A stretch of 64,000 bases of DNA, taken from contig NZ_JNZA01000026.1 in assembly GCF_000717345.1 (NCBI RefSeq), forward strand, positions 1 through 64,000. The letters run 5' to 3'. The position numbers and the translations under genes were made by a program. This document shows positions 1 through 64,000 of this stretch, in pieces (the first letter of the stretch is position 1; each line of letters starts with the position of its first letter). The stretch is from Streptomyces lydicus (GTDB lineage: Bacteria > Actinomycetota > Actinomycetes > Streptomycetales > Streptomycetaceae). The notes below the pieces were generated by a model. It had not been told where the DNA came from. It saw nothing but the letters and a program-made list of their open reading frames with translations, and made no database searches.

Positions 1-1
1 C

Positions 2-898
2 CCGGCCCCCGCCCCCTCCTCGGCCCCCACTCTGCTCCCGCCCCGCACCCCGGCGCTGCCGCCGCTCCCCACTCCGCCCCGGCGGCTGTTCGTCGCCCGG
101 GCCGTGGCGGCCGGCGCGTCCCTGGCCGCCACCGCCGCCGTCGGGTACGGCACCGCGACGACCCTCCGCGGCCCCGTCGTCAAGCGCGTCACCGTCCCGC
201 TGGCCAAGCTGCCGCGCTCCGCCCACGGTTTCCGCATCGCCGTCGTCAGCGACATCCACCTCGGCCCGATCCTGGGCCGCGCCCACACCCGCCGGGTGGT
301 CGACACGATCAACCGGACCTCGCCCGATCTGATCGCCGTCGTCGGCGACCTGGTCGACGGCAGCGTCGCCGACCTCGCCCCGGCCGCCGAACCCCTGCGT
401 GCGCTGCGCTCCCGGCACGGCGCGTACTTCGTGACGGGCAATCACGAGTACTACTCCGGCGCGGCCCCCTGGGTGGACCACGTAAGGGAGTTGGGGATCC
501 AACCCCTGGAGAACGCGCGCACCGAACTGCCCGGCTTCGACCTCGCGGGGATCAACGACCTCGCCGGTGCGACCGAACACGCTGGTCCCGACTACGACTT
601 GGCGCTGGGCGACCGCGACCCGGCCCGCGCCGTCGTCCTCATGGCGCATCAGCCGGTCACCATCCACGACACCGTGCGGTACGGGGTGGACCTCCAGCTC
701 TCCGGGCACACCCACGGCGGCCAGATGTGGCCCTTCACCTACGTCGCCGCCGCGACCAACCCCACCGTCGCGGGCCTGGCGCGCTACGGCGACACGCAGT
801 TGTACGTCACGCGCGGCGCGGGCGCCTGGGGTCCGCCGGTCCGGCTGGGCGCGCCCCCGGACGTAACGGTGGTCGAACTGGCGTCACTGCGGGCGTAA
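2..898 (+). CDS. Metallophosphoesterase, membrane-anchored (5' partial)
   Basis: Calcineurin-like metallophosphoesterase of the YkuE/YaeI type. The metal-binding blocks appear in order: VVSDIHLGP, GDLVDG, GNHEYY and SGHTHGGQ. The reading frame is open to the left edge of the window, so the start, and probably further membrane helices, lie outside. The visible N-terminus is Pro-rich and is followed by a hydrophobic stretch (RAVAAGASLAATAAVGYG) that looks like the last membrane segment before the catalytic domain. Family members hydrolyse phosphoesters at the membrane; the substrate cannot be read from the sequence. A GTG at about 104 is in frame but would cut off the membrane segment, so I do not take it as the start. 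Confidence 0.88.
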   Translation, partial: PAPAPSSAPTLLPPRTPALPPLPTPPRRLFVARAVAAGASLAATAAVGYGTATTLRGPVVKRVTVPLAKLPRSAHGFRIAVVSDIHLGPILGRAHTRRVVDTINRTSPDLIAVVGDLVDGSVADLAPAAEPLRALRSRHGAYFVTGNHEYYSGAAPWVDHVRELGIQPLENARTELPGFDLAGINDLAGATEHAGPDYDLALGDRDPARAVVLMAHQPVTIHDTVRYGVDLQLSGHTHGGQMWPFTYVAAATNPTVAGLARYGDTQLYVTRGAGAWGPPVRLGAPPDVTVVELASLRA

Positions 899-1149
899 TC
901 GGGCCGCGAAGAGGGATCGCCGAACTGATGGCGACCATCCTGCGGACAGGTTGCGCCGGTGAGGTAACAACCCCTCTACAAACTGCGGTGCCATCCTGCG
1001 TTAAATCGGACAGATCACGACTTTCGATCTTGCAGTGAAGGGGGTCAACTCCCTAGTATTTTCTTTACTTTATGTTGCCCTTACCGTGACGGCTTCACGG
1101 GCGGTGCGAGGGGGACGAGCGGGGCACGCGGGGAACGGGGAGAGCAGTA

Positions 1150-1461
1150 ATGAGCGAGCGCTTCAAGGTCGATCTCGACGAACTGGACAGCGTCGTACGC
1201 CAGCTCAGGCATCTTCGCGCGGATATGGACGAACCCAGCCAGAAGGTGAAATACAGCACGACGATTCCGAAATCGGCGTTCGGCGTGAATTTCCTCGAGG
1301 CCGGCAAGCTCGCCGAGGCGCATGACGACATGCAGTCCTACATGTCGCAGGTCATCAACGCGCTCCAGGACCTCATCCACAAGTTCGGCGAGAAGACCGA
1401 AGCCAGCCGTGGCGCGTACGAGGACCAGGAGCACGAGACCAAGACGTCGATGAACGGCTGA
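1150..1461 (+). CDS. WXG100/ESX-like small secreted protein
   Basis: A 103-residue, mostly helical, charged protein of WXG100 size. It has no canonical W-x-G turn, but the C-terminus carries Y-E-D-Q-E, which fits the YxxxD/E export signal of type VII secretion substrates. The ATG follows a purine-rich GGGGAGAG stretch. It is the first gene of a run that includes a second WXG-domain protein and a mycosin protease, which supports an ESX role. It is probably exported, perhaps as a helical-hairpin dimer with a partner. The family call rests on size, helicity, the signal and the context, not on a diagnostic motif. Confidence 0.62.
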   Translation: MSERFKVDLDELDSVVRQLRHLRADMDEPSQKVKYSTTIPKSAFGVNFLEAGKLAEAHDDMQSYMSQVINALQDLIHKFGEKTEASRGAYEDQEHETKTSMNG

Positions 1462-1517
1462 GCGGGACGCGACAGTGGGTGCACGAGAGGCGGAGATGAA
1501 CGCGAAGGGGGGCCTGC

Positions 1518-2972
1518 ATGGTTGACGCCAGGCAGGAGTACAACAGCGCCAAAGACATGGAGCGGCAGCGCAAGGAGCACGAGCGGGAAGAGCGGCTGAA
1601 GTCGTTCAAGGGGCAGCACCTCACGCCCCGGTCTCCTTCCGACTTCCACCACCACGGCATCAACGCGCTCCGGGCGATGATCGAACACGCCAGCCCGGAG
1701 ACGATCGAGACCTCCGGTCAGCACTGGCGCGCCTCCGCCGACCGGCTGGGCGGGGACGACGGCCGCGGCGGCATCCGGAAATCCTTCATGGATGCCGTCG
1801 ATCACGCCTCGGCCCATTGGGAAGGCACGGCGGCGCAGGCGTTCCGCAGGGAAGCCGCCAAGGTCCTCGAAAAGATCGACCGGACGTACCAGCACTCCCG
1901 GAACGTCGAAGCGGTGTTGATCGGCTCGCGCTCTTCCGGCCCGGAGAGCGGTGTCGCCTACAGCCTCCGTGAAGCCAAGAAGGCCATGTCGAAGATCCAC
2001 GACCCGGGTGTCGTGGACCGCGCCACCGACGAGAAGGGCGACGACAGCCAGTTCAAGCGGGACATGGCGAATCCCAAGATGGACACCCGCATGGCGCTGG
2101 AGCTCAACAGGGACAACTTGTCCCTGACCAAGGAGCGTCAGGTCGAAGCGGTCGTCGTGATGGATGAACTGGCTGCCCACTACGAAGCCAAGGGCGGGTT
2201 CCTCAGGGAGAGCACCGACCCGTCCGGCCCCGGTGGCGGCGACTGGCCCAAGCAGCCGCCGACGTACACACCGCCGCCGCCGGTGAACATGCCTGTGACG
2301 GGCGGCAGTCATCCGCACGCCTCGTCGCAGATGCCGCACGCGCCGAAGATGCCCAACGGCGCGGGCGGCGGCGCCGTGCCGGCAGGGTTCGACGGACCGA
2401 AGATCCATCGGCCCGAGCTGCCCGTGACCACCGGGCTCGACAGCGTGCAGGGTGGCACCCTCACCCCGCCGTCGGTGGGCGGCGGTGGCCTGGGCGGCGG
2501 AACGACCGGTGGCGGTCATGGCGTGCCCGGCGGTACGGGTGGCGGCTTCCCGGGTGGCGCTGTTCCGCCCGGCGCCTTCGGCATGCCCGGTGGCGGCATG
2601 GGCGCCGGCGGGGCGCGTGGCATGGGCGGTGCCGGTGGGATGCGCGGTGGCGGCATGCCGGGTGCCGGCGCCGGAGCCGGTAAGGCGGGCGGCGCCAAGG
2701 GCGCGGCCGGTCGCGGTCCGCAGGCGCGTACCCGCGGCGGACTGGTCGGCAAGCCGGGCGGTCCGGCCGGCGGAGCCAAGCAGGGCGGTTCCGGGCTGCA
2801 CCGCAGCCGCGGTGGCAAGAACGCCGCCGCCGGAGCCGCGGGTGCGGCCGGCGCGAAGGGCAAGGGCAAGGGGGACAAGGAGCGCACCACCGGACAGCGC
2901 CCCGACTACCTCGTCGAGGACGAGGAGACCTGGACCCCGCAACGTAACGTGGCCCCTCGCGTCATCGAGTGA
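1518..2972 (+). CDS. WXG-domain protein with Gly/Pro-rich tail (type VII substrate candidate)
   Basis: A 484-residue protein in two parts. The first roughly 230 residues are helical and contain W-E-G at about 101-103 inside a helix-turn-helix (HASAHWEGTAAQAF), the WXG100 signature. The second part, about 235-450, is low-complexity Gly/Ala/Pro/Met-rich sequence, then a charged end with Y-L-V-E-D, a possible YxxxD signal. This build resembles PPE-like or LXG-like ESX substrates with long flexible tails. It lies 56 bp after the preceding small ESX-like gene, probably in the same operon. A hairpin terminator follows at 3008. No enzymatic domain is recognised. Confidence 0.65.
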   Translation: MVDARQEYNSAKDMERQRKEHEREERLKSFKGQHLTPRSPSDFHHHGINALRAMIEHASPETIETSGQHWRASADRLGGDDGRGGIRKSFMDAVDHASAHWEGTAAQAFRREAAKVLEKIDRTYQHSRNVEAVLIGSRSSGPESGVAYSLREAKKAMSKIHDPGVVDRATDEKGDDSQFKRDMANPKMDTRMALELNRDNLSLTKERQVEAVVVMDELAAHYEAKGGFLRESTDPSGPGGGDWPKQPPTYTPPPPVNMPVTGGSHPHASSQMPHAPKMPNGAGGGAVPAGFDGPKIHRPELPVTTGLDSVQGGTLTPPSVGGGGLGGGTTGGGHGVPGGTGGGFPGGAVPPGAFGMPGGGMGAGGARGMGGAGGMRGGGMPGAGAGAGKAGGAKGAAGRGPQARTRGGLVGKPGGPAGGAKQGGSGLHRSRGGKNAAAGAAGAAGAKGKGKGDKERTTGQRPDYLVEDEETWTPQRNVAPRVIE

Positions 2973-3007
2973 GCCGAAGATAACGTCACCTGCGGCCTAT
3001 GAGGCAC

Positions 3008-3035
3008 GGCCCCGCACTCCCACGTGTGCGGGGCC
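3008..3035 (+). terminator. Hairpin terminator before mycosin gene
   Basis: A perfect 10-bp stem (GGCCCCGCAC paired with GTGCGGGGCC) is followed by TTTCCT. It lies 36 bp past the stop of the Gly-rich WXG protein and 53 bp before the mycosin start. It may partly end transcription of the first two genes. Confidence 0.6.
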
Positions 3036-3087
3036 TTTCCTCAGGCGGAACGATGCCGCCGGACAGCACAGCAAGAAGGAGCGAAGG

Positions 3088-4266
3088 ATGAGGGTCACCC
3101 GAACACTGCGCGCGACGGTGGGTGCTGCGCTGACCGGAGCGCTGCTGCTGGCCTCGGGCGGTACCGCCTCCGCGGACCAGGTGCGGAAGGGCCAGTGGCC
3201 GTTGGAGGCGTTCGGGGCCCAGCAGCTCTGGAAGGAGGCCACCGGCAAGGGCGTGACGGTGGCCGTGCTGGACAGCGGCTTCCGTACGACGCATCAGGAC
3301 CTGAAGGGGCAGTTCCTGCCCGGGCCGGACTTCGGGAAGGCAACGGAAGCCGAGGGCGCGAAGTACCTCAAGCCGAACGAGGACATCCGCGACCACGGCA
3401 CCGCGATGGCCGGCATCATCGCTGGCCACGGGCACGGCCCTGGCGGAACCGAAGGCGTGAAGGGACTGGCACCCGACGCCAAGATCCTCCCTGTGCCCGA
3501 GTACAAGAACAGCGGGCAGGCCACGCGCTGGGCGGTGGAGCACGGCGCGGACGTGATCAACATGTCCTACGGCGGCGACCTGGAGGGCGATATCTGCGAG
3601 TCCATCCACTACGCGGTCGAAAAGGGCGTCGTGGTGGTAGCGGCCGTGGGCAACGACGGCTGGTCCAAGAAGACCTATCCGGTGGGGTGCCCAGGAGCCA
3701 TCGGGGTCGGCTCGGTGGACCAGTACGGTGAGGCGGCCTCGGCCAACAACTACAACTCGGACACGGACCTGCTCGCCCCCGGTGAAAAGGTCTCCGTAGC
3801 CATGGGCAAGAGCGACTCCGCCTACCAGACCGAAGCGAACGGCAGCTCCGCCGCCACCGCCTACGTCTCCGCCGCCGCCGCGCTCCTCAAGCAGAAGTTC
3901 CCCGACCTCACCCCCGGCCAGATTGCCAACCGGCTGGTGAAGACGGCCGGCCTGGCGCAGGCCGAGAAGGCCAAGCACCTCAAGCTGCCGGACACGCACT
4001 ACGGCTACGGCTTCATCCAGCCCGGCCCCGCCCTGCGGCGCGACATCGCGGCGGGTCCCGCGCAGGGACCCCTGCCGATGCCCAAGGGCAAGTACTCCGA
4101 GGCGAGTGCCGACAAGGGCTCCGACCCCAACCCGCCCATGGGCGGCAAGGAGAAGCTGGCCCTCTTCGGCGGTATCGGACTCGGTGTCCTGGTCGTCATC
4201 GGCATCGTCATCGGCGTCGTGGTCTCCGTCCGCCGTCGCAACTCGCGTAATCAGGCGTGGGGCTGA
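3088..4266 (+). CDS. mycP: Mycosin-type S8 serine protease of a type VII secretion system
   Basis: Subtilase of 392 residues with the mycosin layout: N-terminal signal peptide (LTGALLLASGGTASA), catalytic Asp in VAVLDSGFRTTHQDL, His in DHGTAMAGIIAGHG, Ser in NGSSAATAYV, then a Pro-rich linker and one C-terminal membrane helix (GIGLGVLVVIGIVIGVVV) ending in an Arg-rich cytosolic tip. Mycosins are membrane-anchored, extracytoplasmic proteases that process ESX substrates and stabilise the secretion machine. The ATG at 3088 has GGAGCGAAGG just upstream and gives the signal peptide, so I prefer it to longer in-frame starts. Genes on both sides encode WXG-type proteins. The nucleophile sits in GSS, where most subtilases have GTS. 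Confidence 0.9.
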   Translation: MRVTRTLRATVGAALTGALLLASGGTASADQVRKGQWPLEAFGAQQLWKEATGKGVTVAVLDSGFRTTHQDLKGQFLPGPDFGKATEAEGAKYLKPNEDIRDHGTAMAGIIAGHGHGPGGTEGVKGLAPDAKILPVPEYKNSGQATRWAVEHGADVINMSYGGDLEGDICESIHYAVEKGVVVVAAVGNDGWSKKTYPVGCPGAIGVGSVDQYGEAASANNYNSDTDLLAPGEKVSVAMGKSDSAYQTEANGSSAATAYVSAAAALLKQKFPDLTPGQIANRLVKTAGLAQAEKAKHLKLPDTHYGYGFIQPGPALRRDIAAGPAQGPLPMPKGKYSEASADKGSDPNPPMGGKEKLALFGGIGLGVLVVIGIVIGVVVSVRRRNSRNQAWG

Positions 4267-4283
4267 GCCTCCGCCGTACCACC

Positions 4284-4316
4284 GCCGCGGCCGTTCCGTT
4301 CCGGAACGGCCGCGGC
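4284..4316 (+). terminator. Strong hairpin terminator after mycP
   Basis: A perfect 15-bp stem (GCCGCGGCCGTTCCG and its complement) has a 3-nt loop and starts 18 bp after the mycP stop. It ends 3 bp before an in-frame ATG at 4319. That argues that the next gene starts at the downstream ATG (4376). Confidence 0.75.
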
Positions 4317-4375
4317 GCATGTCTCAACCGTTCATCGCACACGCAGTAAGCCACATCCACGGGGGAATTCCGTCC

Positions 4376-4696
4376 ATGGGAAAGCAATTCGCAACGGACG
4401 TCGATCAATTGGGGCAGTTCCTCACCACACTTGAGGGCTGTGTCCGCGAGCTCAACGAAGCGCGCTCGGCCCTGGCCCACGTGCGGGCCGACCAGATCGG
4501 AACCGGCCGGCTGGACGAAGCCTGCGACGGATTCCAGGAACGCTGGAAGTACGGGTCCGAGCAGACCAAGAAAATGATTGACGCGATCAGCGAGGGCGTG
4601 AAGGCGACCAAGCAGAACTATCAAGAGGTCGAGGACGCCTTGGAGAAGACGCTGACGCAGATAGCCAAGAAGACGTCCGGCGGGGGTGCGAAGTAA
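4376..4696 (+). CDS. WXG100-family ESX-like protein
   Basis: A 106-residue helical protein with a central turn (ERWKYG, Trp at about 57) between two amphipathic helices, as in WXG100 and related ESX proteins. Near the C-terminus Y-Q-E-V-E matches the YxxxD/E export signal. The ATG at 4376 has GGGGGAA nine bases upstream. A longer frame from 4319 would begin on the flank of the mycP terminator and is unlikely. The stop codon shares one base with the start of the following effector-like gene (TAATG), so the two are translationally coupled and probably form a secreted pair. Confidence 0.72.
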   Translation: MGKQFATDVDQLGQFLTTLEGCVRELNEARSALAHVRADQIGTGRLDEACDGFQERWKYGSEQTKKMIDAISEGVKATKQNYQEVEDALEKTLTQIAKKTSGGGAK

Positions 4697-5976
4697 TGGC
4701 GCAGAATCCCTACCCGCATCTCGGCTGGAACCCGGTTCCCGGCGTGCCCGCCGAGGTCGGCGCGCTCCAGCACAAGGTCAGCACCGCGGCGACCGCGCTG
4801 CGCAGCTGCCACCAGCAGATCCAGAAGCTCATCGGCGAGAGCAGTTACTGGCAGGGCGACGCGGCGGAAGCGTTCCGTGACGCGCTCGACGGCGAATTGC
4901 CGACGTACATCAAGAACGCGGCCCGCTCCCTGGAAAAGGCCGCCGTCCAGTTGAAGAACTGGGACGAGCACCTCACGTCCAACCGCGATCTGGCGCAGAA
5001 GTACGACGACGCTGCCGCCGAGAAGAAGACCGCGGTGGAGCACGCCAAGTCGAAGCACGCCCAGGCTGCACAGCACCCGGACCTCAAGCTCGCCGGCCAG
5101 GAATACCCCTCCCAGGCCGAGGCCGACGCGGCCACGGAACGGCTCCGGGCGGCGGAACGCGAGCTCAACGCGGCGACCACCGAGCTGAACAAGGCCAACG
5201 AGTCGTACAACGACGTCATCACCAAGGCCCAGACGCTGGAGACCACCCACGCGGACCAGGCGGGCACGGTCGCCGGCGAGCTCGACGGCGCCACGGACAA
5301 GCTGGCGCCGAAGGAGCCGGGCTGGCTGAGCAAGGCCGTCGACGCGATCTGGAACGGCATCAAGGCGGTCGGCGACTTCCTGTACGAGCACGCGGGCACC
5401 ATCGGCGCCATCGCCGGCCTGCTGGCGCTGTTCCCGACCCCGCTGACCCCGCTCTTCGCCGGCATCGCGGTGGTGGCGAGCGCGGCGTCCATGACGCATA
5501 ACCTCTCCGATCCCAAGTTCAGGGACGCCTTGATGTTCAAGGGGAGCGGCATGGAGATCTTCTCGGCGTACGCCTCCATGGCCGGAGACACCGTCGGCAT
5601 GATCCCGGGTGGCTCGGCACTGGCCGCCGCGGGGCGGGAAGTCGCCGACGGCGTCGGGCTGGCCGGCCGGATCGGTGTCGGGGTGACCGGCGCCGAAAAG
5701 GGGGCGGCATTCTGCCGGGAAATCGTCCCGGCCTTCAAATCGAATGCCGTGAGCGAGGTCTCCGAGGCGTGGGACGCGGCTCGTACGACCGCCAGTGGCT
5801 CCGCCAAGATGATGGGTGCCATCAGCGCCGGCGGATTGAACGTCGGCGCGAACATGATGTCGTCCATGGAGAGCCTGGGCGTCCTTCCGGAGGAAGGGGC
5901 GGGCCACAACGCTGCGGAGAGCACCAAGGCCGCCGCCACCGCCCATGACATCGCCGGCCTGTTCGGCTGGCTGTGA
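4696..5976 (+). CDS. WXG-domain protein, candidate type VII effector
   Basis: 426 residues. The N-terminal ~100 residues form a WXG100-like domain with Y-W-Q-G at 51-54. A long charged coiled-coil region follows (about 100-210), then a strongly hydrophobic segment (IGAIAGLLALFPTPLTPLFAGIAVVASA, about 230-260) and an Ala/Gly-rich helical C-terminus. The arrangement of WXG domain, coiled coil and membrane-active segment resembles LXG/WXG effectors and structural ESX substrates, but no toxin catalytic motif is visible and no immunity gene is recognised. It overlaps the preceding WXG100 gene by one base, so co-expression and joint export are likely. Confidence 0.68.
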   Translation: MAQNPYPHLGWNPVPGVPAEVGALQHKVSTAATALRSCHQQIQKLIGESSYWQGDAAEAFRDALDGELPTYIKNAARSLEKAAVQLKNWDEHLTSNRDLAQKYDDAAAEKKTAVEHAKSKHAQAAQHPDLKLAGQEYPSQAEADAATERLRAAERELNAATTELNKANESYNDVITKAQTLETTHADQAGTVAGELDGATDKLAPKEPGWLSKAVDAIWNGIKAVGDFLYEHAGTIGAIAGLLALFPTPLTPLFAGIAVVASAASMTHNLSDPKFRDALMFKGSGMEIFSAYASMAGDTVGMIPGGSALAAAGREVADGVGLAGRIGVGVTGAEKGAAFCREIVPAFKSNAVSEVSEAWDAARTTASGSAKMMGAISAGGLNVGANMMSSMESLGVLPEEGAGHNAAESTKAAATAHDIAGLFGWL

Positions 5977-6013
5977 AAAGCGTCGACGCGGCCCCGGAAA
6001 GGCGAATGCGGTA

Positions 6014-6718
6014 GTGACTGACATCTTGACGGAGCGGACGAGCGGCCGCGTACCTGACTACTGGTACGGACTCCCGCACGGATACCTGCCGTTGGACCTC
6101 GACCCTCCGGTCGAGAAGCTGACGGCGCTGGTGAACCACCTCCTCGGCCTGCCCGAGGAGGCCAGGAACCAGGCGGAGCGGGTGCTCCGGCTCTATGCCG
6201 GCGTGGTGACGGCGCTGAACTCCCACGACGTCCAGGGCTGCGCGATCGGCCTGCACCCCGATGACGAGGGCGGCTTCGCGCAGTCCGTTCTGACGTTCTC
6301 CACCGTGCCCGCGTCGGGCGTCAACGCGGCCCTGGCGCTGGCCGATCTGGCGGTGACGGCCGCCGAGGACCCGGAGAAGGATGTGCAGCCTCTGGAGCTG
6401 CCGTGCGGTACGGGCTTCCTCGCCGTCGAGACCCGGAGCGTCGTCGCGCCGGGCAGGCCCCCCGAGGAGGACGGCAGTCTTCCCGAGGAGCCGGTCTGGC
6501 AGGGCACGATCGCGGTGACCGGTCCGGGAATGTCCGACATCGTGGTGGTGCAGCTGGTCACGCCGGCCCTGGAGCTGGCCGACGACTACCGGGACGTGCT
6601 GCTGGGCGTCGGGCATACGGTGTCGTTCATCGACCCGTCGCTCGCCGAAAAGGCGGACGGGGCCGGGGACACGGGCCCGGGCGCCGCGGCGGACACGGCG
6701 AAGAACCCGTTCGGCTAG
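6014..6718 (+). CDS. Hypothetical protein in type VII module
   Basis: A 234-residue acidic protein without signal peptide or membrane helix; I do not recognise a family. The GTG at 6014 is chosen because GGAAAGG precedes it, and the 12-residue N-terminal addition obtained from the ATG at 5945 would overlap the previous gene. It sits 37 bp after the effector-like gene and 27 bp before a two-helix membrane protein, all on the same strand. It is therefore probably part of the operon. A cytosolic chaperone or adaptor for the WXG proteins would fit this position, but that is inference from context only. Confidence 0.6.
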   Translation: MTDILTERTSGRVPDYWYGLPHGYLPLDLDPPVEKLTALVNHLLGLPEEARNQAERVLRLYAGVVTALNSHDVQGCAIGLHPDDEGGFAQSVLTFSTVPASGVNAALALADLAVTAAEDPEKDVQPLELPCGTGFLAVETRSVVAPGRPPEEDGSLPEEPVWQGTIAVTGPGMSDIVVVQLVTPALELADDYRDVLLGVGHTVSFIDPSLAEKADGAGDTGPGAAADTAKNPFG

Positions 6719-6745
6719 TCGCAGCCGAACCGGAAGGAGAAAGTC

Positions 6746-7390
6746 ATGGCGTACGACGCGCAGACCCCGACACCGCCCGAGGCGCCGGACGTGGCGCAGG
6801 TATTGAGGGAAAACTACATTTCCCTGGCCAAATTCGTGGTTCTGCGTCTCCTGATCACCGTGGTCCTTGTGGCGATCCCGGTGGCGGCGGACCGTTTGCT
6901 GGGCGTGGACTCGTTCTTCGTCACGCTGTGCATTCCGGCCGGTGTGCTCCTGCTGATCTTCACGTTGTACCGGTTGGTATACGGGATACGCGTGTTCCAG
7001 TGCGCCCGAGTACTCCGCACCTATCCACTGGAGTTCCACCCCCGGGTGGTCAAGAAGCGCGAGCGGTGGACCCGATACGGCGACGTCCTCGAGGTCCGCG
7101 TCACCACGCGCGGGCAGCACGGGGCGCCGCTGATGCTGGCGGTCAACGCCGCCGGCCGCCGTCGCTGGCCGGAGAGTACGGAAGAGGGAGCATGGTTCGC
7201 GGGTGACCTGCCCTTTGGCGGTGTGCTGGTGCTGCCTGGGCAGCGGTCGATGCTGTTCCTGAAGCCGGCGGACTGGGACAAGACCGCACGCCGCCGTGAC
7301 GAGGCCGACCCCGAGCGCCTCGCGCGCGCACAGCAGGCGAGGCTCACGCACCGGACGAAGCGCGCGGTGATGATGCGGCCGGGGGCCTGA
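6746..7390 (+). CDS. Membrane protein of unknown function in type VII module
   Basis: A 214-residue protein with two adjacent membrane helices (about 28-50 and 58-80, joined by the short link ADRLLGVDSF). A basic cytosolic domain of ~130 residues follows and ends in an Arg/Lys-rich tail. The ATG at 6746 has an AGGAGAAAG ribosome site. No family is recognised. It is the last gene of the co-directional run starting at 1150 and could be a small membrane partner of the secretion module. It does not resemble EccB, EccC, EccD or EccE. Confidence 0.65.
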   Translation: MAYDAQTPTPPEAPDVAQVLRENYISLAKFVVLRLLITVVLVAIPVAADRLLGVDSFFVTLCIPAGVLLLIFTLYRLVYGIRVFQCARVLRTYPLEFHPRVVKKRERWTRYGDVLEVRVTTRGQHGAPLMLAVNAAGRRRWPESTEEGAWFAGDLPFGGVLVLPGQRSMLFLKPADWDKTARRRDEADPERLARAQQARLTHRTKRAVMMRPGA

Positions 7391-7472
7391 GGGCACCTTC
7401 ACCGCCGGTCGTTTCCGGGCGGCGCATAAATGGGACGACGCCTCCGCGCCCCCGCTGTTAGTTTCGTGTGCC

Positions 7473-7991
7473 ATGGACCCCGTAGGTGAAAAAGCGATAC
7501 GTGCCTCCTTCGTGAATTGCTCGAAAGGGGAGGCGAGCCGGATCAATCTGCCCGTGGGGCTGGGTGACCTTCCCTGGGAGGGGCTCGACTTCCTCGGCTG
7601 GCGGGATCCGGGTGCGCCGGACCGGGGCTATCTGGTCGCGCCGCGCGGCGACGGGCTCGTCGGGGTGACGCTGCGGGTGCCGCAGGGGGTGCGGCGGAGT
7701 TTCACCAAGACGACGGTGTGCTCGGTGTGTGTGACCGGCCACCCGGGATCCGGCGTCAGTCTGCTCGCGGCGCGCCGGGCGGGGGCCGCGGGCCGGCAGG
7801 GGAACACCGTCGGCGCGTACTTCTGCGCCGATCTGGCGTGCTCCCTCTACGTGCGGGGGCGCAAGCGCTCGCAACTCGCCGGGCGGCACGAGGAGACGCT
7901 GCCGCTGGAGGACCGGGTCGCGCGTCTCGTGCGGCATCTGGACGACTTCCTGGACAAGGTCCTGGACGGCACCCTCGTGGGGGAGCGGTAG
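7473..7991 (+). CDS. FBP-domain protein (FusB/FusC-type zinc finger)
   Basis: 172 residues. The C-terminal half has a four-cysteine treble-clef site, TVCSVC followed by CADLAC, as in the FBP domain shared with FusB/FusC, elongation-factor-G-binding proteins that rescue ribosomes from fusidic acid. Streptomyces genomes commonly carry such proteins. Older annotations call them 'fibronectin-binding', which is misleading for a protein with no signal peptide. It is probably cytosolic and may bind EF-G, but resistance function is not shown by sequence. Its stop lies 87 bp from the convergent hydrolase stop. Confidence 0.78.
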   Translation: MDPVGEKAIRASFVNCSKGEASRINLPVGLGDLPWEGLDFLGWRDPGAPDRGYLVAPRGDGLVGVTLRVPQGVRRSFTKTTVCSVCVTGHPGSGVSLLAARRAGAAGRQGNTVGAYFCADLACSLYVRGRKRSQLAGRHEETLPLEDRVARLVRHLDDFLDKVLDGTLVGER

Positions 7992-8078
7992 CGGTCGGGC
8001 GTGCGGGGCTGCGGCGTCGGTGAGGACGCGGGGAGGACGCCGGGTGAGGACGTGGTGGCCCCCGGCCCCGCCGCACCG

Positions 8079-9338
8079 TCACGGCCGTTGGAAGAGGACC
8101 TCGGGGTTGTCCGCCGTCGGCCCGTCCAGGACGGGCTCGGGCCGGCCGCGCAGGTGCCGGTCGAAGAAGGCGCCGACGTAGTCGCGGGTGATCTCCCCGG
8201 AGCGCTTGCCGGGGAGCGGGGCGGTGGGGTCGGTGACGCCGAGCTGAGCGCCCAGGACCGGGATGTCGATGAAGGTGAAGTGGCCGGCGTCGCGGACCGT
8301 CAGCCAGCGCTTCCAGCCGTCGAGGCGGCGCCAGTCGCGCAGCCAGGTGGTGTCCTCCGCCGTGGGGGCGTGGCCGTCGAGGGAGCCGAGCATCAGGAAC
8401 GGGCGGCCGTCGAGCCCGCCGGGCGGGACCGGTGCGAAGAAGGTGCCGTCCATGTTGACCCCGGCGCGGATCCGGCGGTCGGCCGCCATGGCGCTCGCCG
8501 CGCTGTTGCCGCCGATGGAGTGCCCGGCGACGCCGATCCGCCGCGGGTCGACGAGGCCCGCGTACCGGCGGGCCGGAGTGCCCTGGCCGAGCCCTGCTTC
8601 CGTGCTCGCGCCGGCTCCGCGCCCCGTCAGGGTGTCGAGGACGAAGCGGATGTCGGCGGCACGGCCGGTCGCCACCTTCGCCATCAGCTTTCTGGCGGTG
8701 CTCTCCGGGGCGCTCTCGACGGCCCGGCACGCCACACACGTCAGGGTGCGGCCCCCGGGGAACGTCGTGCCGAAGGATTCGTAGGCGTGGTCGAGCAGGG
8801 CCACGACATAGCCGCGTGAGGTGAGTTCCTCGGCGAGCAGGGACAGCGTGGCGCGGTTCAGCGTGAAGCCGGGGGAGAGCACCACCAGCGGGTGCCTGCC
8901 GCCGATCGGCCGGGCGCCGGTACGGGCATGGGTACGGGTGCCGGCGAGCACCTCGGGCGCCACCACGCCGGTGAGCTTGTCGCCCTCCAGGAGGAGCCGG
9001 GCCTCCTCGGTCGTCATGTAGGGCGCGCGGGCACCGCCCGTGCCCCGGTGCGCCGGGTAGTACAGCGACACCATCAGCTCACGGGCGCCCGCGGCGGGCA
9101 CCCAGGGGTCCCGGCGCTGCGGATCGGTGAGGTGCAGGGTGTCGCGTCCGACGGCGTACGGCCCGGTGGGCGCCGGAAGGGTGAGGCGGGTGGCGGTGGC
9201 GGACACCGCGGGAGCGACGGACACCGCGGCCGCGGCGGGCGGTGCGGGGGCGGCGACGGCGGTCGCGGCGAGCGGGAGGGGGAGCGCGGCGGCGAGGAGC
9301 AATGCGGCGGTTGCACACCGGAGTTGGGATCTCTTCAT
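8079..9338 (-). CDS. Secreted alpha/beta hydrolase, PAF-acetylhydrolase/lipase type
   Basis: A 419-residue protein with a Sec/Tat-like signal peptide (CATAALLLAAALPLPLAATAVA) and an alpha/beta-hydrolase fold. The nucleophile elbow is G-H-S-I-G-G, an Asp follows in LGSLDGH and a catalytic His in DAGHFTF. The oxyanion strand is HPLVVLSPGF. The family resembles platelet-activating-factor acetylhydrolase type II and Streptomyces secreted lipases, which cut short acyl esters. I chose the ATG at 9338 because it gives a clean signal peptide; upstream in-frame sequence is open but lacks a signal. A Cys pair (CVAC) lies in the cap region. Transcribed alone, toward the FBP gene. Confidence 0.82.
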   Translation of the reverse strand: MKRSQLRCATAALLLAAALPLPLAATAVAAPAPPAAAAVSVAPAVSATATRLTLPAPTGPYAVGRDTLHLTDPQRRDPWVPAAGARELMVSLYYPAHRGTGGARAPYMTTEEARLLLEGDKLTGVVAPEVLAGTRTHARTGARPIGGRHPLVVLSPGFTLNRATLSLLAEELTSRGYVVALLDHAYESFGTTFPGGRTLTCVACRAVESAPESTARKLMAKVATGRAADIRFVLDTLTGRGAGASTEAGLGQGTPARRYAGLVDPRRIGVAGHSIGGNSAASAMAADRRIRAGVNMDGTFFAPVPPGGLDGRPFLMLGSLDGHAPTAEDTTWLRDWRRLDGWKRWLTVRDAGHFTFIDIPVLGAQLGVTDPTAPLPGKRSGEITRDYVGAFFDRHLRGRPEPVLDGPTADNPEVLFQRP

Positions 9339-9445
9339 GGCTCCGAGCGTAGGCAGGCGGCGGGGCCGCCCGGTACTGACGAAGGTCAGGTACGGGCACC
9401 GCCCGGCCGGCACCTTCGGCAGATACCGCCGCACCCCTCCCGCCC

Positions 9446-10270
9446 TCAGAGCCCGTGCTTCGCCAGGAAGGTCTCGATCAGGCCCTGCCACTCCTCCGGG
9501 CGCTCGACCATCGGCAGGTGGCCGGTGGCGGTCTCCGCGTATTCGGCGCCGGGGATGTGCTCGGCCAGATAGCGGGAGTGGTCCGGGTGCAGCAGCTCGT
9601 CCCGGGTGGTCGCGATGACCAGAGTGGGGACGGAGATGCCGGCGAGGTCGCCGGTGGTGTCCACCCTGCCGACGAGCGCGGCCTGTTCGGCGGCGCCGGC
9701 GGGCCGCCGGGCGGGGTCCGGGTCCAGTGCGGCGGCCTGCTCCGCCGGCGACATGGCGTTGAAGTACTCGGGCGAGAAGGCGCTGAGGACGCCGGCCTGG
9801 GCGAAGCCGGTGTAGTCGCCGCGGGCCAGCAGCCGCAGCCACAGGTCGAGCCAGACCCGGGTGCGGGCGTCCGCCTTGGCGAGGCCGGCGGTGAGGACCA
9901 GGCCCCGTACGCGTGCGGGGTGGCGGGCGGCGGCGCGTACGGCGACGGCGGTGCCCATGGAGTAGCCGACCACGGTGAAGGTCTCCAGGCCGGCCGAGAC
10001 GGCCTCGGCGACCATGGCGTCGGTCAGCGCGTCCAGCTCCAACGGGCCGGTGGCGCGTGGGGTTTCGCCCGAGCCGGGGTAGTCGGGCGCCACCCCCCGA
10101 TGGCCGGACGCCGCCAGCGCGGGCAGCAGGGCACCGTAGTTGCTCTCGACGCTGCCGGTGGCCCCGTGGGCCAGCAGCAGGCCGGGGCCCGCCGGATCAC
10201 CGGCGACCGTGGTGGACAGGGGCGGGAGCGGGGCGGCAACGGGCGCGGGGCCCGCGGGAATCTGCGTCAT
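9446..10270 (-). CDS. Alpha/beta hydrolase under MerR control
   Basis: A 274-residue cytosolic alpha/beta hydrolase: oxyanion strand GLLLAHGATGS, nucleophile elbow V-V-G-Y-S-M-G, Asp in TTRDELLHPDHS and His in TGHLPMVERP. It resembles the 3-oxoadipate enol-lactonase/haloperoxidase-like subgroup; the substrate is unknown. The gene diverges from a MerR regulator, and its start codon sits at the predicted transcription start of a MerR-type promoter, so the mRNA may be leaderless. A longer in-frame GTG start at 10309 would run through the operator and is rejected. Confidence 0.82.
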   Translation of the reverse strand: MTQIPAGPAPVAAPLPPLSTTVAGDPAGPGLLLAHGATGSVESNYGALLPALAASGHRGVAPDYPGSGETPRATGPLELDALTDAMVAEAVSAGLETFTVVGYSMGTAVAVRAAARHPARVRGLVLTAGLAKADARTRVWLDLWLRLLARGDYTGFAQAGVLSAFSPEYFNAMSPAEQAAALDPDPARRPAGAAEQAALVGRVDTTGDLAGISVPTLVIATTRDELLHPDHSRYLAEHIPGAEYAETATGHLPMVERPEEWQGLIETFLAKHGL

Positions 10271-10277
10271 GGGGAAG

Positions 10278-10309
10278 AGGTTGCAGCTTGACACCGGTGT
10301 GAAGGTCAA
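10278..10309 (-). promoter_or_regulatory. MerR-type promoter/operator for the hydrolase
   Basis: Read leftward, -35 TTGACC (10309-10304) and a -10-like CAACCT (10283-10278) are separated by 20 bp, the overlong spacer typical of MerR activation. Between them lies a near-perfect dyad CTTCACACCGGTGTCAAG (10304-10287). The expected transcript start is at or next to the hydrolase ATG (10270). Confidence 0.72.
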
Positions 10310-10343
10310 ACCGGCCCGGGACGCGGGGCCGGGAGAGGGGTGG

Positions 10344-10748
10344 ATGCGGATGCGGATCGGTGAGCTGGCGCGGCGTACGGGGGTCAGTACGCGGGTGTTG
10401 CGCTACTACGAGCAGCGGGGCCTGCTGGGGGCGGAGCGGGACGCGAACGGGTACCGGCGGTACGACGGCGAGGCTGCGGTCGAGGTCGTGGCGCGGATCC
10501 GGGAGCTGCTCGCCACCGGGCTGAACACCGACGACATCCGCGAGCTGCTGCCCTGCGCCCAGGGCGGGCCGGCCCTGACGCCGTGTGCGCTGTCGAGCGG
10601 CATCGTCGAACGGAAAATGGTCCAACTCGACCACGAAATGGCGGAGTTGGCCCGGCGGCGGGCCGCGCTCGGAGCGTATGTGCAGGTCATGCAGGAGCGC
10701 CGGACGCAGGACGAGGCGCTGGCGGCACTGGCGCTGCGCGCGGGCTGA
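10344..10748 (+). CDS. MerR-family transcriptional regulator
   Basis: 134 residues. The N-terminal winged helix begins MRIGELARRTGVSTRVLRYY, followed by the coiled-coil dimer helix with two Cys (LLPCAQGG and LTPCAL) that could sense thiol or metal stress. The ATG at 10344 follows GGGAGAGGGG; a second ATG at 10350 is equally in frame. It is divergent from an alpha/beta hydrolase, and the intergenic dyad has the overlong promoter spacer that MerR proteins untwist. Local activation of the hydrolase, and probably autoregulation, is the natural reading. The inducer is unknown. Confidence 0.88.
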   Translation: MRMRIGELARRTGVSTRVLRYYEQRGLLGAERDANGYRRYDGEAAVEVVARIRELLATGLNTDDIRELLPCAQGGPALTPCALSSGIVERKMVQLDHEMAELARRRAALGAYVQVMQERRTQDEALAALALRAG

Positions 10749-10885
10749 GGGGGCAGCGGGCGCGTCGGGGGCGGGCCGGCCGAAAGGCAGGCAAGCTACT
10801 CGTGTGTTCCGCTTGCCACAAGCCACCCACCGGACAGATCCTCGTGTGCACGCCTCGGGGGAGGGGCGAGAGGCAGGGGGCTGAT

Positions 10886-11728
10886 GTGCTGAGAGTGCAC
10901 TTCACGGCGCGGGATCTGACGCGCACTCGGGTCGCCGACGGGGCCGACCCGCTCTGGGAGACGGTGCTGAGCCTGCACAGTCTGCGGGAGTGCCGGGCCG
11001 AGCCGGCGCTGGCGTCCTGGCGGCAGCACGCGGTACGGCACGGCCCGGGCCCGCTGCGGACCCTGCTGCCGCTGGTGCCCAAGCACGGCTACTTTCCGGA
11101 TTTCCTCACCCCGTTCGCGGCGCTGGACGGTGTGGAGCCCGGCCTGGAAGCCGTCATGAGCACCCCGCGCAGCCGGCTCCGGACCGAGCTGACGCTGCTG
11201 TCGGGGCACCGGGCGCTGCCGGGCTGGGTGCGCGGGATCGGGGAGGGGGAGCCGGCCGCCCTGCGCCACCTCGCGCGGAGCCTGCGGACGTACCACCATC
11301 TGGCCATCGCGCCGAGCTGGCCGCGGATCGCCGGGCGGGTCGGCGCGGACCGGGCGTTGCGGGCGCATGCGCTCGGGCAGTCGGGGGCGGAGGCGATGCT
11401 GCGGACGTTCGGCCCGGTGATGCGGTGGCGGCCACCGGTGCTGGAGGTCGACTACCCCGTGGAGCGGGAGCTGTTCCTGCAGGGCCGGGGGCTGGTCCTG
11501 GTCCCCTCGTACTTCTGCCGGGACGAACCGGTGGCGCTGGTGGACGACGCGCTGCCGCCGGTACTGGTCTATCCGGCGGCCGGGGCGGGGAGCCCGGCCG
11601 CCGGCACGTCCCGCACCGCCACGGCCGAAGGGCCCCGCTTCCGGTTCTCCGGAAGCGAGGCCCTCAGGGACGTACCGTCGCTGATCGGTGCCCGGGCCGC
11701 GGCCCGGCCCGCCGGCAGGCGCCGGTGA
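10886..11728 (+). CDS. DUF5937/ArsR-like regulator lacking its HTH domain
   Basis: 280 residues beginning LRVHFTARDLTRTRV, the usual start of Streptomyces DUF5937 proteins annotated as ArsR-family regulators. The conserved body is intact (GYFPDFLTP, LEAVMSTPRSRLRTE, GRGLVLVPSYFC, LPPVLVYP). Full-length relatives continue after the PVLVYP strand into a winged-helix domain of ~80 residues. Here that is replaced by an Ala/Gly/Arg-rich tail ending seven bases before the convergent sdhB stop. The GTG at 10886 has GGCAGGGGG upstream. It may be a decayed regulator or a ligand-binding partner without its own DNA contact. Confidence 0.7.
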   Translation: MLRVHFTARDLTRTRVADGADPLWETVLSLHSLRECRAEPALASWRQHAVRHGPGPLRTLLPLVPKHGYFPDFLTPFAALDGVEPGLEAVMSTPRSRLRTELTLLSGHRALPGWVRGIGEGEPAALRHLARSLRTYHHLAIAPSWPRIAGRVGADRALRAHALGQSGAEAMLRTFGPVMRWRPPVLEVDYPVERELFLQGRGLVLVPSYFCRDEPVALVDDALPPVLVYPAAGAGSPAAGTSRTATAEGPRFRFSGSEALRDVPSLIGARAAARPAGRRR

Positions 11729-11734
11729 CGGCGG

Positions 11735-12511
11735 TCAGAAGCGCCGGGTGATCAGCGCTCGCTTGACCTCCTGGATCGCCTTGGTGACCTCGATACCGCG
11801 CGGGCAGGCGTCCGTGCAGTTGAACGTGGTCCGGCAGCGCCAGACGCCGTCCTTGTCGTTGAGGATCTCCAGGCGCTGCTCGCCACCCTCGTCACGGCTG
11901 TCGAAGATGAAGCGGTGCGCGTTGACGATCGCCGCCGGGCCGAAGTACTGGCCGTCGTTCCAGAACACCGGGCACGAGGACGTGCAGGCGGCGCACAGGA
12001 TGCACTTGGTGGTGTCGTCGAAGCGCTCGCGGTCCTCGGCGGACTGCAGACGCTCACGGGTGGGCTCGTTGCCGGTCGTGATCAGGAACGGCATCACGTC
12101 GCGGTACGCCTGGAAGAAGGGCTCCATGTCGACGACAAGGTCCTTCATCACGGTCAGGCCCTTTATGGCCTCGACGGTGATCGGCTTCTCCGGGTTGATG
12201 TCCTTGATCAGCGTCTTGCAGGCAAGCCGGTTGCGGCCGTTGATCCGCATGGCGTCCGAGCCGCAGATGCCGTGGGCGCAGGAGCGGCGGAAGGTCAGCG
12301 AACCGTCCAGCTCCCACTTGATCTTGTGGAGGGCGTCCAGGACGCGCTCCTTGGGGTCGATCTCCAGCTGGAAGTCCTGCCAGCTGGCCTCCTCGGAGAC
12401 CTCCGGGTTGAACCGGCGGATCCGGAAGGTGACCGTGATGTAGGGGGAGTCGGCGAAACCGGGCTCGGGCGCGCCGGCCTCGTCCGCCTTTTCCAGGGTC
12501 GGGGTTGCCAT
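11735..12511 (-). CDS. sdhB: Succinate dehydrogenase iron-sulfur subunit
   Basis: 258 residues. It has the N-terminal plant-type ferredoxin site (CAHGICGSD, then CKTL) for the [2Fe-2S] cluster and two C-terminal cysteine groups (CILCAACTSSCP and CRTTFNCTDACPRGI) for the [4Fe-4S] and [3Fe-4S] clusters. It passes electrons from the SdhA flavin to quinone at the membrane anchor (complex II, TCA cycle). The sdhA stop TGA and sdhB ATG share one base, so the pair is translationally coupled. Last gene of the leftward sdhC-D-A-B operon. Confidence 0.97.
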   Translation of the reverse strand: MATPTLEKADEAGAPEPGFADSPYITVTFRIRRFNPEVSEEASWQDFQLEIDPKERVLDALHKIKWELDGSLTFRRSCAHGICGSDAMRINGRNRLACKTLIKDINPEKPITVEAIKGLTVMKDLVVDMEPFFQAYRDVMPFLITTGNEPTRERLQSAEDRERFDDTTKCILCAACTSSCPVFWNDGQYFGPAAIVNAHRFIFDSRDEGGEQRLEILNDKDGVWRCRTTFNCTDACPRGIEVTKAIQEVKRALITRRF

Positions 12512-14265
12512 CAGTACTTACGCTCCATCGGCTGGTAGCGGGTCTGCACGACCGGCTTGTAGTCGAGACGGATCGACTCGGTGCCGTCTGCGCCCACCTC
12601 GCGGTACGCCATGGTGTGCCGCATGAAGTTGACGTCGTCGCGGTTGGGGTAGTCCTCGCGGTAGTGACCGCCGCGGGACTCCTTGCGGGCCAGCGCGGAG
12701 ACCGCCATGACCTCGGCCAGGTCGAGCAGGTTGCCCAGCTCGATGGCCTCCAGCAGGTCGGTGTTGAACCGCTTGCCCTTGTCCTGGATGGCCACGTTCC
12801 GGTAGCGCTCGCGCAGCTCGCCGATCTTCTCGACCGCGGTCTTGATCGTCTGCTCGGTGCGGAACACCATCACGTTGGCGTCCATGCACTCCTGGAGCTC
12901 CTTGCGGATCTCGGTGACCCGCTCGCTGCCGGTGGAGTTGCGCAGCCGCTCGACCTGCTCGACGACCTGCTCCGCGGGGTTCTCGGGCAGCTCGACGAAG
13001 TCGGCCGTGGAGGAGTACTCCGCCGCCGCGATGCCGGCCCGGCGGCCGAACACGTTGATGTCCAGCAGCGAGTTGGTGCCCAGGCGGTTGGCGCCGTGCA
13101 CGGAGACGCAGGCGACCTCGCCGGCCGCGTACAGGCCCGGCACGACGGTGGTGTTGTCCGCCAGGACCTCACCCTCGACGTTGGTCGGGATGCCGCCCAT
13201 GGCGTAGTGCGCGGTCGGCTGGATCGGGATCGGGTCCGTGTAGGGCTCGATACCGAGGTACGTGCGCGCGAACTCGGTGATGTCCGGGAGCTTGGCGTCC
13301 AGCTGCTCCGGCGGCAGGTGGGTGAGGTCCAGGTAGACGTGGTCGCCCTCGGGACCGCAGCCGCGGCCCTCGCGGATCTCCGTGTAGATGGAGCGCGAGA
13401 CGACGTCACGCGAGGCGAGGTCCTTCATGACGGGCGCGTACTTCTCCATGAAGCGCTCGCCGTCCTTGTTGCGGAGGATGCCGCCCTCACCACGGGCGCC
13501 CTCCGTCAGCAGGATGCCCATCCGCCAGATGCCGGTCGGGTGGAACTGGAAGAACTCCATGTCCTCCAGCGGCAGCCCGCGGCGGTAGGCGGCGGCCTGG
13601 CCGTCACCGGTCAGGGTGTGCGCGTTGGAGGTCACCTTGAAGAACTTGCCGGTGCCGCCGGAGGCAAAGACGATCGACTTCGCCTGGAAGACGTGCACCT
13701 CGCCGGTGGCCAGCTCGTACGCGACGACGCCCGCGGACTTCTTGACGCCGTCGACGTCCTGGAGCAGCAGGTCGAGCACGTAGAACTCGTTGAAGAACTC
13801 CACGCCCTCCTTGACGCAGTTCTGGTACAGCGTCTGGAGGATCATGTGGCCGGTGCGGTCCGAGGCGTAGCAGGACCGGCGGACCGGGGCCTCACCGTGG
13901 TTACGGGAGTGACCGCCGAAGCGGCGCTGGTCGATCTTGCCCTCGGGCGTGCGGTTGAACGGCAGGCCCATCTTCTCCAGGTCGAGGACCGAGTCGATGG
14001 CCTCCTTCGCGAGGATCTCGGCGGCGTCCTGGTCGACCAGGTAGTCACCGCCCTTGATCGTGTCGAAGGTGTGCCACTCCCAGTTGTCGTCCTCGACGTT
14101 CGCGAGGGCGGCGGCCATACCGCCCTGGGCGGCGCCGGTGTGGGAGCGGGTCGGGTAGAGCTTCGTCAGGACCGCGGTGCGGCTGCGCTTGGTCGACTCG
14201 ATGGCCGCACGCATGCCCGCGCCGCCGGCGCCGACGATGACGGTGTCGTACTTGTGGATCTTCAT
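12511..14265 (-). CDS. sdhA: Succinate dehydrogenase flavoprotein subunit
   Basis: 584 residues. An N-terminal FAD dinucleotide fold ([15 protein letters not shown]), the flavin-attachment region with [10 protein letters not shown] (His for covalent FAD), substrate-site residues in HPTGI and RGEGG, and the active-site Arg region ([15 protein letters not shown]) are all present. It oxidises succinate to fumarate on the cytosolic face. The ATG at 14265 gives the standard family start [12 protein letters not shown]; the frame continues upstream through sdhD but has no reason to be translated. The length matches actinobacterial SdhA. Confidence 0.97.
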
Positions 14266-14285
14266 GGTTCCAGTCAGCCCCGGCT

Positions 14286-14771
14286 TCAGGAGATGTTCGG
14301 GTCGAAGGTGAAGATCACCAGCGTGCCCAGAAGGACGGTGAACACCGTCGCGGTGTACAGCAGCATCTTCAGCCAGAAGCGGGTGTTGTCCCGCTGCGCG
14401 TAGTCGTTGATGACGGTGCGCAGGCCGTTGGCGCCGTGCAGCATGGCCAGCCACAGCATCGCCAGGTCCCAGACCTGCCAGAAGGGCGAGGCCCAGCGGC
14501 CGGCGACGAACGCGAAGCCGATCTTGGACACGCCGCCGTCGAGGACCAGCTGGATCAGCAGGTGACCCAGGACCAGGACGACCAGCACGATGCCGGACAG
14601 CCGCATGAACAGCCATGCCTGCATCTCGAAGTTGCCACGGGACGCGCGCCCGGACTTCGCGGTGCGCTTGCGCGGGGCCTCGATGACCGGCGCCGGGTTG
14701 TCGACGTCGTAGAGCGACACGTGGTCGGTCGCGCCCGTCGCGGTGGCTGCGGGGGTGGTTTCAGCGGACAT
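14286..14771 (-). CDS. sdhD: Succinate dehydrogenase hydrophobic membrane anchor subunit
   Basis: 161 residues with an N-terminal hydrophilic extension of ~45 residues and three membrane helices (about 53-75, 95-115, 132-152). The heme/quinone-site pattern [15 protein letters not shown] has the conserved His and Asp of SdhD. It anchors SdhA/SdhB and helps form the quinone site. It lies 6 bp after sdhC and 20 bp before sdhA on the transcript. Confidence 0.93.
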
Positions 14772-14777
14772 CTTGCG

Positions 14778-15158
14778 TCAGCTCCCGAACAGCGTGCGCA
14801 GGGTGTGCTGCAGCACGGGGTAGAAGGCACCGGCCATCAGCACGACCCAGACACCGACAACGGTCCACAGCATCTGCTTCTGATACTTCGGGCCCTTCGC
14901 CCAGAAGTCCACGGCGACGACCCGCAGGCCGTTGAGCGCGTGGAAGAGGATGGCGGCCACCAGGCCGTACTCCATCACGTTGACGATAGGCGTCTTGTAG
15001 GTCGCAACGACGTTGTCGTACGCCTCGGGGGAGACGCGTACGAGAGCGGTGTCGAGGACGTGAACGAACAGGAAGAAGAAGATGAGGACGCCGGTGACTC
15101 GATGAGCCACCCAGGACCACATGCCTTCCCGGCCGCGGTACAGCGTTCCAGCCGGCAC
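14778..15158 (-). CDS. sdhC: Succinate dehydrogenase cytochrome b556 subunit
   Basis: 126 residues with three membrane helices. It begins MPAGTLYRGREGMWSWVAHR and carries the family Ser/His pattern HRVTGVLIFFFLFVHVLDTAL and, in helix 2, LFHALNGLRVV, whose His is a likely heme b ligand. First gene of the operon; about 225 bp separate it from the UraD-like gene, and that gap should hold the operon promoter (see 15159-15383). Confidence 0.93.
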   Translation of the reverse strand: MPAGTLYRGREGMWSWVAHRVTGVLIFFFLFVHVLDTALVRVSPEAYDNVVATYKTPIVNVMEYGLVAAILFHALNGLRVVAVDFWAKGPKYQKQMLWTVVGVWVVLMAGAFYPVLQHTLRTLFGS

Positions 15159-15383
15159 GGAAGAACCCTCCGGGAGCGGGGACTAGGGCCGCGCCGGCTT
15201 CTCTGTCGGTCGGGCCCGGCCGGGTACGGTCCACCGGCCGCTCGTCATCGTATCGACGAGCTGTCGGTTCCTCGCGCGGGGGTCCTTAGGTGTGATCAAA
15301 CAGCCACCAACGGGCTATCACACGAGGATGAAACGGAACTGTGCGGAGCTATCGGGCAATACGGCCACCGTGCGGCCTTCGGC
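15159..15383 (-). other. Intergenic region upstream of sdh operon
   Basis: About 225 bp without a gene, between sdhC and the UraD-like stop. It must contain the leftward sdh promoter. I see an AT-richer patch at 15285-15350 but no convincing -35/-10 pair. Confidence 0.4.
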
Positions 15384-15821
15384 TCAGGGCCCCGGGGCCA
15401 GAAGCCGGGCCAGCCGGCCGCGGGCCAGCCGGCGCAGTTCGTCCGCCGCGACCGCCCGTTCCTCCTCCGGTTCGTTGCCCAGCCGGGTGCGGATGCCGGA
15501 CAGCACCTGGTCGAGCAGTTCGTCGTCGCGGTAGCCGTCCAGGCAGATGACGAAGACATGGCGGAAGCGCCGCTCGTACTCGGCGTGTGCCGCGCGCAGC
15601 GCCGTGTGGGCCGCGAGCGTGGCCGGGCCGCGGGCGCCGGCCAGCGGCAGCGGGGAGAGCGACTCCCCGGCGAGCGCCTCGTCCAGCTCGGCCGCCGTCA
15701 GGTCGTAACACGCCTCGTCGGAGGCGGCGAGCAGGGAGTCCGCGTCGGGGTACGGGCGGTGCGCGGCCACCCGCTCCGCCCAGCGGGGGCTGCCGCAGCA
15801 AAGGAGGAGTGCGGAGCGCAC
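15384..15821 (-). CDS. UraD-like (OHCU decarboxylase family) protein, start uncertain
   Basis: At least 145 residues matching the helical OHCU-decarboxylase fold: CCGSPRWAERVAAHRPYPD, the AHAEYERRFRHVFVIC block and the end RLGNEPEEERAVAADELRRLA. True enzymes decarboxylate the urate-derived ureidoimidazoline in allantoin formation. Here the expected HP-x-IG motif with the catalytic His is replaced (EALAGESLSPLPL), so this is probably a paralogue with another role. Family-like sequence (LVRFNALGHEEV) continues in frame upstream of the GTG at 15821 to about 15863, but no ATG or GTG is available there. The real start may be non-AUG, or a frameshift may separate it from the GTG at 15921. Confidence 0.6.
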   Translation of the reverse strand: MRSALLLCCGSPRWAERVAAHRPYPDADSLLAASDEACYDLTAAELDEALAGESLSPLPLAGARGPATLAAHTALRAAHAEYERRFRHVFVICLDGYRDDELLDQVLSGIRTRLGNEPEEERAVAADELRRLARGRLARLLAPGP

Positions 15822-16314
15822 CTCCTCGTGGCCGAGGGCGTTGAAGCGGACCAGGCCGAGGCCCTCGGGGCGGGGCCCCGGCAGGGCGGCGCCGGGGGCC
15901 TGCGAAGGTATGCCGCACCACGGGGGCTGCGGCGGACGCAGCGTCGTCGGCCTGGCGGCCGGAGTGTCACCGGACAGCGTGGGCTCCTCGGACGGATGCG
16001 AAGGGATCTTTTCGACGGGTGCGGGACGGGCGGCTGACGGAAGCTGGGGTAAGCGGACCGGACCGGGACGTGTGAGGAAGCGGCGGCGGGTGTGGCGGTG
16101 GTGCGAGTGGCACGACGGCCCGGCGGTATCCGGCGGTTCCAGGAGAGCCCTGGGAAAGGGGTGACGTACAGAGACGCCACGCTAACGACGCTTGTCGACC
16201 ATTGTCCGACGGCTGCGCGAATTTCACCCGGATGAGAGAGCTTTCGCGCGGTCGGTGGACGACCGGATCCGCACACCTGGCAATGCCTTCGCCCCGAAAA
16301 GTGAGGATTGCACG

Positions 16315-17982
16315 ATGTCGAACCCGATACGGCAGCCGCGCGCCGCGTTCCCGGCCACGGTGCTCGTCGGTGCCCTGCTGCTCGCCGGCTGCTCCCAGAC
16401 CGTCGAGACCGAACCGCCCGGCAGTACCAGCGCCAAGGTGAAACCCTCGTCCCAGGCCACCCCGAGCTGGGCACCGGTGACCGGAACGCCGCAGGTCATC
16501 CCGGCCGTGCGGGACTTCCGCCGGGCCGAGGGACGCGGCTGGCGCCCGTCCAAGGGAGCCCGGGTGGTCGTTCCGGCCGGCCCGAAGAGCAATGTGGCCG
16601 ACGAGGCGCAACTCATGGCCCACGATTTGGGCGGCCTGCCCGTCGTCTACGGCGGCGAGACCGTCCAGCCGGGCGACATCGAGGTGAAACTCAGCGGCAA
16701 GGGCGGCAGCACCGCCAACAACGTCCCGGTGGAGGGAAGTGCTGACCAGGCGTACACCCTCACCGCGCGCGGCACCCGGCTCACTCTGACGGCCCCCACC
16801 GACACCGGAATTTTCTACGGCACCCGCACTGTCAAGCAGGCCGTGCGCGCCGCCGGCGGGCTGCCCGAGGGCACCATCGAGGACCGGCCGGACCGTCCGC
16901 AGCGCGGCATGTCGCTGGACAACGCGCGCAAGCCCTTCACCCAGGGGTGGATCGAGGACCGGCTGCGCGAGATCGCCGACCTCAAGCTCAACCAGTTCCA
17001 GCTGCACTTCTCCGACGACCAGGGCTTCCGCATCCAGAGCGACACCCACCCCGAGGTGGTCTCCGCCGACCACCTCACCAAGGCGCAGGTCCGCCAGATC
17101 ATCCAGTTGGCGCAGAGCCTGCACATCTCCGTCGTCCCGGAGCTGGACTCGCCCGGCCACCTCGGCGCCGTGCTGGCCCACCACCAGGACCTGCTGCTGC
17201 ACCGGGCGTCCGGCTCGGTGGTCCCGGGCGCGATCGACATCTCCAACCCCAAGGCGGCCCCGCTGGTGGACTCGCTGCTCAAGGAGATGAGCGAGCTGTT
17301 CACCAACCCCAAGGGCGCTCCCGCCTACTGGCACCTGGGCGGTGACGAGTACCAGGCGCTGATGTCGTCCTCCCCGTCGACCACCTATCCGCAGCTCTCC
17401 CGCGCCGCTCGGCAGAAGTACGGGCCGAACGGCACCATCGAGGACCTGGCGACCGGCTGGCTGAACGACCGGCAGAAGACCGTCGAGGCCAAGGGCAAGA
17501 ACCGCATCGAGGCGTGGAACGACGGCTTCTTCTCCAGCCCCAGGGCCAGCGCCGCCAAGAACCGGATGGTCGACTACTGGACCGGCAAGGAGATCGGCAA
17601 GCGCGACCCCGCGGAGTTCCTGCGCGAGGGCCGCAACGTCCTGAACTTCAACGACGAGTTCCTCTACTACGTCCTCGGCGAGCCCAACCAGTTCACCTAC
17701 CCGACGGGCCAGCGGATCTACCAGAGCTGGACCCCGCAGGTGCTCCGCCACACCCAGCCGGTCGCGGTGCCCGCGAGCATGACCGGCCCGGACCGGATCC
17801 CCGGCGCGCGGTTCGCGATCTGGGCCGACCGGTCCCAGGCACAGACACAGGCGCAGGTGGCCGCCGGGATCCGGCTGCCGCTGGCGGCGCTGGCGCAGAA
17901 GACCTGGGACTCGCGGAAGCCCGCGCTGTCCTGGACGGACTTCAAGGCGCTGGCCAACCGGGTGGCAGGGCCGCCCCGGTAA
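16315..17982 (+). CDS. GH20 beta-N-acetylhexosaminidase lipoprotein
   Basis: 555 residues. The lipoprotein signal ends in LAGC (ATVLVGALLLAGC), a GH20 N-terminal alpha/beta domain covers about 60-190, and a catalytic barrel begins RPQRGMSLDNARKPF. The catalytic Asp-Glu pair is in WHLGGDEYQ, and substrate-site Trp residues follow (EAWNDGFF, YQSWTP). It removes terminal N-acetylglucosamine or galactosamine from chitin or glycan fragments outside the cell by substrate-assisted hydrolysis. The ATG at 16315 has GTGAGGA nine bases before and gives the signal; the longer GTG frame from 16192 does not. Single-gene unit, followed by a hairpin at 18007. Confidence 0.92.
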   Translation: MSNPIRQPRAAFPATVLVGALLLAGCSQTVETEPPGSTSAKVKPSSQATPSWAPVTGTPQVIPAVRDFRRAEGRGWRPSKGARVVVPAGPKSNVADEAQLMAHDLGGLPVVYGGETVQPGDIEVKLSGKGGSTANNVPVEGSADQAYTLTARGTRLTLTAPTDTGIFYGTRTVKQAVRAAGGLPEGTIEDRPDRPQRGMSLDNARKPFTQGWIEDRLREIADLKLNQFQLHFSDDQGFRIQSDTHPEVVSADHLTKAQVRQIIQLAQSLHISVVPELDSPGHLGAVLAHHQDLLLHRASGSVVPGAIDISNPKAAPLVDSLLKEMSELFTNPKGAPAYWHLGGDEYQALMSSSPSTTYPQLSRAARQKYGPNGTIEDLATGWLNDRQKTVEAKGKNRIEAWNDGFFSSPRASAAKNRMVDYWTGKEIGKRDPAEFLREGRNVLNFNDEFLYYVLGEPNQFTYPTGQRIYQSWTPQVLRHTQPVAVPASMTGPDRIPGARFAIWADRSQAQTQAQVAAGIRLPLAALAQKTWDSRKPALSWTDFKALANRVAGPPR

Positions 17983-18006
17983 GAAACGGGTGAGAGAAGC
18001 GAGGAC

Positions 18007-18044
18007 GGCCGGGGCCGCCACCCCCCACAGGAGAGGCCCCGGCC
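18007..18044 (+). terminator. Hairpin terminator after GH20 gene
   Basis: A perfect 10-bp GGCCGGGGCC/GGCCCCGGCC stem with an 18-nt loop lies 25 bp after the hexosaminidase stop. Confidence 0.6.
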
Positions 18045-18534
18045 GCCGTTCGCGAAGGGCCGTGACGGCCCCCTAATCCGTACAGCGCCAGACGGCTCGA
18101 AAGCGTCACACGCGGTGCGGGCCGGGGTACCGCCAGTGCTCTGGACGCGGGCCCGGCCCGGCCCGTAACGTGCGGATCCGCGCCGGTGGGCGCACTGGTC
18201 GCGACCCCACGGCGGCCTGCATCACGACGTTCCTCCCGGGAGTTCCAGATGGATCCGTGCGCGCGCCTCTCCGGTGCGTCGGCCGCGTGGCGCAGCCCGG
18301 GTTCCGGCCCCGGCCGGGCGGCCGGGAGCGCCCTCCCGGGTTCGGGGCGGGTGTGTCCACGGGTTACGGTCAGCAGGAACGGCCGGGTTACCGGGAGTTC
18401 CCGGTGCGTCCTGACCAGCGGTGACGGGCGCTAGCCCGGACAGCTCCCGGGCGGCAGCCGGCGACGGAGCCGGACAAGGACACAAAGCAGCAAGGACCGG
18501 GCGGCGGACATTCCACGTGCGACAGGATGGACCC
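18045..18534. other. 490-bp intergenic region before the sigma-factor gene
   Basis: GC-rich DNA with overlapping short frames on both strands (for example 18170-18424 and 18106-18360). They show no domain, no ribosome site and arginine/proline-rich composition, so I take them as non-coding. The region should hold the promoter of the downstream sigma factor; no clear -35/-10 pair is visible. Confidence 0.45.
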
Positions 18535-19302
18535 GTGCGAGGGGACGACATTCAGCCGGACGACCGTCGGCTGACGGTGGCCGTGCAGGCGGCGCAGGAC
18601 GGCGACGAGGCCGCGTTCCGAACCGTCTACCGCGCCGTACATCCCCGACTTCTGGGGTATGTGCGGACGTTGGTGAGCGAAGCGGACGTTGAGGACGTCA
18701 CCTCCGAGACCTGGCTCCAGATAACCCGCGACCTCGCGCGCTTCACCGGCGACGCCGACCGCTTCCGCGGCTGGGCCGCCCGCATCGCCCGCAACCGCGC
18801 GCTGGACCACATCCGGATGCGCGGCCGCCGCCCGGCGATCGGCGGCGACGAGAGCGAACTGGCCGACACCCCCGCCGCGTCGGACACCGCCGGCGAGGCG
18901 CTGGAGGCCCTCGGCACCGGCCGCACCATGCGGCTGATAGCCAGGCTCCCGCAGGACCAGGCCGAGGCGGTGGTGCTGCGGGTGGTGGTGGGGCTGGACG
19001 CCAAGTCCACCGCGGAGGTGCTCGGCAAGCGCCCCGGCGCGGTGCGCACCGCCGCACACCGCGGTCTGCGCAAGCTCGCGGAGTTGATCGGAGAGCCGCC
19101 CGGCGGCGGCCCGGAGGACGCCGACGACCGCACCGACGAAGCCGACGGCGCCCCCACGGGGCGCCTCGCACCCGGTCCCCGCAAGGGCGGCGGACCGGTG
19201 AGCGGCCTGCCGCTCCAGGACCGAAGACGCCGCGACGGCGTGGCGGAATCGTACGTACCAGGTGTGACGGAAACGGCCGCCGGAACGCAGAAGGACATGT
19301 GA
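18535..19302 (+). CDS. ECF-type RNA polymerase sigma factor
   Basis: 255 residues. Region 2 runs from DEAAFRTVYRAVHPRLLGYVRTLV through DVEDVTSETWLQITRDLARF to RGWAARIARNRALDHIR, and region 4 contains LPQDQAEAVVLRVVVGLDAKSTAEVLGKRPGAVRTAAHRGLRKL, the -35-binding helix-turn-helix. A charged tail of ~75 residues after region 4 is unusual for the smallest ECF factors. The GTG at 18535 follows AGGATGG. The stop TGA overlaps by one base the ATG of a membrane protein that is probably its regulator. I do not assign it to a named sigma gene. Confidence 0.9.
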   Translation: MRGDDIQPDDRRLTVAVQAAQDGDEAAFRTVYRAVHPRLLGYVRTLVSEADVEDVTSETWLQITRDLARFTGDADRFRGWAARIARNRALDHIRMRGRRPAIGGDESELADTPAASDTAGEALEALGTGRTMRLIARLPQDQAEAVVLRVVVGLDAKSTAEVLGKRPGAVRTAAHRGLRKLAELIGEPPGGGPEDADDRTDEADGAPTGRLAPGPRKGGGPVSGLPLQDRRRRDGVAESYVPGVTETAAGTQKDM

Positions 19303-20345
19303 TGGCCGACGACCGGTACAACTGGCTCGACAAGGACACCGCGGAGCGGCTGCTGCGCGGTGAACCGGTCAGTGCCCGGCGCGGCGACGGCGCGCAAGAG
19401 CTCGAACAACTGCTGAAGGCCGCCGCCGCGGTCGGCGCCGAGGCTCCCGGCACCGCGCCGCTGCCCGGTGAGGAGACCGCCCTCGCGGCGTTCCGCCAGG
19501 CCGCTCGCGCCGGTGCCCGGTCGCGGGCCCGTGGCGCCGACGCGCCGCCGGCCGCCGTCCGCTCCGGTCGCGCCACCGGCCTCACCGAACGCACCCGGCT
19601 CGCCCGCCCCTTGCGGCGCGGCTTCGCCGTGGCCCTCGCCGCCTGCGCCATCGGCGGCGTCGCCGTCGCCGCCGGCACCGGCGTCCTGACGGCCCCCTTC
19701 CAAGGCGGCGGCGACCCCGACCCGGGCTCCAGCGTGTCCGCAGCCGAGTCCCCCGGGCCGCTGGACACCCGCGAGCCGGGCGCCGAGACGGACGGCACGA
19801 CGGCCCGGACCCCCGACGCCACACCGGGCGGCGGGACCTCCGCACCCGGCGGCACCCCGACCCCGGGCGCCAGCCCGGGCGCGAGCCGGACCCCCGGCAC
19901 GCCCGGCGGCACCGCCGGCCGCGACGACCGGCCCGGCGGCGGGAAGGGCGACGGCGGACGCGGCACCAAGAAGCAGTTCCTGCTCGGCCTCTGCCGGAAC
20001 TACGAATCCGGCAAACGGGACGGGATGGACCGCGACGGGCTGCGCCGCCTCGAAAAGCGGGCCGGCGGTGCGGAGAAGGTGCACGTCTTCTGCCGTGCCT
20101 ACCTGGCGCGTTACGGCGTCGGCGGCGGCTCCGGTGACAACGATGGCTTCAGCGGTGGCCTGGGCGGCAGCGGGAGCAGCGGCGGCTCGGGGCAGAGCGG
20201 TGACCCCGGCGGCGACCAGGAGGGTGGGCCAGCGCCCTCCTCGCCCGGCGCCACCACCCCCGGTACCGCCACCCCGTCCCCTTCCCCGTCCGTGACCAGC
20301 ACGGACTCCGTCAGCGCGACGCCCGGTGTGACGGTCGGCAGCTAG
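19302..20345 (+). CDS. Membrane protein, candidate anti-sigma partner
   Basis: 347 residues: a cytosolic N-terminus of ~105 residues, one membrane helix (FAVALAACAIGGVAVAAGTGV), a long Pro/Gly/Thr-rich extracellular linker, a small conserved domain with two Cys (LLGLCRNYESGKRDG and VHVFCRAYLARYG), and a Ser/Thr/Pro-rich end. Its start shares a base with the sigma-factor stop, so it is translationally coupled, the usual relation of an anti-sigma factor to its sigma factor. I see no classical zinc anti-sigma HxxxCxxC motif in the N-terminal part, so the role is inferred from position and topology. Confidence 0.72.
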   Translation: MADDRYNWLDKDTAERLLRGEPVSARRGDGAQELEQLLKAAAAVGAEAPGTAPLPGEETALAAFRQAARAGARSRARGADAPPAAVRSGRATGLTERTRLARPLRRGFAVALAACAIGGVAVAAGTGVLTAPFQGGGDPDPGSSVSAAESPGPLDTREPGAETDGTTARTPDATPGGGTSAPGGTPTPGASPGASRTPGTPGGTAGRDDRPGGGKGDGGRGTKKQFLLGLCRNYESGKRDGMDRDGLRRLEKRAGGAEKVHVFCRAYLARYGVGGGSGDNDGFSGGLGGSGSSGGSGQSGDPGGDQEGGPAPSSPGATTPGTATPSPSPSVTSTDSVSATPGVTVGS

Positions 20346-20545
20346 GTGTGACGTTTTCCGACCCGGTGACGCAGTACTGAGTGAAGCCGACTGGTCATCG
20401 GCTGCGCGACGAGCCGGGGTTCCCCCCGTACCTACGGCTCAGCGCACTCGGCGCGGGCGGGGCACGTTCCCCCGGCCCTGCCCGCGCCCCATCTCCTCCG
20501 ACGCCAGGTGTCAACCGGCGCGCCACCGGCGGTGGTTTCACCGCC

Positions 20546-20585
20546 CTAGGGCCTGTCCGATGGGTCAGGGTCGGAAAGGCCCTAG
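20546..20585. terminator. Bidirectional hairpin overlapping the L,D-transpeptidase stop
   Basis: A 15-bp stem with one mismatch (CTAGGGCCTGTCCGA and TCGGAAAGGCCCTAG) around a 10-nt loop lies between convergent genes. Its right arm includes the stop codon of the L,D-transpeptidase. Confidence 0.65.
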
Positions 20586-21460
20586 TGGTAGACGACCACC
20601 TTCGTTCCCTTCCGCACCGCGTCGAACAGCGCGGCGACCTTCGCCTTGTCCCGTACGTTGACGCAGCCGTGCGAGGCGCCGGTGTAGCCGCGGGCGGCGA
20701 AGTCCGCCGAGTAGTGCACGGCCTGGCCGCCGCTGAAGAACATCGCGTACGGCATGGCCGTGTGGTACAGCGTCGAGACGTGCCGGCGGCTCTTGAACGT
20801 GATGGCGAAGGTGCCCTCGCGGGTCGGGGTGTACTGCGAGCCGAAGCGGACGTCCATCGCCGAGACGATCCGGCCGTCGACGACCCAGGCCAGCGTGTTG
20901 CTCCGCTTGCTGATGCAGATCACCCGGCCCGTCAGACAGCGCGGATCGGGCGTGCCGACCGGCCGGGAGGTGGCCGGGTAGAGGTCGGCCCGCGACGGCC
21001 GGTGGGTGCGGGCGCGCAGCGCGCTCCACAGGGCCGGCTGCACGGCGCCCGTACGGGGCAGGCCCTGCTGCTTCTGGAAGGCACGGACCGCGGTGGCGGT
21101 GACGGCGGCGTAGTAGCCCGTCGGGGCGCGGTCGAACAGACCCAGCTGGGTCAGCCGCGCCTGGAGTTCACGGACCTGCGCGCCGCGGGCACCGGCGGCC
21201 ATGACCGGCCTGGCGGCCCGCGGGGCGGGGTGGCCGGTGCGGTGCGGGCGCGGTGCGGCGGCGCGTTCGGCCGGGGCGGCCGGCGGTGCGTGCGAGCGGA
21301 GCGGCGGCGGGGCCTGCGTCGTGGGGGCGAAGTGGACGCCCTTGCTGTCGGGAGCGCCGGTTCTGGTGACCGTCACCGGACGGCAGCCCACCGCCAGCGC
21401 CGCCACCACCAGCACCGCGGCCACCGCCGGGGCCGCCCCTCTTCCGCTGCTCCGCTTCAT
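20582..21460 (-). CDS. L,D-transpeptidase with peptidoglycan-binding domain
   Basis: 292 residues: a lipoprotein-type signal (VAAVLVVAALAVGC, Cys at about 26), a Pro/Ala-rich spacer, a PG_binding_1 domain (about 92-150; VRELQARLTQLGLF, AVRAFQKQQGLPRTG), then a YkuD domain with the active-site sequence HYSADFAARGYTGASHGCVNVR, catalytic Cys in SHGC. Such enzymes form 3-3 cross-links in peptidoglycan or attach proteins to it. The ATG gives the signal. No neighbouring cell-wall gene is co-transcribed; divergent from the mutase gene. Confidence 0.92.
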   Translation of the reverse strand: MKRSSGRGAAPAVAAVLVVAALAVGCRPVTVTRTGAPDSKGVHFAPTTQAPPPLRSHAPPAAPAERAAAPRPHRTGHPAPRAARPVMAAGARGAQVRELQARLTQLGLFDRAPTGYYAAVTATAVRAFQKQQGLPRTGAVQPALWSALRARTHRPSRADLYPATSRPVGTPDPRCLTGRVICISKRSNTLAWVVDGRIVSAMDVRFGSQYTPTREGTFAITFKSRRHVSTLYHTAMPYAMFFSGGQAVHYSADFAARGYTGASHGCVNVRDKAKVAALFDAVRKGTKVVVYH

Positions 21461-21596
21461 GCGTCAACCCCCGGATCTCGGCGGCCCGACCGGCCACCGG
21501 TGATGCTTCCCAGCGCTGCGGCGTGGCGAACCTGCGGGCATGCTGTGACCAAGGCGTAAAACGGCATAACGGTCACCGCACGGGAGGCGTACGTCC

Positions 21597-23195
<1,599 letters not shown>

Positions 23196-23267
23196 GGCTG
23201 TGCCGGGACGGAGCGGGGCGGCTCGCTCCACCCGGGCCGCGGGCTCGCGCCGCCCGGCCCCGCAGGT

Positions 23268-24074
23268 TCATTCCACCCGGGCCGCGAACCCGTAGAACAG
23301 GTCCTGTCCCGGGACCGGGAGGCCGGGCGGCAGTGGTTCGCCGGGCAGGGCCGGCAGGGCGCAGTCGTCCCAGACCATGCCGGTCTCGCCGAAGTGTCCG
23401 GCGAGTTCGATGACGCTCACCGGCTCGCCGTACGCATGGCCGGTGAGGGTCGCCGAGCCGCTCAGGCCGCATCCGTCGGTGAGCCGGAACCACTGGTCGC
23501 AGGCCCAGCGCAGTTCGTCGGGACGGGTCGCGACGATCGTGGTGCGGTGCACGACCGATCCGCTCCAGGCGTCGTCCTCCACCACGTAGAAGCTGTAGCC
23601 GCCGCCGTCCCGCGGGGGCGCGGAGGCGGCCTCTCCGGCTGGGGCGGGCAGTTCGAGCGCGGCGGCCAGCTCGGACAGGTCGGGGCCGGTGAGGTGCCGC
23701 TCCGTGCCGGCCGCGCGTATCCGGGTCAGCAGATCCGCCGCCTCGGCGCGCCGCCGTCCGATCGTGGTCTCGTCCTCCCCGAACTCCTCGGCGGCCGAGG
23801 GATGGAGCTCGGTCATGTTCTGCCAGTAGTCGATCTGCTGGGCCAGGCGTCCGGCCAGCAACGTCATCGCGGGGACGTCGCGAGGGCACGTGCGCAGTAC
23901 GGCGCGCAGCCAGGGCTCCTCCGGCCAGGTCTGCCCCTCCGCCTCGTCCGCCGCGGGGCCGGCCGGACCGGCCACCGTCAGGCACAGCAGCCGGGCCCAC
24001 CCGAGTGCGGCCCGGGTGTCGCCGGCCGTTGCCGCGGCGCGCAGCTGCGCGAGCGCCTCGTCGTTGATTGCCAT
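23268..24074 (-). CDS. Hypothetical protein
   Basis: 268 residues, cytosolic, not recognised. The N-terminal ~110 residues are helical, with a repeat-like start (LAQLRAAATAGDTRAALGWARLL) reminiscent of tetratricopeptide or Sel1 helices. The C-terminal half is predicted strands (GGGYSFYVVEDDAWSGSVVHRTTIVATR) with conserved-looking WACDQWF and GMVWDDCALP. The start at 24074 lies 50 bp from a divergent small zinc-ribbon-like gene. The last codons are repeated as a 15-bp direct copy 45 bp beyond the stop (TCCACCCGGGCCGCG at 23227 and 23272). Confidence 0.65.
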   Translation of the reverse strand: MAINDEALAQLRAAATAGDTRAALGWARLLCLTVAGPAGPAADEAEGQTWPEEPWLRAVLRTCPRDVPAMTLLAGRLAQQIDYWQNMTELHPSAAEEFGEDETTIGRRRAEAADLLTRIRAAGTERHLTGPDLSELAAALELPAPAGEAASAPPRDGGGYSFYVVEDDAWSGSVVHRTTIVATRPDELRWACDQWFRLTDGCGLSGSATLTGHAYGEPVSVIELAGHFGETGMVWDDCALPALPGEPLPPGLPVPGQDLFYGFAARVE

Positions 24075-24124
24075 GAACGGAGGCTAGCGAGAGGGACCGA
24101 CAGCCGGTCCGTCAGACTGGTGCC

Positions 24125-24337
24125 ATGTCCTCACCCCGCCGCGCGTGCCCCGTCTGCACCCGAGAGATCGCCGTCGTCGGCGGCCGCTATGCCCGTCATG
24201 ACCCTCCGGGCCGCCGTACGGGTATCGAGCTGATCTCCTGTCCCGGATCGCGGCGGATGGCGCCGATGATGGCGCCGGCGGAGAAGCTGTTCGACCCGGA
24301 GGAGCCACCGATGCCGGGCCAGCAGCCGCTGTTCTGA
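24125..24337 (+). CDS. Small CxxC protein, hypothetical
   Basis: 70 residues beginning MSSPRRACPVCTREIAVVGGRYARHD. One CPVC pair plus a later Cys (LISCPGS) with His suggests a small zinc-ribbon fold; the rest is Pro/Met-rich. The composition and third-position GC fit a real Streptomyces gene, and the start lies in a short divergent gap with the 23268-24074 gene. No function can be assigned. Confidence 0.6.
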   Translation: MSSPRRACPVCTREIAVVGGRYARHDPPGRRTGIELISCPGSRRMAPMMAPAEKLFDPEEPPMPGQQPLF

Positions 24338-24386
24338 GGGGTGGTGGGCCGGCCGGCGGGTCCGGCTACCGCACCGGACATCGCAA

Positions 24387-25088
24387 CTACGGTGCCAGCA
24401 CGTCCAGTTCGGCCATCGCGCCGGCGGTGATTTCCCGCGTCAGCGCTTCCGCCCGTTCCGCGTCGCCGGTGCGTACGGCCTCCGCCACCTGGACGTGGAG
24501 GGTGACCGCGGCGGGGTCGGGGTCGGTGAACATCACGTGGTGCTGGGTGCGGCCGGTCAGCACGGCGGCGACCACGTCGCCGAGGCGGGCGAACATCTCG
24601 TTGCCGGAGGCGGTCAGCACGATCCGGTGGAAGGCGACGTCGTGGACGAGGTAGGCGTCGAGCTGCTGGCCGCGTGAGGTGGCGACCATGCCCATCGCGT
24701 GCTCGGTGAGCGCGGCGCACTGCTCGGGGGTGGCGTGCCGGGCGGCGAGGCCCGCGGCGACCGGTTCGACGGCCGAGCGCAGCACGGTCAGCGAGCGCAG
24801 CTGCCGGGGGCGGTCCCGGCCGGCGAGCCGCCAGCCGATCACCCGGGGGTCGTAGACGTTCCACTCCTCGGTGGGGCGGACGGTCACCCCGACCCGGCGG
24901 CGGGAGGCGACCAGGCACATGGATTCCAGGACCCGGATCGCCTCGCGGATGACCGTGCGTGAGACGTCGAAGCGCTGCTCCAGCTCGTCCGTGCGCAGGA
25001 TCGTGCCCGGAGGGTAGTCCCCCGCGGTGATCGCGGGTCCGAGGGACTCCAGCACACGGGCGTGCAGCCCCTTCCCCTCGTTTTCCAT
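24387..25088 (-). CDS. gntR: GntR/FadR-family regulator of gluconate genes
   Basis: 233 residues. An N-terminal winged helix (VLESLGPAITAGDYPPGTILRTDELEQRFDVSRTVIREAIRVLESMCLV) is joined to an all-helical FCD ligand domain with metal-site residues (HDVAFHRIVLTASGNEMF, and HVQVAEAVRTGD). It is divergent from a gluconokinase and gluconate permease operon, the classic arrangement for a gluconate-responsive repressor. Inverted half-sites in the intergenic region (25120-25168) are its likely target. The name rests on context and family, not on direct identity. Confidence 0.85.
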   Translation of the reverse strand: MENEGKGLHARVLESLGPAITAGDYPPGTILRTDELEQRFDVSRTVIREAIRVLESMCLVASRRRVGVTVRPTEEWNVYDPRVIGWRLAGRDRPRQLRSLTVLRSAVEPVAAGLAARHATPEQCAALTEHAMGMVATSRGQQLDAYLVHDVAFHRIVLTASGNEMFARLGDVVAAVLTGRTQHHVMFTDPDPAAVTLHVQVAEAVRTGDAERAEALTREITAGAMAELDVLAP

Positions 25089-25119
25089 GGGCCAAGCCTA
25101 CGTTCCCGCACTCCGGCCA

Positions 25120-25168
25120 ATTAAGTATGACGTTTGCATCACAGGCTCTTGAATACGTCGTACCTAAT
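25120..25168. promoter_or_regulatory. Inverted half-sites, putative GntR operator
   Basis: ATTAAGTATGACGT (25120-25133) and, inverted, ACGTCGTACCTAAT (25155-25168) match at 12 of 14 positions with a 21-bp spacer. They lie in the gntR/gntK gap and are AT-rich compared with the surroundings. Confidence 0.6.
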
Positions 25169-25220
25169 GGGTTTCAGTGGGGTGCGCACGAGGTCAAGGA
25201 AGACAGCGAGGTACCACGGG

Positions 25221-25739
25221 ATGAGCACCCCCGACGTCATCGTCGTGATGGGCGTGGCCGGCACCGGCAAGACCACGATCGGCCCGCTGGTGGCCGCCGA
25301 GCTGGGCGTTCCGTACGCCGAGGGGGACGACTTCCATCCGCCGGCCAACATCGCCAAGATGTCGGCCGGGGTCCCGCTGGACGACGCGGACCGCGGGCCG
25401 TGGCTGGACGCCATCGGCGCCTGGGCCCACGGGCGGTCCGGGCGCGGCGGTGTCGTCAGCAGCTCCGCGCTCAAGCGCTCCTACCGGGACCGTCTGCGGG
25501 CCGCGGCGCCCGGCGCCGTCTTCCTGCACCTGACCGGTGACCGCGCGCTGATCGAGGCGCGGATGGCCGAGCGCAAGGGCCACTTCATGCCGACCGCGCT
25601 GCTGGACTCCCAGTTCGCCACGCTCGAACCCCTCGGGGACGACGAGGCCGGCGTCGCGGTGGACGTCTCCGGCACCCCCCGGGAGATCGCCGCGCGCGCG
25701 GTGGCCGCACTCCGTGCGAGGACCGCCCCCACCGGATGA
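25221..25739 (+). CDS. gntK: Gluconokinase
   Basis: 172 residues. The P-loop is GVAGTGKTT (Walker A), followed by the carbohydrate-kinase motifs EGDDFHPPANIAKMSAGVPLDD and KRSYRDRLR, then FLHLTGD and ERKGHFMPTALLDSQFATLE. It phosphorylates D-gluconate to 6-phosphogluconate, feeding the pentose-phosphate route. The ATG at 25221 begins MSTPDVIVVMGVAG and has GAGGTACC in front; an upstream in-frame ATG at 25134 falls inside the operator and is rejected. First gene of the operon with gntP (67 bp gap). Confidence 0.94.
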   Translation: MSTPDVIVVMGVAGTGKTTIGPLVAAELGVPYAEGDDFHPPANIAKMSAGVPLDDADRGPWLDAIGAWAHGRSGRGGVVSSSALKRSYRDRLRAAAPGAVFLHLTGDRALIEARMAERKGHFMPTALLDSQFATLEPLGDDEAGVAVDVSGTPREIAARAVAALRARTAPTG

Positions 25740-25806
25740 CCCGGGGCCGCGCGCCCCGGAACGCACCACCCCCTCTTCCCCCTCCCCTCCAAGCAAGGGA
25801 ATCGCC

Positions 25807-27204
25807 GTGACACATCTCAGCGTCGAGATGCTCGCAGCGGATGCGACCGAGCCGATCACCTCGGCCGGTCACGCCCAGCTGGGCATCGCCGTCCTGGCCG
25901 GCATAGCCGTCATCGTCCTGCTCATCACCAAGTTCAAGCTGCACGCCTTCCTGTCGCTGATCATCGGCTCGCTGGTGCTCGGCGCGGTGGCCGGTGCGCC
26001 GCTCGACAAGGCCATCACCAGCTTCTCGACGGGCCTGGGCACGACGGTCGCGGGCACGGGCGTGCTGATCGCGCTCGGTGCGATCCTCGGCAAGCTGCTC
26101 GCCGACTCCGGCGGCGCGGACCAGATCGTCGACACGATCCTGGCGAAGGCGAGCCGCCGGACCATGCCCTGGGCGATGGTGCTGATCGCCGGGATCGTCG
26201 GGCTGCCGATCTTCTTCGAGGTCGGGATCGTGCTGCTGATCCCGGTGGTGCTGCTGGTCGCCAAGCGCGGCAACTTCTCGCTGATGCGGATCGGCATCCC
26301 GGCGCTGGCCGGCCTGTCCGTCATGCACGGGCTGATCCCGCCGCACCCGGGGCCGCTGGTGGCGATCGACGCGGTCGGCGCGAACCTCGGGGTGACCCTC
26401 GCGCTCGGTGTGGTCGTCGCGATCCCGACGGCGATCATCGCCGGCCCGCTCTTCTCCCGCTACGCGGCCCGGTGGGTGGACATCCGCCCGCCGGAGAAGA
26501 TGGTGCCGGAGCGCGCCTCGGACGACCTGGAGAAGCGGCCCGGCTTCGGGATCACCGTGGCCACCGTGCTGCTGCCGGTCGTGATGATGCTGGCCAAGGC
26601 GCTGGTGGACGTCGTGATCGACGATCCCGCGGCCGGCGCGCAGCGGGTCTTCGACGTCGTCGGCTCGCCGCTGATCGCGCTGCTGACCGCCGTCGTCGTC
26701 GCGATGTTCACGCTCGGCCGGGCGGCCGGCTTCACCCGCGGCCGGATCGCCGTCACCGTCGAGAAGTCGCTCGCCCCGATCGCCGGGGTGCTGCTGATCG
26801 TCGGCGCGGGCGGCGGCTTCAAGCAGACGCTGGTGGACGCCGGCGTCGGCCAGATGATCCTGGACGTCTCCAAGGGCTGGCATCTGTCCACCCTGCTGCT
26901 GGCCTGGCTGATCGCGGTCACCATCCGGCTCGCGACCGGCTCCGCGACGGTGGCCACCATCTCCGCCGCCGGGCTCGTCGCCCCGCTGGCCGCAGACATG
27001 AGCACCACGCACGGCGCGCTGCTGGTGCTGGCCATCGGCTGTGGCTCGCTGTTCTTCAGCCATGTCAACGACGCCGGGTTCTGGCTGGTCAAGGAGTACT
27101 TCGGGATGAGCGTCGGCCAGACGCTGAAGACCTGGTCGGTGATGGAGACGCTGATCTCGGTCGTCGGCATCATCTGCGTGCTGCTGCTCTCCCTGGTCCT
27201 CTGA
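25807..27204 (+). CDS. gntP: Gluconate:H+ symporter
   Basis: 465 residues with ~12-14 membrane helices of the GntP family, including LVLGAVAGAPLDKAITSFSTGLG, MHGLIPPHPGPL, IRLATGSATVATISAAGL and FFSHVNDAGFWLVKEYFGMSVGQTLKTWSVMETL, all family blocks. It imports gluconate with protons. The GTG at 25807 follows AAGGGA; translation from upstream codons would run into the gntK end. Co-transcribed with gntK and presumably controlled by the divergent GntR. A shared hairpin terminator follows. Confidence 0.94.
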   Translation: MTHLSVEMLAADATEPITSAGHAQLGIAVLAGIAVIVLLITKFKLHAFLSLIIGSLVLGAVAGAPLDKAITSFSTGLGTTVAGTGVLIALGAILGKLLADSGGADQIVDTILAKASRRTMPWAMVLIAGIVGLPIFFEVGIVLLIPVVLLVAKRGNFSLMRIGIPALAGLSVMHGLIPPHPGPLVAIDAVGANLGVTLALGVVVAIPTAIIAGPLFSRYAARWVDIRPPEKMVPERASDDLEKRPGFGITVATVLLPVVMMLAKALVDVVIDDPAAGAQRVFDVVGSPLIALLTAVVVAMFTLGRAAGFTRGRIAVTVEKSLAPIAGVLLIVGAGGGFKQTLVDAGVGQMILDVSKGWHLSTLLLAWLIAVTIRLATGSATVATISAAGLVAPLAADMSTTHGALLVLAIGCGSLFFSHVNDAGFWLVKEYFGMSVGQTLKTWSVMETLISVVGIICVLLLSLVL

Positions 27205-27277
27205 CGGACCGTCAGCGACCTTCCGGGCGGCACCGGCCGCCCCGGGCGCCGCACCCCCCTCAGGCGCCCGTTCCCGG

Positions 27278-27319
27278 CACGAGGCCGTACCCGCGGAATC
27301 CCGCGGGTGCGGCCTCGTG
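27278..27319. terminator. Bidirectional terminator between gntP and monooxygenase
   Basis: A 19-bp stem with one mismatch (from CACGAGGCCG to CGGCCTCGTG) and a 4-nt loop lies 10 bp from the stop of the convergent monooxygenase gene and 74 bp after gntP. Confidence 0.75.
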
Positions 27320-27328
27320 CGCATCGGA

Positions 27329-28879
27329 TCAGCGGGTCTGCGCGGCCGGTTCACCGAGGTAGGTGGCCAGGGCGGCGCGGACCTGCTCGGTGGCGTCCTC
27401 GGCCGGTGCGGCGAGCGCGAGGTAGCCGTCGGGGCGGATGAGCAGGGCGGCGGGGCCGGCGCCGTAGGCGTCGCGGACGTGGCTGTCGGTGTCGATCAGG
27501 TCGGGCGCCGGGCCGCCGACGCGGACGACCCGCAGCAGCGCCGGGTCGGCGGGCAGCGCGGCCTCGTCCACCGCGGCACCGCCGAGGGCGAGCAGGGTGA
27601 AGTGCGGGCCCCGGTACGAGTCGAAGAGCCGGACCGGCTTGCCGTCGGGGGTGTGGCAGGGCGCGTCGGGCGCCCGGTCGCCGGCCCGCAGCGCGCCCTC
27701 GGGCAGGTCCGTCCGCAGCTCCCGGGTCAGCGGGCTGTCGGGGTAGCCGATGTCGAGCTGGTGCAGATCCCGGCCGCGGCGCAGGGAGCGGTTGGTGTGC
27801 AGCCGGGTGCTGGTCTCCAGGATGCGGGCGGCGATCGGGCGGCGCTCGGCCTCGTAGGTGTCGAGCAGGGCGTCGGGCGCGCCGTGCCGCAGCACCTGGC
27901 CGAGCTTCCAGCCGAGGTTGTAGGCGTCCTGGACGCTGGTGTTCAGGCCCTGGCCGCCGGCCGGGGAGTGGACGTGCGCGGCGTCGCCGGCCAGGAAGAC
28001 CCGTCCGGTGCGGAAGGTGTCGGCCATGCCGGCGCGGGGCCGGTAGACCGAGGACCACAGGACCTCGCCGAGCTGCTCGGCGGACAGGTGGGTGTGCCGG
28101 GCGAGCGCGGCGCGGACCACCTCGGGCGTCGCGTCCGGTACGTCGGTGAACGCGACGACGAAGGTCTGGAAGTAGTCGGTGCCGGCGAGCGGGAGGGCCA
28201 TCACGAAGCCGCCGTTCGGCAGCATCCAGCGGTGCCAGTGGTCGCGGTCGAGGCCCTCGATCCGGAGGTCCGCGAGCAGCGCGGCGCCCTCCGGCAGCGA
28301 CGGGCCGCTCATCTTGGTGCCCAGGGCGCGGCGCACGGTGCTGCGCCCGCCGTCGGCGGCGACGAGGTAGCCGGCGCGAACGGTGTGCAGCGTGCCGCCG
28401 GGGAGCCGGAGCCGGGCGGTCACACCGTCCGCGTCCTGGCCGAACTCGGTGAGTTCGGTGCCGAGCAGCACGCTGCCGCCGAGCTGGCAGAGCCGCTCGT
28501 GCAGCAGCTGCACGGTGCGGAACTGCGGCACCATCAGGGTGTCCGACCAGGGCGCGGCGGGCGTCGGGTCGACCCGCTCGACCATGGTGTGGGTCTCGGT
28601 GATCCGCCCGTCCTTCCAGAGGGCCACCTGCGGGTAGGGCTCGCCGACCGCCCGTATGGCGTCCAGCAGGCCGAGGTCGTCGTAGACCTCCTGGGTGCGC
28701 GGCTGGAGTCCGGTGCCGCGGGCGCCGGGGGAGAGGCGGTCCTGCCGCTCGACGAGCAGGGCGCGCACGCCGCGCCGGGCGAGGTCGATGCCGAGGGCGA
28801 GGCCGGTCGGGCCCGCGCCGGCGATCAGTACGTCGACATCCGTGGGGAGAGAGCCGGTAACGCCGTCCCGCACATCCAT
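27329..28879 (-). CDS. FAD-dependent aromatic monooxygenase
   Basis: 516 residues of the PheA/TfdB (class A flavoprotein) family: FAD fold VDVLIAGAGPTGLALGIDLARRG, the DG motif YLVAADGGRSTVRRALG, and the second FAD motif GRVFLAGDAAHVHSPAGGQGLNTSVQDAYNLGWKL. A thioredoxin-like C-terminal domain follows. Relatives hydroxylate polyketides, phenols or rifampicin-type drugs. The start at 28879 is chosen because AAGGA precedes it by about five bases; the longer frame from 28906 has no ribosome site and would encode the TetR operator. Divergent TetR suggests drug- or phenol-induced expression. Confidence 0.88.
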   Translation of the reverse strand: MDVRDGVTGSLPTDVDVLIAGAGPTGLALGIDLARRGVRALLVERQDRLSPGARGTGLQPRTQEVYDDLGLLDAIRAVGEPYPQVALWKDGRITETHTMVERVDPTPAAPWSDTLMVPQFRTVQLLHERLCQLGGSVLLGTELTEFGQDADGVTARLRLPGGTLHTVRAGYLVAADGGRSTVRRALGTKMSGPSLPEGAALLADLRIEGLDRDHWHRWMLPNGGFVMALPLAGTDYFQTFVVAFTDVPDATPEVVRAALARHTHLSAEQLGEVLWSSVYRPRAGMADTFRTGRVFLAGDAAHVHSPAGGQGLNTSVQDAYNLGWKLGQVLRHGAPDALLDTYEAERRPIAARILETSTRLHTNRSLRRGRDLHQLDIGYPDSPLTRELRTDLPEGALRAGDRAPDAPCHTPDGKPVRLFDSYRGPHFTLLALGGAAVDEAALPADPALLRVVRVGGPAPDLIDTDSHVRDAYGAGPAALLIRPDGYLALAAPAEDATEQVRAALATYLGEPAAQTR

Positions 28880-28885
28880 GCCGTC

Positions 28886-28936
28886 CTTAACGCTGTTAAG
28901 TTCCATGGTTCAGAGAATGGCCTTAACGGTGTTAAG
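28886..28936. promoter_or_regulatory. Twin TetR operators
   Basis: Two copies of a 15-bp palindrome, CTTAACGCTGTTAAG (28886-28900) and CTTAACGGTGTTAAG (28922-28936), differ at one base and have centres 36 bp apart. The left copy covers the ribosome site of the monooxygenase; the right one ends 8 bp before the TetR start. Confidence 0.85.
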
Positions 28937-28944
28937 TTGTCAAC

Positions 28945-29634
28945 ATGGTTGCGCGCATCGATCGGAAACAGGTGGTGGACACCGCCCTGCGGCTGCTGAA
29001 CGAGGTGGGTCTCGACGGGCTCGCCCTGCGCCGCATCGCCAAGGAGCTCAACGTCCAGGCCCCCGCGCTGTACTGGCACTTCAAGAACAAGCAGGAACTG
29101 CTGGACGAGATGGCCACCGAGATCTTCCGGCGGATGACGGAAACCCTGGTGCGCCCGGACTCGGTGACCCTCGGCGACACCTGGCAGGACGTCCTGTGCA
29201 CCAGCTGCCGGACGCTGCGCACCGCGCTGCTCGGCTACCGCGACGGCGGCAAGGTCTTCAGCGGCACACGGATGACGGACGAGAGTTACGCGGCGCCGCT
29301 CGACCACCTGCTGAACCGGTTCGTCGCGGACGGATTCACGCTCGGCGAGGCGGCGCGGGCGTGGTGGACCGCGTACAACTTCACCATCGGCCAGGTGATC
29401 GAGGAGCAGTCCGTCCACCCGGACCCGGGCGCGCCCGGGTTCCGCGACCCGGCCTACGACCTGGAGGGCCGCGAGCAGCGGCTCGGCGAACGCTATCCGC
29501 TCGCGGCGCTGGCGGGCCGGGAGATGTTCGGCGACCTCGGGCGGAACTTCGAGGCCGGGCTGCGGACCCTCGTCGCCGGGATCGAGGCCACCGGGTCCGG
29601 CGCCGCGCCGCGCGGCGGCCGCGAGCGCGACTGA
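28945..29634 (+). CDS. TetR-family repressor
   Basis: 229 residues. The N-terminal helix-turn-helix (VVDTALRLLNEVGLDGLALRRIAKELNVQAPALYWHFKNKQELLDEMA) and the C-terminal TetR_C_1-like ligand domain (LLNRFVADGFTLGEAARAWWTAYNFTIGQVIEEQ) are close to those of tetracycline-type TetR proteins. It diverges from an FAD monooxygenase, and two near-identical palindromes in the 65-bp gap fit a TetR dimer each. It probably represses both genes until an aromatic substrate binds. No Shine-Dalgarno is seen before the ATG at 28945; the mRNA may be leaderless. Confidence 0.9.
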   Translation: MVARIDRKQVVDTALRLLNEVGLDGLALRRIAKELNVQAPALYWHFKNKQELLDEMATEIFRRMTETLVRPDSVTLGDTWQDVLCTSCRTLRTALLGYRDGGKVFSGTRMTDESYAAPLDHLLNRFVADGFTLGEAARAWWTAYNFTIGQVIEEQSVHPDPGAPGFRDPAYDLEGREQRLGERYPLAALAGREMFGDLGRNFEAGLRTLVAGIEATGSGAAPRGGRERD

Positions 29635-29728
29635 GGGCCGGTCAATCCGGGCCGTAGGACGGTGAGTTGGCGGGCGTGGCGGCGAAAATCCTTTGCCGCC
29701 CGCGATCACCCCGTCGTACGGTCCGCGC

Positions 29729-30655
29729 ATGCTGCCGCGTGTGGAGACCGACGACGAGTGGGACGCGGTCGTCCCGGACGAAGCGGTGATGCGGCCGGGC
29801 GCCGCCGCACTGTGCGAACGGCTGGGCCTCGGCGCCGTCGCCCTCACCCGCTACCCGGCCGGCTCCCGGCCCGTCTACGCCGTCGGCACCCGCTACGTCC
29901 TCAAACTCTTCCCCGCCGCCGGCGCCGAGGACGGCATCGCCGAGGCCCGGGTGCTGGCCCACCTCCAGGGCCGGCTGCCCGTCCCCACCCCGTACGTGCA
30001 CGACGCAGGGGAGTACGGGAACGGCTGGCGCTACGTCCTGATGTCGCAGCTGCGCGGCACCGACCTGGCCCTGGCCTGGCCCCGCGTCCCGCGCGCCGAC
30101 CAGGAGCGGATCGCCACCGAAGCCGGCGAGGTGCTGGCCGCCCTGCACGCCCTGGACCCGGCCCCGCTCGCCGACGTCCTGGGCCCCGGTGACTGGGGCG
30201 GCTTCCTCGGCCGGCAGCGCGGGACGGCCGTCGGCCGGCAGCGGGCCCACCGGCTCCCCGAGCCCTGGCTGGAGCAGATCCCCGACTTCCTGGCGTCCGT
30301 GCCGCTGCCCGCCCGGCCGCCCGGCGTCCTGCTGCACACCGAGTTCATGCGCCAGCACCTGACCGTCGACCCGTCGGACGACTGGCGGCTGACCGGGCTC
30401 CTCGACTTCGAACCCGCCATGATCGGCCCGCGCGCCTACGACTTCGTCGCCGTCGGCCTCTTCGTCTCCCGCGGCGACCCCCGGCTGCTGTCCCGCGTCC
30501 TCGCCGCCTACGGCGAGACCTTCGCACCGCGGGAACTGCTCGCCCTCACGCTGCTGCACAGGTGCAGCAACCTGCCGTGGTACCTCCGCGAGCTGCCCGC
30601 CCCACCCGAACCGACCCTGGAGTCACTCGCGGAGACCTGGTTCGGGGTGGGATGA
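29729..30655 (+). CDS. APH/choline-kinase-fold phosphotransferase-like protein
   Basis: 308 residues with a kinase-like N-lobe (RYVLKLFPAAG with the ATP-site Lys, then EARVLAHL) and an APH C-lobe (LLDFEPAMIGPRAYDFVAVG, equivalent to the metal-binding Asp segment). The Brenner motif, normally HxDxxxxN, reads HTEFMRQH here, so the catalytic Asp is Glu and the Asn is His. That may mean altered or lost kinase activity. It is annotated by family as aminoglycoside phosphotransferase; resistance should not be assumed. The ATG at 29729 is preferred over one 12 codons upstream. Its 3' end overlaps the convergent acyltransferase by 33 bp. Confidence 0.75.
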   Translation: MLPRVETDDEWDAVVPDEAVMRPGAAALCERLGLGAVALTRYPAGSRPVYAVGTRYVLKLFPAAGAEDGIAEARVLAHLQGRLPVPTPYVHDAGEYGNGWRYVLMSQLRGTDLALAWPRVPRADQERIATEAGEVLAALHALDPAPLADVLGPGDWGGFLGRQRGTAVGRQRAHRLPEPWLEQIPDFLASVPLPARPPGVLLHTEFMRQHLTVDPSDDWRLTGLLDFEPAMIGPRAYDFVAVGLFVSRGDPRLLSRVLAAYGETFAPRELLALTLLHRCSNLPWYLRELPAPPEPTLESLAETWFGVG

Positions 30656-31831
30656 GCCCGCAGCGACCGGCGCCCGCGCGGGCCGCGGGTCGATCGCCTG
30701 CCTCAGCCTCGGTGTCACCGGCCGCTCCACGAAGCGGTGCAGCAGCCACGCCAGCAGCAGCATCAGGCCCACGGTCAGCGGCAGCGTCGCGTACGAGGGC
30801 AGGCCGATGCCGTGGTGCAGGGCGCGGACGACGACCCAGCCCAGGTGCTCGTGGACGAGGTAGAAGGGGTACGTCAGGGCCCCGGCGACGGTCAGCCAGC
30901 GCCAGTTCGCCCACCGCAGCTTGCCCAGCGCGACCGCCGCGACCAGTGCGAAGCCGACCGTGACGACGGCGATGATGCCGGCCGTCGAGCGGTAGGAGAA
31001 GGCGGTGGCCGAGGGCGCGTGCCACAGTCCGGCGACCGCGTAGTGCTGCCCGATCAGCCAGCTGACCAGCACTATCACCCAGGCGATCGGATCGCGGGCG
31101 CCGTAGCGGTGCAGCAGGTACAGCCCGATGCCGCCGATGAAGAACGGGGCGTACTCCGGCATCAGCACGGTGTCGAGGAACGGCTCGTGCGCCGCCTGCG
31201 CGAGCGCGGCGGCCAGCGTCCAGCCCGCGCAGAACAGCACGACCCGGCCGCGGGTGGCGCCCGGCAGGACGACGCACAGCGCGAACAGCGCGTAGAACCG
31301 CATCTCGGCCCAGAGGGTCCAGCAGACACCGAGCACGCGGTGCACGCCGAGCGGCTGCTGAAGCATGGTGAGGTTCGTCAGCACCTCGCTGGGCGGCAGC
31401 GCCTTGTAGGCGACCCAGGGGAGCGCGAAGACCGCGGTGATCAGCAGGATCGCGGCCCAGTACGCCGGATAGAGGCGGGAGACGCGGCTGGCGACGAAGG
31501 CCCGCAGCGTCCGGCCCCAGCCGCTGAGGCAGATGACGAAACCGCTGATCACGAAGAAGATCTGGACGCCCAGGCAGCCGTAGGCGAACAGCGGGGCCGC
31601 CGTGGGGAACTGGTGGGCCGGGGAGTCGCCCCAGGCCCGGGCTATCTCGCCGCCGCGCCCCCCGTAGTGGTACGCGGCGACCATCAGGGCGGCGAGCAGC
31701 CGCAGCCCGTCGAGGGCGCGCAGCCGGGAGGACGCTCCACGGCTGCGCCCCACTATGACGGGCCCGCGGGCCGGGGGGACGCGATCCGGCGCGACGGAGG
31801 GCGCGCCGGTCGTCAGCGGCGAGGCGGTCAT
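30623..31831 (-). CDS. Acyltransferase-3 family membrane protein
   Basis: 402 residues with ~10 membrane helices. The family start is RALDGLRLLAALMVAAYHYGG with the catalytic-site His, then GVQIFFVISGFVICLSG with the conserved phenylalanine-rich turn, RLYPAYW, and the C-terminal FYLVHEHLGW and FVERPVTPRL. OafA-type enzymes transfer acetyl or other acyl groups to surface sugars. The ATG at 31831 overlaps the stop of the polysialyltransferase-like gene by four bases (ATGA), so it acts in the same operon and may acylate the nonulosonate glycan or its carrier. Confidence 0.88.
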   Translation of the reverse strand: MTASPLTTGAPSVAPDRVPPARGPVIVGRSRGASSRLRALDGLRLLAALMVAAYHYGGRGGEIARAWGDSPAHQFPTAAPLFAYGCLGVQIFFVISGFVICLSGWGRTLRAFVASRVSRLYPAYWAAILLITAVFALPWVAYKALPPSEVLTNLTMLQQPLGVHRVLGVCWTLWAEMRFYALFALCVVLPGATRGRVVLFCAGWTLAAALAQAAHEPFLDTVLMPEYAPFFIGGIGLYLLHRYGARDPIAWVIVLVSWLIGQHYAVAGLWHAPSATAFSYRSTAGIIAVVTVGFALVAAVALGKLRWANWRWLTVAGALTYPFYLVHEHLGWVVVRALHHGIGLPSYATLPLTVGLMLLLAWLLHRFVERPVTPRLRQAIDPRPARAPVAAGSSHPEPGLRE

Positions 31832-33183
31832 CCGAACACGGCCCGCTTCTTCAGCCGCCGCTGCACCGCCCGCGCCTGGCGCGCGACCCGGCGGACCGTG
31901 GCGTTGCGCGGGATGAACGACAGCTGGGACGGGATCGCGCCGGGCAGCGCCAGCGCGGTCAGCCGGCGGCGCTTGAAGTAGCGCCAGGTGTACGTGTCGA
32001 GGTGCGCCGCCAGATAGCGCTCGGCGGCCGGGCGGAGCTGCGGGCAGATCTGGTGCTGCATCGCGTAGCCCACCGCCGCGACCAGGCCCTCGACGCTCTC
32101 CGGGGAGGCGAGGGCACGCGGCTGCCCGGTGGTGTCGCCCAGGTCGGGGACCAGCGCGTCCACGAGCGTGACCGGGATGCGGTTGCTGTTCTGATACGGC
32201 GTCAGGCGCTCCAGCAGCAGCCCGGTGCCGGTGCGGGCGGTCGGCAGGCCGTAGAAGGTGGACGCGGTCAGCAGTGCGGTGGAGAAGCAGCCGACGACCA
32301 GCGCGGGCCGCATCCGCTGATAGAGCACCTCGGCGAGCACCGGGGTGTCCAGCACGGTCAGTGCGAGGTCCAGCTTCTCGGCCTCCCGCTCCAGCAGCCG
32401 CGACCAGCGGGCCGGCGCGGACGGATGCGGCTTGAAGACGATCTCGCGGTGGCCGCGCTCGACGGCGCCGCGCACCATCCGCACATGCAGCTCCTCTTCC
32501 TCCTCGGGGGTGAGGATGCCGAGCGCGGAGAGGTACTGGCCGAGCAGCAGCGCGCCGCCCTCGGGGACGTCCAACGGGCCGCTCACGTCCGCGAGTTCGG
32601 CGAGCACCGCGGTGAAGGCGTCGGTCGGCACCGTCTGCGTCGCGACGTCGAACTCGGTGAGCAGCAGCGGCTCCAGGCCCGGGACCAGGTCCAGGTGCAG
32701 CAGCCGGTTGATGCGGGTGCCGATGAGCGGGTCGAGCTTGTTGCGGGTGGGGCCGTAGCTCATCAGGCCGTCGGCGTAGACGTCGATCGGCGCGTCGGGG
32801 AAGAGCTGGGCGATCGCCAGGGCCGGGTTGACCTGGATGGACTCCAGGACCAGTTCGACGTGGTCGTCGCCCAGGCCCCACAGCAGCCGCAGGTGCCGCT
32901 CCCACAGCGGGGCGTCGCCCGAGCGCGGTGACCAGCCGCCGGGGTGGAACGGGCTGATCGTCTCGTTCCAGGACAGCACCCGGTCGAAGCGGCCGCGCAG
33001 CCGGTCGAAGCCGGGCATGGTGTCCAGCGACGCGGTGGTCTCCGGGGTCGTGGCGTTGTTGCTGAGCAGCAGCAGCCGGCGGTCAGCCGGTGCGAAGCAG
33101 TCGGCGTCCAGCGCGGCGGCGAGCGTCGCCGCGCCGTAGAGCGTGGACGCCACGAAGATCTGGGTACGCGGGCGGGTGGGCAT
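31828..33183 (-). CDS. Polysialyltransferase-family glycosyltransferase
   Basis: 451 residues of the alpha-2,8-polysialyltransferase family. Signs are the start TQIFVASTLYGAATLAAAL, a D/E-D/E-G-like block VYADGLMSYGPTRNK, the HP motif in REIVFKPHPSAPARW and the Ser/Thr-rich block VVGCFSTALLTASTFYG, which together form the CMP-sugar site in bacterial sialyltransferases. It would transfer a CMP-activated nonulosonate to an acceptor. It is flanked in one operon by a GT2 (one-base TGATG overlap) and an acyltransferase (ATGA overlap), and faces the CMP-nonulosonate biosynthesis arm across the divergent promoter. Confidence 0.8.
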   Translation of the reverse strand: MPTRPRTQIFVASTLYGAATLAAALDADCFAPADRRLLLLSNNATTPETTASLDTMPGFDRLRGRFDRVLSWNETISPFHPGGWSPRSGDAPLWERHLRLLWGLGDDHVELVLESIQVNPALAIAQLFPDAPIDVYADGLMSYGPTRNKLDPLIGTRINRLLHLDLVPGLEPLLLTEFDVATQTVPTDAFTAVLAELADVSGPLDVPEGGALLLGQYLSALGILTPEEEEELHVRMVRGAVERGHREIVFKPHPSAPARWSRLLEREAEKLDLALTVLDTPVLAEVLYQRMRPALVVGCFSTALLTASTFYGLPTARTGTGLLLERLTPYQNSNRIPVTLVDALVPDLGDTTGQPRALASPESVEGLVAAVGYAMQHQICPQLRPAAERYLAAHLDTYTWRYFKRRRLTALALPGAIPSQLSFIPRNATVRRVARQARAVQRRLKKRAVFG

Positions 33184-34160
33184 CAGGCGGCGACCTCCGC
33201 CGGGGACGGGCGGCGGCGCAGTCGCCGCAGCCGGGACGCGCGCTGCACATCCATCGAATCGAGGGCTTCCTTCAGTACGTCCTGCGGCATGCGTTTCATG
33301 GCCCCCGCACTCATCGCGCGCAATTTACGGGCGACCTGCGGTTCGAAGCGTTCGATCGAACTCAGGTGGTGGGAAATGATCGCGCAATAGGTGCGCACCG
33401 CCTTGGGCAGCAACAATGCCGCATCCTGGTCCTGTGCGGTTTCCTCGATCACCTGATCGAAGGCGCGAATGAAATCCAATTGCCGGACATCGCCGATCTG
33501 CGTCAGCGACGACGCCACTCCGCGCCGGTAGAAAACACCGAGCAGCCCGACCACCGCCATGGACCGCGCCTCGCGGTGCAGCCGCCAGATCCACGGCCGG
33601 TCCTCCGCGGTGCGCAGCCCGTCCTTGAAGCGCAGCACCCCGTCGTCCAGCAGCCGGCGGTGGTACATGCCCGCCCAGGCGTAGGCGTAGTCGACGGAGG
33701 TGGAGCGGTCGGCGGGCAGGATGACCTCGCGCGGGTTCAGCACCACCCCGCGGCGGCCGTGCGGCACCCGGTGCACGGTGCGCGCCCGTGCGGTGCACTG
33801 CACATGATCGGTGCGCACGAAGTCGCACCCCAACTCCTCGATGGAGGACAGCAGTTCGCGGTAGTAGCCGGGGGCGAGCCAGTCGTCGCCGTCCAGGAAG
33901 GTGAGGTACTCGCCGCGGGCCGCGTCCAGGCCGGTGTTGCGCGCGGTGGCCAGACCGCCGTTCTTTTCGTGCCGCAGCACTCTGGCGCCCGGCAGCTCGC
34001 GTTCGGCCCGCGCGAGGATCTCCGGGGTCTCGTCGCGCGAACAGTCGTCGACGAGCAGGAATTCAAAGTCCTCGCGGGCGTTTGCCGCCAGGCTTTTCAG
34101 GGTGTCGGGCGCGTATGTCTGCACGTTGTAGAACGGCACGATGACGGAGAGCTTAACCAC
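33183..34160 (-). CDS. Family 2 glycosyltransferase
   Basis: 325 residues. The GT-A nucleotide-sugar domain is complete: KLSVIVPFYNVQTYAPDTLKSL, LLVDDCSRDET, NGGLATARNTGLDAARGEYLTFLDGDDWL (DxD = DGD), and the acceptor-side block DRPWIWRLH. It resembles capsule and teichoic-acid GT2 enzymes. The GTG at 34160 is the first usable start. The 3' third is less GC-rich than the neighbours (33.35-33.5 kb), which may reflect transfer. First gene of the leftward arm with the polysialyltransferase and acyltransferase. Confidence 0.87.
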   Translation of the reverse strand: MVKLSVIVPFYNVQTYAPDTLKSLAANAREDFEFLLVDDCSRDETPEILARAERELPGARVLRHEKNGGLATARNTGLDAARGEYLTFLDGDDWLAPGYYRELLSSIEELGCDFVRTDHVQCTARARTVHRVPHGRRGVVLNPREVILPADRSTSVDYAYAWAGMYHRRLLDDGVLRFKDGLRTAEDRPWIWRLHREARSMAVVGLLGVFYRRGVASSLTQIGDVRQLDFIRAFDQVIEETAQDQDAALLLPKAVRTYCAIISHHLSSIERFEPQVARKLRAMSAGAMKRMPQDVLKEALDSMDVQRASRLRRLRRRPSPAEVAA

Positions 34161-34347
34161 CCGGGTGACGTTAGGGGCGGAGCCGGCATTCGTCTTTACG
34201 CGATGCGGGCGCCGAGGTGAACGAAGAATGGCGGGATGGTTAACCAGGCCGGTTATCGGGCCGGTTCGCCATTCGTCGACCCGCTGTTAACCCTTTGTTG
34301 CGGCCCAGTTGGCCCGCCAAACGGAATGCCTTCCTAGCGTCTTCGAC
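34161..34347. promoter_or_regulatory. Divergent promoter region of the nonulosonate cluster
   Basis: 187 bp of relatively AT-rich DNA between the two arms. It includes two GTTAAC sites (about 34239 and 34285) and a CCGG-rich inverted motif around 34248-34266. Both arms must be transcribed from here. I cannot place -35/-10 elements with confidence. Confidence 0.5.
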
Positions 34348-35679
34348 GTGCCATCACGTACCACTTCCTCGCCGCGGGTCGCCGTACTCGCCGACTCGGA
34401 TACCCGGTGGAAATGGGGCGCTTTGACAGCGTACCGAATCCAACCGGACATCCGCCTCGACGGGTATCTGCTCCGCGGCCGCGCCACGCCCACGGTCCGC
34501 CAGCTCGACGAGGTCGGCGCCCGTGCGGACGCGCTGCGCGAAATCAGGGGCGTCGACTTCGTCCGGTCGATCGACCGCACGCGGTACGACGTCGTCGTGC
34601 TGGCCTGTGTCGGCGGCGCGGTGCAGGCGATGCTGCACGGCCTCGCCCACGCCTGGAGCACCGGGGCCGCCGCGGGCGGCCGCCGCCCCGTCGTCGTCAC
34701 CGGCTACGTCGGCGTGGTCTACGAGAAGCTCGCCGACGGGCTGCTGCTGCGGCACGGCGCCGACGTCGTCCTCGCCAACTCCCGGCACGACGCGGACCGC
34801 TTCCGCGCCGTCTACCGGGGCGTCGGCGCCGACGGCGACAGCGTCGTCGAATGCGCCCTGCCGTTCCTCGGCGGCGCCCCGTACCAGGGCGGGAACGACC
34901 CCTGCACCGTGGTGTTCGCCGCCCAGCCCTCCGTCCCGGAGAGCCGCGCGGACCGGATGTACCTGCTCCGGCGCGCGGTCGAGCACGCCCGCAAGCACCC
35001 CGACCGCGAGGTGCTGATCAAGCTCCGCAGCAAGCCGGGCGAGCACACCACGCACATCGAGGAACTGCCCTACCAGAAGCTCGCCACCAAGATCCCCGGC
35101 GGACTGCCCGCCAACTGCCGTGCCGTGTACGGCAACATGGGCGAGGTCCTGGACCGCACCGACCTGCTGGTGACGGTCAGCTCGACCGCCGCCCTGGAGT
35201 CGCTGCACCGCGGCATCCCCACCGCCGTCCTCACCGACCTCGGCGTCCGCGAAACCCTGGGCAACCACCACTTCCTCGGCTCCGGCTGCCTGGCCTCCTG
35301 GGACGAGCTGGACGCCGGACACCGCCCGGACCCCGACCCGGACTGGCTCGCCCGGCAGGGCGTCGCCGCCGAAGGGGACTACGAGCGGGCCTTCGACGCG
35401 GCCCGCGACCGGGTCACCGCGCTGCGCGAGGCCCCGGCCCTGCCGCCGCTCACCCCCTACTACACACCCCGCACCGCCCCCGGCTACCTCCCCGGCATCC
35501 TCGCCCGGCACGGCCTGGACCCGCAGGGCGAGCCGCTGCCCGGCCACGCCGACGCCCCCGAGGAGACCGGCGGACTGCGCCGGATCGCCCGGGAGACCGT
35601 CCGCGAGGCCGCCCGCGGCGCCTACCGGCACGGCGTCCAGCGCGTCGCCCCCGCCATCCGCCGCTGGGGCCAGCTGTGA
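34348..35679 (+). CDS. Putative glycosyltransferase, DUF6716 type
   Basis: 443 residues resembling Streptomyces DUF6716 'putative glycosyltransferases' found beside CMP-nonulosonate genes. It has two Rossmann-like halves: RVAVLADSDTRWKWGALTAYRI at the N-terminus with a GGAVQAMLHGL turn, and LIKLRSKPGEHTTH followed by VTVSSTAALESLHRGIPTAVLTDLGV, a sugar-nucleotide-site pattern like the Ser/Thr block of sialyltransferases. The GTG at 34348 begins VPSRTTSSPRVAVLAD. First gene of the rightward arm; 44 bp separate it from the cytidylyltransferase. Substrate unknown; a transferase for the same glycan is likely. Confidence 0.72.
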   Translation: MPSRTTSSPRVAVLADSDTRWKWGALTAYRIQPDIRLDGYLLRGRATPTVRQLDEVGARADALREIRGVDFVRSIDRTRYDVVVLACVGGAVQAMLHGLAHAWSTGAAAGGRRPVVVTGYVGVVYEKLADGLLLRHGADVVLANSRHDADRFRAVYRGVGADGDSVVECALPFLGGAPYQGGNDPCTVVFAAQPSVPESRADRMYLLRRAVEHARKHPDREVLIKLRSKPGEHTTHIEELPYQKLATKIPGGLPANCRAVYGNMGEVLDRTDLLVTVSSTAALESLHRGIPTAVLTDLGVRETLGNHHFLGSGCLASWDELDAGHRPDPDPDWLARQGVAAEGDYERAFDAARDRVTALREAPALPPLTPYYTPRTAPGYLPGILARHGLDPQGEPLPGHADAPEETGGLRRIARETVREAARGAYRHGVQRVAPAIRRWGQL

Positions 35680-35723
35680 CCCCGCCCGTTCCCGCTGCCC
35701 CCGGCCCGACGAAGGAGCCCGCT

Positions 35724-36932
35724 ATGCCACCCACCGTTGTGGCCGTCATCCCCGCCCGCGGCGGATCCAAGGGCGTGCCCGCCAAGAACCTCGCCGCCGT
35801 CGGGGGCGTACCCCTGGTGGCCCGCGCGGTCCGTGAGTGCCGCGCCGCCCGCCTCGTCACCGACGTGGTGGTCTCCACCGACGACGCCGGGATCGCGGCC
35901 GCCGCCCGCGGCGCCGGAGCCGTCGTGGTCCGCCGCCCCGGTGACATCGCCGGCGACACCGCCACCAGCGAGGCCGCCGTCCTGCACGCCATGGACGCCT
36001 ACGAGGCCCAGCAGGGCACCCCCGTCGACGCGGTGCTGCTGGTCCAGTGCACCAGCCCGTTCCTCACCTCCGAGGACATCGACGGGGTGGCCGCCGCGGT
36101 CGTCGAGGACGGCGCCGACAGCGCGCTGACCGTGGCCCCCTTCCACGGCTTCGTCTGGCGAGACGCCGACACGGCCGTCACCGACACGGCCACCGCCGCG
36201 GACGACGGCGGCTACGGCGTCAACCACGACAAGTCCTTCCGGCCGCGCCGCCAGGACCGCCCCCAGGACCTGCTGGAGACCGGCGCCGCCTACGCCATGG
36301 ACGCGGCCGGCTTCCGCACCAACGGCCACCGCTTCTTCGGCCGCACCGAACTCGTCCGCACCGACCCGGCCCGGGTGCTGGAGATCGACGACCCGCACGA
36401 TCTCGCCCGCGCCCGTGCCCTCGCGCCGCTGCTGGACGCCACCCGCCCCGGCGCGCTGCCCACCCGCGACGACATCGACGCGGTGGTGCTCGACTTCGAC
36501 GGCACCCAGACCGACGACCGGGTGCTGGTCGACTCCGACGGACGGGAGATCGTCGCGGTGCACCGCGGCGACGGCCTCGGCATCGCCGCGCTGCGCAAGG
36601 CGGAGCTGAAGCTGCTGATCCTCTCCACGGAGACCAACCCGGTCGTCGCCGCACGGGCCCGCAAGCTGCGGGTGCCCGTCCTGCACGGCATCGACCGCAA
36701 GGACCTCGCCCTCAAGCAGTGGTGCGAGGAAGCGGGCATCGCGCCCGAGCGCGTGCTCTACGTCGGCAACGACGTCAACGACCTGCCGTGCTTCGACCTC
36801 GTCGGCTGGCCCGTGGCGGTCGCCGGGGCGCACGACGTGGTGCGCGGCGCGGCCCGCGCGGTCACCGCGACACCCGGAGGCAGCGGCGCGATCCGCGAGA
36901 TCGCGGCCTGGCTCCTGGGCCCGTCCCTGTAA
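35724..36932 (+). CDS. neuA: CMP-nonulosonate synthetase fused to HAD phosphatase
   Basis: 402 residues in two domains. Residues 1-232 are an N-acylneuraminate cytidylyltransferase: IPARGGSKGVPAKNL for CTP, then QCTSPFLTSEDIDGV and ETGAAYAMD. Residues ~250-400 are a KdsC-type HAD phosphatase: nucleophile D257-F-D259-G-T-Q-T-D, STETN, and the acidic GNDVND block. The fusion would dephosphorylate a nonulosonate-9- or 8-phosphate and activate the sugar with CTP, which suits a phosphorylated pathway such as Kdn or animal-type sialic acid. The ATG has GAAGGAG seven bases upstream. The last codons and stop are duplicated in the next 23 bp. Confidence 0.9.
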   Translation: MPPTVVAVIPARGGSKGVPAKNLAAVGGVPLVARAVRECRAARLVTDVVVSTDDAGIAAAARGAGAVVVRRPGDIAGDTATSEAAVLHAMDAYEAQQGTPVDAVLLVQCTSPFLTSEDIDGVAAAVVEDGADSALTVAPFHGFVWRDADTAVTDTATAADDGGYGVNHDKSFRPRRQDRPQDLLETGAAYAMDAAGFRTNGHRFFGRTELVRTDPARVLEIDDPHDLARARALAPLLDATRPGALPTRDDIDAVVLDFDGTQTDDRVLVDSDGREIVAVHRGDGLGIAALRKAELKLLILSTETNPVVAARARKLRVPVLHGIDRKDLALKQWCEEAGIAPERVLYVGNDVNDLPCFDLVGWPVAVAGAHDVVRGAARAVTATPGGSGAIREIAAWLLGPSL

Positions 36933-36964
36933 CCCCCACCCGCCCGTCCCTGTAACGCCCACCC
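36919..36964 (+). repeat. Tandem 23-bp repeat at the neuA stop
   Basis: Two adjacent 23-bp copies start GCCCGTCCCTGTAAC at 36919 and 36942 with one mismatch. The first copy holds the last codons and the stop of neuA; the second repeats them in the leader of neuB. Confidence 0.8.
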
Positions 36965-37009
36965 CGAATCCCCCCCGCACACCCCTTGTCAACACGAAGG
37001 AACCTCCCC

Positions 37010-37942
37010 ATGAGCAGCAACTTCCGTCTCCGCAAGCTCGGCGACCGCGAGGCCGGCCCCGGCCGCCCCGTCTACGTCACCGGTGAGATCGGCATCAACC
37101 ACAACGGTGACCTGGAGAACGCCTTCGCGCTGATCGACGCCGCCGCCGACGCCGGCTGCGACGCGGTGAAGTTCCAGAAGCGGACCCCGGAGATCTGCAC
37201 CCCGCGCGACCAGTGGGACATCGAGCGCGACACCCCCTGGGGCCGGATGACCTACATCGACTACCGCCACCGCGTGGAGTTCGACGAGGACGGCTACCGC
37301 GCCATCGACGAGTACTGCAAGAAGCGCGGCATCGCGTGGTTCGCCTCCCCCTGGGACGTCGAGTCCGTCGCCTTCCTGGAGAAGTTCGACGTGCCCTGCT
37401 ACAAGGTCGCCTCCGCCTCGCTCACCGACGACGAGCTGCTGCGTGCGATGCGCGCCACCGGCCGCACCGTCATCCTCTCCACCGGCATGTCGACGCCGAA
37501 GCAGATCCGCCACGCGGTCGAGGTCCTGGGCAGCGAGAACATCCTGCTGTGCCACGCGACCAGCACCTACCCGGCCAAGGCCGAGGAGCTCAACCTGCGC
37601 ATGATCAACACCCTGCAGGACGAGTACCCGAACGTCCCGATCGGCTACAGCGGCCACGAGACCGGCCTGCAGACCACCCTCGCCGCGGTCGCCCTCGGCG
37701 CCACCTTCATCGAGCGCCACATCACCCTCGACCGCGCCATGTGGGGCTCCGACCAGGCCGCCTCCGTCGAGCCCGGCGGCCTGTCCCGCCTGGTCCGCGA
37801 CATCCGCACCATCGAGGAGTCCCTCGGTGACGGCGTCAAGAAGGTCTACGAGTCCGAGCTCGGCCCGATGAAGAAGCTCCGCCGGGTCGCCGGTGTGGTC
37901 GCCGAGGCCGAGGCCACGGGCGCCGAGCCGGCCACCGTCTGA
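37010..37942 (+). CDS. neuB: Nonulosonate (sialic-type acid) synthase
   Basis: 310 residues of the NeuB TIM-barrel: YVTGEIGINHNGDLENA, DAVKFQKRTPE, WFASPWDVESVAFLEKFDVPCYKVASASL, ILSTGMST, LLCHATSTYP, IGYSGHETG, FIERHITLDRAMWGSDQAASVEP. The enzyme condenses phosphoenolpyruvate with a six-carbon sugar (N-acetylmannosamine, mannose or their phosphate). Typical NeuB proteins are ~345 residues and end in a SAF antifreeze-like domain that reaches into the neighbouring active site; that domain is missing here. The ATG follows GAAGGAACC. It lies between neuA-HAD and a GT52-like gene. Confidence 0.9.
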   Translation: MSSNFRLRKLGDREAGPGRPVYVTGEIGINHNGDLENAFALIDAAADAGCDAVKFQKRTPEICTPRDQWDIERDTPWGRMTYIDYRHRVEFDEDGYRAIDEYCKKRGIAWFASPWDVESVAFLEKFDVPCYKVASASLTDDELLRAMRATGRTVILSTGMSTPKQIRHAVEVLGSENILLCHATSTYPAKAEELNLRMINTLQDEYPNVPIGYSGHETGLQTTLAAVALGATFIERHITLDRAMWGSDQAASVEPGGLSRLVRDIRTIEESLGDGVKKVYESELGPMKKLRRVAGVVAEAEATGAEPATV

Positions 37943-37971
37943 GACCGGCCCACGAGCCGACGGGAGCCAAG

Positions 37972-39219
37972 GTGAGCTCACCCGAGGGGACCCGCGCCGA
38001 GCCCGTCACGCCCGGCGCCGGGGTCCCGCCCCAGGAGACGACGGGTACTCCCGCCCGTCGTCTCCTGGGGGTGCCGCGGCAGCGCAACCGCACCGCACCC
38101 GCCGGGGGCCGGCCCGCCGCCCCGGGCACCGGCACCCTCGCCTTCGTCGAGAGCCCGGTGCAGCTGCTGAACGTCCTGGAATGGGCGCACTCGGCGGACC
38201 TGGGCCACGGCCCCGAGTCCGCCGGCCGCGGCGAACCGGCACCCAGCTCGCTCACCGTCGTCGTGCTCTCCCCGCACGACCCGATGACCCGCGGCCAGTT
38301 GCGCCGGATGGCGGAACTCGCCCGCGACGAGGGCCACACGGTGCGCTGGGAGGAGGCCCGGGGCGGCCCGACCGCCCCGATGCGCACCGTCGGCGGCCTC
38401 ACCCCGCTGCTGCGCCGGGCCCGCCGGATCGTCATCGGCGACCCGTTCTCCCGCTACGTCCAGCTGCTGCTGACCCTCACCCGGGCGCGCGACCTGGTCG
38501 TGGTCGACGACGGCACCGCCACCATGGAGTTCATCTCCCAACTCGCCCGCGGGGAGCGGCTGGTGCGCTGGCACCGGCACGGCAGCGGGCGCGGCGCCCG
38601 GGACCTGGTCTTCGCACCGTTCTCGGCCACCGCCCGCCGCCGGCTCACCCCCGCGCCCGAAGGCGGCCGGCGCACCGTCGGGCTGTTCAGCTCGATGCCC
38701 GTCGACGCCCCGCCGGGCGTACGGGTCACCACCAACGACTTCGCGTGGACCCGGACCCGCTTCGGTCCGCCCCGCGTGATGGGCGCCGCCGACATCGTCG
38801 GCACCTCGCTGGTCGAGACCGGCGTGGTGGACCCCGACCGCTACCTGGACGCGGTCCTCGCCCTGGCCCGTACGCACGGCGCCACCCGCTACTTCGCGCA
38901 CCGCCGGGAGAGCACCGAGAAGCTGCACCGGCTCGCCGCGGAGACCGGCCTGGAGATCGTCCGGCCCGACCTGCCGCTCGAACTGATCGCCCGGCGCGGC
39001 CCGATCGGCCGGCTGATCGTCAGCTTCCCCTCCACCGTCGTGCACACCCTGCCGCTCGCCCTGCTGGGTACAGGGGTGAGGGTCGCGGTCTGTGACATCG
39101 ATCCGCAGTGGCTGACGGCCCATGCCTCCCCGCGCGCCCAGGGCTTCCTCGACGGGGTCACCGGCACCGCCCGTGACGTGCAACGACTGCCGTTCACCCA
39201 GCGGATGGCGGCCGGTTGA
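37972..39219 (+). CDS. GT52-like sialyltransferase candidate
   Basis: 415 residues from the GTG at 37972. After a disordered start the fold begins GTLAFVESPVQLLNVLEW, like family-52 sialyltransferases. VVVDDGTATMEF resembles their D/E-D/E-G motif, RYFAHRRESTEKL their HP-type block and IVSFPSTVVHTLPLAL their Ser/Thr block. It would transfer a CMP-nonulosonate to a glycan acceptor. A 15-bp perfect hairpin (38031-38068) lies inside the first 33 codons. A second in-frame GTG at 38071, just past it, is an alternative start and would give a 382-residue protein. Last gene of the rightward arm. Confidence 0.7.
   Translation: MSSPEGTRAEPVTPGAGVPPQETTGTPARRLLGVPRQRNRTAPAGGRPAAPGTGTLAFVESPVQLLNVLEWAHSADLGHGPESAGRGEPAPSSLTVVVLSPHDPMTRGQLRRMAELARDEGHTVRWEEARGGPTAPMRTVGGLTPLLRRARRIVIGDPFSRYVQLLLTLTRARDLVVVDDGTATMEFISQLARGERLVRWHRHGSGRGARDLVFAPFSATARRRLTPAPEGGRRTVGLFSSMPVDAPPGVRVTTNDFAWTRTRFGPPRVMGAADIVGTSLVETGVVDPDRYLDAVLALARTHGATRYFAHRRESTEKLHRLAAETGLEIVRPDLPLELIARRGPIGRLIVSFPSTVVHTLPLALLGTGVRVAVCDIDPQWLTAHASPRAQGFLDGVTGTARDVQRLPFTQRMAAG
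38031..38068 (+). other. Perfect hairpin in the 5' end of the GT52-like gene
   Basis: CCAGGAGACGACGGG (38031-38045) and its exact complement (38054-38068) form a 15-bp stem with an 8-nt loop, ending 2 bp before an in-frame GTG (38071). It could be a terminator, an attenuator, or a site that hides the downstream start. Confidence 0.7.
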
Positions 39220-39357
39220 CCGCTGCGCAAAGCTCTACTTCATACCCCTCCCATAAACCGTCCATGCGCCGAGCGGCCTAGATGTTCTTCCCCTAACGGG
39301 CTGAACTTTTGTTGATCGAGGGACAGTTGCCCCTTCGGTGGCCGTAACCTTCAACAG

Positions 39358-40629
39358 GTGAACCAACTGATGTCCCGCGATACCGGCGCCGCTCGCACCC
39401 CCGCCGGGGACCAGCTCCCCGGCACGCTCCCCGAGGCGCTGCGCGCCGAACTCAGCCTCTTCCGGCGCGACTTGCACATGCACCCCGAGCTGGGCAACCA
39501 GGAGTTCCGGACCACCGCGGCGCTCAAGGAACGGCTGGAGCAGGCGGGTCTGCACCCGCGCGTACTGTCCACCGGCACGGGCCTGATGTGCGACATCGGT
39601 ACGGACGACGCGGCGACCGGCGGCCCGGGCGTCGCCCTCGACCCCACCCGCCCGCTGCTGGCGCTGCGCGCGGACATCGACGGCCTGCCCATCCCGGACA
39701 CCAAGACCGTCCCCTACCGCTCCCAGGTCCCCGGCCGCGCCCACGCCTGCGGCCACGACGTGCACACCACCGTCGTCCTCGGCGCCGGCCTGGTCCTCGC
39801 CGAGCTGGCCCGCGCCGGCGCCCTGCCCGGCCCGGTGCGGCTGCTCTTCCAGCCCGCCGAGGAGGTCCTGCCCGGCGGCGCCGCCGACGCGATCGAGTCG
39901 GGCGTCCTGGAGGGCGTCGGCCGGATCCTCGCGGTGCACTGCGACCCGCGGGTCGACGCCGGCCGGATCGGGCTGCGTACCGGAGCGATCACCTCCGCCT
40001 GCGACCGGCTGGAGGTCGGCCTGGACGGGGCCGGCGGCCACACCGCGCGCCCGCACCTGACCACCGACATGGTCACCGCCGCCTCCCGGGTCGCCCTGGA
40101 CGTCCCGGCGCTGCTGTCCCGCCGGGTCGACGCCCGGGCCGGCCTCGCCGTCACCTGGGGCCGGCTGGAGACCGGCCACGCCTGCAACGTCATCCCGCAG
40201 CACGCCGAGCTGTCCGGCACCGTCCGCTGCCTCGACATCGCCGCCTGGCGCCAGGCCCCCGACCTGGTGCACGCCGCGATCGACGAGATCGCCACCCTGC
40301 ACGGCGCCAAGTCGCAGATCAACTACGTCCGCGGGGTGCCCCCGGTGGTCAACGAGGCGGGCTCGGTCCAGCTCCTGCACTCCGCGATGGCCGCCCGCCG
40401 CGGCGAGGGCGCCGTCGAGAGCACCGAACAGTCCCTCGGCGGCGAGGACTTTTCCTGGTACCTGGAACACGTCCCCGGCGCCATGGCCCGCCTCGGCGTC
40501 CACCCGCCCGCCGACCCGGTCCGCCGCGACCTGCACCGCGGCGACTTCGACGTCGACGAGCAGGCGATCAAGGTCGGCGTCGAACTCTTCACCGCGGCGG
40601 CGCTGCTCTCCGGAGACCTTCTCCCGTAG
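39358..40629 (+). CDS. M20-family amidohydrolase
   Basis: 423 residues of the M20D aminoacylase/hippurate-hydrolase type: RRDLHMHPELGNQEF, LALRADIDGLPI, AHACGHDVHTT with metal-binding Cys-Gly-His-Asp, LLFQPAEE with the catalytic Glu, GHTARPH in the lid domain and GGEDFSWYL near the C-terminus. Such enzymes cut N-acyl amino acids or related amides. The GTG at 39358 and an ATG four codons later (39370) are both possible. It stands alone between the nonulosonate arm and the nucleoside transporter; a role in removing N-acyl groups from a cluster sugar is possible but not shown. Confidence 0.87.
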   Translation: MNQLMSRDTGAARTPAGDQLPGTLPEALRAELSLFRRDLHMHPELGNQEFRTTAALKERLEQAGLHPRVLSTGTGLMCDIGTDDAATGGPGVALDPTRPLLALRADIDGLPIPDTKTVPYRSQVPGRAHACGHDVHTTVVLGAGLVLAELARAGALPGPVRLLFQPAEEVLPGGAADAIESGVLEGVGRILAVHCDPRVDAGRIGLRTGAITSACDRLEVGLDGAGGHTARPHLTTDMVTAASRVALDVPALLSRRVDARAGLAVTWGRLETGHACNVIPQHAELSGTVRCLDIAAWRQAPDLVHAAIDEIATLHGAKSQINYVRGVPPVVNEAGSVQLLHSAMAARRGEGAVESTEQSLGGEDFSWYLEHVPGAMARLGVHPPADPVRRDLHRGDFDVDEQAIKVGVELFTAAALLSGDLLP

Positions 40630-40634
40630 GGGCA

Positions 40635-40654
40635 CGCGGGGCCCGGGCCCCGCG
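40635..40654. terminator. 20-bp perfect palindrome after the amidohydrolase
   Basis: A self-complementary CGCGGGGCCCGGGCCCCGCG starts 5 bp beyond the stop. As RNA it could fold only with a minimal loop, or act as a protein-binding palindrome. Confidence 0.45.
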
Positions 40655-40954
40655 GGCGGCCCGACCCCGGCGCGCGAGCGCCGGCGAGCTTCCCGGGTGC
40701 CGCGATTTCCGGCCACGTACCCGGCTGCCGGCTCACCGCCGGAGCCGCCGGGTGCCGTCTCACCGGCCGCCCGGGCCTCCTCGGTGCGATCTTGAACGTC
40801 GCACCGGAGGCCGGGGCGCCGGCCGCATCACGATCAAGGCCCTGAGAGACAAATCGATAACGTCCACACAGTGGAGGGTTTTCCGCCAGGTCTACGCGCG
40901 TTAATCTCCGACAAGTCAGCGCCAAAGGTGGCGCTACGAGTCGAAGGGGCCCTC
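40655..40954 (+). promoter_or_regulatory. Intergenic region upstream of bmpA
   Basis: 300 bp without a gene. It drops in GC towards the right (ACAAATCGATAACGTCCACACAG around 40846-40870) and contains the CTACGCGCGTTA motif at 40892-40903. This is the likely promoter and operator of the nucleoside transporter. Confidence 0.6.
40892..40903. promoter_or_regulatory. Nucleoside-regulon motif, imperfect copy (bmpA)
   Basis: CTACGCGCGTTA differs from the palindrome CTACGCGCGTAG in the last two bases. It lies 51 bp before the bmpA GTG. Confidence 0.6.
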
Positions 40955-41992
40955 GTGCACCGGGTATCCAAGATCGTTGCCGCGGGCATTGCCACCGCGG
41001 CCCTCACACTCTCCCTGAGCGCCTGTGGCGAGTCGTCCACCGAGTCCGGCGGCAAGGACAAGGGCGTCGGCCTCGCCTTTGACGTCGGCGGCCGGGACGA
41101 CCACTCGTTCAACGAGGCGGCGGCTCGTGGCGTGGACAAGGCCCAGAAGGACTTCGGTGTGAAGTCCAAGATGATGACCGCCAAGAACGGCGAGACCGAG
41201 GCGGACCGCGAGCAGCGCCTGTCCTCGCTGGCCGAGGCGGGATACAACCCCGTCATCGGTGTCGGCTTCAACTACGGCAAGTCCGTCAACAAGGTCGCCA
41301 AGCAGTTCCCGAAGACCACCTTCGGCGTCGTTGACTCCCCCTCCCAGGCCAAGAACGTCTACGGCATGGTCTTCGCCGAGAACGAGGCTTCCTACCTCGC
41401 CGGTGTCGCCGCCACGCTGAAGAGCAAGACCCACAAGGTCGGCTTCATCGGCGGTGTGAACAACGCGCTGATCCAGAAGTTCCAGGCCGGCTTCGAGCAG
41501 GGCGTCAAGGACACCGACCCGAAGACGAAGGTCACCTCCGAGTACCTCTACGCCAACGACGACAAGGGCTTCAACGACCCGGCCGCCGCGAAGGGCAAGG
41601 CCAAGGGCATGCTCGACGCCGGCATCGACGTGATCTACACCGCGGCCGGCCAGTCCGGCAACGGCTCGATCGAGACCGTCGCCGGCAAGAAGGGCACCTG
41701 GGCGATCGGCGTCGACTCCGACCAGTACCTGCAGCCGGGCCTGGCCCAGTACAAGAACTCGATCCTCACGTCGGTCATGAAGAACGTCGACGTGGCGGTG
41801 TACGACCTGGTCAAGAGCGTGCACGACAAGAAGCCGCTGACCGGCAACAAGAGCTACACGCTCAAGGACGACGGTGTGCGGCTGTCCACGTCGGGCGGCT
41901 TCATCAAGGACATCCAGGCCAAGATCGACGCGGCCAAGAAGAAGATCGCGTCGGGCCAGGTGAAGGTCAGCGACACCCCCGCCAAGCAGTAG
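40955..41992 (+). CDS. bmpA: BmpA-family nucleoside-binding lipoprotein
   Basis: 345 residues. The lipoprotein signal is IVAAGIATAALTLSLSAC; the Bmp/Med domain follows with VGLAFDVGGRDDHSFNEAAARGV, NPVIGVGFNYGKSVNKVAKQFP, VGFIGGVNNALIQKFQAGFEQGVK, and VIYTAAGQSGNGSIETV. Family members bind purine nucleosides outside the membrane and deliver them to a two-permease ABC importer, which is encoded next. The GTG at 40955 has GAAGGGGCC upstream. Followed by the ATPase and two permeases after ~180 bp that contain another regulon motif. Confidence 0.92.
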   Translation: MHRVSKIVAAGIATAALTLSLSACGESSTESGGKDKGVGLAFDVGGRDDHSFNEAAARGVDKAQKDFGVKSKMMTAKNGETEADREQRLSSLAEAGYNPVIGVGFNYGKSVNKVAKQFPKTTFGVVDSPSQAKNVYGMVFAENEASYLAGVAATLKSKTHKVGFIGGVNNALIQKFQAGFEQGVKDTDPKTKVTSEYLYANDDKGFNDPAAAKGKAKGMLDAGIDVIYTAAGQSGNGSIETVAGKKGTWAIGVDSDQYLQPGLAQYKNSILTSVMKNVDVAVYDLVKSVHDKKPLTGNKSYTLKDDGVRLSTSGGFIKDIQAKIDAAKKKIASGQVKVSDTPAKQ

Positions 41993-42086
41993 GGTCTCCC
42001 CAGCCCGGCGCGACGGCCACCCGCCGCCGCGCCGGGCCGTTCGCCGGATCGCCCCGGCAGGTTTTCGGCTTTTTTCGGCGTCAACA

Positions 42087-42098
42087 CTACGCGCGTAG
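42087..42098. promoter_or_regulatory. Nucleoside-regulon palindrome (ABC operon)
   Basis: A perfect 12-bp palindrome CTACGCGCGTAG lies in the bmpA/ATPase gap, 72 bp upstream of the predicted ATC start and 126 bp upstream of the first GTG. Confidence 0.75.
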
Positions 42099-42224
42099 CG
42101 CGGAGTTGGCGCGATATCTTCACCTCCCCGCTCCTTCGTACCACTCCCTGTCCCCCGAGGAGAGTGCGCCATCAAAGCGTCCAGCAGCCCCCAGGCAGAC
42201 AGCGCCCCCGCCGCGGCACCGGCG

Positions 42225-43799
42225 GTGGAACTCCGCGGGATCACCAAGCGGTTCCCGGGAGTCGTCGCCAACCACGACATCGACATCACCATCCACCGCG
42301 GCACCGTGCACGCGCTGGTCGGCGAGAACGGCGCGGGCAAGTCCACGCTGATGAAGATCCTCTACGGCATGCAGAAGCCGGACGAGGGCACCATCGGCAT
42401 CGACGGCGACCAGGTCAGCTTCCACAGCCCGGCCGACGCCATCGCCCGCGGCATCGGCATGGTGCACCAGCACTTCATGCTCGCCGAGAACCTCACCGTC
42501 CTGGAGAACGTCGTTCTCGGCGGTGAGAAACTGCACGGCATCGGCGCCAAGGCCCGCGCCGAGATCCTCAAGATCTCCGACCGCTACGGCCTCGGTGTCC
42601 GCCCCGACGTCCTCGTCGAGGACCTCGGCGTCGCCGACCGCCAGCGCGTGGAGATCCTCAAGGTCCTCTACCGCGGCGCCCGCACGCTCATCCTCGACGA
42701 GCCGACCGCGGTGCTGGTCCCGCAGGAGGTCGACGCGCTCTTCGACAACCTGCGCGAACTCAAGGCCGAGGGCCTGACCGTCATCTTCATCTCCCACAAG
42801 CTGGGCGAGGTGCTCTCGGTCGCCGACGACATCACCGTCATCCGGCGCGGCACCACCGTGGCCTCCGTCGTTCCCGGCGAGACCACGCCCAAGCAGCTCG
42901 CCGAGCTGATGGTCGGCAGCGAGCTGCCGTCGCCGCAGACCCGCGAGTCCACCGTCACGGACGTGGAGATGCTGAAGGTCGAAGGGCTGAGGCTGACCAC
43001 CGCCGATGCGGAGGGGGTGGAGCGCACCGTCCTGGAGGACGTGTCGCTGACCATCCACAAGGGCGAGGTCCTGGGCATCGCGGGGGTGGAGGGCAACGGC
43101 CAGGCCGAACTGGTCGAGGCGATCATGGGGATGCGCGACCCCGACAGCGGCATCATCACGCTGGACGGCACCGACATCAGCCACCTGCCCACCCGCACCC
43201 GGCGCGAGGACGGCATCGGCTACATCCCCGAGGACCGCCACCGGCACGGCCTGCTGCTGGAGGCCCCCCTGTGGGAGAACCGCATCCTGGGCCACGTCAC
43301 CCAGAAGCCCAACGCCAAGGGCCGGCTGCTCGACCTGAAGGCCGCCCGCGCGGACACCGAGCGGATCGTCGCCGAGTACGACGTCCGCACCCCCGGCATC
43401 GAGGTCACCGCGGCCTCGCTCTCCGGCGGCAACCAGCAGAAGCTGATCTTCGGCCGTGAGATGAGCCACCACCCCAAACTGCTGATCGCCGCGCACCCCA
43501 CCCGGGGCGTGGACGTCGGCGCCCAGGCGCAGATCTGGGACCAGATCCGTACCGCCCGCCACGAGGGTCTCGCCGTACTGCTGATCTCCGCCGACCTGGA
43601 CGAGCTGATCGGCCTGTCCGATTGCCTGCGGGTGATGTACCGCGGCCGGCTCGTCGCGGACGCGGACCCCGCCACCATCACCCCTGAGGAGCTGGGCTCG
43701 GCCATGACCGGCGCCGCCAGCGGCCATCTCACGCATTCCGACAACGACTCCGCCGCGGAGCAGGAGCCGCGCTCGTCCCAGGAGGGGGAGTCCGAGTGA
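42225..43799 (+). CDS. ABC transporter ATP-binding protein, nucleoside uptake
   Basis: 524 residues (542 if translation begins at the ATC at 42171), a duplicated ABC ATPase of the RbsA/NupA type. Half 1 has Walker A GENGAGKST, the Q-loop VHQHFM, a signature VEDLGVADRQRVEI and Walker B TLILDEPTA. Half 2 has GVEGNGQAEL in place of a good Walker A, signature LSGGNQQKL, and LLIAAHPTRGVDVG where Asp-Glu of Walker B is degenerate, as is common in this family. The in-frame sequence upstream of the GTG is open and Ser/Pro/Ala-rich, with GAGGAG eight bases before the ATC. Coupled to the permeases by a GTGA overlap. Confidence 0.92.
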   Translation: MELRGITKRFPGVVANHDIDITIHRGTVHALVGENGAGKSTLMKILYGMQKPDEGTIGIDGDQVSFHSPADAIARGIGMVHQHFMLAENLTVLENVVLGGEKLHGIGAKARAEILKISDRYGLGVRPDVLVEDLGVADRQRVEILKVLYRGARTLILDEPTAVLVPQEVDALFDNLRELKAEGLTVIFISHKLGEVLSVADDITVIRRGTTVASVVPGETTPKQLAELMVGSELPSPQTRESTVTDVEMLKVEGLRLTTADAEGVERTVLEDVSLTIHKGEVLGIAGVEGNGQAELVEAIMGMRDPDSGIITLDGTDISHLPTRTRREDGIGYIPEDRHRHGLLLEAPLWENRILGHVTQKPNAKGRLLDLKAARADTERIVAEYDVRTPGIEVTAASLSGGNQQKLIFGREMSHHPKLLIAAHPTRGVDVGAQAQIWDQIRTARHEGLAVLLISADLDELIGLSDCLRVMYRGRLVADADPATITPEELGSAMTGAASGHLTHSDNDSAAEQEPRSSQEGESE

Positions 43800-44902
43800 A
43801 GAAGATCGACAAGAACAAGCTGATCCTGGGCATCGCCGCGCCCGTCCTGGCGATCGTCGCGGCGCTGGCCATCACCTCGGTGATCATCCTGGCCACCGGC
43901 AAGGACCCGATCCACGCCTACCTGGTGATGGCCGACTTCGGCTCCAAGAGCGACAGCCAGGTCTGGATCATCAACAAGGCGGTCCCCTACTACCTGTCCG
44001 CGCTGGCCGTCGCCATCGGCTTCCGGATGAACCTCTTCAACATCGGCGTCGACGGCCAGTACCGCATCGCGGCGTTCTTCGCCGCGGTGGTCGGCGGTGC
44101 GCTGACCCTCCCCGGCTTCCTCCAGATCCCGGTCATCATCATCGTCGCGATGCTGGTCGGCTCGGTCTGGGCAGGCATCGCGGGTCTGCTGAAGACCACC
44201 CGCGGCGTCAGCGAGGTGATCACCACGATCATGCTGAACGCCATCGCGGCCGCGGTCATCGGCTACTTCCTCCAGGACGGCCGGCTCGCGGTCAAGGACG
44301 GCAACCTCTTCCACACGCCGAACCTCCCGGCCTCCAGCCACTTCTTCACCATCCCCACCCAGCCCGCTCCCCTCGACGGCTTCCTCGTCATCGCCGTGGT
44401 CGTCGGCTTCGTGTACTGGTTCGTGCTCAACCGCACCCGCTTCGGCTTCGACCTCCGCACGGTCGGCCAGTCCGAGTCCGCGGCCGAGGCGGGCGGCGTC
44501 AGCGTCAAGCGGATGATCGTCACCTCGATGCTGCTGTCCGGCGCCGCGGCGGGCCTGATCGGCATGCCCACGCTGCTCGGCTCCTCGTACAACTACGGCA
44601 CCGACTTCCCCATCGGCATCGGCTTCACCGGCATCGCCATCGCGCTGCTGGGCCGGAACCACCCGCTCGGGATGGCCGCCGCCGCGCTGCTGTGGGGCTT
44701 CCTCGAGCGCACCGGCACCCAGCTCGAATTCGAGGACTACCAGCAGGAGATCGTCGGCGTGATGCAGGGCGTCATCGTGCTGTGCGTCGTCGTCGCCTAC
44801 GAACTCGTACGGCGCTACGGCCTCAGACTCCAGCAGCGGCAGGTCGGCGCGGAGCTCGCCGCCCAGGCCCGTAAGACCGAGAAGGCGGAGGTGTCCTCGT
44901 GA
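43796..44902 (+). CDS. ABC transporter permease 1, nucleoside uptake
   Basis: 368 residues, ~9-10 membrane helices of the BPD_transp_2 family, with the cytosolic coupling sequence SAAEAGGVSVKRMIVTSMLLSGAAAGLIGMPTLLG and ISNIGVDGQYR-like FNIGVDGQYRIAAFFAAV. It forms the pore together with the next permease. The GTG overlaps the ATPase stop (GTGA). The C-terminus is basic and cytosolic. Confidence 0.93.
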   Translation: MKKIDKNKLILGIAAPVLAIVAALAITSVIILATGKDPIHAYLVMADFGSKSDSQVWIINKAVPYYLSALAVAIGFRMNLFNIGVDGQYRIAAFFAAVVGGALTLPGFLQIPVIIIVAMLVGSVWAGIAGLLKTTRGVSEVITTIMLNAIAAAVIGYFLQDGRLAVKDGNLFHTPNLPASSHFFTIPTQPAPLDGFLVIAVVVGFVYWFVLNRTRFGFDLRTVGQSESAAEAGGVSVKRMIVTSMLLSGAAAGLIGMPTLLGSSYNYGTDFPIGIGFTGIAIALLGRNHPLGMAAAALLWGFLERTGTQLEFEDYQQEIVGVMQGVIVLCVVVAYELVRRYGLRLQQRQVGAELAAQARKTEKAEVSS

Positions 44903-46188
44903 GTACGAACCTCACGGCTCCGGTCGACCAGAGCCCCCACCACCACAAGCCCAAGGCATCCCGGGCCAAGCTCAGCTACCCCAAGGTCCTGCTGATCATC
45001 TCGGGCAGCCTGATCCTGCTGTCCCTGCTGCGGGTGATCACCGGCGCCAACAACCTGACCGAATCCGGCCAGTACACCGCCGCGCTCAACGCCGCCGTGC
45101 CGATCGGCCTGGCCGGCCTCGGCGGTCTGTGGTCCGAGCGCTCCGGCGTCATCAACATCGGCCTCGAAGGCATGATGATGCTGGGCGCCTTCTCCGCGGG
45201 CGCGGTCGGCTGGCAGCACGGCCCCTGGGCCGCGGCGGCGGCCGGAATCGTCGGCGGCGCGCTCGGCGGACTGCTGCACGCCGTCGTCACCGTCACCTTC
45301 GGCGTCGACCACATCATCTCCGGCGTCGCCATCAACATCATGGCGCTCGGCCTGACCCAGTTCCTCGCCAAGCTGTGGTTCGGCGCGGACGGCAGCGCGG
45401 CGGCGGCCGCCGGCGGCAACGACAAGCAGTCGCCACCGATGCCCGACATGCCGACGTTCACCGTGCCCGGTCTGTCCGACTGGCTCTACTCCGTCGAGCA
45501 GCACCACTGGTTCCTGGTCTCCGACGTGGCCGGCATCCTCGGCTCCCTGGTCACCAACGTCTCCTGGCTGACCCTGCTGACCGCCGTCGTCTTCGTGCTC
45601 AGCTTCTTCGTCCTGTGGCGTTCCGCCTTCGGCCTGCGGCTGCGCTCCTGCGGCGAGGGCCCGATCGCGGCCGAGTCGCTGGGCGTCAACGTCTACCGCT
45701 ACAAGTACGCGGCGGTGATCGTCTCCGGCGCGCTGGCCGGCCTCGGCGGCGCGTTCCTCGCGATCTACGTGCACATCTACCAGGACGGCCAGACCGGCGG
45801 CCGCGGCTACATCGGCCTCGCCACCATGATCTTCGGCAACTGGCGGCCGGGCGGCGTCGCCATGGGCGCCGGCTTGTTCGGCTTCATGGACGCGCTCCAG
45901 CTGCGCGGCGGCGGCCCCACCGTCCACGCGCTGCTGCTCCTGCTCGCCGTGCTGCTGGTCGGCCTGGCGGTGTGGAAGCTGCGCGCCGGGCAGCGCCCCC
46001 AGGCCGTGATCAGCCTGGTCGTCGCCGTGCTGCTCGCCGCCTGGTACGCCACCACCGACACGGTCCCGCTGGAGATCGTCGGTGTCGCCCCGTACATCGC
46101 CACGCTGCTGGTGCTCTCGCTGGCTTCGCAACGACTGCGGCCCCCGAAGGCCATCGGCAAGATCTACCGGAGAGGCCAGGGCAAGTGA
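44899..46188 (+). CDS. ABC transporter permease 2, nucleoside uptake
   Basis: 429 residues with ~10 membrane helices, the second BPD_transp_2 permease of the BmpA-type importer: GLGGLWSERSGVINIGLEGMMMLGAFSAG, GVDHIISGVAINIMALGLT, the coupling segment LRLRSCGEGPIAAESLGVNVYRYKYAAVIVSGALAGLGGAFLAI and IGLATMIFGNWRPGG. A His-rich N-terminus (SPHHHKP) and a ~70-residue extracellular loop between helices are present. The GTG overlaps the previous stop (GTGA), and its own stop overlaps cdd the same way. Confidence 0.93.
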   Translation: MSTNLTAPVDQSPHHHKPKASRAKLSYPKVLLIISGSLILLSLLRVITGANNLTESGQYTAALNAAVPIGLAGLGGLWSERSGVINIGLEGMMMLGAFSAGAVGWQHGPWAAAAAGIVGGALGGLLHAVVTVTFGVDHIISGVAINIMALGLTQFLAKLWFGADGSAAAAAGGNDKQSPPMPDMPTFTVPGLSDWLYSVEQHHWFLVSDVAGILGSLVTNVSWLTLLTAVVFVLSFFVLWRSAFGLRLRSCGEGPIAAESLGVNVYRYKYAAVIVSGALAGLGGAFLAIYVHIYQDGQTGGRGYIGLATMIFGNWRPGGVAMGAGLFGFMDALQLRGGGPTVHALLLLLAVLLVGLAVWKLRAGQRPQAVISLVVAVLLAAWYATTDTVPLEIVGVAPYIATLLVLSLASQRLRPPKAIGKIYRRGQGK

Positions 46189-46580
46189 GCACCACTCCCG
46201 ACTGGGAGTCGCTGCGGGCGCAGGCCCGGGACGCGATGTCCCGGGCCTACGCCCCGTACTCCGGCTACCCCGTCGGGGCCGCCGCCCTCGTGGACGACGG
46301 CCGCACGGTCACCGGCTGCAACGTGGAGAACGCCTCGTACGGCCTCGCCCTGTGCGCCGAATGCGGCCTGATCTCCGCCCTGTTCGCCACCGGCGGCGGC
46401 CGCCTCACGGCCTTCACCTGCGTCGACGGCGCCGGCGACCTGCTGGTCCCCTGCGGCCGCTGCCGCCAACTCCTGCACGAGCACGGCGGCCCGGACCTCC
46501 TGGTCGACACGAGTGCCGGCGTCCGCCCGCTCTCCGAGCTGCTGCCGGACGCCTTCGGCCCCCACCACCTCACCCGCTGA
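46185..46580 (+). CDS. cdd: Cytidine deaminase
   Basis: 131 residues of the tetrameric type: RAYAPYSGYPVGAAALVDDGRTVTGCNVENASYGLALCAECGLISAL, with the zinc/catalytic motif CAE, then VPCGRCRQLLHEHGG with the other two zinc cysteines. It converts cytidine and deoxycytidine to uridine and deoxyuridine. The GTG at 46185 overlaps the permease stop by four bases (GTGA), so uptake and first salvage step are made together. A 26-bp tandem repeat starts on its stop codon. Confidence 0.95.
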   Translation: MSTTPDWESLRAQARDAMSRAYAPYSGYPVGAAALVDDGRTVTGCNVENASYGLALCAECGLISALFATGGGRLTAFTCVDGAGDLLVPCGRCRQLLHEHGGPDLLVDTSAGVRPLSELLPDAFGPHHLTR

Positions 46581-46704
46581 CCACGGGCGGCGCCCGCTGC
46601 CGCTGACCACGCGCGGTGCCTGCCGCCGCTGACCGCCGGCGGCGCCTGCCGTCGGCGGCCTCCGGTGGCGCCTGCCGCCGGCGGCCCCCGGAACGCCCTG
46701 GCCT
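46575..46704 (+). repeat. 26-bp tandem repeat, four copies plus a degenerate fifth
   Basis: Units begin at 46575, 46601, 46627, 46653 and (degenerate) 46679, each 26 bp. The first three start CGCTGACC and carry a (C/G)G(C/G)CGG(C/T)GCC core; unit 1 spans the cdd stop codon. GC content is above 80 percent. Confidence 0.75.
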
Positions 46705-46727
46705 CCCCTCACGTTGTGGTCTGCAAG

Positions 46728-46761
46728 GGGCGTTCGCGTCCCCTACGGGATGCGAACGCCC
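46728..46761 (+). terminator. Hairpin terminator of the transporter-cdd operon
   Basis: GGGCGTTCGCGTCCC and GGGATGCGAACGCCC pair over 15 bp with a single G-U and a 4-nt loop, ~150 bp after cdd and before the deoA operator. Confidence 0.7.
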
Positions 46762-46814
46762 GCCCCTTACGTGCCGTGCCTGCCGTCTGCCGGCCCGCCC
46801 TGGCCACCCCGGCG

Positions 46815-46828
46815 TCTATGCGTGTAGA
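46815..46828. promoter_or_regulatory. Nucleoside-regulon motif, variant copy (deoA)
   Basis: TCTATGCGTGTAGA keeps the outer TCTA/TAGA arms of TCTACGCGCGTAGA with two C-to-T changes. It lies 30 bp upstream of the deoA ATG. Confidence 0.6.
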
Positions 46829-46858
46829 ACGGACCTACCCGTTCGAAAGGAACCGTCC

Positions 46859-48136
46859 ATGGACGCCATCTCCGTCATCCGTACCAAGCGCGACCGCGGC
46901 GAACTGACCCCCGATCAGATCGACTGGGTCATCGACGCCTACACCCGCGGCGAGGTCGCCCACGAGCAGATGTCGTCCCTGGCGATGGCCATCTTCCTCA
47001 ACGGGATGAACCGCAAGGAGATCGCCCGCTGGACCGCGGCCATGATCGCCTCCGGTGAGCGCATGGACTTCTCCTCGCTGCCCCGCCCCACCGCCGACAA
47101 GCACTCCACCGGCGGCGTCGGCGACAAGATCACCCTGCCGCTCGCCCCGCTCGTCGCCGCCTGCGGCGCCGCCGTCCCGCAGCTCTCCGGCCGGGGCCTG
47201 GGCCACACCGGCGGCACCCTCGACAAGCTGGAGTCCATCCCCGGCTGGCGCGCGACCCTCTCCAACGCCGAGATGCTGGACGTGCTGCGCGACGTCGGCT
47301 CCGTCATCTGCGCCGCCGGCGACGGCCTCGCCCCCGCCGACAAGAAGCTCTACGCCCTCCGCGACGTCACCGCCACCGTCGAGTCCATCCCGCTCATCGC
47401 CTCCTCGATCATGTCCAAGAAGATCGCCGAGGGCACCGGCTCCCTCGTCCTGGACGTCAAGGTCGGCTCCGGCGCCTTCATGAAGCACCTCGACGACGCC
47501 CGCGAACTCGCCTCCACCATGGTCGGGTTGGGCACCGACCACGGCGTCCGCACGGTCGCCCTGCTCACCGACATGGCCACCCCCCTCGGCCGGACCGCGG
47601 GCAACGCCCTCGAAGTACGGGAATCCGTCGAGGTGCTGGCCGGCGGCGGCCCCCAGGACGTCATCGACCTCACCCTCGCGCTGGCCCGCGAAATGCTTGA
47701 CGCGGCCGGCCTCAAGGACGCCGACCCGGCCAAGGCGCTCGCCGACGGCTCCGCCATGGACCACTGGCGCCGCATGATCACCGCGCAGGGCGGCGACCCC
47801 GACGCGGCCCTCCCCGTCGCCCGTGAGCAGCACACCGTCACCGCCTCCGCCACCGGCACCCTCACCACCCTCGATGCCTACGCCGTCGGCCTCGCCGCCT
47901 GGCGTCTGGGCGCCGGCCGGGCCCGCAAGGAGGACCCGGTCCAGGCCGCCGCCGGCATCGAACTCCACGCCAAGCCCGGCGACCGCGTCACCGCCGGCCA
48001 GCCCCTGCTCACCCTGCACACCGACACCCCCGAGAAGCTCCCCTACGCCCTCCAGGCCCTCGACGGCGGCGTCCTCGTCGGCCCCGCCGACGCCACCTTC
48101 GTGGCGGGCCCCGTGGTGCTGGAACGTATCGGCTGA
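46859..48136 (+). CDS. deoA: Thymidine/pyrimidine-nucleoside phosphorylase
   Basis: 425 residues: DAISVIRTKRDRGELTPDQIDWVIDAYTRGEV, then the signature region SGRGLGHTGGTLDKLESIPG, phosphate-site KHSTGGVGDK, and C-terminal domain blocks DPVQAAAGIELHAKPGDRVTAGQPLLTLHTD. It cleaves thymidine, deoxyuridine or uridine to base plus (deoxy)ribose-1-phosphate. The deoxyribose product can feed DeoC, encoded at 62.7 kb. The ATG has AAAGGAACC upstream. It is a separate transcription unit from cdd, with its own regulon-like motif. Confidence 0.95.
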   Translation: MDAISVIRTKRDRGELTPDQIDWVIDAYTRGEVAHEQMSSLAMAIFLNGMNRKEIARWTAAMIASGERMDFSSLPRPTADKHSTGGVGDKITLPLAPLVAACGAAVPQLSGRGLGHTGGTLDKLESIPGWRATLSNAEMLDVLRDVGSVICAAGDGLAPADKKLYALRDVTATVESIPLIASSIMSKKIAEGTGSLVLDVKVGSGAFMKHLDDARELASTMVGLGTDHGVRTVALLTDMATPLGRTAGNALEVRESVEVLAGGGPQDVIDLTLALAREMLDAAGLKDADPAKALADGSAMDHWRRMITAQGGDPDAALPVAREQHTVTASATGTLTTLDAYAVGLAAWRLGAGRARKEDPVQAAAGIELHAKPGDRVTAGQPLLTLHTDTPEKLPYALQALDGGVLVGPADATFVAGPVVLERIG

Positions 48137-48158
48137 CCTGCGGTTTCCTCGTACGGGT

Positions 48159-48192
48159 GAACGGGACCGGCGGATTGCCGCCGGTCCCGTTC
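48159..48192 (+). terminator. Terminator of deoA
   Basis: A perfect 15-bp stem (GAACGGGACCGGCGG and complement) with an ATTG loop, 22 bp after deoA. Confidence 0.8.
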
Positions 48193-48223
48193 GGGCATGG
48201 TGGGACCGGTCCCGCACGGACGA

Positions 48224-48268
48224 CGAAGGGCCCGCCCCACCAGGACAGGTGGCGGGGCGGGCCCTTCG
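48224..48268 (-). terminator. Terminator of the convergent MFS gene
   Basis: A perfect 15-bp stem CGAAGGGCCCGCCCC/GGGGCGGGCCCTTCG with a 15-nt loop, ending 13 bp from the MFS stop. Confidence 0.75.
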
Positions 48269-48281
48269 CGCTGAGGGGGTG

Positions 48282-49601
48282 TTACGCGGCCCTCTCCAGG
48301 TGGAGCAGCCGGCGTTCGGTCATCGCCTTGCGGGTGGCGTACAGGGTGATCGACGCGGCGCCGAGCATCGCCGCGAGGCCGAGCAGCACGGTGCCCTCCC
48401 AGCCGACCGCGTGGAAGGCCGCGGCGCCCAGTGCACCACCCAGGCTGCTGCCGACGTAGTACGCGCACTGGTAGAGCGCCGACGCCTGGGCGCGGGCCGT
48501 CTTGGCGGTGCGGCTGACCGAGGACGAGGCGACCGCGTGGCCCGCGAAGAAGCCGGCGGTGATCAGGACGAGGCCCGCCAGCACCGCGCCCACCGAGTCG
48601 GCCAGGCTCAGCAGCAGGCCCGTCGAGGTGGTGCCCACGGCCAGGTAGAGGGCGCCCCGGCGGCCCACCCGGGCCACCAGCTTGCCGGCCGCGGCCGAGG
48701 AGACCGTACCGACCAGGTAGATCACGAAGATCGAACCGACGATGCCCTGCGGCAGGTTGAACGGCTCGGCGACCAGGCGGTAGCCGATGACCGTGTAGAC
48801 CGCGCCGAAGACCGTCATGAACAGCGCGCCGATGCCGTACAGCCGGCGCAGCAGCGGGTCGGCGAGGTGGCCGCCGAGCGTACGGGCCAGCGCCCGCGGG
48901 CCCACCGCACGCGGGGCGAAGTGCCGGGCCCTGGGCACCAGCAGCCGGAACGTCACCGCGCACACCACGGCCAGCATGCCGACCGCGCCCAGCGCGGCCC
49001 GCCAGCCCCATGCCTGGGCGACCCAGCCGGTCACGATCCGGCCGGACATGCCGCCGATGCTGTTGCCCGCCACGAACAGTCCGATGGCCGCCACCAGCGC
49101 CTTGGCGCGTACCTCCTCGGCCAGGAACGCCATCGCCGAGGCCGGCAGCCCGGCCAGCGCGACACCCTGGACGGCGCGCAGCGCGATCAGTACGCCGAGG
49201 GACGGCGCGAACGGCACCACCAGCGCGATCAGCGCGGCCACCGAGAGGGACGCCGTCATCAGCGCGCGCCGCCCGAACCGCTCGGAGACCGCGCTCAGCG
49301 GGATCACCCCGAGCGCCAGCCCGAAGGTCGCCGCCGACACCGTCCAGCTGGCCTGGTCCGGGCTCACCCGGAGGTCGGTGGAGATCGCCGGCAGCAGTGC
49401 CTGCGTCGAGTACAGCAGGGCGAAGGTGGCCACTCCGGCGGCGAAGAGGGCGAAGCTCATCCGGCGGTAACCGGGCCCGCCGGGCCGCAGCTTGCCGGCC
49501 TCGGGATCGGGCGCGGCGGCGGAGGAAGAAGAGTCTGTGGACGACGAGGGAGAGGCGGCCGCACGGTCGGTGACGGACGCCCCGGTATCAGCGGGAGGCA
49601 T
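48282..49601 (-). CDS. MFS transporter
   Basis: 439 residues with 12 membrane helices and a disordered Ser/Ala-rich N-terminus. The MFS A-motif variant SERFGRRALM occurs after helix 2, a Gly/Ser-rich helix pattern (AGNSIGGMSGRIVTGW) fits the arabinose-efflux/YnfM-like subgroup, and GKLVARVGRRGAL repeats the A-motif in the second half. The substrate is unknown; drug or sugar export is usual for the group. It is divergent from a LysR regulator with a T-N11-A box between them, so induction by a small molecule is likely. Confidence 0.87.
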   Translation of the reverse strand: MPPADTGASVTDRAAASPSSSTDSSSSAAAPDPEAGKLRPGGPGYRRMSFALFAAGVATFALLYSTQALLPAISTDLRVSPDQASWTVSAATFGLALGVIPLSAVSERFGRRALMTASLSVAALIALVVPFAPSLGVLIALRAVQGVALAGLPASAMAFLAEEVRAKALVAAIGLFVAGNSIGGMSGRIVTGWVAQAWGWRAALGAVGMLAVVCAVTFRLLVPRARHFAPRAVGPRALARTLGGHLADPLLRRLYGIGALFMTVFGAVYTVIGYRLVAEPFNLPQGIVGSIFVIYLVGTVSSAAAGKLVARVGRRGALYLAVGTTSTGLLLSLADSVGAVLAGLVLITAGFFAGHAVASSSVSRTAKTARAQASALYQCAYYVGSSLGGALGAAAFHAVGWEGTVLLGLAAMLGAASITLYATRKAMTERRLLHLERAA

Positions 49602-49636
49602 GCTTCGAAGGTAGAGCGCCGGTTTTCATGCGTCCA

Positions 49637-49653
49637 ATGCATGGAAACTGCAT
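49637..49653. promoter_or_regulatory. LysR box between MFS and lysR genes
   Basis: ATGCA-N7-TGCAT (49637-49653) is an inverted T-N11-A-type site. Further TGCAT and ATGC copies lie to 49675, between the divergent MFS gene and LysR gene. Confidence 0.6.
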
Positions 49654-49720
49654 AATCAATGCTGTGATGCATGATCGCAGGTCGCCGGGGTCCCTGTTGC
49701 AGCTTCGCAACAGAAAAGAC

Positions 49721-50629
49721 ATGTCGGAATCTTCCTGGGCGCTGACGCTGGCACCGCGGCTGGCCCAGTTCGAGGCCGTGGCCCGCCACGAGCACGTGAC
49801 CCGCGCCGCGCAGGAGCTGGGGATGCCCCAGTCGACGCTGAGCCGCGCCATCGTCCGGCTGGAGGAGGACCTCGGCGTCGCCCTCTTCGCCCGGCACGGC
49901 CGGACCCTCTCCCTCAGCCCCGCCGGCCGCACCTTCCTCTCCTCCGTCGAACGCGCGCTGGCAGACGTCGAACGCGCCACCGAGTCCGTCCGCGCGGACG
50001 TCGACCCGGAGGCCGGCAAGGTCGCCTTCGGATTCCTGCACACGCTCGGATCGGAGACCGTACCGGGCCTGCTGCGCACCTTCCGTGCCGACCACCCCAA
50101 GGTCCGCTTCCAGCTCGTCCAGAACTACGGCGAGGCAATGATCGAACGGCTCCGCGCCGGCGACCTCGACCTGTGCCTGACCTCCCCCGTCCCGGACTAC
50201 CCCGACCTGGTCGCCCGCCGGCTCGACGAACAGAAACTCCGCCTGGTCGTACCGGAGGACCACCGGCTGGCCACCCGCAAACGGATCCGCCTCGTCGAGG
50301 CCGCCGACGAACTGTTCGTCACCCTCGAACCGGGCTACGGCCTGCGTCGCATCACCGACGCCCTGTGCACCGAGGCGGGGTTCACCCCGAAGGTCGCGTT
50401 CGAGGGCGAGGAGGCCGAGACCCTCCGCGGCCTGGTCGCCGCCGGCCTGGGCGTCGCCCTCCTGCCCCCACCCGCCGTACCCCGCCCCGGCGTCGTGGAA
50501 CTGACCGTCACCGCCCCCCGCGCCGTCCGCGAGATCGGCGTCGCCTGGCTCGACGGCCACGTGGACACACCCCCGGTGGCCGCCTTCAAAAAATTCCTCC
50601 TGAGCCGCCGCGGCGAACTGCTGTCCTGA
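49721..50629 (+). CDS. LysR-family regulator
   Basis: 302 residues from the ATG at 49721; an ATG at 49667 would add 18 residues and is also possible. The winged helix is LAPRLAQFEAVARHEHVTRAAQELGMPQSTLSRAIVRLEEDLGVALFARHGRTLSLSPAGRTFL, followed by a periplasmic-binding-like effector domain (GKVAFGFLHTLGSETVPGLLRTF). It is probably the local regulator of the divergent MFS gene. No ribosome site is strong for either start. Confidence 0.87.
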   Translation: MSESSWALTLAPRLAQFEAVARHEHVTRAAQELGMPQSTLSRAIVRLEEDLGVALFARHGRTLSLSPAGRTFLSSVERALADVERATESVRADVDPEAGKVAFGFLHTLGSETVPGLLRTFRADHPKVRFQLVQNYGEAMIERLRAGDLDLCLTSPVPDYPDLVARRLDEQKLRLVVPEDHRLATRKRIRLVEAADELFVTLEPGYGLRRITDALCTEAGFTPKVAFEGEEAETLRGLVAAGLGVALLPPPAVPRPGVVELTVTAPRAVREIGVAWLDGHVDTPPVAAFKKFLLSRRGELLS

Positions 50630-50683
50630 GGGCCCGCCTTGGCCGCCCGTCGCTGCGGTCGGTGCCGGCGGGAAGGGCCGCGC

Positions 50684-51451
50684 TCAGCGCCGCAGCGAAG
50701 TGCCGAAGCCCGCGGCCAGGGGCATGCGGAGGCCGAGGGGTGGGGGTGCGGCGAGGGCGTCTGCCACGGGGCGGGCGTAGTCGCGGGCGAAGAGCGAGCC
50801 GAGCAGGAAGTCCGTTGCCAGGGCGTGCACTTCGGCGCGGTGCTGGTGCAGGGAGTGGCCGTCGGAGTGGACCTCGAAGCGGCAGGTGTCGCGGTTGACC
50901 TTCTTCGCGCGCTCGGCGTAGCGGTAGGACAGATCGGGGTCGTGGCGCTCGTCGTTGGTGCCGTGGACGAGCAGGACCCGGCGGCCGATGAGCTGCTTCA
51001 CCGGATCGGGGTGCTCGCCGTCTGCGCACGGGGCCGGCAGCCAGGGGGCCAGCGCGAGCACCGAGTTGACGGCGGGGTGGCCCGCGGCGTGCAGGGCGGC
51101 GCGGGCGCCCATGCCCGTGCCGACGAGGCAGACCGGGACGTCGCCGTAGCGGCGGACCACCTCCTCCAGCGCCCAGGCGGCGTCGCGCGCCGGATGGGCC
51201 GCGGCGCCGTTCCAGCCGCGGCAGCGGTAGTGCACGACATGCGTCGCCAGCCCCTCGGCGCGGCCCGCCCTCGCCAGCCGGGCCGCGAGCGGGCGCACCG
51301 CCAGCGCGGTCACCGGGGACGGGCGCCGTGTCCCGGTCGGGCCGCCGCCCGGCAGCAGGAGGGCGACCCCGGTCACCGCCCGCTCCGTACCGCCCGATCC
51401 CAGCGGTCTTCCGAGCCGGGCCTCACGCTCCGGCAGCGCTTGCTGAGCCAT
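50684..51451 (-). CDS. Alpha/beta-hydrolase-fold protein without the usual Ser
   Basis: 255 residues of alpha/beta-hydrolase type: VALLLPGGGPTGTRRPS as oxyanion region, an elbow VCLVGTGMGARAALHAAGHPAV, LLVHGTNDERHDPDLSYRYAE with an acid, and HSDGHSLHQHRAE with a His. At the elbow, where active enzymes have G-x-S-x-G, the sequence reads G-T-G-M-G, so the nucleophile is missing. It may be catalytically silent or use another residue. Start ATG at 51451. It is divergent from add, whose operator lies ~75 bp from this start. Confidence 0.75.
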   Translation of the reverse strand: MAQQALPEREARLGRPLGSGGTERAVTGVALLLPGGGPTGTRRPSPVTALAVRPLAARLARAGRAEGLATHVVHYRCRGWNGAAAHPARDAAWALEEVVRRYGDVPVCLVGTGMGARAALHAAGHPAVNSVLALAPWLPAPCADGEHPDPVKQLIGRRVLLVHGTNDERHDPDLSYRYAERAKKVNRDTCRFEVHSDGHSLHQHRAEVHALATDFLLGSLFARDYARPVADALAAPPPLGLRMPLAAGFGTSLRR

Positions 51452-51526
51452 GACCAGAACGATGGCAGAAGGAGAGGTGCCCGCCACCCTGTGGACGGGT
51501 CACTGTTACGTATCGTTCGGTGATAT

Positions 51527-51538
51527 CTACGCGCGTAG
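51527..51538. promoter_or_regulatory. Nucleoside-regulon palindrome (add)
   Basis: A perfect CTACGCGCGTAG, preceded by GATAT as at deoC, ends 16 bp before the add ATG, where it would overlap the transcription start. Confidence 0.78.
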
Positions 51539-51554
51539 GGGCTAGAGTGCCGCA

Positions 51555-52712
51555 ATGACGAGCGAGACCACCCTTCCGACCAGTGAACAGATCCGCCGCG
51601 CCCCCAAGGTGCTGCTCCACGACCACCTCGACGGCGGACTGCGCCCCGCCACGGTCGTCGACCTGGCCCGCGCCACCGGCTACGACGGCCTGCCCGAGAC
51701 CGACCCCGAAAAGCTCGGGATCTGGTTCCGCGAGGCCGCCGACTCCGGCTCGCTCGAGCGCTACCTGGAGACCTTCGCGCACACCTGCGCCGTCATGCAG
51801 ACCCGCGACGCACTGGCCCGGGTGGCCGCCGAGTGCGCCGAGGACCTGGCCGCCGACGGCGTCGTCTACGCCGAGGTCCGGTACGCGCCCGAGCAGCACC
51901 TGGAGCAGGGGCTGACCCTCGAAGAGGTCGTCGAGGCGGTCAACGAGGGCTTCCGCGAGGGTGAGCGCCGGGCCCGCGAGAACGGCCACCGCATCCGTGT
52001 CGGCGCCCTGCTGACCGCCATGCGGCACGCCGCCCGCGCCCTGGAGATCGCCGAACTCGCCAACCGCTACCGCGACACCGGCGTCGTCGGCTTCGACATC
52101 GCCGGCGCCGAGGCCGGCTACCCGCCCACCCGCCACCTCGACGCCTTCGAGTACCTCAAGCGGGAGAACAACCACTTCACCATCCACGCCGGTGAAGCCT
52201 TCGGCCTGCCGTCCATCTGGCAGGCGCTCCAGTGGTGCGGCGCCGACCGGCTGGGCCACGGCGTCCGGATCATCGACGACATCGAGGTCGCCGACGACGG
52301 CTCGGTGATCCTCGGCCGGCTCGCCTCGTACGTGCGTGACAAGCGCATCCCGCTGGAGATGTGCCCCACCTCCAACCTCCAGACCGGCGCGGCGCCCTCC
52401 TACGCGGAGCACCCCATCGGCCTGCTGCGCCGGCTCCAGTTCAGGCTCACCGTCAACACGGACAACCGGCTGATGAGCGGCACGAACATGTCGCTGGAAT
52501 TCGAGCACCTGGTCAAGACATTCCGGTACACGCTCGATGACATGCAGTGGTTTACAGTCAATGCGATGAAATCAGCGTTCATTCCTTTCGATGAACGTCT
52601 GGCCATGATCAATGACGTCATCAAGCCCGGATATGCCGAACTGCGGGCCGAATGGCTGTTCCGCCCGGCGGCGACAACGACCCCGCTGAGCAGTGAGTCT
52701 GACCGTGCGTAA
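51555..52712 (+). CDS. add: Adenosine deaminase
   Basis: 385 residues of the metal-dependent barrel: [14 protein letters not shown] with the first zinc ligands, [30 protein letters not shown], the HAGEA motif ([15 protein letters not shown]) with the third zinc His and catalytic Glu, [23 protein letters not shown] and [12 protein letters not shown]. It converts adenosine and deoxyadenosine to inosine and deoxyinosine. A regulon palindrome lies 16 bp before the ATG, linking it to the importer, deoA and deoC. Ends in a hairpin with a U-tract. Confidence 0.95.
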
Positions 52713-52735
52713 GGGGTAGCGCGAGCATATAGCGC

Positions 52736-52768
52736 AACGGCCGGTGGAATGTCCACCGGCCGTTTTTT
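52736..52768 (+). terminator. Intrinsic terminator of add
   Basis: A perfect 13-bp stem AACGGCCGGTGGA/TCCACCGGCCGTT with an ATG loop, followed by TTTT: a textbook terminator, rare in this GC-rich DNA. Confidence 0.9.
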
Positions 52769-52854
52769 CATTCCTCGTGGCTGTTTGCGGCGCCGGTTGC
52801 CGCATCACTAGGTTGATTGGCCGGTCAAGCCCCCATCAATGAGGACGTAATTCG

Positions 52855-53142
52855 ATGAAGCAGGGAACCATCAAGACTCTCGGTGCCGCCGCCCTCGGTG
52901 CCGCCATCGCCGTCACCGCCGCGGGCGCCGCCAGCGCCGCCTCGCTGAGCGGTGCCGACACCACCGGCGTGCTCAAGAACCTGCCGGTCAAGAACCTGCC
53001 GGTCAAGGACGCCACCAAGACCCTCTCCGGGGCCACCCAGTCCAAGCCGGTCGGCGGCGACATCAAGACGCCGCTGAACTCCAAGGGCAACAGCCTCCTG
53101 GGCGGTCTGCCGACCAACGCGCTTGGCAAGACCCTGGGCTGA
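52855..53142 (+). CDS. Small secreted protein
   Basis: 95 residues. Signal peptide IKTLGAAALGAAIAVTAAGAASA, then a mature part of ~65 residues with a short internal repeat (LKNLPVKNLPVKD) and Gly/Leu-rich end. No cysteine, no domain recognised; it looks like a Streptomyces secreted or cell-wall-associated small protein. The ATG follows TGAGGACG. It is convergent with the PspC gene and ends with a hairpin at 53181. Confidence 0.75.
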   Translation: MKQGTIKTLGAAALGAAIAVTAAGAASAASLSGADTTGVLKNLPVKNLPVKDATKTLSGATQSKPVGGDIKTPLNSKGNSLLGGLPTNALGKTLG

Positions 53143-53180
53143 TCCGCGCCGTCCCCTCGGGGGGACGCGCACCCGCCGTG

Positions 53181-53214
53181 CCCCGGCCGTACGCCTCCGC
53201 GCTGACGGCCGGGG
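53181..53214. terminator. Hairpin between small secreted protein and PspC gene
   Basis: CCCCGGCCGT and ACGGCCGGGG form a perfect 10-bp stem with a 14-nt loop between convergent stops. Confidence 0.6.
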
Positions 53215-53239
53215 CGTCGCCGTGTCCGGGCCGGGCCGG

Positions 53240-53446
53240 TTACCAGGCGGTGGCGGCGGCCTTGTCCTCCGAGGGCAGGAGTATCCACAGCGCCAGGTAG
53301 ACCAGGAACTGCGGGCCGGGCAGCAGACACGACACCACGAAGATCACGCGCATCGTCGCCGGGGTCATACCGAAGCGACGGGCCAGGCCCGCGCACACTC
53401 CGGCGATCATTCGGTTGTTGCGGGGGCGGACCAGTGCGGCGGCCAT
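53240..53446 (-). CDS. PspC-domain small membrane protein
   Basis: 68 residues from the ATG at 53446, which has AAGGAGA in front (the frame continues to 53497 without a better site). It is a single PspC domain: RPRNNRMIAGVCAGLARRFGMTPATMRVIFVVSCLLPGPQFLVYLALWILLP, with two membrane helices. PspC proteins take part in phage-shock or envelope-stress signalling. It lies 48 bp after a VanZ-like gene on the same strand and may be co-transcribed. Confidence 0.87.
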   Translation of the reverse strand: MAAALVRPRNNRMIAGVCAGLARRFGMTPATMRVIFVVSCLLPGPQFLVYLALWILLPSEDKAAATAW

Positions 53447-53493
53447 GACGATCTTCTCCTTCTCGGCTTCGGTGGGGCGGCTGCCCCGATGCC

Positions 53494-54048
53494 TCAAAGG
53501 TAGGTCCGGCTGCCCGTCAGCACGTCAGCCTGCCGGGCTACTCCGACCCTGGGGATCCTCGGGGTCGTATCCCCGAGACGCTCGTACCGGCGGCGGAGCC
53601 GGGACCGGGCCCCGGGTACCACCGCGAGGTGCACCAGTGCCACCCCGAGGGCGCCCAGCAGCACCGAGTCGATGTCCGGGACCCGGCCGGGCACCCCTGA
53701 CTGCAGCAGCTCGATGGCCAGCGCGATCATTGCGCCGGCGAAGACGGTCCGGGTCAGCGACACCAGCGGCGAAACGTTCAGGCGCCCGGCCGAGAGCGGC
53801 AGCAGCACCCCCAGCGGCGCCAGCAGCAGCACCGAGCCGCCCAGGTGCTGCACGGCGTCCCACGACAGCCCGTGCGCCAGCTCCGCCCGGATCGTCGCCA
53901 GCGGTTCGAGATTCGCCGCGGGCACCCACGGCACCGTACGAGGTCGCAGCGTGAGCCAGCTGACGATCAGCAGATGCGCCACGAGGAGGAGGAGTCCGGT
54001 GACGCGCATACGGGGGGCGGCGGTGCTGCCGGGGCCATGACGCTGCAC
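53494..54048 (-). CDS. VanZ-like membrane protein
   Basis: 184 residues (or 171 from the ATG at 54009), with ~4 membrane helices of the VanZ family: LLLLVAHLLIVSWLTLRPRTVPWVPAANLEP, HLGGSVLLLAPLGVLLP and the conserved ALAIELLQSGVPGRVPDIDSVLLGALG. VanZ proteins are linked with glycopeptide tolerance but most members have no known role. It lies directly downstream of the afsQ operon lipoprotein with a 147-bp gap. Confidence 0.8.
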   Translation of the reverse strand: MQRHGPGSTAAPRMRVTGLLLLVAHLLIVSWLTLRPRTVPWVPAANLEPLATIRAELAHGLSWDAVQHLGGSVLLLAPLGVLLPLSAGRLNVSPLVSLTRTVFAGAMIALAIELLQSGVPGRVPDIDSVLLGALGVALVHLAVVPGARSRLRRRYERLGDTTPRIPRVGVARQADVLTGSRTYL

Positions 54049-54195
54049 ACAGGCCAGGACGCCGGTAGCGGTGGCAACGGTTCCGCCGGCGTGCGCCGGG
54101 TTTGCCCGCGGCCCCGGGCGGCGGCCCGCTCCGGCCCGCGGCGCTCCCCGGGCCGCCCGTGCGCGCGACGGCCCCGCGCGCCGCCACCGCTCCGG

Positions 54196-54822
54196 CTACC
54201 CCTCTTCCGAGAGCGGGTCCCCCCACCCGGCGTTCTGCGCGATGTCCGGGTTGGCCAGGACGTCGGCGGAGCAGTCGTAGCGGTGCGCGGAGTCGTGGCC
54301 GGGACCGGCCAGCACCGCGGCGTGCGTGCGGCCCAGAGCCGGGCTCGCGCCGTAGGTGCACACCAGCTGTGCCAGTGCGAACGACGGCAGGTCGTCCGGC
54401 CGGACGGTCAGCCGCAGGGCGTCCGGCGGATCGCCCTGGCGCGGCCCGGCGACCTTCAGGTCCACCGGCACGGCGGTGCTGAACCCGGCCTTGTCCTCGT
54501 CGGACGACGGCCGGCGCTGCAACTCGCCCAGCAGGGCGCGGGCGGCCTGCAGACGCGGATCGGTGCCGGCCGTGCCCTTCGCCACCGGGACCGCCCGCTC
54601 GACCTGCGCCAGCGCCGAACCGCACACCAGATAGACGGTGGCCTGGGTACCGTCGGACGCGCCCGGCGCCGTCTCGCTCGCCGGAGCCTTGCAGCTCACC
54701 CGCGACGGCGCGCCGCCCGCGTCGACCGGCACGGACGTGCCCCGGATCCCGCAGCCCGCGGCGGCCAGCGCCAGCGCCGCCACCGCGGCCGTACGCCGCC
54801 ACCCGCGCCCGGTCGCTGTCAT
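54196..54822 (-). CDS. Lipoprotein of the afsQ operon
   Basis: 208 residues. The lipoprotein signal AVAALALAAAGCGI gives a lipid-modified Cys at about 24. The mature protein has four further Cys (VSCKA, LVCGS, LVCTYG, YDCSAD), likely two disulfides. Homologues lie third in the afsQ1-afsQ2 operon of S. coelicolor. The ATG overlaps the afsQ2 stop by four bases (ATGA). A role in sensing or tuning the kinase outside the membrane is plausible but unproven. Confidence 0.85.
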   Translation of the reverse strand: MTATGRGWRRTAAVAALALAAAGCGIRGTSVPVDAGGAPSRVSCKAPASETAPGASDGTQATVYLVCGSALAQVERAVPVAKGTAGTDPRLQAARALLGELQRRPSSDEDKAGFSTAVPVDLKVAGPRQGDPPDALRLTVRPDDLPSFALAQLVCTYGASPALGRTHAAVLAGPGHDSAHRYDCSADVLANPDIAQNAGWGDPLSEEG

Positions 54823-56597
54823 CGCCCGCCCTCCGGGCCCTCGCCGGCGGCCCCGCCGCGGCCGCCGTCCCGCCCGCCGCCGTCCGTCAGCGGGGAGGCG
54901 TCCATCGGCAGCCGCAGGGTGAAGACCGCGCCGCCCTCGGGGTGGTTGGCCGCGGTGATCTCACCGCCGTGGATGTGCGCGTTCTCCAGGGCGATGGACA
55001 GGCCCAGCCCGCTGCCCTCCGAACGGGGGCGCGAGGCGCTGGCCTTGTAGAAACGGTCGAAGACATGCGGAAGGACTTCTTCCGGGATGCCGGGGCCGTG
55101 ATCGCGTACCCGGATCACCAGCTCACCGCCCCCGGCCCGGCCCTCGTCCGCGGTCTCCTCACCGGGCTCGGCGGCCGCGTCGACCGGCGCGCCCTCGGCA
55201 CCCGCCCCGGCCGCACCGCCGCCGTCCTCGCCGGCACCGGCCGCCTCACCGGCGCCCGCGTCCGCCCCCCGGCCCTCCTCCGTCCGCACCGACACCCGCA
55301 CCGGCGACCCGCCGTGCTTGAGGGCGTTGCCGATCAGATTCGCCAGGATGACGTCGAGCCGGCGGGGGTCCAGCCGCGCCACGATGCCGCGGTCCGCGTC
55401 CAGGTCCACCGCGTCCAGCCAGGCCCGGGCGTCGATGCAGGCGGTCACCTGGTCCGCCACGTCGACGTCGTCCAGCACCAGCCGGGCCGTGCCCGCGTCG
55501 AAGCGGGTCACCTCCATCAGGTTCTCCACCAGGTCGTTCAGCCGACGGGTCTCGCTCACCACCAGCTGGACGGCGGGCGCGATCATCGGGTCGAGGGAGT
55601 CGGCCTCCTCCTCCAGCACCTCCGAGACCGCGGTGATCGCCGTCAGCGGCGTCCGCAGCTCGTGCGACATGTCCGCGACGAAGCGACGCGACGCCGCCTC
55701 CCGCCCGCTCAGCTCCTCCACCCGCTGCTGCAGCCGCTCCGCCGTACGGTTGAACGTCCGCGACAGATCGGCGAGTTCATCGGTACCGGTCACCCGCAGC
55801 CGGGTGTCCAGCCGCCCCTCGCCCAGCTGCCGCGCCGCGTGCCCCAGCCGCTGCACGGGCCGCAGCACCGTCGTCGCGGCGGCCTGCGCCAGCAGCGCCG
55901 ACCCGACCAGCGCCAGCGCCGTGGCGATGCCCAGCGACCAGGCCAGCGAGTTGAGGTCCTGCCGCTCGGCGGCCAGCGACTTGATCATGTAGCCGGTCGG
56001 CCCGCCGCCGATCACCTTCGCGCCGGCGACCAGGTACGGGGCGTCCCCGAGCTCCTTGCGCTGCCAGTACAGGTGGTGGGAGTAGCGGTTGGACTCGTCG
56101 ACCGGGCGGACCTGCTCGACCGCGCTGCGCAGCGACGCGGGCACGTTCCTGAGCGTCAGCAGGTTCTTGTCCGTCGTGGCCGCACAGTCCTTGCCCTCAC
56201 GGTCCACACCGATCAGCAGCACCGCGTAGTTCTGCGGCCCGGCGGCCATCTGCCGCGCCGCGTCCTGAAGTTCGGAGCACCGCGGACGCAGCGGCAGCGA
56301 CCGCGTGCTGTCCTCCAGCGACTTGCGGAAGTCGTTCAGGACCGCGTTCTGGGTGCGGTCCAGCACCGTGTTGCGGTTGAGCCAGTACGCGATGCCGGAC
56401 GCCGAGACCGCCGCCGTCAGCGCCACCAGTGCGAAGACCACCACCAGCCGCAGCCGCAGACTCGTCCAGCGCAGCAGCCCCGACGCCCGCCCCAGCAGCC
56501 GCGGCACCCGGCGGCCGGCGGTTGCCTCCGCGGCGCCCCCGGCCCCGTCGCCCGCGCCCTCGTCCGGCGCCCCGCCGCCGCGGGAAGGTTCCGTCAC
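54819..56597 (-). CDS. afsQ2: Two-component sensor histidine kinase AfsQ2
   Basis: 592 residues: two membrane helices (about 50-70 and 230-250) flank an extracellular sensor of ~155 residues. Then come a HAMP domain (RPVQRLGHAARQLGEGRLDTRL), the phospho-acceptor helix FVADMSHELRTPLTAI, and HATPase blocks LIGNALKHGG, VRDHGPGIPEEVLPHVFDRFYKA and GSGLGLSIALENAHIHGG. Between N and G1 boxes there is an Ala/Gly/Glu-rich insert of ~60 residues not expected in the domain. The GTG overlaps afsQ1 (GTGA). Phosphorylates AfsQ1. Confidence 0.92.
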   Translation of the reverse strand: MTEPSRGGGAPDEGAGDGAGGAAEATAGRRVPRLLGRASGLLRWTSLRLRLVVVFALVALTAAVSASGIAYWLNRNTVLDRTQNAVLNDFRKSLEDSTRSLPLRPRCSELQDAARQMAAGPQNYAVLLIGVDREGKDCAATTDKNLLTLRNVPASLRSAVEQVRPVDESNRYSHHLYWQRKELGDAPYLVAGAKVIGGGPTGYMIKSLAAERQDLNSLAWSLGIATALALVGSALLAQAAATTVLRPVQRLGHAARQLGEGRLDTRLRVTGTDELADLSRTFNRTAERLQQRVEELSGREAASRRFVADMSHELRTPLTAITAVSEVLEEEADSLDPMIAPAVQLVVSETRRLNDLVENLMEVTRFDAGTARLVLDDVDVADQVTACIDARAWLDAVDLDADRGIVARLDPRRLDVILANLIGNALKHGGSPVRVSVRTEEGRGADAGAGEAAGAGEDGGGAAGAGAEGAPVDAAAEPGEETADEGRAGGGELVIRVRDHGPGIPEEVLPHVFDRFYKASASRPRSEGSGLGLSIALENAHIHGGEITAANHPEGGAVFTLRLPMDASPLTDGGGRDGGRGGAAGEGPEGGR

Positions 56598-57271
56598 TGC
56601 GGGGAGTCCAGCCGGTAGCCGACGCCGCGGACCGTACGGATCAGCGTGGGCGAGGAGGGGACGTCCTCCACCTTCGCGCGCAGCCGCTGGACACAGGCGT
56701 CCACCAGGCGCGAGTCGCCCAGGTAGTCGTGCTCCCACACCAGCCGCAGCAGCTGCTGCCGCGACAGCGCCTGGCCCGGCCGGCGGCTCAGCTCCAGCAG
56801 CAACCGCAGCTCCGTCGGCGTCAGTTGCAGGTCCTCGCCGTTCTTGGTGACCGTCATCGCCGACCGGTCGATGACCAGCGAACCGAACGTCGCCGAGTCA
56901 CTGGACTCCCGCTCGCCACGGCGCAGCACCGCCCGGATACGGGCGTCCAACACCCGCCCCTGGACCGGCTTGACGACATAGTCGTCGGCACCGGACTCCA
57001 GCCCCACCACGACGTCGATGTCGTCGTTACGCGCGGTGAGCAGGATGATGGGCAGCTGGTCCGTACGCCTGATCCGCCGGCACACCTCGAAGCCGTCGAT
57101 GCCCGGCAGCATCACATCCAGCACGATCAGGTCCGGGCGCTGCTCACGCAGCAGCTTCAGGCCGTCCTCGCCCGTCGCCGCGGTCACCACACGGTGACCC
57201 TGGCGGGACAGCGAGAGTTCGAGGGCCGTGCGGATGGCGTCGTCGTCCTCGATCAGCAACAGGAAAGGCAC
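56594..57271 (-). CDS. afsQ1: Response regulator AfsQ1
   Basis: 225 residues from the GTG at 57271. Receiver domain: LLLIEDDDAIRTALELSL, phospho-Asp in LIVLDVMLPGIDGFEV, LTARNDDIDVVVGLESGADDYVVKP. OmpR-type winged helix: LTPTELRLLLELSRRPGQALSRQQLLRLVWEH and VRGVGYRLD. The sequence is nearly that of S. coelicolor AfsQ1, known to control antibiotic production and nitrogen metabolism, notably with glutamate. An ATG six codons upstream (57289) is possible. It is divergent from sigQ, with an AfsQ1 box between. Confidence 0.94.
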   Translation of the reverse strand: MPFLLLIEDDDAIRTALELSLSRQGHRVVTAATGEDGLKLLREQRPDLIVLDVMLPGIDGFEVCRRIRRTDQLPIILLTARNDDIDVVVGLESGADDYVVKPVQGRVLDARIRAVLRRGERESSDSATFGSLVIDRSAMTVTKNGEDLQLTPTELRLLLELSRRPGQALSRQQLLRLVWEHDYLGDSRLVDACVQRLRAKVEDVPSSPTLIRTVRGVGYRLDSPQ

Positions 57272-57372
57272 AGCGCCATTCTGTCCCATGGGACGCCGGG
57301 ACATCGACCAGTGGCGCCCCCGTGCACAAGGCCCGCACGCGCGGGGGACCCACGCGGCCGCCACCCGCCCCT

Positions 57373-57388
57373 GTGACAGGGCTGTGAC
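57373..57388. promoter_or_regulatory. AfsQ1 box upstream of sigQ and afsQ1
   Basis: GTGAC-N6-GTGAC matches the direct repeat GTnAC-n6-GTnAC established for AfsQ1. It lies 107 bp upstream of the sigQ ATG and 101 bp upstream of afsQ1. Confidence 0.85.
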
Positions 57389-57495
57389 AGTCGACGGACA
57401 ACGCGATGAAACTGGCTTGGCAGTCTTTTGGGCACCGGGAGAGATCAACAACCCGGAGACACCGAACGAGCTGGCTCTACGACGGGGGGCGCGAG

Positions 57496-58302
57496 ATGAA
57501 CACACTGCACGGCACGACTTCCAGCGCAGTTATCACGCGACTCCACGACGTCGTACGGACCACCGAGAAGTCCGGTGCCGCAGGGCTCGGCGGCGCACGC
57601 AGCTGCACCCGCGGCGTCCCGCGTCAGCGGCCGCCCTACATGGTGGCCATCGACGCGACGACGATCAGCGTCACCGGGGGAAACGCGGCGCACGGGGGCG
57701 CCGCACACGGGGGAGACAACGGGGGAGCGGAGTACGGGGAGGCCACCGGGGAACGGCGTTCCGCGTCGGAGGCGGCCGAGGCCGAAGCGGCCTTCACCGC
57801 CTACGTCCAGGAGCGCCGCGCCTCCCTGTACGCCACCGCCTACCACCTGACCGGCGACCGCTACGAGGCCGAGGACCTGCTGCAGAGCGCGCTGTTCTCG
57901 ACCTACCGCGCCTGGGACCGGATCAGCGACAAGGCGGCGCTCGGCGGCTACCTGCGCCGCACCATGACCAACCTGCACATCAGCGCCTGGCGCCGGCGCA
58001 AGCTCAACGAGTACCCGACGGAGGAGCTGCCGGAGACGGCCGGCGAGGTGGACGCGATGCGCGGCACCGAACTGCGCGCCGTGCTGTGGCAGGCCCTGGC
58101 CCGGCTGCCCGAGACGCAGCGCACCATGCTGGTCCTGCGCTACTACGAGGGCCGTACGGACCCGGAGATCGCGGACATTCTCAACATCAGTGTCGGCACG
58201 GTGAAGTCGAGCATCTGGCGCGCCCTGCGCCGGCTGCGCGAGGACGACGTCCTCAGCTTCGGCCGTGACGAGGAGGAGTCCTTCGGCGAGCTGGTGGCCT
58301 GA
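57496..58302 (+). CDS. sigQ: RNA polymerase sigma factor SigQ
   Basis: 268 residues. An N-terminal extension of ~95 residues, rich in Gly/His/Ala (GGNAAHGGAAHGGDNGG), precedes ECF region 2 (FTAYVQERRASLYATAYHLTGDRYEAEDLLQSALFSTYRAWDRI) and region 4 (LARLPETQRTMLVLRYYEGRTDPEIADILNISVGTVKSSIWRALRRL). It is divergent from afsQ1 with an AfsQ1 box between, as in S. coelicolor. The ATG at 57496 has GGGGGGCGCGAG in front. Two G-tract-rich stretches lie in the extension and after the stop. Confidence 0.92.
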   Translation: MNTLHGTTSSAVITRLHDVVRTTEKSGAAGLGGARSCTRGVPRQRPPYMVAIDATTISVTGGNAAHGGAAHGGDNGGAEYGEATGERRSASEAAEAEAAFTAYVQERRASLYATAYHLTGDRYEAEDLLQSALFSTYRAWDRISDKAALGGYLRRTMTNLHISAWRRRKLNEYPTEELPETAGEVDAMRGTELRAVLWQALARLPETQRTMLVLRYYEGRTDPEIADILNISVGTVKSSIWRALRRLREDDVLSFGRDEEESFGELVA

Positions 58303-58463
58303 AGGAACCGGGCCCACGGGGGAAGCTGGGCCCGCACCCGAGGGGAAGCCCGAGGGGGGTACGGGGGATACGGGGGAAACCGGCAGAAGCGGAGCAATCC
58401 GCGGAAGCCGGACGTATCGGGGGATACGTAAAAGAGGGGAAACACGGGGGACACGGGGAAAAC

Positions 58464-58506
58464 GGAGCGGGTTCGGGCGGCCGGGGGGTCTGCCCGAACC
58501 CGCTCC
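58464..58506. terminator. Hairpin between sigQ and OsmC gene
   Basis: A perfect 15-bp stem GGAGCGGGTTCGGGC/GCCCGAACCCGCTCC with a 13-nt loop lies between convergent genes. Confidence 0.78.
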
Positions 58507-58532
58507 CTCGTTGTGCGCCGGGTCCGCGCCGG

Positions 58533-59009
58533 TCAGGCGCCCCGCACCGCCACCACCGGCACGTGCCGCACCGGGAAATTCACCGAGTTGGCGATGAAGC
58601 ACTTCTGATGCGCGTCACCGTGCAGCGCCCGCGCCCGCTCGGCGTCGTCCGCCGACGCCACCTCGACCCGCGGCCGCAGCACCACATCGGTGAACCGGCC
58701 GCCGCCCGCACCGTCCTCCGCCATCGTGCCCTCCGCGTCGTCCACGTACCCCGTGACCACCACACCCGCCAGCGAGCACAGCGCCAGATACGTCAGCATG
58801 TGGCACTGCGCCAGCGAGGCGAGCAGCAACTGCTCCGGATTCCAGCGGTCCGCCGAGCCGCGGAACGCCGGATCGGCGGTGCCCGCGAGCGGCGGCGGCC
58901 CCTCCGCGCGCACCTCGTGCTCCCGGCCGTACGCGCGGTATCCGCTGGTCCCGGAACCGGAGTTGCCGGTCCAGGTGACGGTGGTGCGGTAGCTGTGCTG
59001 TCCCGGCAT
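58533..59009 (-). CDS. OsmC/Ohr-family peroxide-reducing protein
   Basis: 158 residues of the OsmC fold, with the two redox Cys in LLLASLAQCHMLTYL and HQKCFIANSVNFPV, and the conserved start region YRTTVTWTGNSGSGTSGYRAYGREHEV. These proteins reduce organic hydroperoxides as dimers. The N-terminal block resembles the Streptomyces OsmC subgroup more than Ohr, but the substrate is uncertain. It stands 90 bp from the end of a uridine-kinase-like gene on the same strand. Confidence 0.87.
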   Translation of the reverse strand: MPGQHSYRTTVTWTGNSGSGTSGYRAYGREHEVRAEGPPPLAGTADPAFRGSADRWNPEQLLLASLAQCHMLTYLALCSLAGVVVTGYVDDAEGTMAEDGAGGGRFTDVVLRPRVEVASADDAERARALHGDAHQKCFIANSVNFPVRHVPVVAVRGA

Positions 59010-59099
59010 CGGGCCATCCCCTCGTCGACTGCCCGCAGCCTACGGCCGCCCGCCCGCCACGACACGAACGGCCGGGAGCCGGCAGCCCGCGACCGGACC

Positions 59100-59819
59100 T
59101 CAGGAGCGAACGGGCGCGCCCGGCACGCCCGCCGTCCGCGCGGCCACGATGCGCGCCAGCGCCTCCGGCCCCGCGCACGCATACGCACCCAGCGCGGTGT
59201 GCCGGGCCACCACGGCACGCTCACCGCGCATCAGCCGCAGCCCACGACGCACCAGATACGGCGCCGACTTGCGGCCCTCCCGCAGATCGCGCACCAGCCG
59301 CCGGCGGAACGTCGTGGACGGCCGGCCCCGCAGACACAGCGCGTCCGCCAGCACCCCCGCCGCCCGGCAGGCCGCGATGACATCCGCGGCGAAGATGCCC
59401 TCCGCGATGAACAGCCCGGACCCGCCCAGATCCAGCTCGGACCCGCCGACCCGGGCACTCGCGGCGATGTCGTACACCGGAACGTCCGAACGCCCCGTAC
59501 GGCACAGTGCCTCGATCGCCGCCACCGCCGCGCCGGCGTCCCAGGAGAGCGGCGAATCCCAGTCCGCGCCGCCACCGTCGGCCAGTTGCGGCAGCGTCGG
59601 GTCCGTCCCGTCCTTGTAGAAGTCGTCGAGGTTGAGGACCGGCAGACCGCTGCGCGCGGCCAGGGACGTCTTGCCGGAACCGGACGGGCCCGTCAGCAGG
59701 ACGACACGGGCGGGAGCGCCGCCCCGCTCAGGGCGGTCCCCCCGCCCGGCCGGAGCCGGGGGCGAAGGAGGAGCCGAGAGCTTGGCGGACGGCGGCAGGG
59801 CGAAGGAGTGAGAGCTCAC
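59100..59819 (-). CDS. Uridine-kinase-like P-loop kinase
   Basis: 239 residues. A disordered Pro/Ala-rich start is followed by the P-loop VVLLTGPSGSGKTSLAARSGLPVLNLDDFYKDG, then WDSPLSWD and YDIAASARVGG, and EGIFAADVI in the uridine-kinase/phosphoribulokinase pattern; Arg-rich lid RPSTTFRRRLVRDLREGRKSAP. It probably phosphorylates uridine or cytidine. It belongs by theme to the salvage genes around it but has no regulon motif. The GTG at 59819 is divergent from a small secreted protein gene. Confidence 0.85.
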   Translation of the reverse strand: MSSHSFALPPSAKLSAPPSPPAPAGRGDRPERGGAPARVVLLTGPSGSGKTSLAARSGLPVLNLDDFYKDGTDPTLPQLADGGGADWDSPLSWDAGAAVAAIEALCRTGRSDVPVYDIAASARVGGSELDLGGSGLFIAEGIFAADVIAACRAAGVLADALCLRGRPSTTFRRRLVRDLREGRKSAPYLVRRGLRLMRGERAVVARHTALGAYACAGPEALARIVAARTAGVPGAPVRS

Positions 59820-59965
59820 GGGTACTCATTGTCGCCCATGCGGCCGTGTGGGGGACCCCTGGCGCGCGAGGTGGATCGGCCACCCCCGCTCAACTACGCT
59901 ACGCAGTCAACCGATTACCCAACTCCTCCGCCCGTACAGCCATTCGACCCACAGGCAGGTGGCCC

Positions 59966-60370
59966 ATGCCCTCCCACGCACGTCCCAGGACCGGTCGCGT
60001 CCCGCGCACCCTGCTGCGCGCAGGTCTGGCGGTCTCCGCGGCCGGAGCCGCCCTCGCGGCGGGCGGTGCGGCGACGGCGAGCGCGGCCCCCGCGCCCGCC
60101 CCGGCGCACGGCACCGACACCGGCGCCACGGCCTCCGCACTGACCGGCGCCCTCCTGCACTCCGTCGCCGGCGGCGTCGGCCCGGTCAAGAACCTCCAAC
60201 TGGACCCGTTCGCCAACACCGCCGTCGACCCGCTCGCCAACGCCGTCGCCACCCAGATCGCCGACTTCAAGCCGCTGAGCACCACCGTCGTGACCGGCTC
60301 CCTCTCCCGCGGCGCCGCCCTCCGCGACGTACCGCTCGTCGGCCTCACCACCAGAGTGCTGCCCGGCTGA
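59966..60370 (+). CDS. Small secreted protein
   Basis: 134 residues: a twin-Arg-poor Sec signal (AGLAVSAAGAALAAGGAATASA) and a mature part with GPVKNLQLDPFANTAVDPLANAVATQI, Leu/Asp/Pro-rich, ending TTRVLPG. No cysteine, no known domain; it shares the 'VKNL' core with the 52855 secreted protein. The ATG at 59966 has AGGCAGGTGG upstream. Followed by a strong bidirectional hairpin. Confidence 0.72.
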   Translation: MPSHARPRTGRVPRTLLRAGLAVSAAGAALAAGGAATASAAPAPAPAHGTDTGATASALTGALLHSVAGGVGPVKNLQLDPFANTAVDPLANAVATQIADFKPLSTTVVTGSLSRGAALRDVPLVGLTTRVLPG

Positions 60371-60392
60371 CCGGCCGGCCCACCACGACGAC

Positions 60393-60430
60393 GGCGCGGG
60401 ACCCCACCACCACAGGTGGGGTCCCGCGCC
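60393..60430. terminator. Bidirectional terminator between secreted protein and ALDH genes
   Basis: A perfect 16-bp stem GGCGCGGGACCCCACC/complement with a 6-nt loop between convergent genes. Confidence 0.8.
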
Positions 60431-60456
60431 GCCCTACGGGCCCGCAGGCCGCCCGG

Positions 60457-61317
60457 TCAGACGCCCATCGGATGCCAGACCGTCTTCGTCTCCAGGAAGG
60501 ACAGCAGACGCTCCGTCCCCGGGGCGGCACTCCAGTCCACCGCCCCCGGGCGCAGCACCCGCTTGAGGTTGTCGGCCGCCGCCGTCTCCAGATCCTTCGC
60601 CAACCCGGCGTCCGCACCCGCGAGATCGATCGCGTTGACGTCCTGATGGGCGGCGAGCGGCGCCCCGAGCTCCGCCGTACGGCCCGAGAGGAGGTTGACC
60701 ACACCGCCCGGCAGATCGGACGTCGCCAGCACCTCGGCCAGCGACAGCGCCGGCAGCGGCGCGTCCTGCGCGGCCACCACGACCACCGTGTTGCCGGTGA
60801 CGATCGCCGGCGCCACCACCGAGACCAGACCGAGGAACGACGACTCCTGCGGCGCCAGGACGGCGACCACACCGGTCGGCTCCGGCGCCGACATGTTGAA
60901 GTACGGGCCCGCGACCGGGTTGGCGCCACCCGCGATCTGGGCGACCTTGTCGGACCAGCCCGCGTACCACACCCAGCGGTCGATCGCCGCGTCCACCTGC
61001 GCGGCGGCCTTGGCCTTCGAGCACCCCTCGGCGTCCGCGACCTCCGCGACGAACTGGTCCCGCCGGCCCTCCAGCATCTCCGCGACGCGGTAGAGGATCT
61101 GCCCGCGGTTGTACGCCGTCGCGCCCGACCAGCCGCCGAACGCCTTACGGGCGGCGACCACCGCGTCCCGGGCGTCCTTACGGGAGGCCAGCGGCGCGTT
61201 GGCGAGCCACCTGTCCTTCGAGTCGGTCACCTCGTACACCCGCCCGCTCTCGGACCGGGGGAACTTGCCCCCGACGTACAGCTTGTAGGTCTTGAGAACG
61301 CTCAGCCGATCAGACAT
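60457..61317 (-). CDS. Truncated aldehyde-dehydrogenase-family protein
   Basis: 286 residues covering only the NAD-binding half of the ALDH fold: KTYKLYVGGKFPRSESGRVYEV, AAIDRWVWYAGWSDKVAQIAGG, GVVAVLAPQESSFLGLVSVVAPAIVTGNTVVVVAAQDAPL. The catalytic Cys and the C-terminal catalytic domain are absent, and the protein ends cleanly at a stop. It overlaps the full ALDH gene by 8 bp and is transcribed after it. Streptomyces carry such pairs beside deoC; the short protein may form a mixed oligomer or regulate its partner. Confidence 0.82.
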   Translation of the reverse strand: MSDRLSVLKTYKLYVGGKFPRSESGRVYEVTDSKDRWLANAPLASRKDARDAVVAARKAFGGWSGATAYNRGQILYRVAEMLEGRRDQFVAEVADAEGCSKAKAAAQVDAAIDRWVWYAGWSDKVAQIAGGANPVAGPYFNMSAPEPTGVVAVLAPQESSFLGLVSVVAPAIVTGNTVVVVAAQDAPLPALSLAEVLATSDLPGGVVNLLSGRTAELGAPLAAHQDVNAIDLAGADAGLAKDLETAAADNLKRVLRPGAVDWSAAPGTERLLSFLETKTVWHPMGV

Positions 61318-62740
61318 TGAGGTACGCCTCCAGACCGTGCCGGCCACCCTCGCGACCGAAGCCCGACTCCTTGTACCCGCCGAACGGCGAAGCCGGGTCG
61401 AACTTGTTGAACGTGTTGGACCAGATGACGCCCGCCCGCAGCTTGCTCGCCATCCACAGCATCCGCGAGCCCTTCTCCGTCCAGATGCCCGCCGACAGCC
61501 CGTACGGCGTGTTGTTGGCCTTCTCCACGGCCTCCGCCGGCGTACGGAACGTCAGCACGGACAGCACCGGACCGAAGATCTCCTCACGGGCGATGCGGTG
61601 CGCCTGGGTGACACCCGTGAAGAGGGTCGGCGCGAACCAGTAGCCCGAGCCGGGCAGTTCGCAGTCCGGGGCCCAGCGCTCGGCGCCCTCGGCCTCACCC
61701 GCGTCGGCCAGCGCCGTGATCCGGGCCAGCTGCTCGGCGGAGTTGATCGCACCGACGTCGGTGTTCTTGTCCAGCGGATCACCCACCCGCAGCGTCCGCA
61801 TCCGGCGCTTCAGCGCCTCCAGCAGCTCGTCCTGGACGGACTCCTGCACCAGCAGGCGGGACCCGGCGCAGCAGACGTGCCCCTGGTTGAAGAAGATGCC
61901 GTTGACGATGCCCTCGACGGCCTGGTCGATCGGGGCGTCGTCGAAGACGATGTTCGCCGCCTTGCCGCCCAGTTCGAGGGTGACCCGCTTGTCCGTGCCG
62001 GCGACCGTACGGGCGATGGCCTTGCCGACCTCGGTGGAACCGGTGAAGGCGACCTTGTTGATGTCCGGGTGCCCGACCAGCGCCGCGCCCGTCGAACCGT
62101 CCCCGGTGAGGATGTTCACGACACCCTTGGGCAGACCCGCCTGACGGCAGATGTCCGCGAAGAACAGCGCGGACAGCGGCGTCGTCTCGGCGGGCTTCAG
62201 GACGACCGTGTTGCCGGTCGCCAGCGCCGGGGCGATCTTCCACGCCAGCATCAGCAGCGGGAAGTTCCAGGGGATGACCTGGCCCGCGACACCCAGCGGG
62301 CGCGGGTTCGGGCCGTAGCCCGCGTGATCGAGCTTGTCGGCCCAGCCCGCGTAGTAGAAGAAGTGCGCGGCGACCAGCGGCAGATCGGCGTCCCGGGACT
62401 CCCGGATCGGCTTGCCGTTGTCCAGCGACTCCAGGACCGCCAGCTCACGCGAGCGCTCCTGGATGATCCGGGCGATCCGGAACAGGTACTTGGCGCGCTC
62501 GGCGCCCGGCAGCGCCGACCACTTCTCGAACGCCTTGCGGGCGGCCTTCACGGCACGGTCGACGTCCTCGGCGCTCGCCTGCGCCACCTCGGAGAGGGAC
62601 TCCTCCGACGAGGGCGAGACGGTCTTGAACACCTTGCCGTCGGACGCCGGGGCGAACTCCCCGTCGATGAACAGGCCGTAGGACGGCGCGATGTCGACGA
62701 CCGCGCGGGACTCGGGTGCGGGTGCGTAATCGAAGGTCAT
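61310..62740 (-). CDS. Aldehyde dehydrogenase
   Basis: 476 residues of full-length ALDH: GLFIDGEFAPASDGKVF, GVAGQVIPWNFPLLMLAWKIAPALATGNTVVLKPAETTPLSAL, FTGSTEVGK, LELGGKAANIVF with the catalytic Glu, NQGHVCCAGSRL with the catalytic Cys, and REEIFGPVLSVL. It oxidises an aldehyde with NAD(P). Its place directly after deoC suggests acetaldehyde, the DeoC product, as substrate. It lies 7 bp past deoC and overlaps the truncated partner by 8 bp, in one operon. Confidence 0.92.
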   Translation of the reverse strand: MTFDYAPAPESRAVVDIAPSYGLFIDGEFAPASDGKVFKTVSPSSEESLSEVAQASAEDVDRAVKAARKAFEKWSALPGAERAKYLFRIARIIQERSRELAVLESLDNGKPIRESRDADLPLVAAHFFYYAGWADKLDHAGYGPNPRPLGVAGQVIPWNFPLLMLAWKIAPALATGNTVVLKPAETTPLSALFFADICRQAGLPKGVVNILTGDGSTGAALVGHPDINKVAFTGSTEVGKAIARTVAGTDKRVTLELGGKAANIVFDDAPIDQAVEGIVNGIFFNQGHVCCAGSRLLVQESVQDELLEALKRRMRTLRVGDPLDKNTDVGAINSAEQLARITALADAGEAEGAERWAPDCELPGSGYWFAPTLFTGVTQAHRIAREEIFGPVLSVLTFRTPAEAVEKANNTPYGLSAGIWTEKGSRMLWMASKLRAGVIWSNTFNKFDPASPFGGYKESGFGREGGRHGLEAYLNV

Positions 62741-62747
62741 GGGTGCC

Positions 62748-63752
62748 TCAGTCCACCGTGACGTAGTCGGGGCCGGAGTACCGGCCGGTGCTGAGCTTCT
62801 GGCGCTGCATCAGCAGGTCGTTCAGGAGGCTGGAGGCGCCGAAGCGGAACCAGTCGGCGGTCAGCCAGGGCTCGCCGAGCGTCTCGTTGACCATCACCAG
62901 GTACTTGAGCGCGTCCTTGGTCGTACGGATGCCGCCGGCCGGCTTCACGCCGACCTGGACGCCGGTCGCGGCGTGGAAGTCGCGCACCGCCTCCAGCATC
63001 AGCAGCGTCACCGGCGGGGTGGCATTGACCGCGACCTTCCCGGTCGAGGTCTTGATGAAGTCCGCGCCGGCCAGCATCGCCAGCCAGGAGACCCGGCGCA
63101 CGTTGTCGTACGTCTGGAGCTCACCGGTCTCGAAGATGACCTTCAGGTGCGCGGCGCTGCCGTCCGGGCGGGCGCACGCCTCCTTGACGGCCTTGATCTC
63201 CTCGAAGACCGCCATGTAGCGGCCGGAGAGGAACGCCCCCCGGTCGATCACCATGTCGATCTCGTCGGCGCCGGCCGCGACCGCGTCCCGGGTGTCGGCC
63301 AGCTTGACCGGCAGCGCGGCACGGCCGGCCGGGAAGGCGGTGGCGACGGACGCGACGTGGATCTCCGGAGCGCCGCCGTTGCGGAGCGCCTCCTTGGCCG
63401 TCGCGACCATGTCGGGATAGACGCAGATCGCCGCGACCTTCGGGGCGGTCCGGTCGGTCGGGTCCGGGTTGCTGCCCTTGGCGCACAGCGCCCGGACCTT
63501 CCCCTGGGTGTCCGCGCCTTCGAGGGTCGTCAGGTCGATCATCGAGATGGACAGGTCGATGGCGTACGCCTTCGCCGTCGTCTTGATCGAACGGGTGCCG
63601 AGGGTGGCGGCGCGGGCCTCGAGGCCGACCGCGTCGACGCCCGGGAGGCCGTGGAGGAAGCGGCGCAGCGCACCGTCGTCGGCGGTCACGTCCGCCATTG
63701 ACGCCAGACGCCCCGCGGCTTCCTTGCCGTATGCGGGAACAGTGATGGGCAT
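62748..63752 (-). CDS. deoC: Deoxyribose-phosphate aldolase
   Basis: 334 residues of the DeoC barrel: ICVYPDMVATAKEAL, ASVATAFPAGRAALPVKLADTRDAVAAGADEIDMVIDRGAFLSGRY, LKVIFETGEL, GADFIKTSTGKVAVNATPP with the Schiff-base Lys, and GVKPAGGIRTTKDAL. It cleaves 2-deoxyribose-5-phosphate to acetaldehyde and glyceraldehyde-3-phosphate. The N-terminus is ~70 residues longer than in E. coli DeoC. The ATG at 63752 lies 19 bp from a regulon palindrome; longer frames run through it. Confidence 0.95.
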   Translation of the reverse strand: MPITVPAYGKEAAGRLASMADVTADDGALRRFLHGLPGVDAVGLEARAATLGTRSIKTTAKAYAIDLSISMIDLTTLEGADTQGKVRALCAKGSNPDPTDRTAPKVAAICVYPDMVATAKEALRNGGAPEIHVASVATAFPAGRAALPVKLADTRDAVAAGADEIDMVIDRGAFLSGRYMAVFEEIKAVKEACARPDGSAAHLKVIFETGELQTYDNVRRVSWLAMLAGADFIKTSTGKVAVNATPPVTLLMLEAVRDFHAATGVQVGVKPAGGIRTTKDALKYLVMVNETLGEPWLTADWFRFGASSLLNDLLMQRQKLSTGRYSGPDYVTVD

Positions 63753-63771
63753 GGTCACGAGGGGAGCATAT

Positions 63772-63783
63772 CTACGCGCGTAG
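63772..63783. promoter_or_regulatory. Nucleoside-regulon palindrome (deoC operon)
   Basis: A perfect CTACGCGCGTAG with ATAT on its left, 19 bp upstream of the deoC ATG and the same as the add site. Confidence 0.78.
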
Positions 63784-63881
63784 CGCAATGTCACCCCCTC
63801 ACCCGGCCGAATCCGGCCCCCGGCACGAATGATGCCGTAACGCAATGTCCGGCATCCGGACGGTCAGGCAGAATCGGCGGC

Positions 63882-64000
63882 ATGACGAGCCAGGAACCCG
63901 CCACCCCGACCCCGCAGCGGTACGCCGAGCGCACCTACCGCTCACCCGCGGCCCTCGTCGGCGGCATCCTGCTCCTGCTGCTCGGACTCTGGCTCGCCGG
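63882..64000 (+). CDS. Membrane protein, PH-domain-like (3' partial)
   Basis: Only 39 codons are in the window: MTSQEPATPTPQRYAERTYR, then the start of a membrane helix (AALVGGILLLLLGLWLAG). This beginning resembles Streptomyces membrane proteins annotated as PH-domain containing, and such a gene follows deoC in related genomes. The gene runs off the right edge, so the call is tentative. Confidence 0.55.
   Translation, partial: MTSQEPATPTPQRYAERTYRSPAALVGGILLLLLGLWLA

Follow-up and report, generated by a model that had tools for sequence, protein, structure and literature searches.

What does a short palindrome that recurs before nucleoside genes of Streptomyces lydicus do, and how far does its reach extend? 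The question arose in a 64,000-nucleotide stretch of contig NZ_JNZA01000026.1 (hereafter the window), where a first-pass annotation had proposed that three exact copies and two near variants of the palindrome mark a regulon for nucleoside uptake and salvage. All five sites were found where the annotation had placed them, next to the following genes:

40891..40904, forward strand: putative operator variant TCTACGCGCGTTAA before bmpA, right arm coinciding with the predicted -10 element TAATCT
40955..41992, forward strand: bmpA-type (PnrA-like) substrate-binding lipoprotein of an ABC importer (Pfam Bmp, 9.6e-61)
42086..42099, forward strand: putative operator with the exact core CTACGCGCGTAG, before the ABC ATPase-permease-permease-cdd operon
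42171..43799, forward strand: ABC importer ATPase, start placed at a conserved ATC codon
43796-44902 and 44899-46188, forward strand: two overlapping ABC permease genes (matches to B6 ABC permease models, below cutoffs)
46185..46580, forward strand: cdd, cytidine deaminase (Pfam dCMP_cyt_deam_1, 3.6e-13)
46815..46828, forward strand: putative operator variant TCTATGCGTGTAGA before deoA
46859..48136, forward strand: deoA, thymidine/pyrimidine nucleoside phosphorylase (NCBIfam NF004490, 642.7 bits, cutoff 269)
51526..51539, forward strand: putative operator with the exact core, before add, just upstream of the predicted -10 element TAGAGT
51555..52712, forward strand: add, adenosine deaminase (NCBIfam NF006847, 641.8 bits, cutoff 412)
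60457-61317 and 61310-62740, reverse strand: two aldehyde dehydrogenase-family genes downstream of deoC (specific-model matches below cutoffs)
62748..63758, reverse strand: deoC, deoxyribose-phosphate aldolase (NCBIfam TIGR00126, 178.2 bits, cutoff 117.3)
63771..63784, reverse strand: putative operator with the exact core, before deoC, immediately upstream of the predicted -10 element TATGCT

The order of deoC and the two aldehyde dehydrogenase genes is the same in relatives. Distances from site to start codon were 51 bp for bmpA, 126 bp for the ABC ATPase gene (to GTG 42225, the first ATG, GTG or TTG of its frame), 31 bp for deoA, 16 bp for add and 73 bp for deoC (to ATG 63698). Likelier starts are ATC 42171 for the ATPase, as ATC or ATA follows AGGAGAGTGCGCC in 10/10 places found, and GTG 63758 for deoC. 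Both frames are open, and with these starts the two distances would shrink to 72 and 13 bp.

We then asked how far the palindrome departs from chance. The three exact copies of CTACGCGCGTAG in the window (42087, 51527 and 63772) compare with none in 100 dinucleotide shuffles, as the first-pass annotation had expected for 64 kb. A scan of the whole 8.18 Mb genome, which the annotation had proposed, found only four exact copies, all in this nucleoside gene cluster and spread over no more than 26 kb. The fourth is at contig position 67947, outside the window and 25 bp upstream of deoD. The variants at 40891 and 46815 each differ from the 14-mer TCTACGCGCGTAGA by two mismatches. Besides the five listed sites, the sole window match to this 14-mer at up to three mismatches is at 1212 (three mismatches), and the six observed matches are near the chance expectation of 2.74. 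Throughout the genome, the 14-mer at three mismatches matched 101 places versus 146 for a reversed control, so weak matches alone mean nothing.

The exact palindrome was present in 121/121 genomes of the genus and 120/121 of the family, taken here as Streptomycetaceae (genus and family names rest on named hydA relatives), versus 10/268 other genomes of the same class. At the 12 exact places in those ten genomes, no nucleoside gene was recognised nearby. One non-family genome, G204, has three exact copies but lacks a DeoR homologue; it was considered as a regulon lacking DeoR and dropped. Of its sites, one lies in low-complexity DNA, one shortly beyond the 3' end of a sulfatase-like frame and one inside unnamed open frames. 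We treat these copies as probably unrelated to the regulon.

Upstream regions of orthologues were surveyed in 27 genomes, counting the site at up to two mismatches. It was found before bmpA in 12/12, the ABC ATPase gene in 9/11, add in 15/15, deoC in 24/24 and deoD in 26/26 regions, counts that are inflated by genus loci chosen to cover exact sites already known. In 15 loci of other genera (L102-L116), picked by their DeoR gene alone, the site preceded deoD in 15/15 and deoC in 12/12 cases. All 12 bmpA regions share the left arm and a TTA right arm; the site is exact in nine of the 11 ATPase regions (absent in the other two) and in all 15 add regions, and has at most one mismatch in all 24 deoC regions, 18 of them exact. 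Pooled over six target genes, 89/100 upstream regions carried the site, versus 0/236 for 13 neighbouring control genes. For 100 permuted palindromes, the mean per target gene was 0.14-0.86 regions at the same threshold, and the best single permuted control reached 12/26 at deoD and 10/12 at deoA. The sites are specific to their target genes and conserved across the family, so that neither outcome which the annotation had named as refuting it (many genomic copies unlinked to nucleoside genes, or sites not conserved before orthologues) was observed. The exception is deoA: its site exists at 46815, but only three of the 12 deoA regions have one (absent in 9/12), and since one of the 100 permuted palindromes reached ten, none of the other four sites is as poorly supported. 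By these counts, deoA is not a conserved regulon member. Taken together, the shuffles, the confinement within the S. lydicus genome and the conservation across the family and before orthologues rule out a chance origin of the palindrome.

Beyond the window, related sites of the form TCTAC-N4-GTAGA were found before purSQL (30/30) and a 5'-nucleotidase-like gene (29/29); none of 200 permuted palindromes reached either count (largest, 11 and 3). At a dihydropyrimidinase operon, with loci selected solely for their similarity to hydA, 34 of the 42 readable upstream regions carried a perfect site and 41 were within two of ten positions, versus none for 21 permuted half-sites. Outside the family, 28 purQ loci gave only background for the purSQL site (two of ten positions wrong once, three to five in all others). 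These comparisons support a regulon wider than the nucleoside uptake and salvage first proposed, which would add deoD, add2, the 5'-nucleotidase-like gene, the dihydropyrimidinase operon and either purSQL or an lsr2-like gene. By profile matches, the targets share a pathway (the names 5'-nucleotidase and amidase come from matches below model cutoffs), and the dihydropyrimidinase operon is probably one for pyrimidine degradation. As purSQL is biosynthetic, one would expect it to answer to a different signal logic from the catabolic genes, and its site may serve the divergent lsr2-like neighbour instead. As a side observation, two MarR genes lie near 2-mismatch sites in the S. lydicus genome (L016, L019). 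One-mismatch sites were also noted at genes for an acid phosphatase, an NCS2-type permease and a protein with a GmrSD_C domain.

How might the site act? To judge from its position and conservation, the palindrome very probably serves as operator for a family-conserved repressor, which would be encoded outside the window and cover the core promoters of nucleic-acid-scavenging genes. The -10 and -35 elements in question are predicted and were read by eye. A TANNNT hexamer overlaps the bmpA site in 12/12 regions, directly follows the deoC site in 24/24 and comes a few bases after the add site in 15/15, while the site of the 5'-nucleotidase-like gene runs into TTGAC. This overlap favours the repression that the first-pass annotation had suggested. 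The offset between site and predicted core promoter varies between genes; repressor sites tolerate such variation, while an activator is expected to show fixed phasing. The differing offsets thus favour steric repression over an activator that turns the genes on when nucleosides are present. Such an activator is improbable, even though the sign of regulation rests here on predicted promoters and the 5'-nucleotidase-like site, at the upstream edge of TTGAC, could be a class II position: an ordinary activator is not expected in the spacer or over the -10 element, which is where the add, deoC and bmpA sites lie. We consider it most improbable that the palindrome works at the RNA level, whether as leader element or as hairpin. 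Its perfect 12-base dyad could form a short hairpin, but at add, deoC and deoD a predicted -10 element, read by eye, lies between the site and the start codon (~6-7 bases on), so that the site would not be transcribed, and some variants (bmpA, 5'-nucleotidase-like) retain a single arm only.

A further question is which protein would read the site. No fitting regulator was found within the window, as had been noted at first pass, and among the DeoR, LysR, TetR and PucR candidates looked at, none could be tied to the site. The most obvious candidate lies 3 kb past deoD:

70937-71920 of the contig, outside the window: DeoR-family gene with HTH_DeoR and DeoRC domains, which we take by synteny to be SCO4920

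With this protein as reader, the regulon would be the same and the inducer a deoxyribose or ribose phosphate, like in the E. coli deo system. We regard this as unlikely, though less so than the activator. Both domains are present, the gene lies 2.2-8.0 kb from deoD in 25/25 family loci that have both, and residues 1-61 are identical in 24 of them; the lone exception, G417, has two changes there and, alone among the 121 family genomes, also lacks the exact palindrome. However, the upstream region of the gene itself lacks the site (0/25) and carries a different conserved element. Moreover, four non-family homologues, which are 66-70% identical and hardly differ in the recognition helix, adjoin CGRTCA boxes (4.25 per 250 bp versus 0.41 after shuffling) and sugar ABC genes, and the stretches read at their loci contain no CTACGCGCGTAG within one mismatch. 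This CGRTCA argument is not clean, because a milder excess exists within the family before deoR (0.96 versus 0.27), deoD (0.62 versus 0.25) and add (0.60 versus 0.25). Nor is the protein an equivalog of E. coli DeoR (NF007961, 70.7 bits, cutoff 244); its best model is AgaR (183.8, cutoff 260). In the accessible part of a 2010 network study (PMC3224704), SCO4920 is grouped with bldN and sigma factors in one module. Two other genes were rejected. The LysR gene (49667-50629), which adjoins an MFS gene in 15/15 loci, lacks the site (0/15), and the promoter overlap is ill-suited to a LysR activator; the TetR gene beside deoR is contradicted by G013, where deoR and accA stand 260 bp apart, too close to hold it. 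Some species (L283, L263) have a PucR gene inside their dihydropyrimidinase operon; the two stretches of the S. lydicus genome read at that operon showed none.

Dispersed operators of this kind have precedents. In E. coli, DeoR and CytR control the deo, cdd, udp, nup and tsx genes, and the proposed system likewise would co-repress import, deaminases, phosphorylases and deoxyribose-phosphate aldolase. In contrast to E. coli, the Streptomyces set adds the 5'-nucleotidase-like protein, the dihydropyrimidinase operon and purSQL; the operator differs from TGTTAGAATTCTAACA, and the E. coli DeoR model gives the nearby DeoR-family protein a score far under its cutoff. PurR of the B. subtilis type controls purine synthesis and some salvage genes, a likeness in scope. 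A central CG is common in LacI operators and is found in most sites here (GCGC, CCGC, TCGC), but 34 dihydropyrimidinase-operon sites have a GGGC or GTGC middle instead. The LacI-family regulators UriR, AdeR, HpxR and PurR control nucleoside use or purine synthesis, and the accessible text on their regulons describes neither this site nor this gene set (PMC4052901). NupR (GntR/HutC) regulates a nucleoside permease in Bacillus thuringiensis (PMC9430930, accessible part); it belongs to a different phylum and resembles the present case in its role. Our literature search, with subscription papers and preprints outside its scope, found no description of this operator and no match for CTACNNNNGTAG or other spellings; as a string, CTACGCGCGTAG occurs in papers on DNA structure and on GapR, as far as their accessible parts show.

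From the sites and predicted promoters we infer protein binding, repression and the kind of inducer. A repressor, probably as a dimer, would sit on TCTAC-N4-GTAGA over the core promoters and keep down nucleoside import (bmpA and the ABC operon with cdd), adenosine deamination (add, add2), phosphorolysis (deoD, and deoA in some species) and deoxyribose-5-phosphate breakdown (deoC and the aldehyde dehydrogenases). The exported 5'-nucleotidase-like protein, the dihydropyrimidinase operon and purSQL or the divergent lsr2-like gene would also be repressed, and a metabolite of these pathways would presumably release the repressor. Chances are about even that all this is the work of one undescribed Streptomycetaceae master repressor of nucleotide economy, arisen within the family independently of DeoR, CytR and PurR. 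Through TCTAC-N4-GTAGA, such a protein would put the breakdown of extracellular nucleotides, the import and phosphorolysis of nucleosides, the degradation of pyrimidine rings and de novo purine synthesis (or an Lsr2-like nucleoid protein) under common control.

Both sporulation and antibiotic production draw on DNA and RNA recycled from dying hyphae, a process in which the purine pool (GTP, ppGpp) is known to act as a switch. A master repressor, if real, may let the mycelium turn to recycling the nucleic acids of lysed hyphae, and one regulator over salvage, pyrimidine breakdown and purSQL would give a handle on that switch. The defined operator can serve as bait for direct recovery of the regulator. 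For nucleic-acid scavenging in major antibiotic producers, the analysis supplies a putative operator, its targets and a map of its conservation across the family.

Three exact copies of the 12-base palindrome CTACGCGCGTAG lie at 42087, 51527 and 63772, as the first-pass annotation had claimed, and 100 shuffles yielded 0 matches. Its two variant sites are equally real, at 40891 and 46815, each two positions off the 14-mer form TCTACGCGCGTAGA. The genome-wide scan it had proposed for a link to nucleoside genes gave four exact copies in 8.18 Mb, every one on this contig; the fourth lies at 67947 on the minus strand, 25 bp upstream of deoD. The cluster encodes:

BmpA lipoprotein; ABC ATPase; two permeases; cytidine deaminase; thymidine phosphorylase
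adenosine deaminase; deoxyribose-phosphate aldolase; two aldehyde dehydrogenase-family proteins
PGM/PMM-family mutase; purine nucleoside phosphorylase

By their predicted functions, these products can jointly import, deaminate and split nucleosides and degrade deoxyribose phosphate. Model cutoffs were passed by dihydropyrimidinase, PurQ, deoC, deoD, deoA and add, while below-cutoff matches underlie the names of the 5'-nucleotidase-like and amidase genes. An unusual ATC codon is the apparent start of the ABC ATPase gene: at 10/10 places in the scanned stretches, AGGAGAGTGCGCC (window 42158-42173) precedes an in-frame ATC (9) or ATA (1). ATC also follows a one-base variant of AGGAGAGTGCGCC in stretch L125; L119 and L172 lack AGGAGAGTGCGCC, and L117 has GTC at the position of the own-genome GTG 42225, an alternative start.

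We analysed upstream regions in 27 family genomes (our own, 11 of the genus and 15 of other genera; 39 stretches), counting as a site any match with at most two mismatches to the 12-mer between -250 and +20. With genus stretches picked to cover already known exact sites and those of other genera (L102-L116) by the DeoR gene alone, sites preceded bmpA in 12/12 genes (some genomes carry two), the ABC ATPase gene in 9/11, add in 15/15 (all exact), deoC in 24/24 (18 exact) and deoD in 26/26 (21 exact). Among 13 control genes from the same neighbourhoods, 0/236 upstream regions held one. The site is specific and conserved upstream of bmpA, add, deoC and deoD orthologues. For deoA, also named as a target, the own-genome site is real, but only 3/12 upstream regions contain one. 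On the target genes, 100 permuted palindromes averaged 0.14-0.86 hits at up to two mismatches, with single maxima of 12/26 at deoD and 10/12 at deoA; at up to one mismatch, means were at most 0.07.

Nearly all named relatives of our own dihydropyrimidinase are Streptomyces; on this basis, genus is taken here to mean Streptomyces, and family Streptomycetaceae. Exact CTACGCGCGTAG occurs in 121/121 genus genomes (2 to 6 copies each; reversed control word 0 to 3) and in 120/121 family genomes from 16/17 genera, some with a single copy. The sole family genome without it, G417, retains weaker sites, one mismatch off at deoC and two off at deoD. Among 296 genomes drawn from the whole class, the word was present in 28/28 of the genus and 10/268 of the others; inspection by eye of 3-kb loci revealed no recognisable nucleoside gene at the 12 places in those ten.

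Outside the cluster, exact copies in other genus genomes lie upstream of a 5'-nucleotidase-like gene, between an lsr2-like gene and purS, and where a further adenosine deaminase gene, add2, begins, at five loci located via the exact word, so that their conservation is no independent test. Three of 20 stretches examined (L154, L164, L165) carry an exact copy without any such gene adjoining. Across 30 genomes, purQ orthologues have a site in 30/30, 300-515 bp upstream and ahead of purS (one mismatch to the 14-mer in 28, two in 2), and 5'-nucleotidase-like orthologues, present in all but one, have a GCTACGCGCGTTGA-type site in 29/29. None of 200 permuted palindromes equalled either count, and 28 purQ loci outside the family held no sequence resembling the site. 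The 5'-nucleotidase-like protein is predicted to be exported, judging by eye from its N-terminus. In our genome (contig C14, stretch L009), the purSQL site lies equally ahead of a divergently oriented Lsr2-family gene, and might govern this nucleoid protein instead of purine synthesis. In add2 (L156, L158, L159, L160, L168), the exact palindrome falls inside codons 3-7 (MTATRV), 3' of an apparently normal ribosome-binding site; such an intragenic site, if an operator, would mean repression from within the gene. One-mismatch 14-mer sites were also seen near a HAD acid phosphatase whose N-terminus resembles that of exported proteins (G000:C3:71050, L007), near an NCS2-type (Xan_ur_permease) permease (C6:219272, L008) and within the first codons of a gene for an exported-looking GmrSD_C-domain protein (C64:9140, L013); these genes are plausible candidate regulon members.

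The wider form, TCTAC-N4-GTAGA, is perfect in 63 of 80 named dihydropyrimidinase loci, drawn from a larger total. The upstream region of the first amidase frame was readable in 42 (38 were set aside): 34 have a perfect site and 41 one with at most two of ten positions off. Among the rows listed, one failing row excepted, the site lies 39-54 bp upstream of the conserved amidase N-terminus. Our genome, L234 and L274 carry an additional site directly 5' of dihydropyrimidinase. A PucR-family regulator gene lies inside the operon in L283 (2479-4020) and, by eye, in L263; in other species retaining the site, none was seen there. Searching ten genomes with TCTACNNNNGTAGA gave 33 places (reversed control: 1), assigned by position or middle bases to purSQL (6) and the dihydropyrimidinase operon (10); a further 15 belong to another element, described next, and 2 are unassigned. 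Two TCTACA-NN-TGTAGA palindromes, 34 bp apart, lie at G000:C15:203630 and 203664 (L357), with a TetR-family gene on one side and a gene resembling FAD monooxygenases on the other; genomes G009, G012, G015 and G286 have comparable pairs spaced 29-45 bp. Such pairs are probably another regulator's operator sharing the outer half-site.

Promoter hexamers were identified by eye against the known consensus. At bmpA, the right arm reads TTA instead of TAG, creating a TANNNT hexamer in 12/12 sequences; at deoC, TATGCT (23) or TACGGT (1) directly follows the site; at the 5'-nucleotidase-like gene, the arm continues into TTGAC. At add, TANNNT lies a few bases 3' of the site in 15/15, and the start codon only six or seven bases beyond, suggesting leaderless transcripts. 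The repression that the first-pass annotation proposed from the add and deoC sites is favoured by these overlaps with predicted core promoters. Core-promoter overlap at differing offsets fits a putative repressor that would bind the site and block RNA polymerase, and a metabolite of the pathway may induce the genes.

No fitting regulator is encoded within the 64,000 nt, where the first-pass annotation had seen no obvious one. About 3 kb past deoD lies a DeoR-family gene that we take, by synteny, to be SCO4920, the cluster corresponding to SCO4884-SCO4917. It is found in 28/28 genus genomes (at least 79% identity) and 23/23 other family genomes examined (at least 74%). Residues 1-61 are identical in 24/25 family loci; the exception, G417 (A45S, G61A), is the very genome without the exact palindrome, a coincidence that favours this protein as the reader. 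However, its own promoter lacks the site (0/25) and holds a different element conserved across the family, CGGTC...GTTACTGTC / CGGTC...GTTACTGTCAGTTTCGTG (G000 C26:70700-70937). Moreover, four homologues from another family (L082-L085), with an almost unchanged recognition helix, have 4.25 CGRTCA boxes per 250 bp upstream, versus 0.41 after two-base-block shuffling; these clusters adjoin sugar ABC transporter genes and are likely operators of that protein. This counter-evidence is not clean, as CGRTCA is mildly in excess at family deoD (0.62) and add (0.60) versus 0.25. In two publications, SCO4920 belongs to a co-expression module with sigma factors and bldN (PMC3224704), which speaks against the DeoR reading, and is listed among glucose-affected regulators as DeoR-family (PMC4848846). 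On balance, we consider it unlikely that the DeoR-family protein reads the site; a regulator unlinked to the cluster is likelier.

Neither the operator nor the regulon was found described in the literature searched, which comprised published papers outside subscription. Shared palindromic operators over nucleoside genes are of a familiar kind, exemplified by DeoR, CytR, PurR and UriR. The target list of the proposed regulon is unusually broad, and the operator makes the question of which protein reads the site directly testable.
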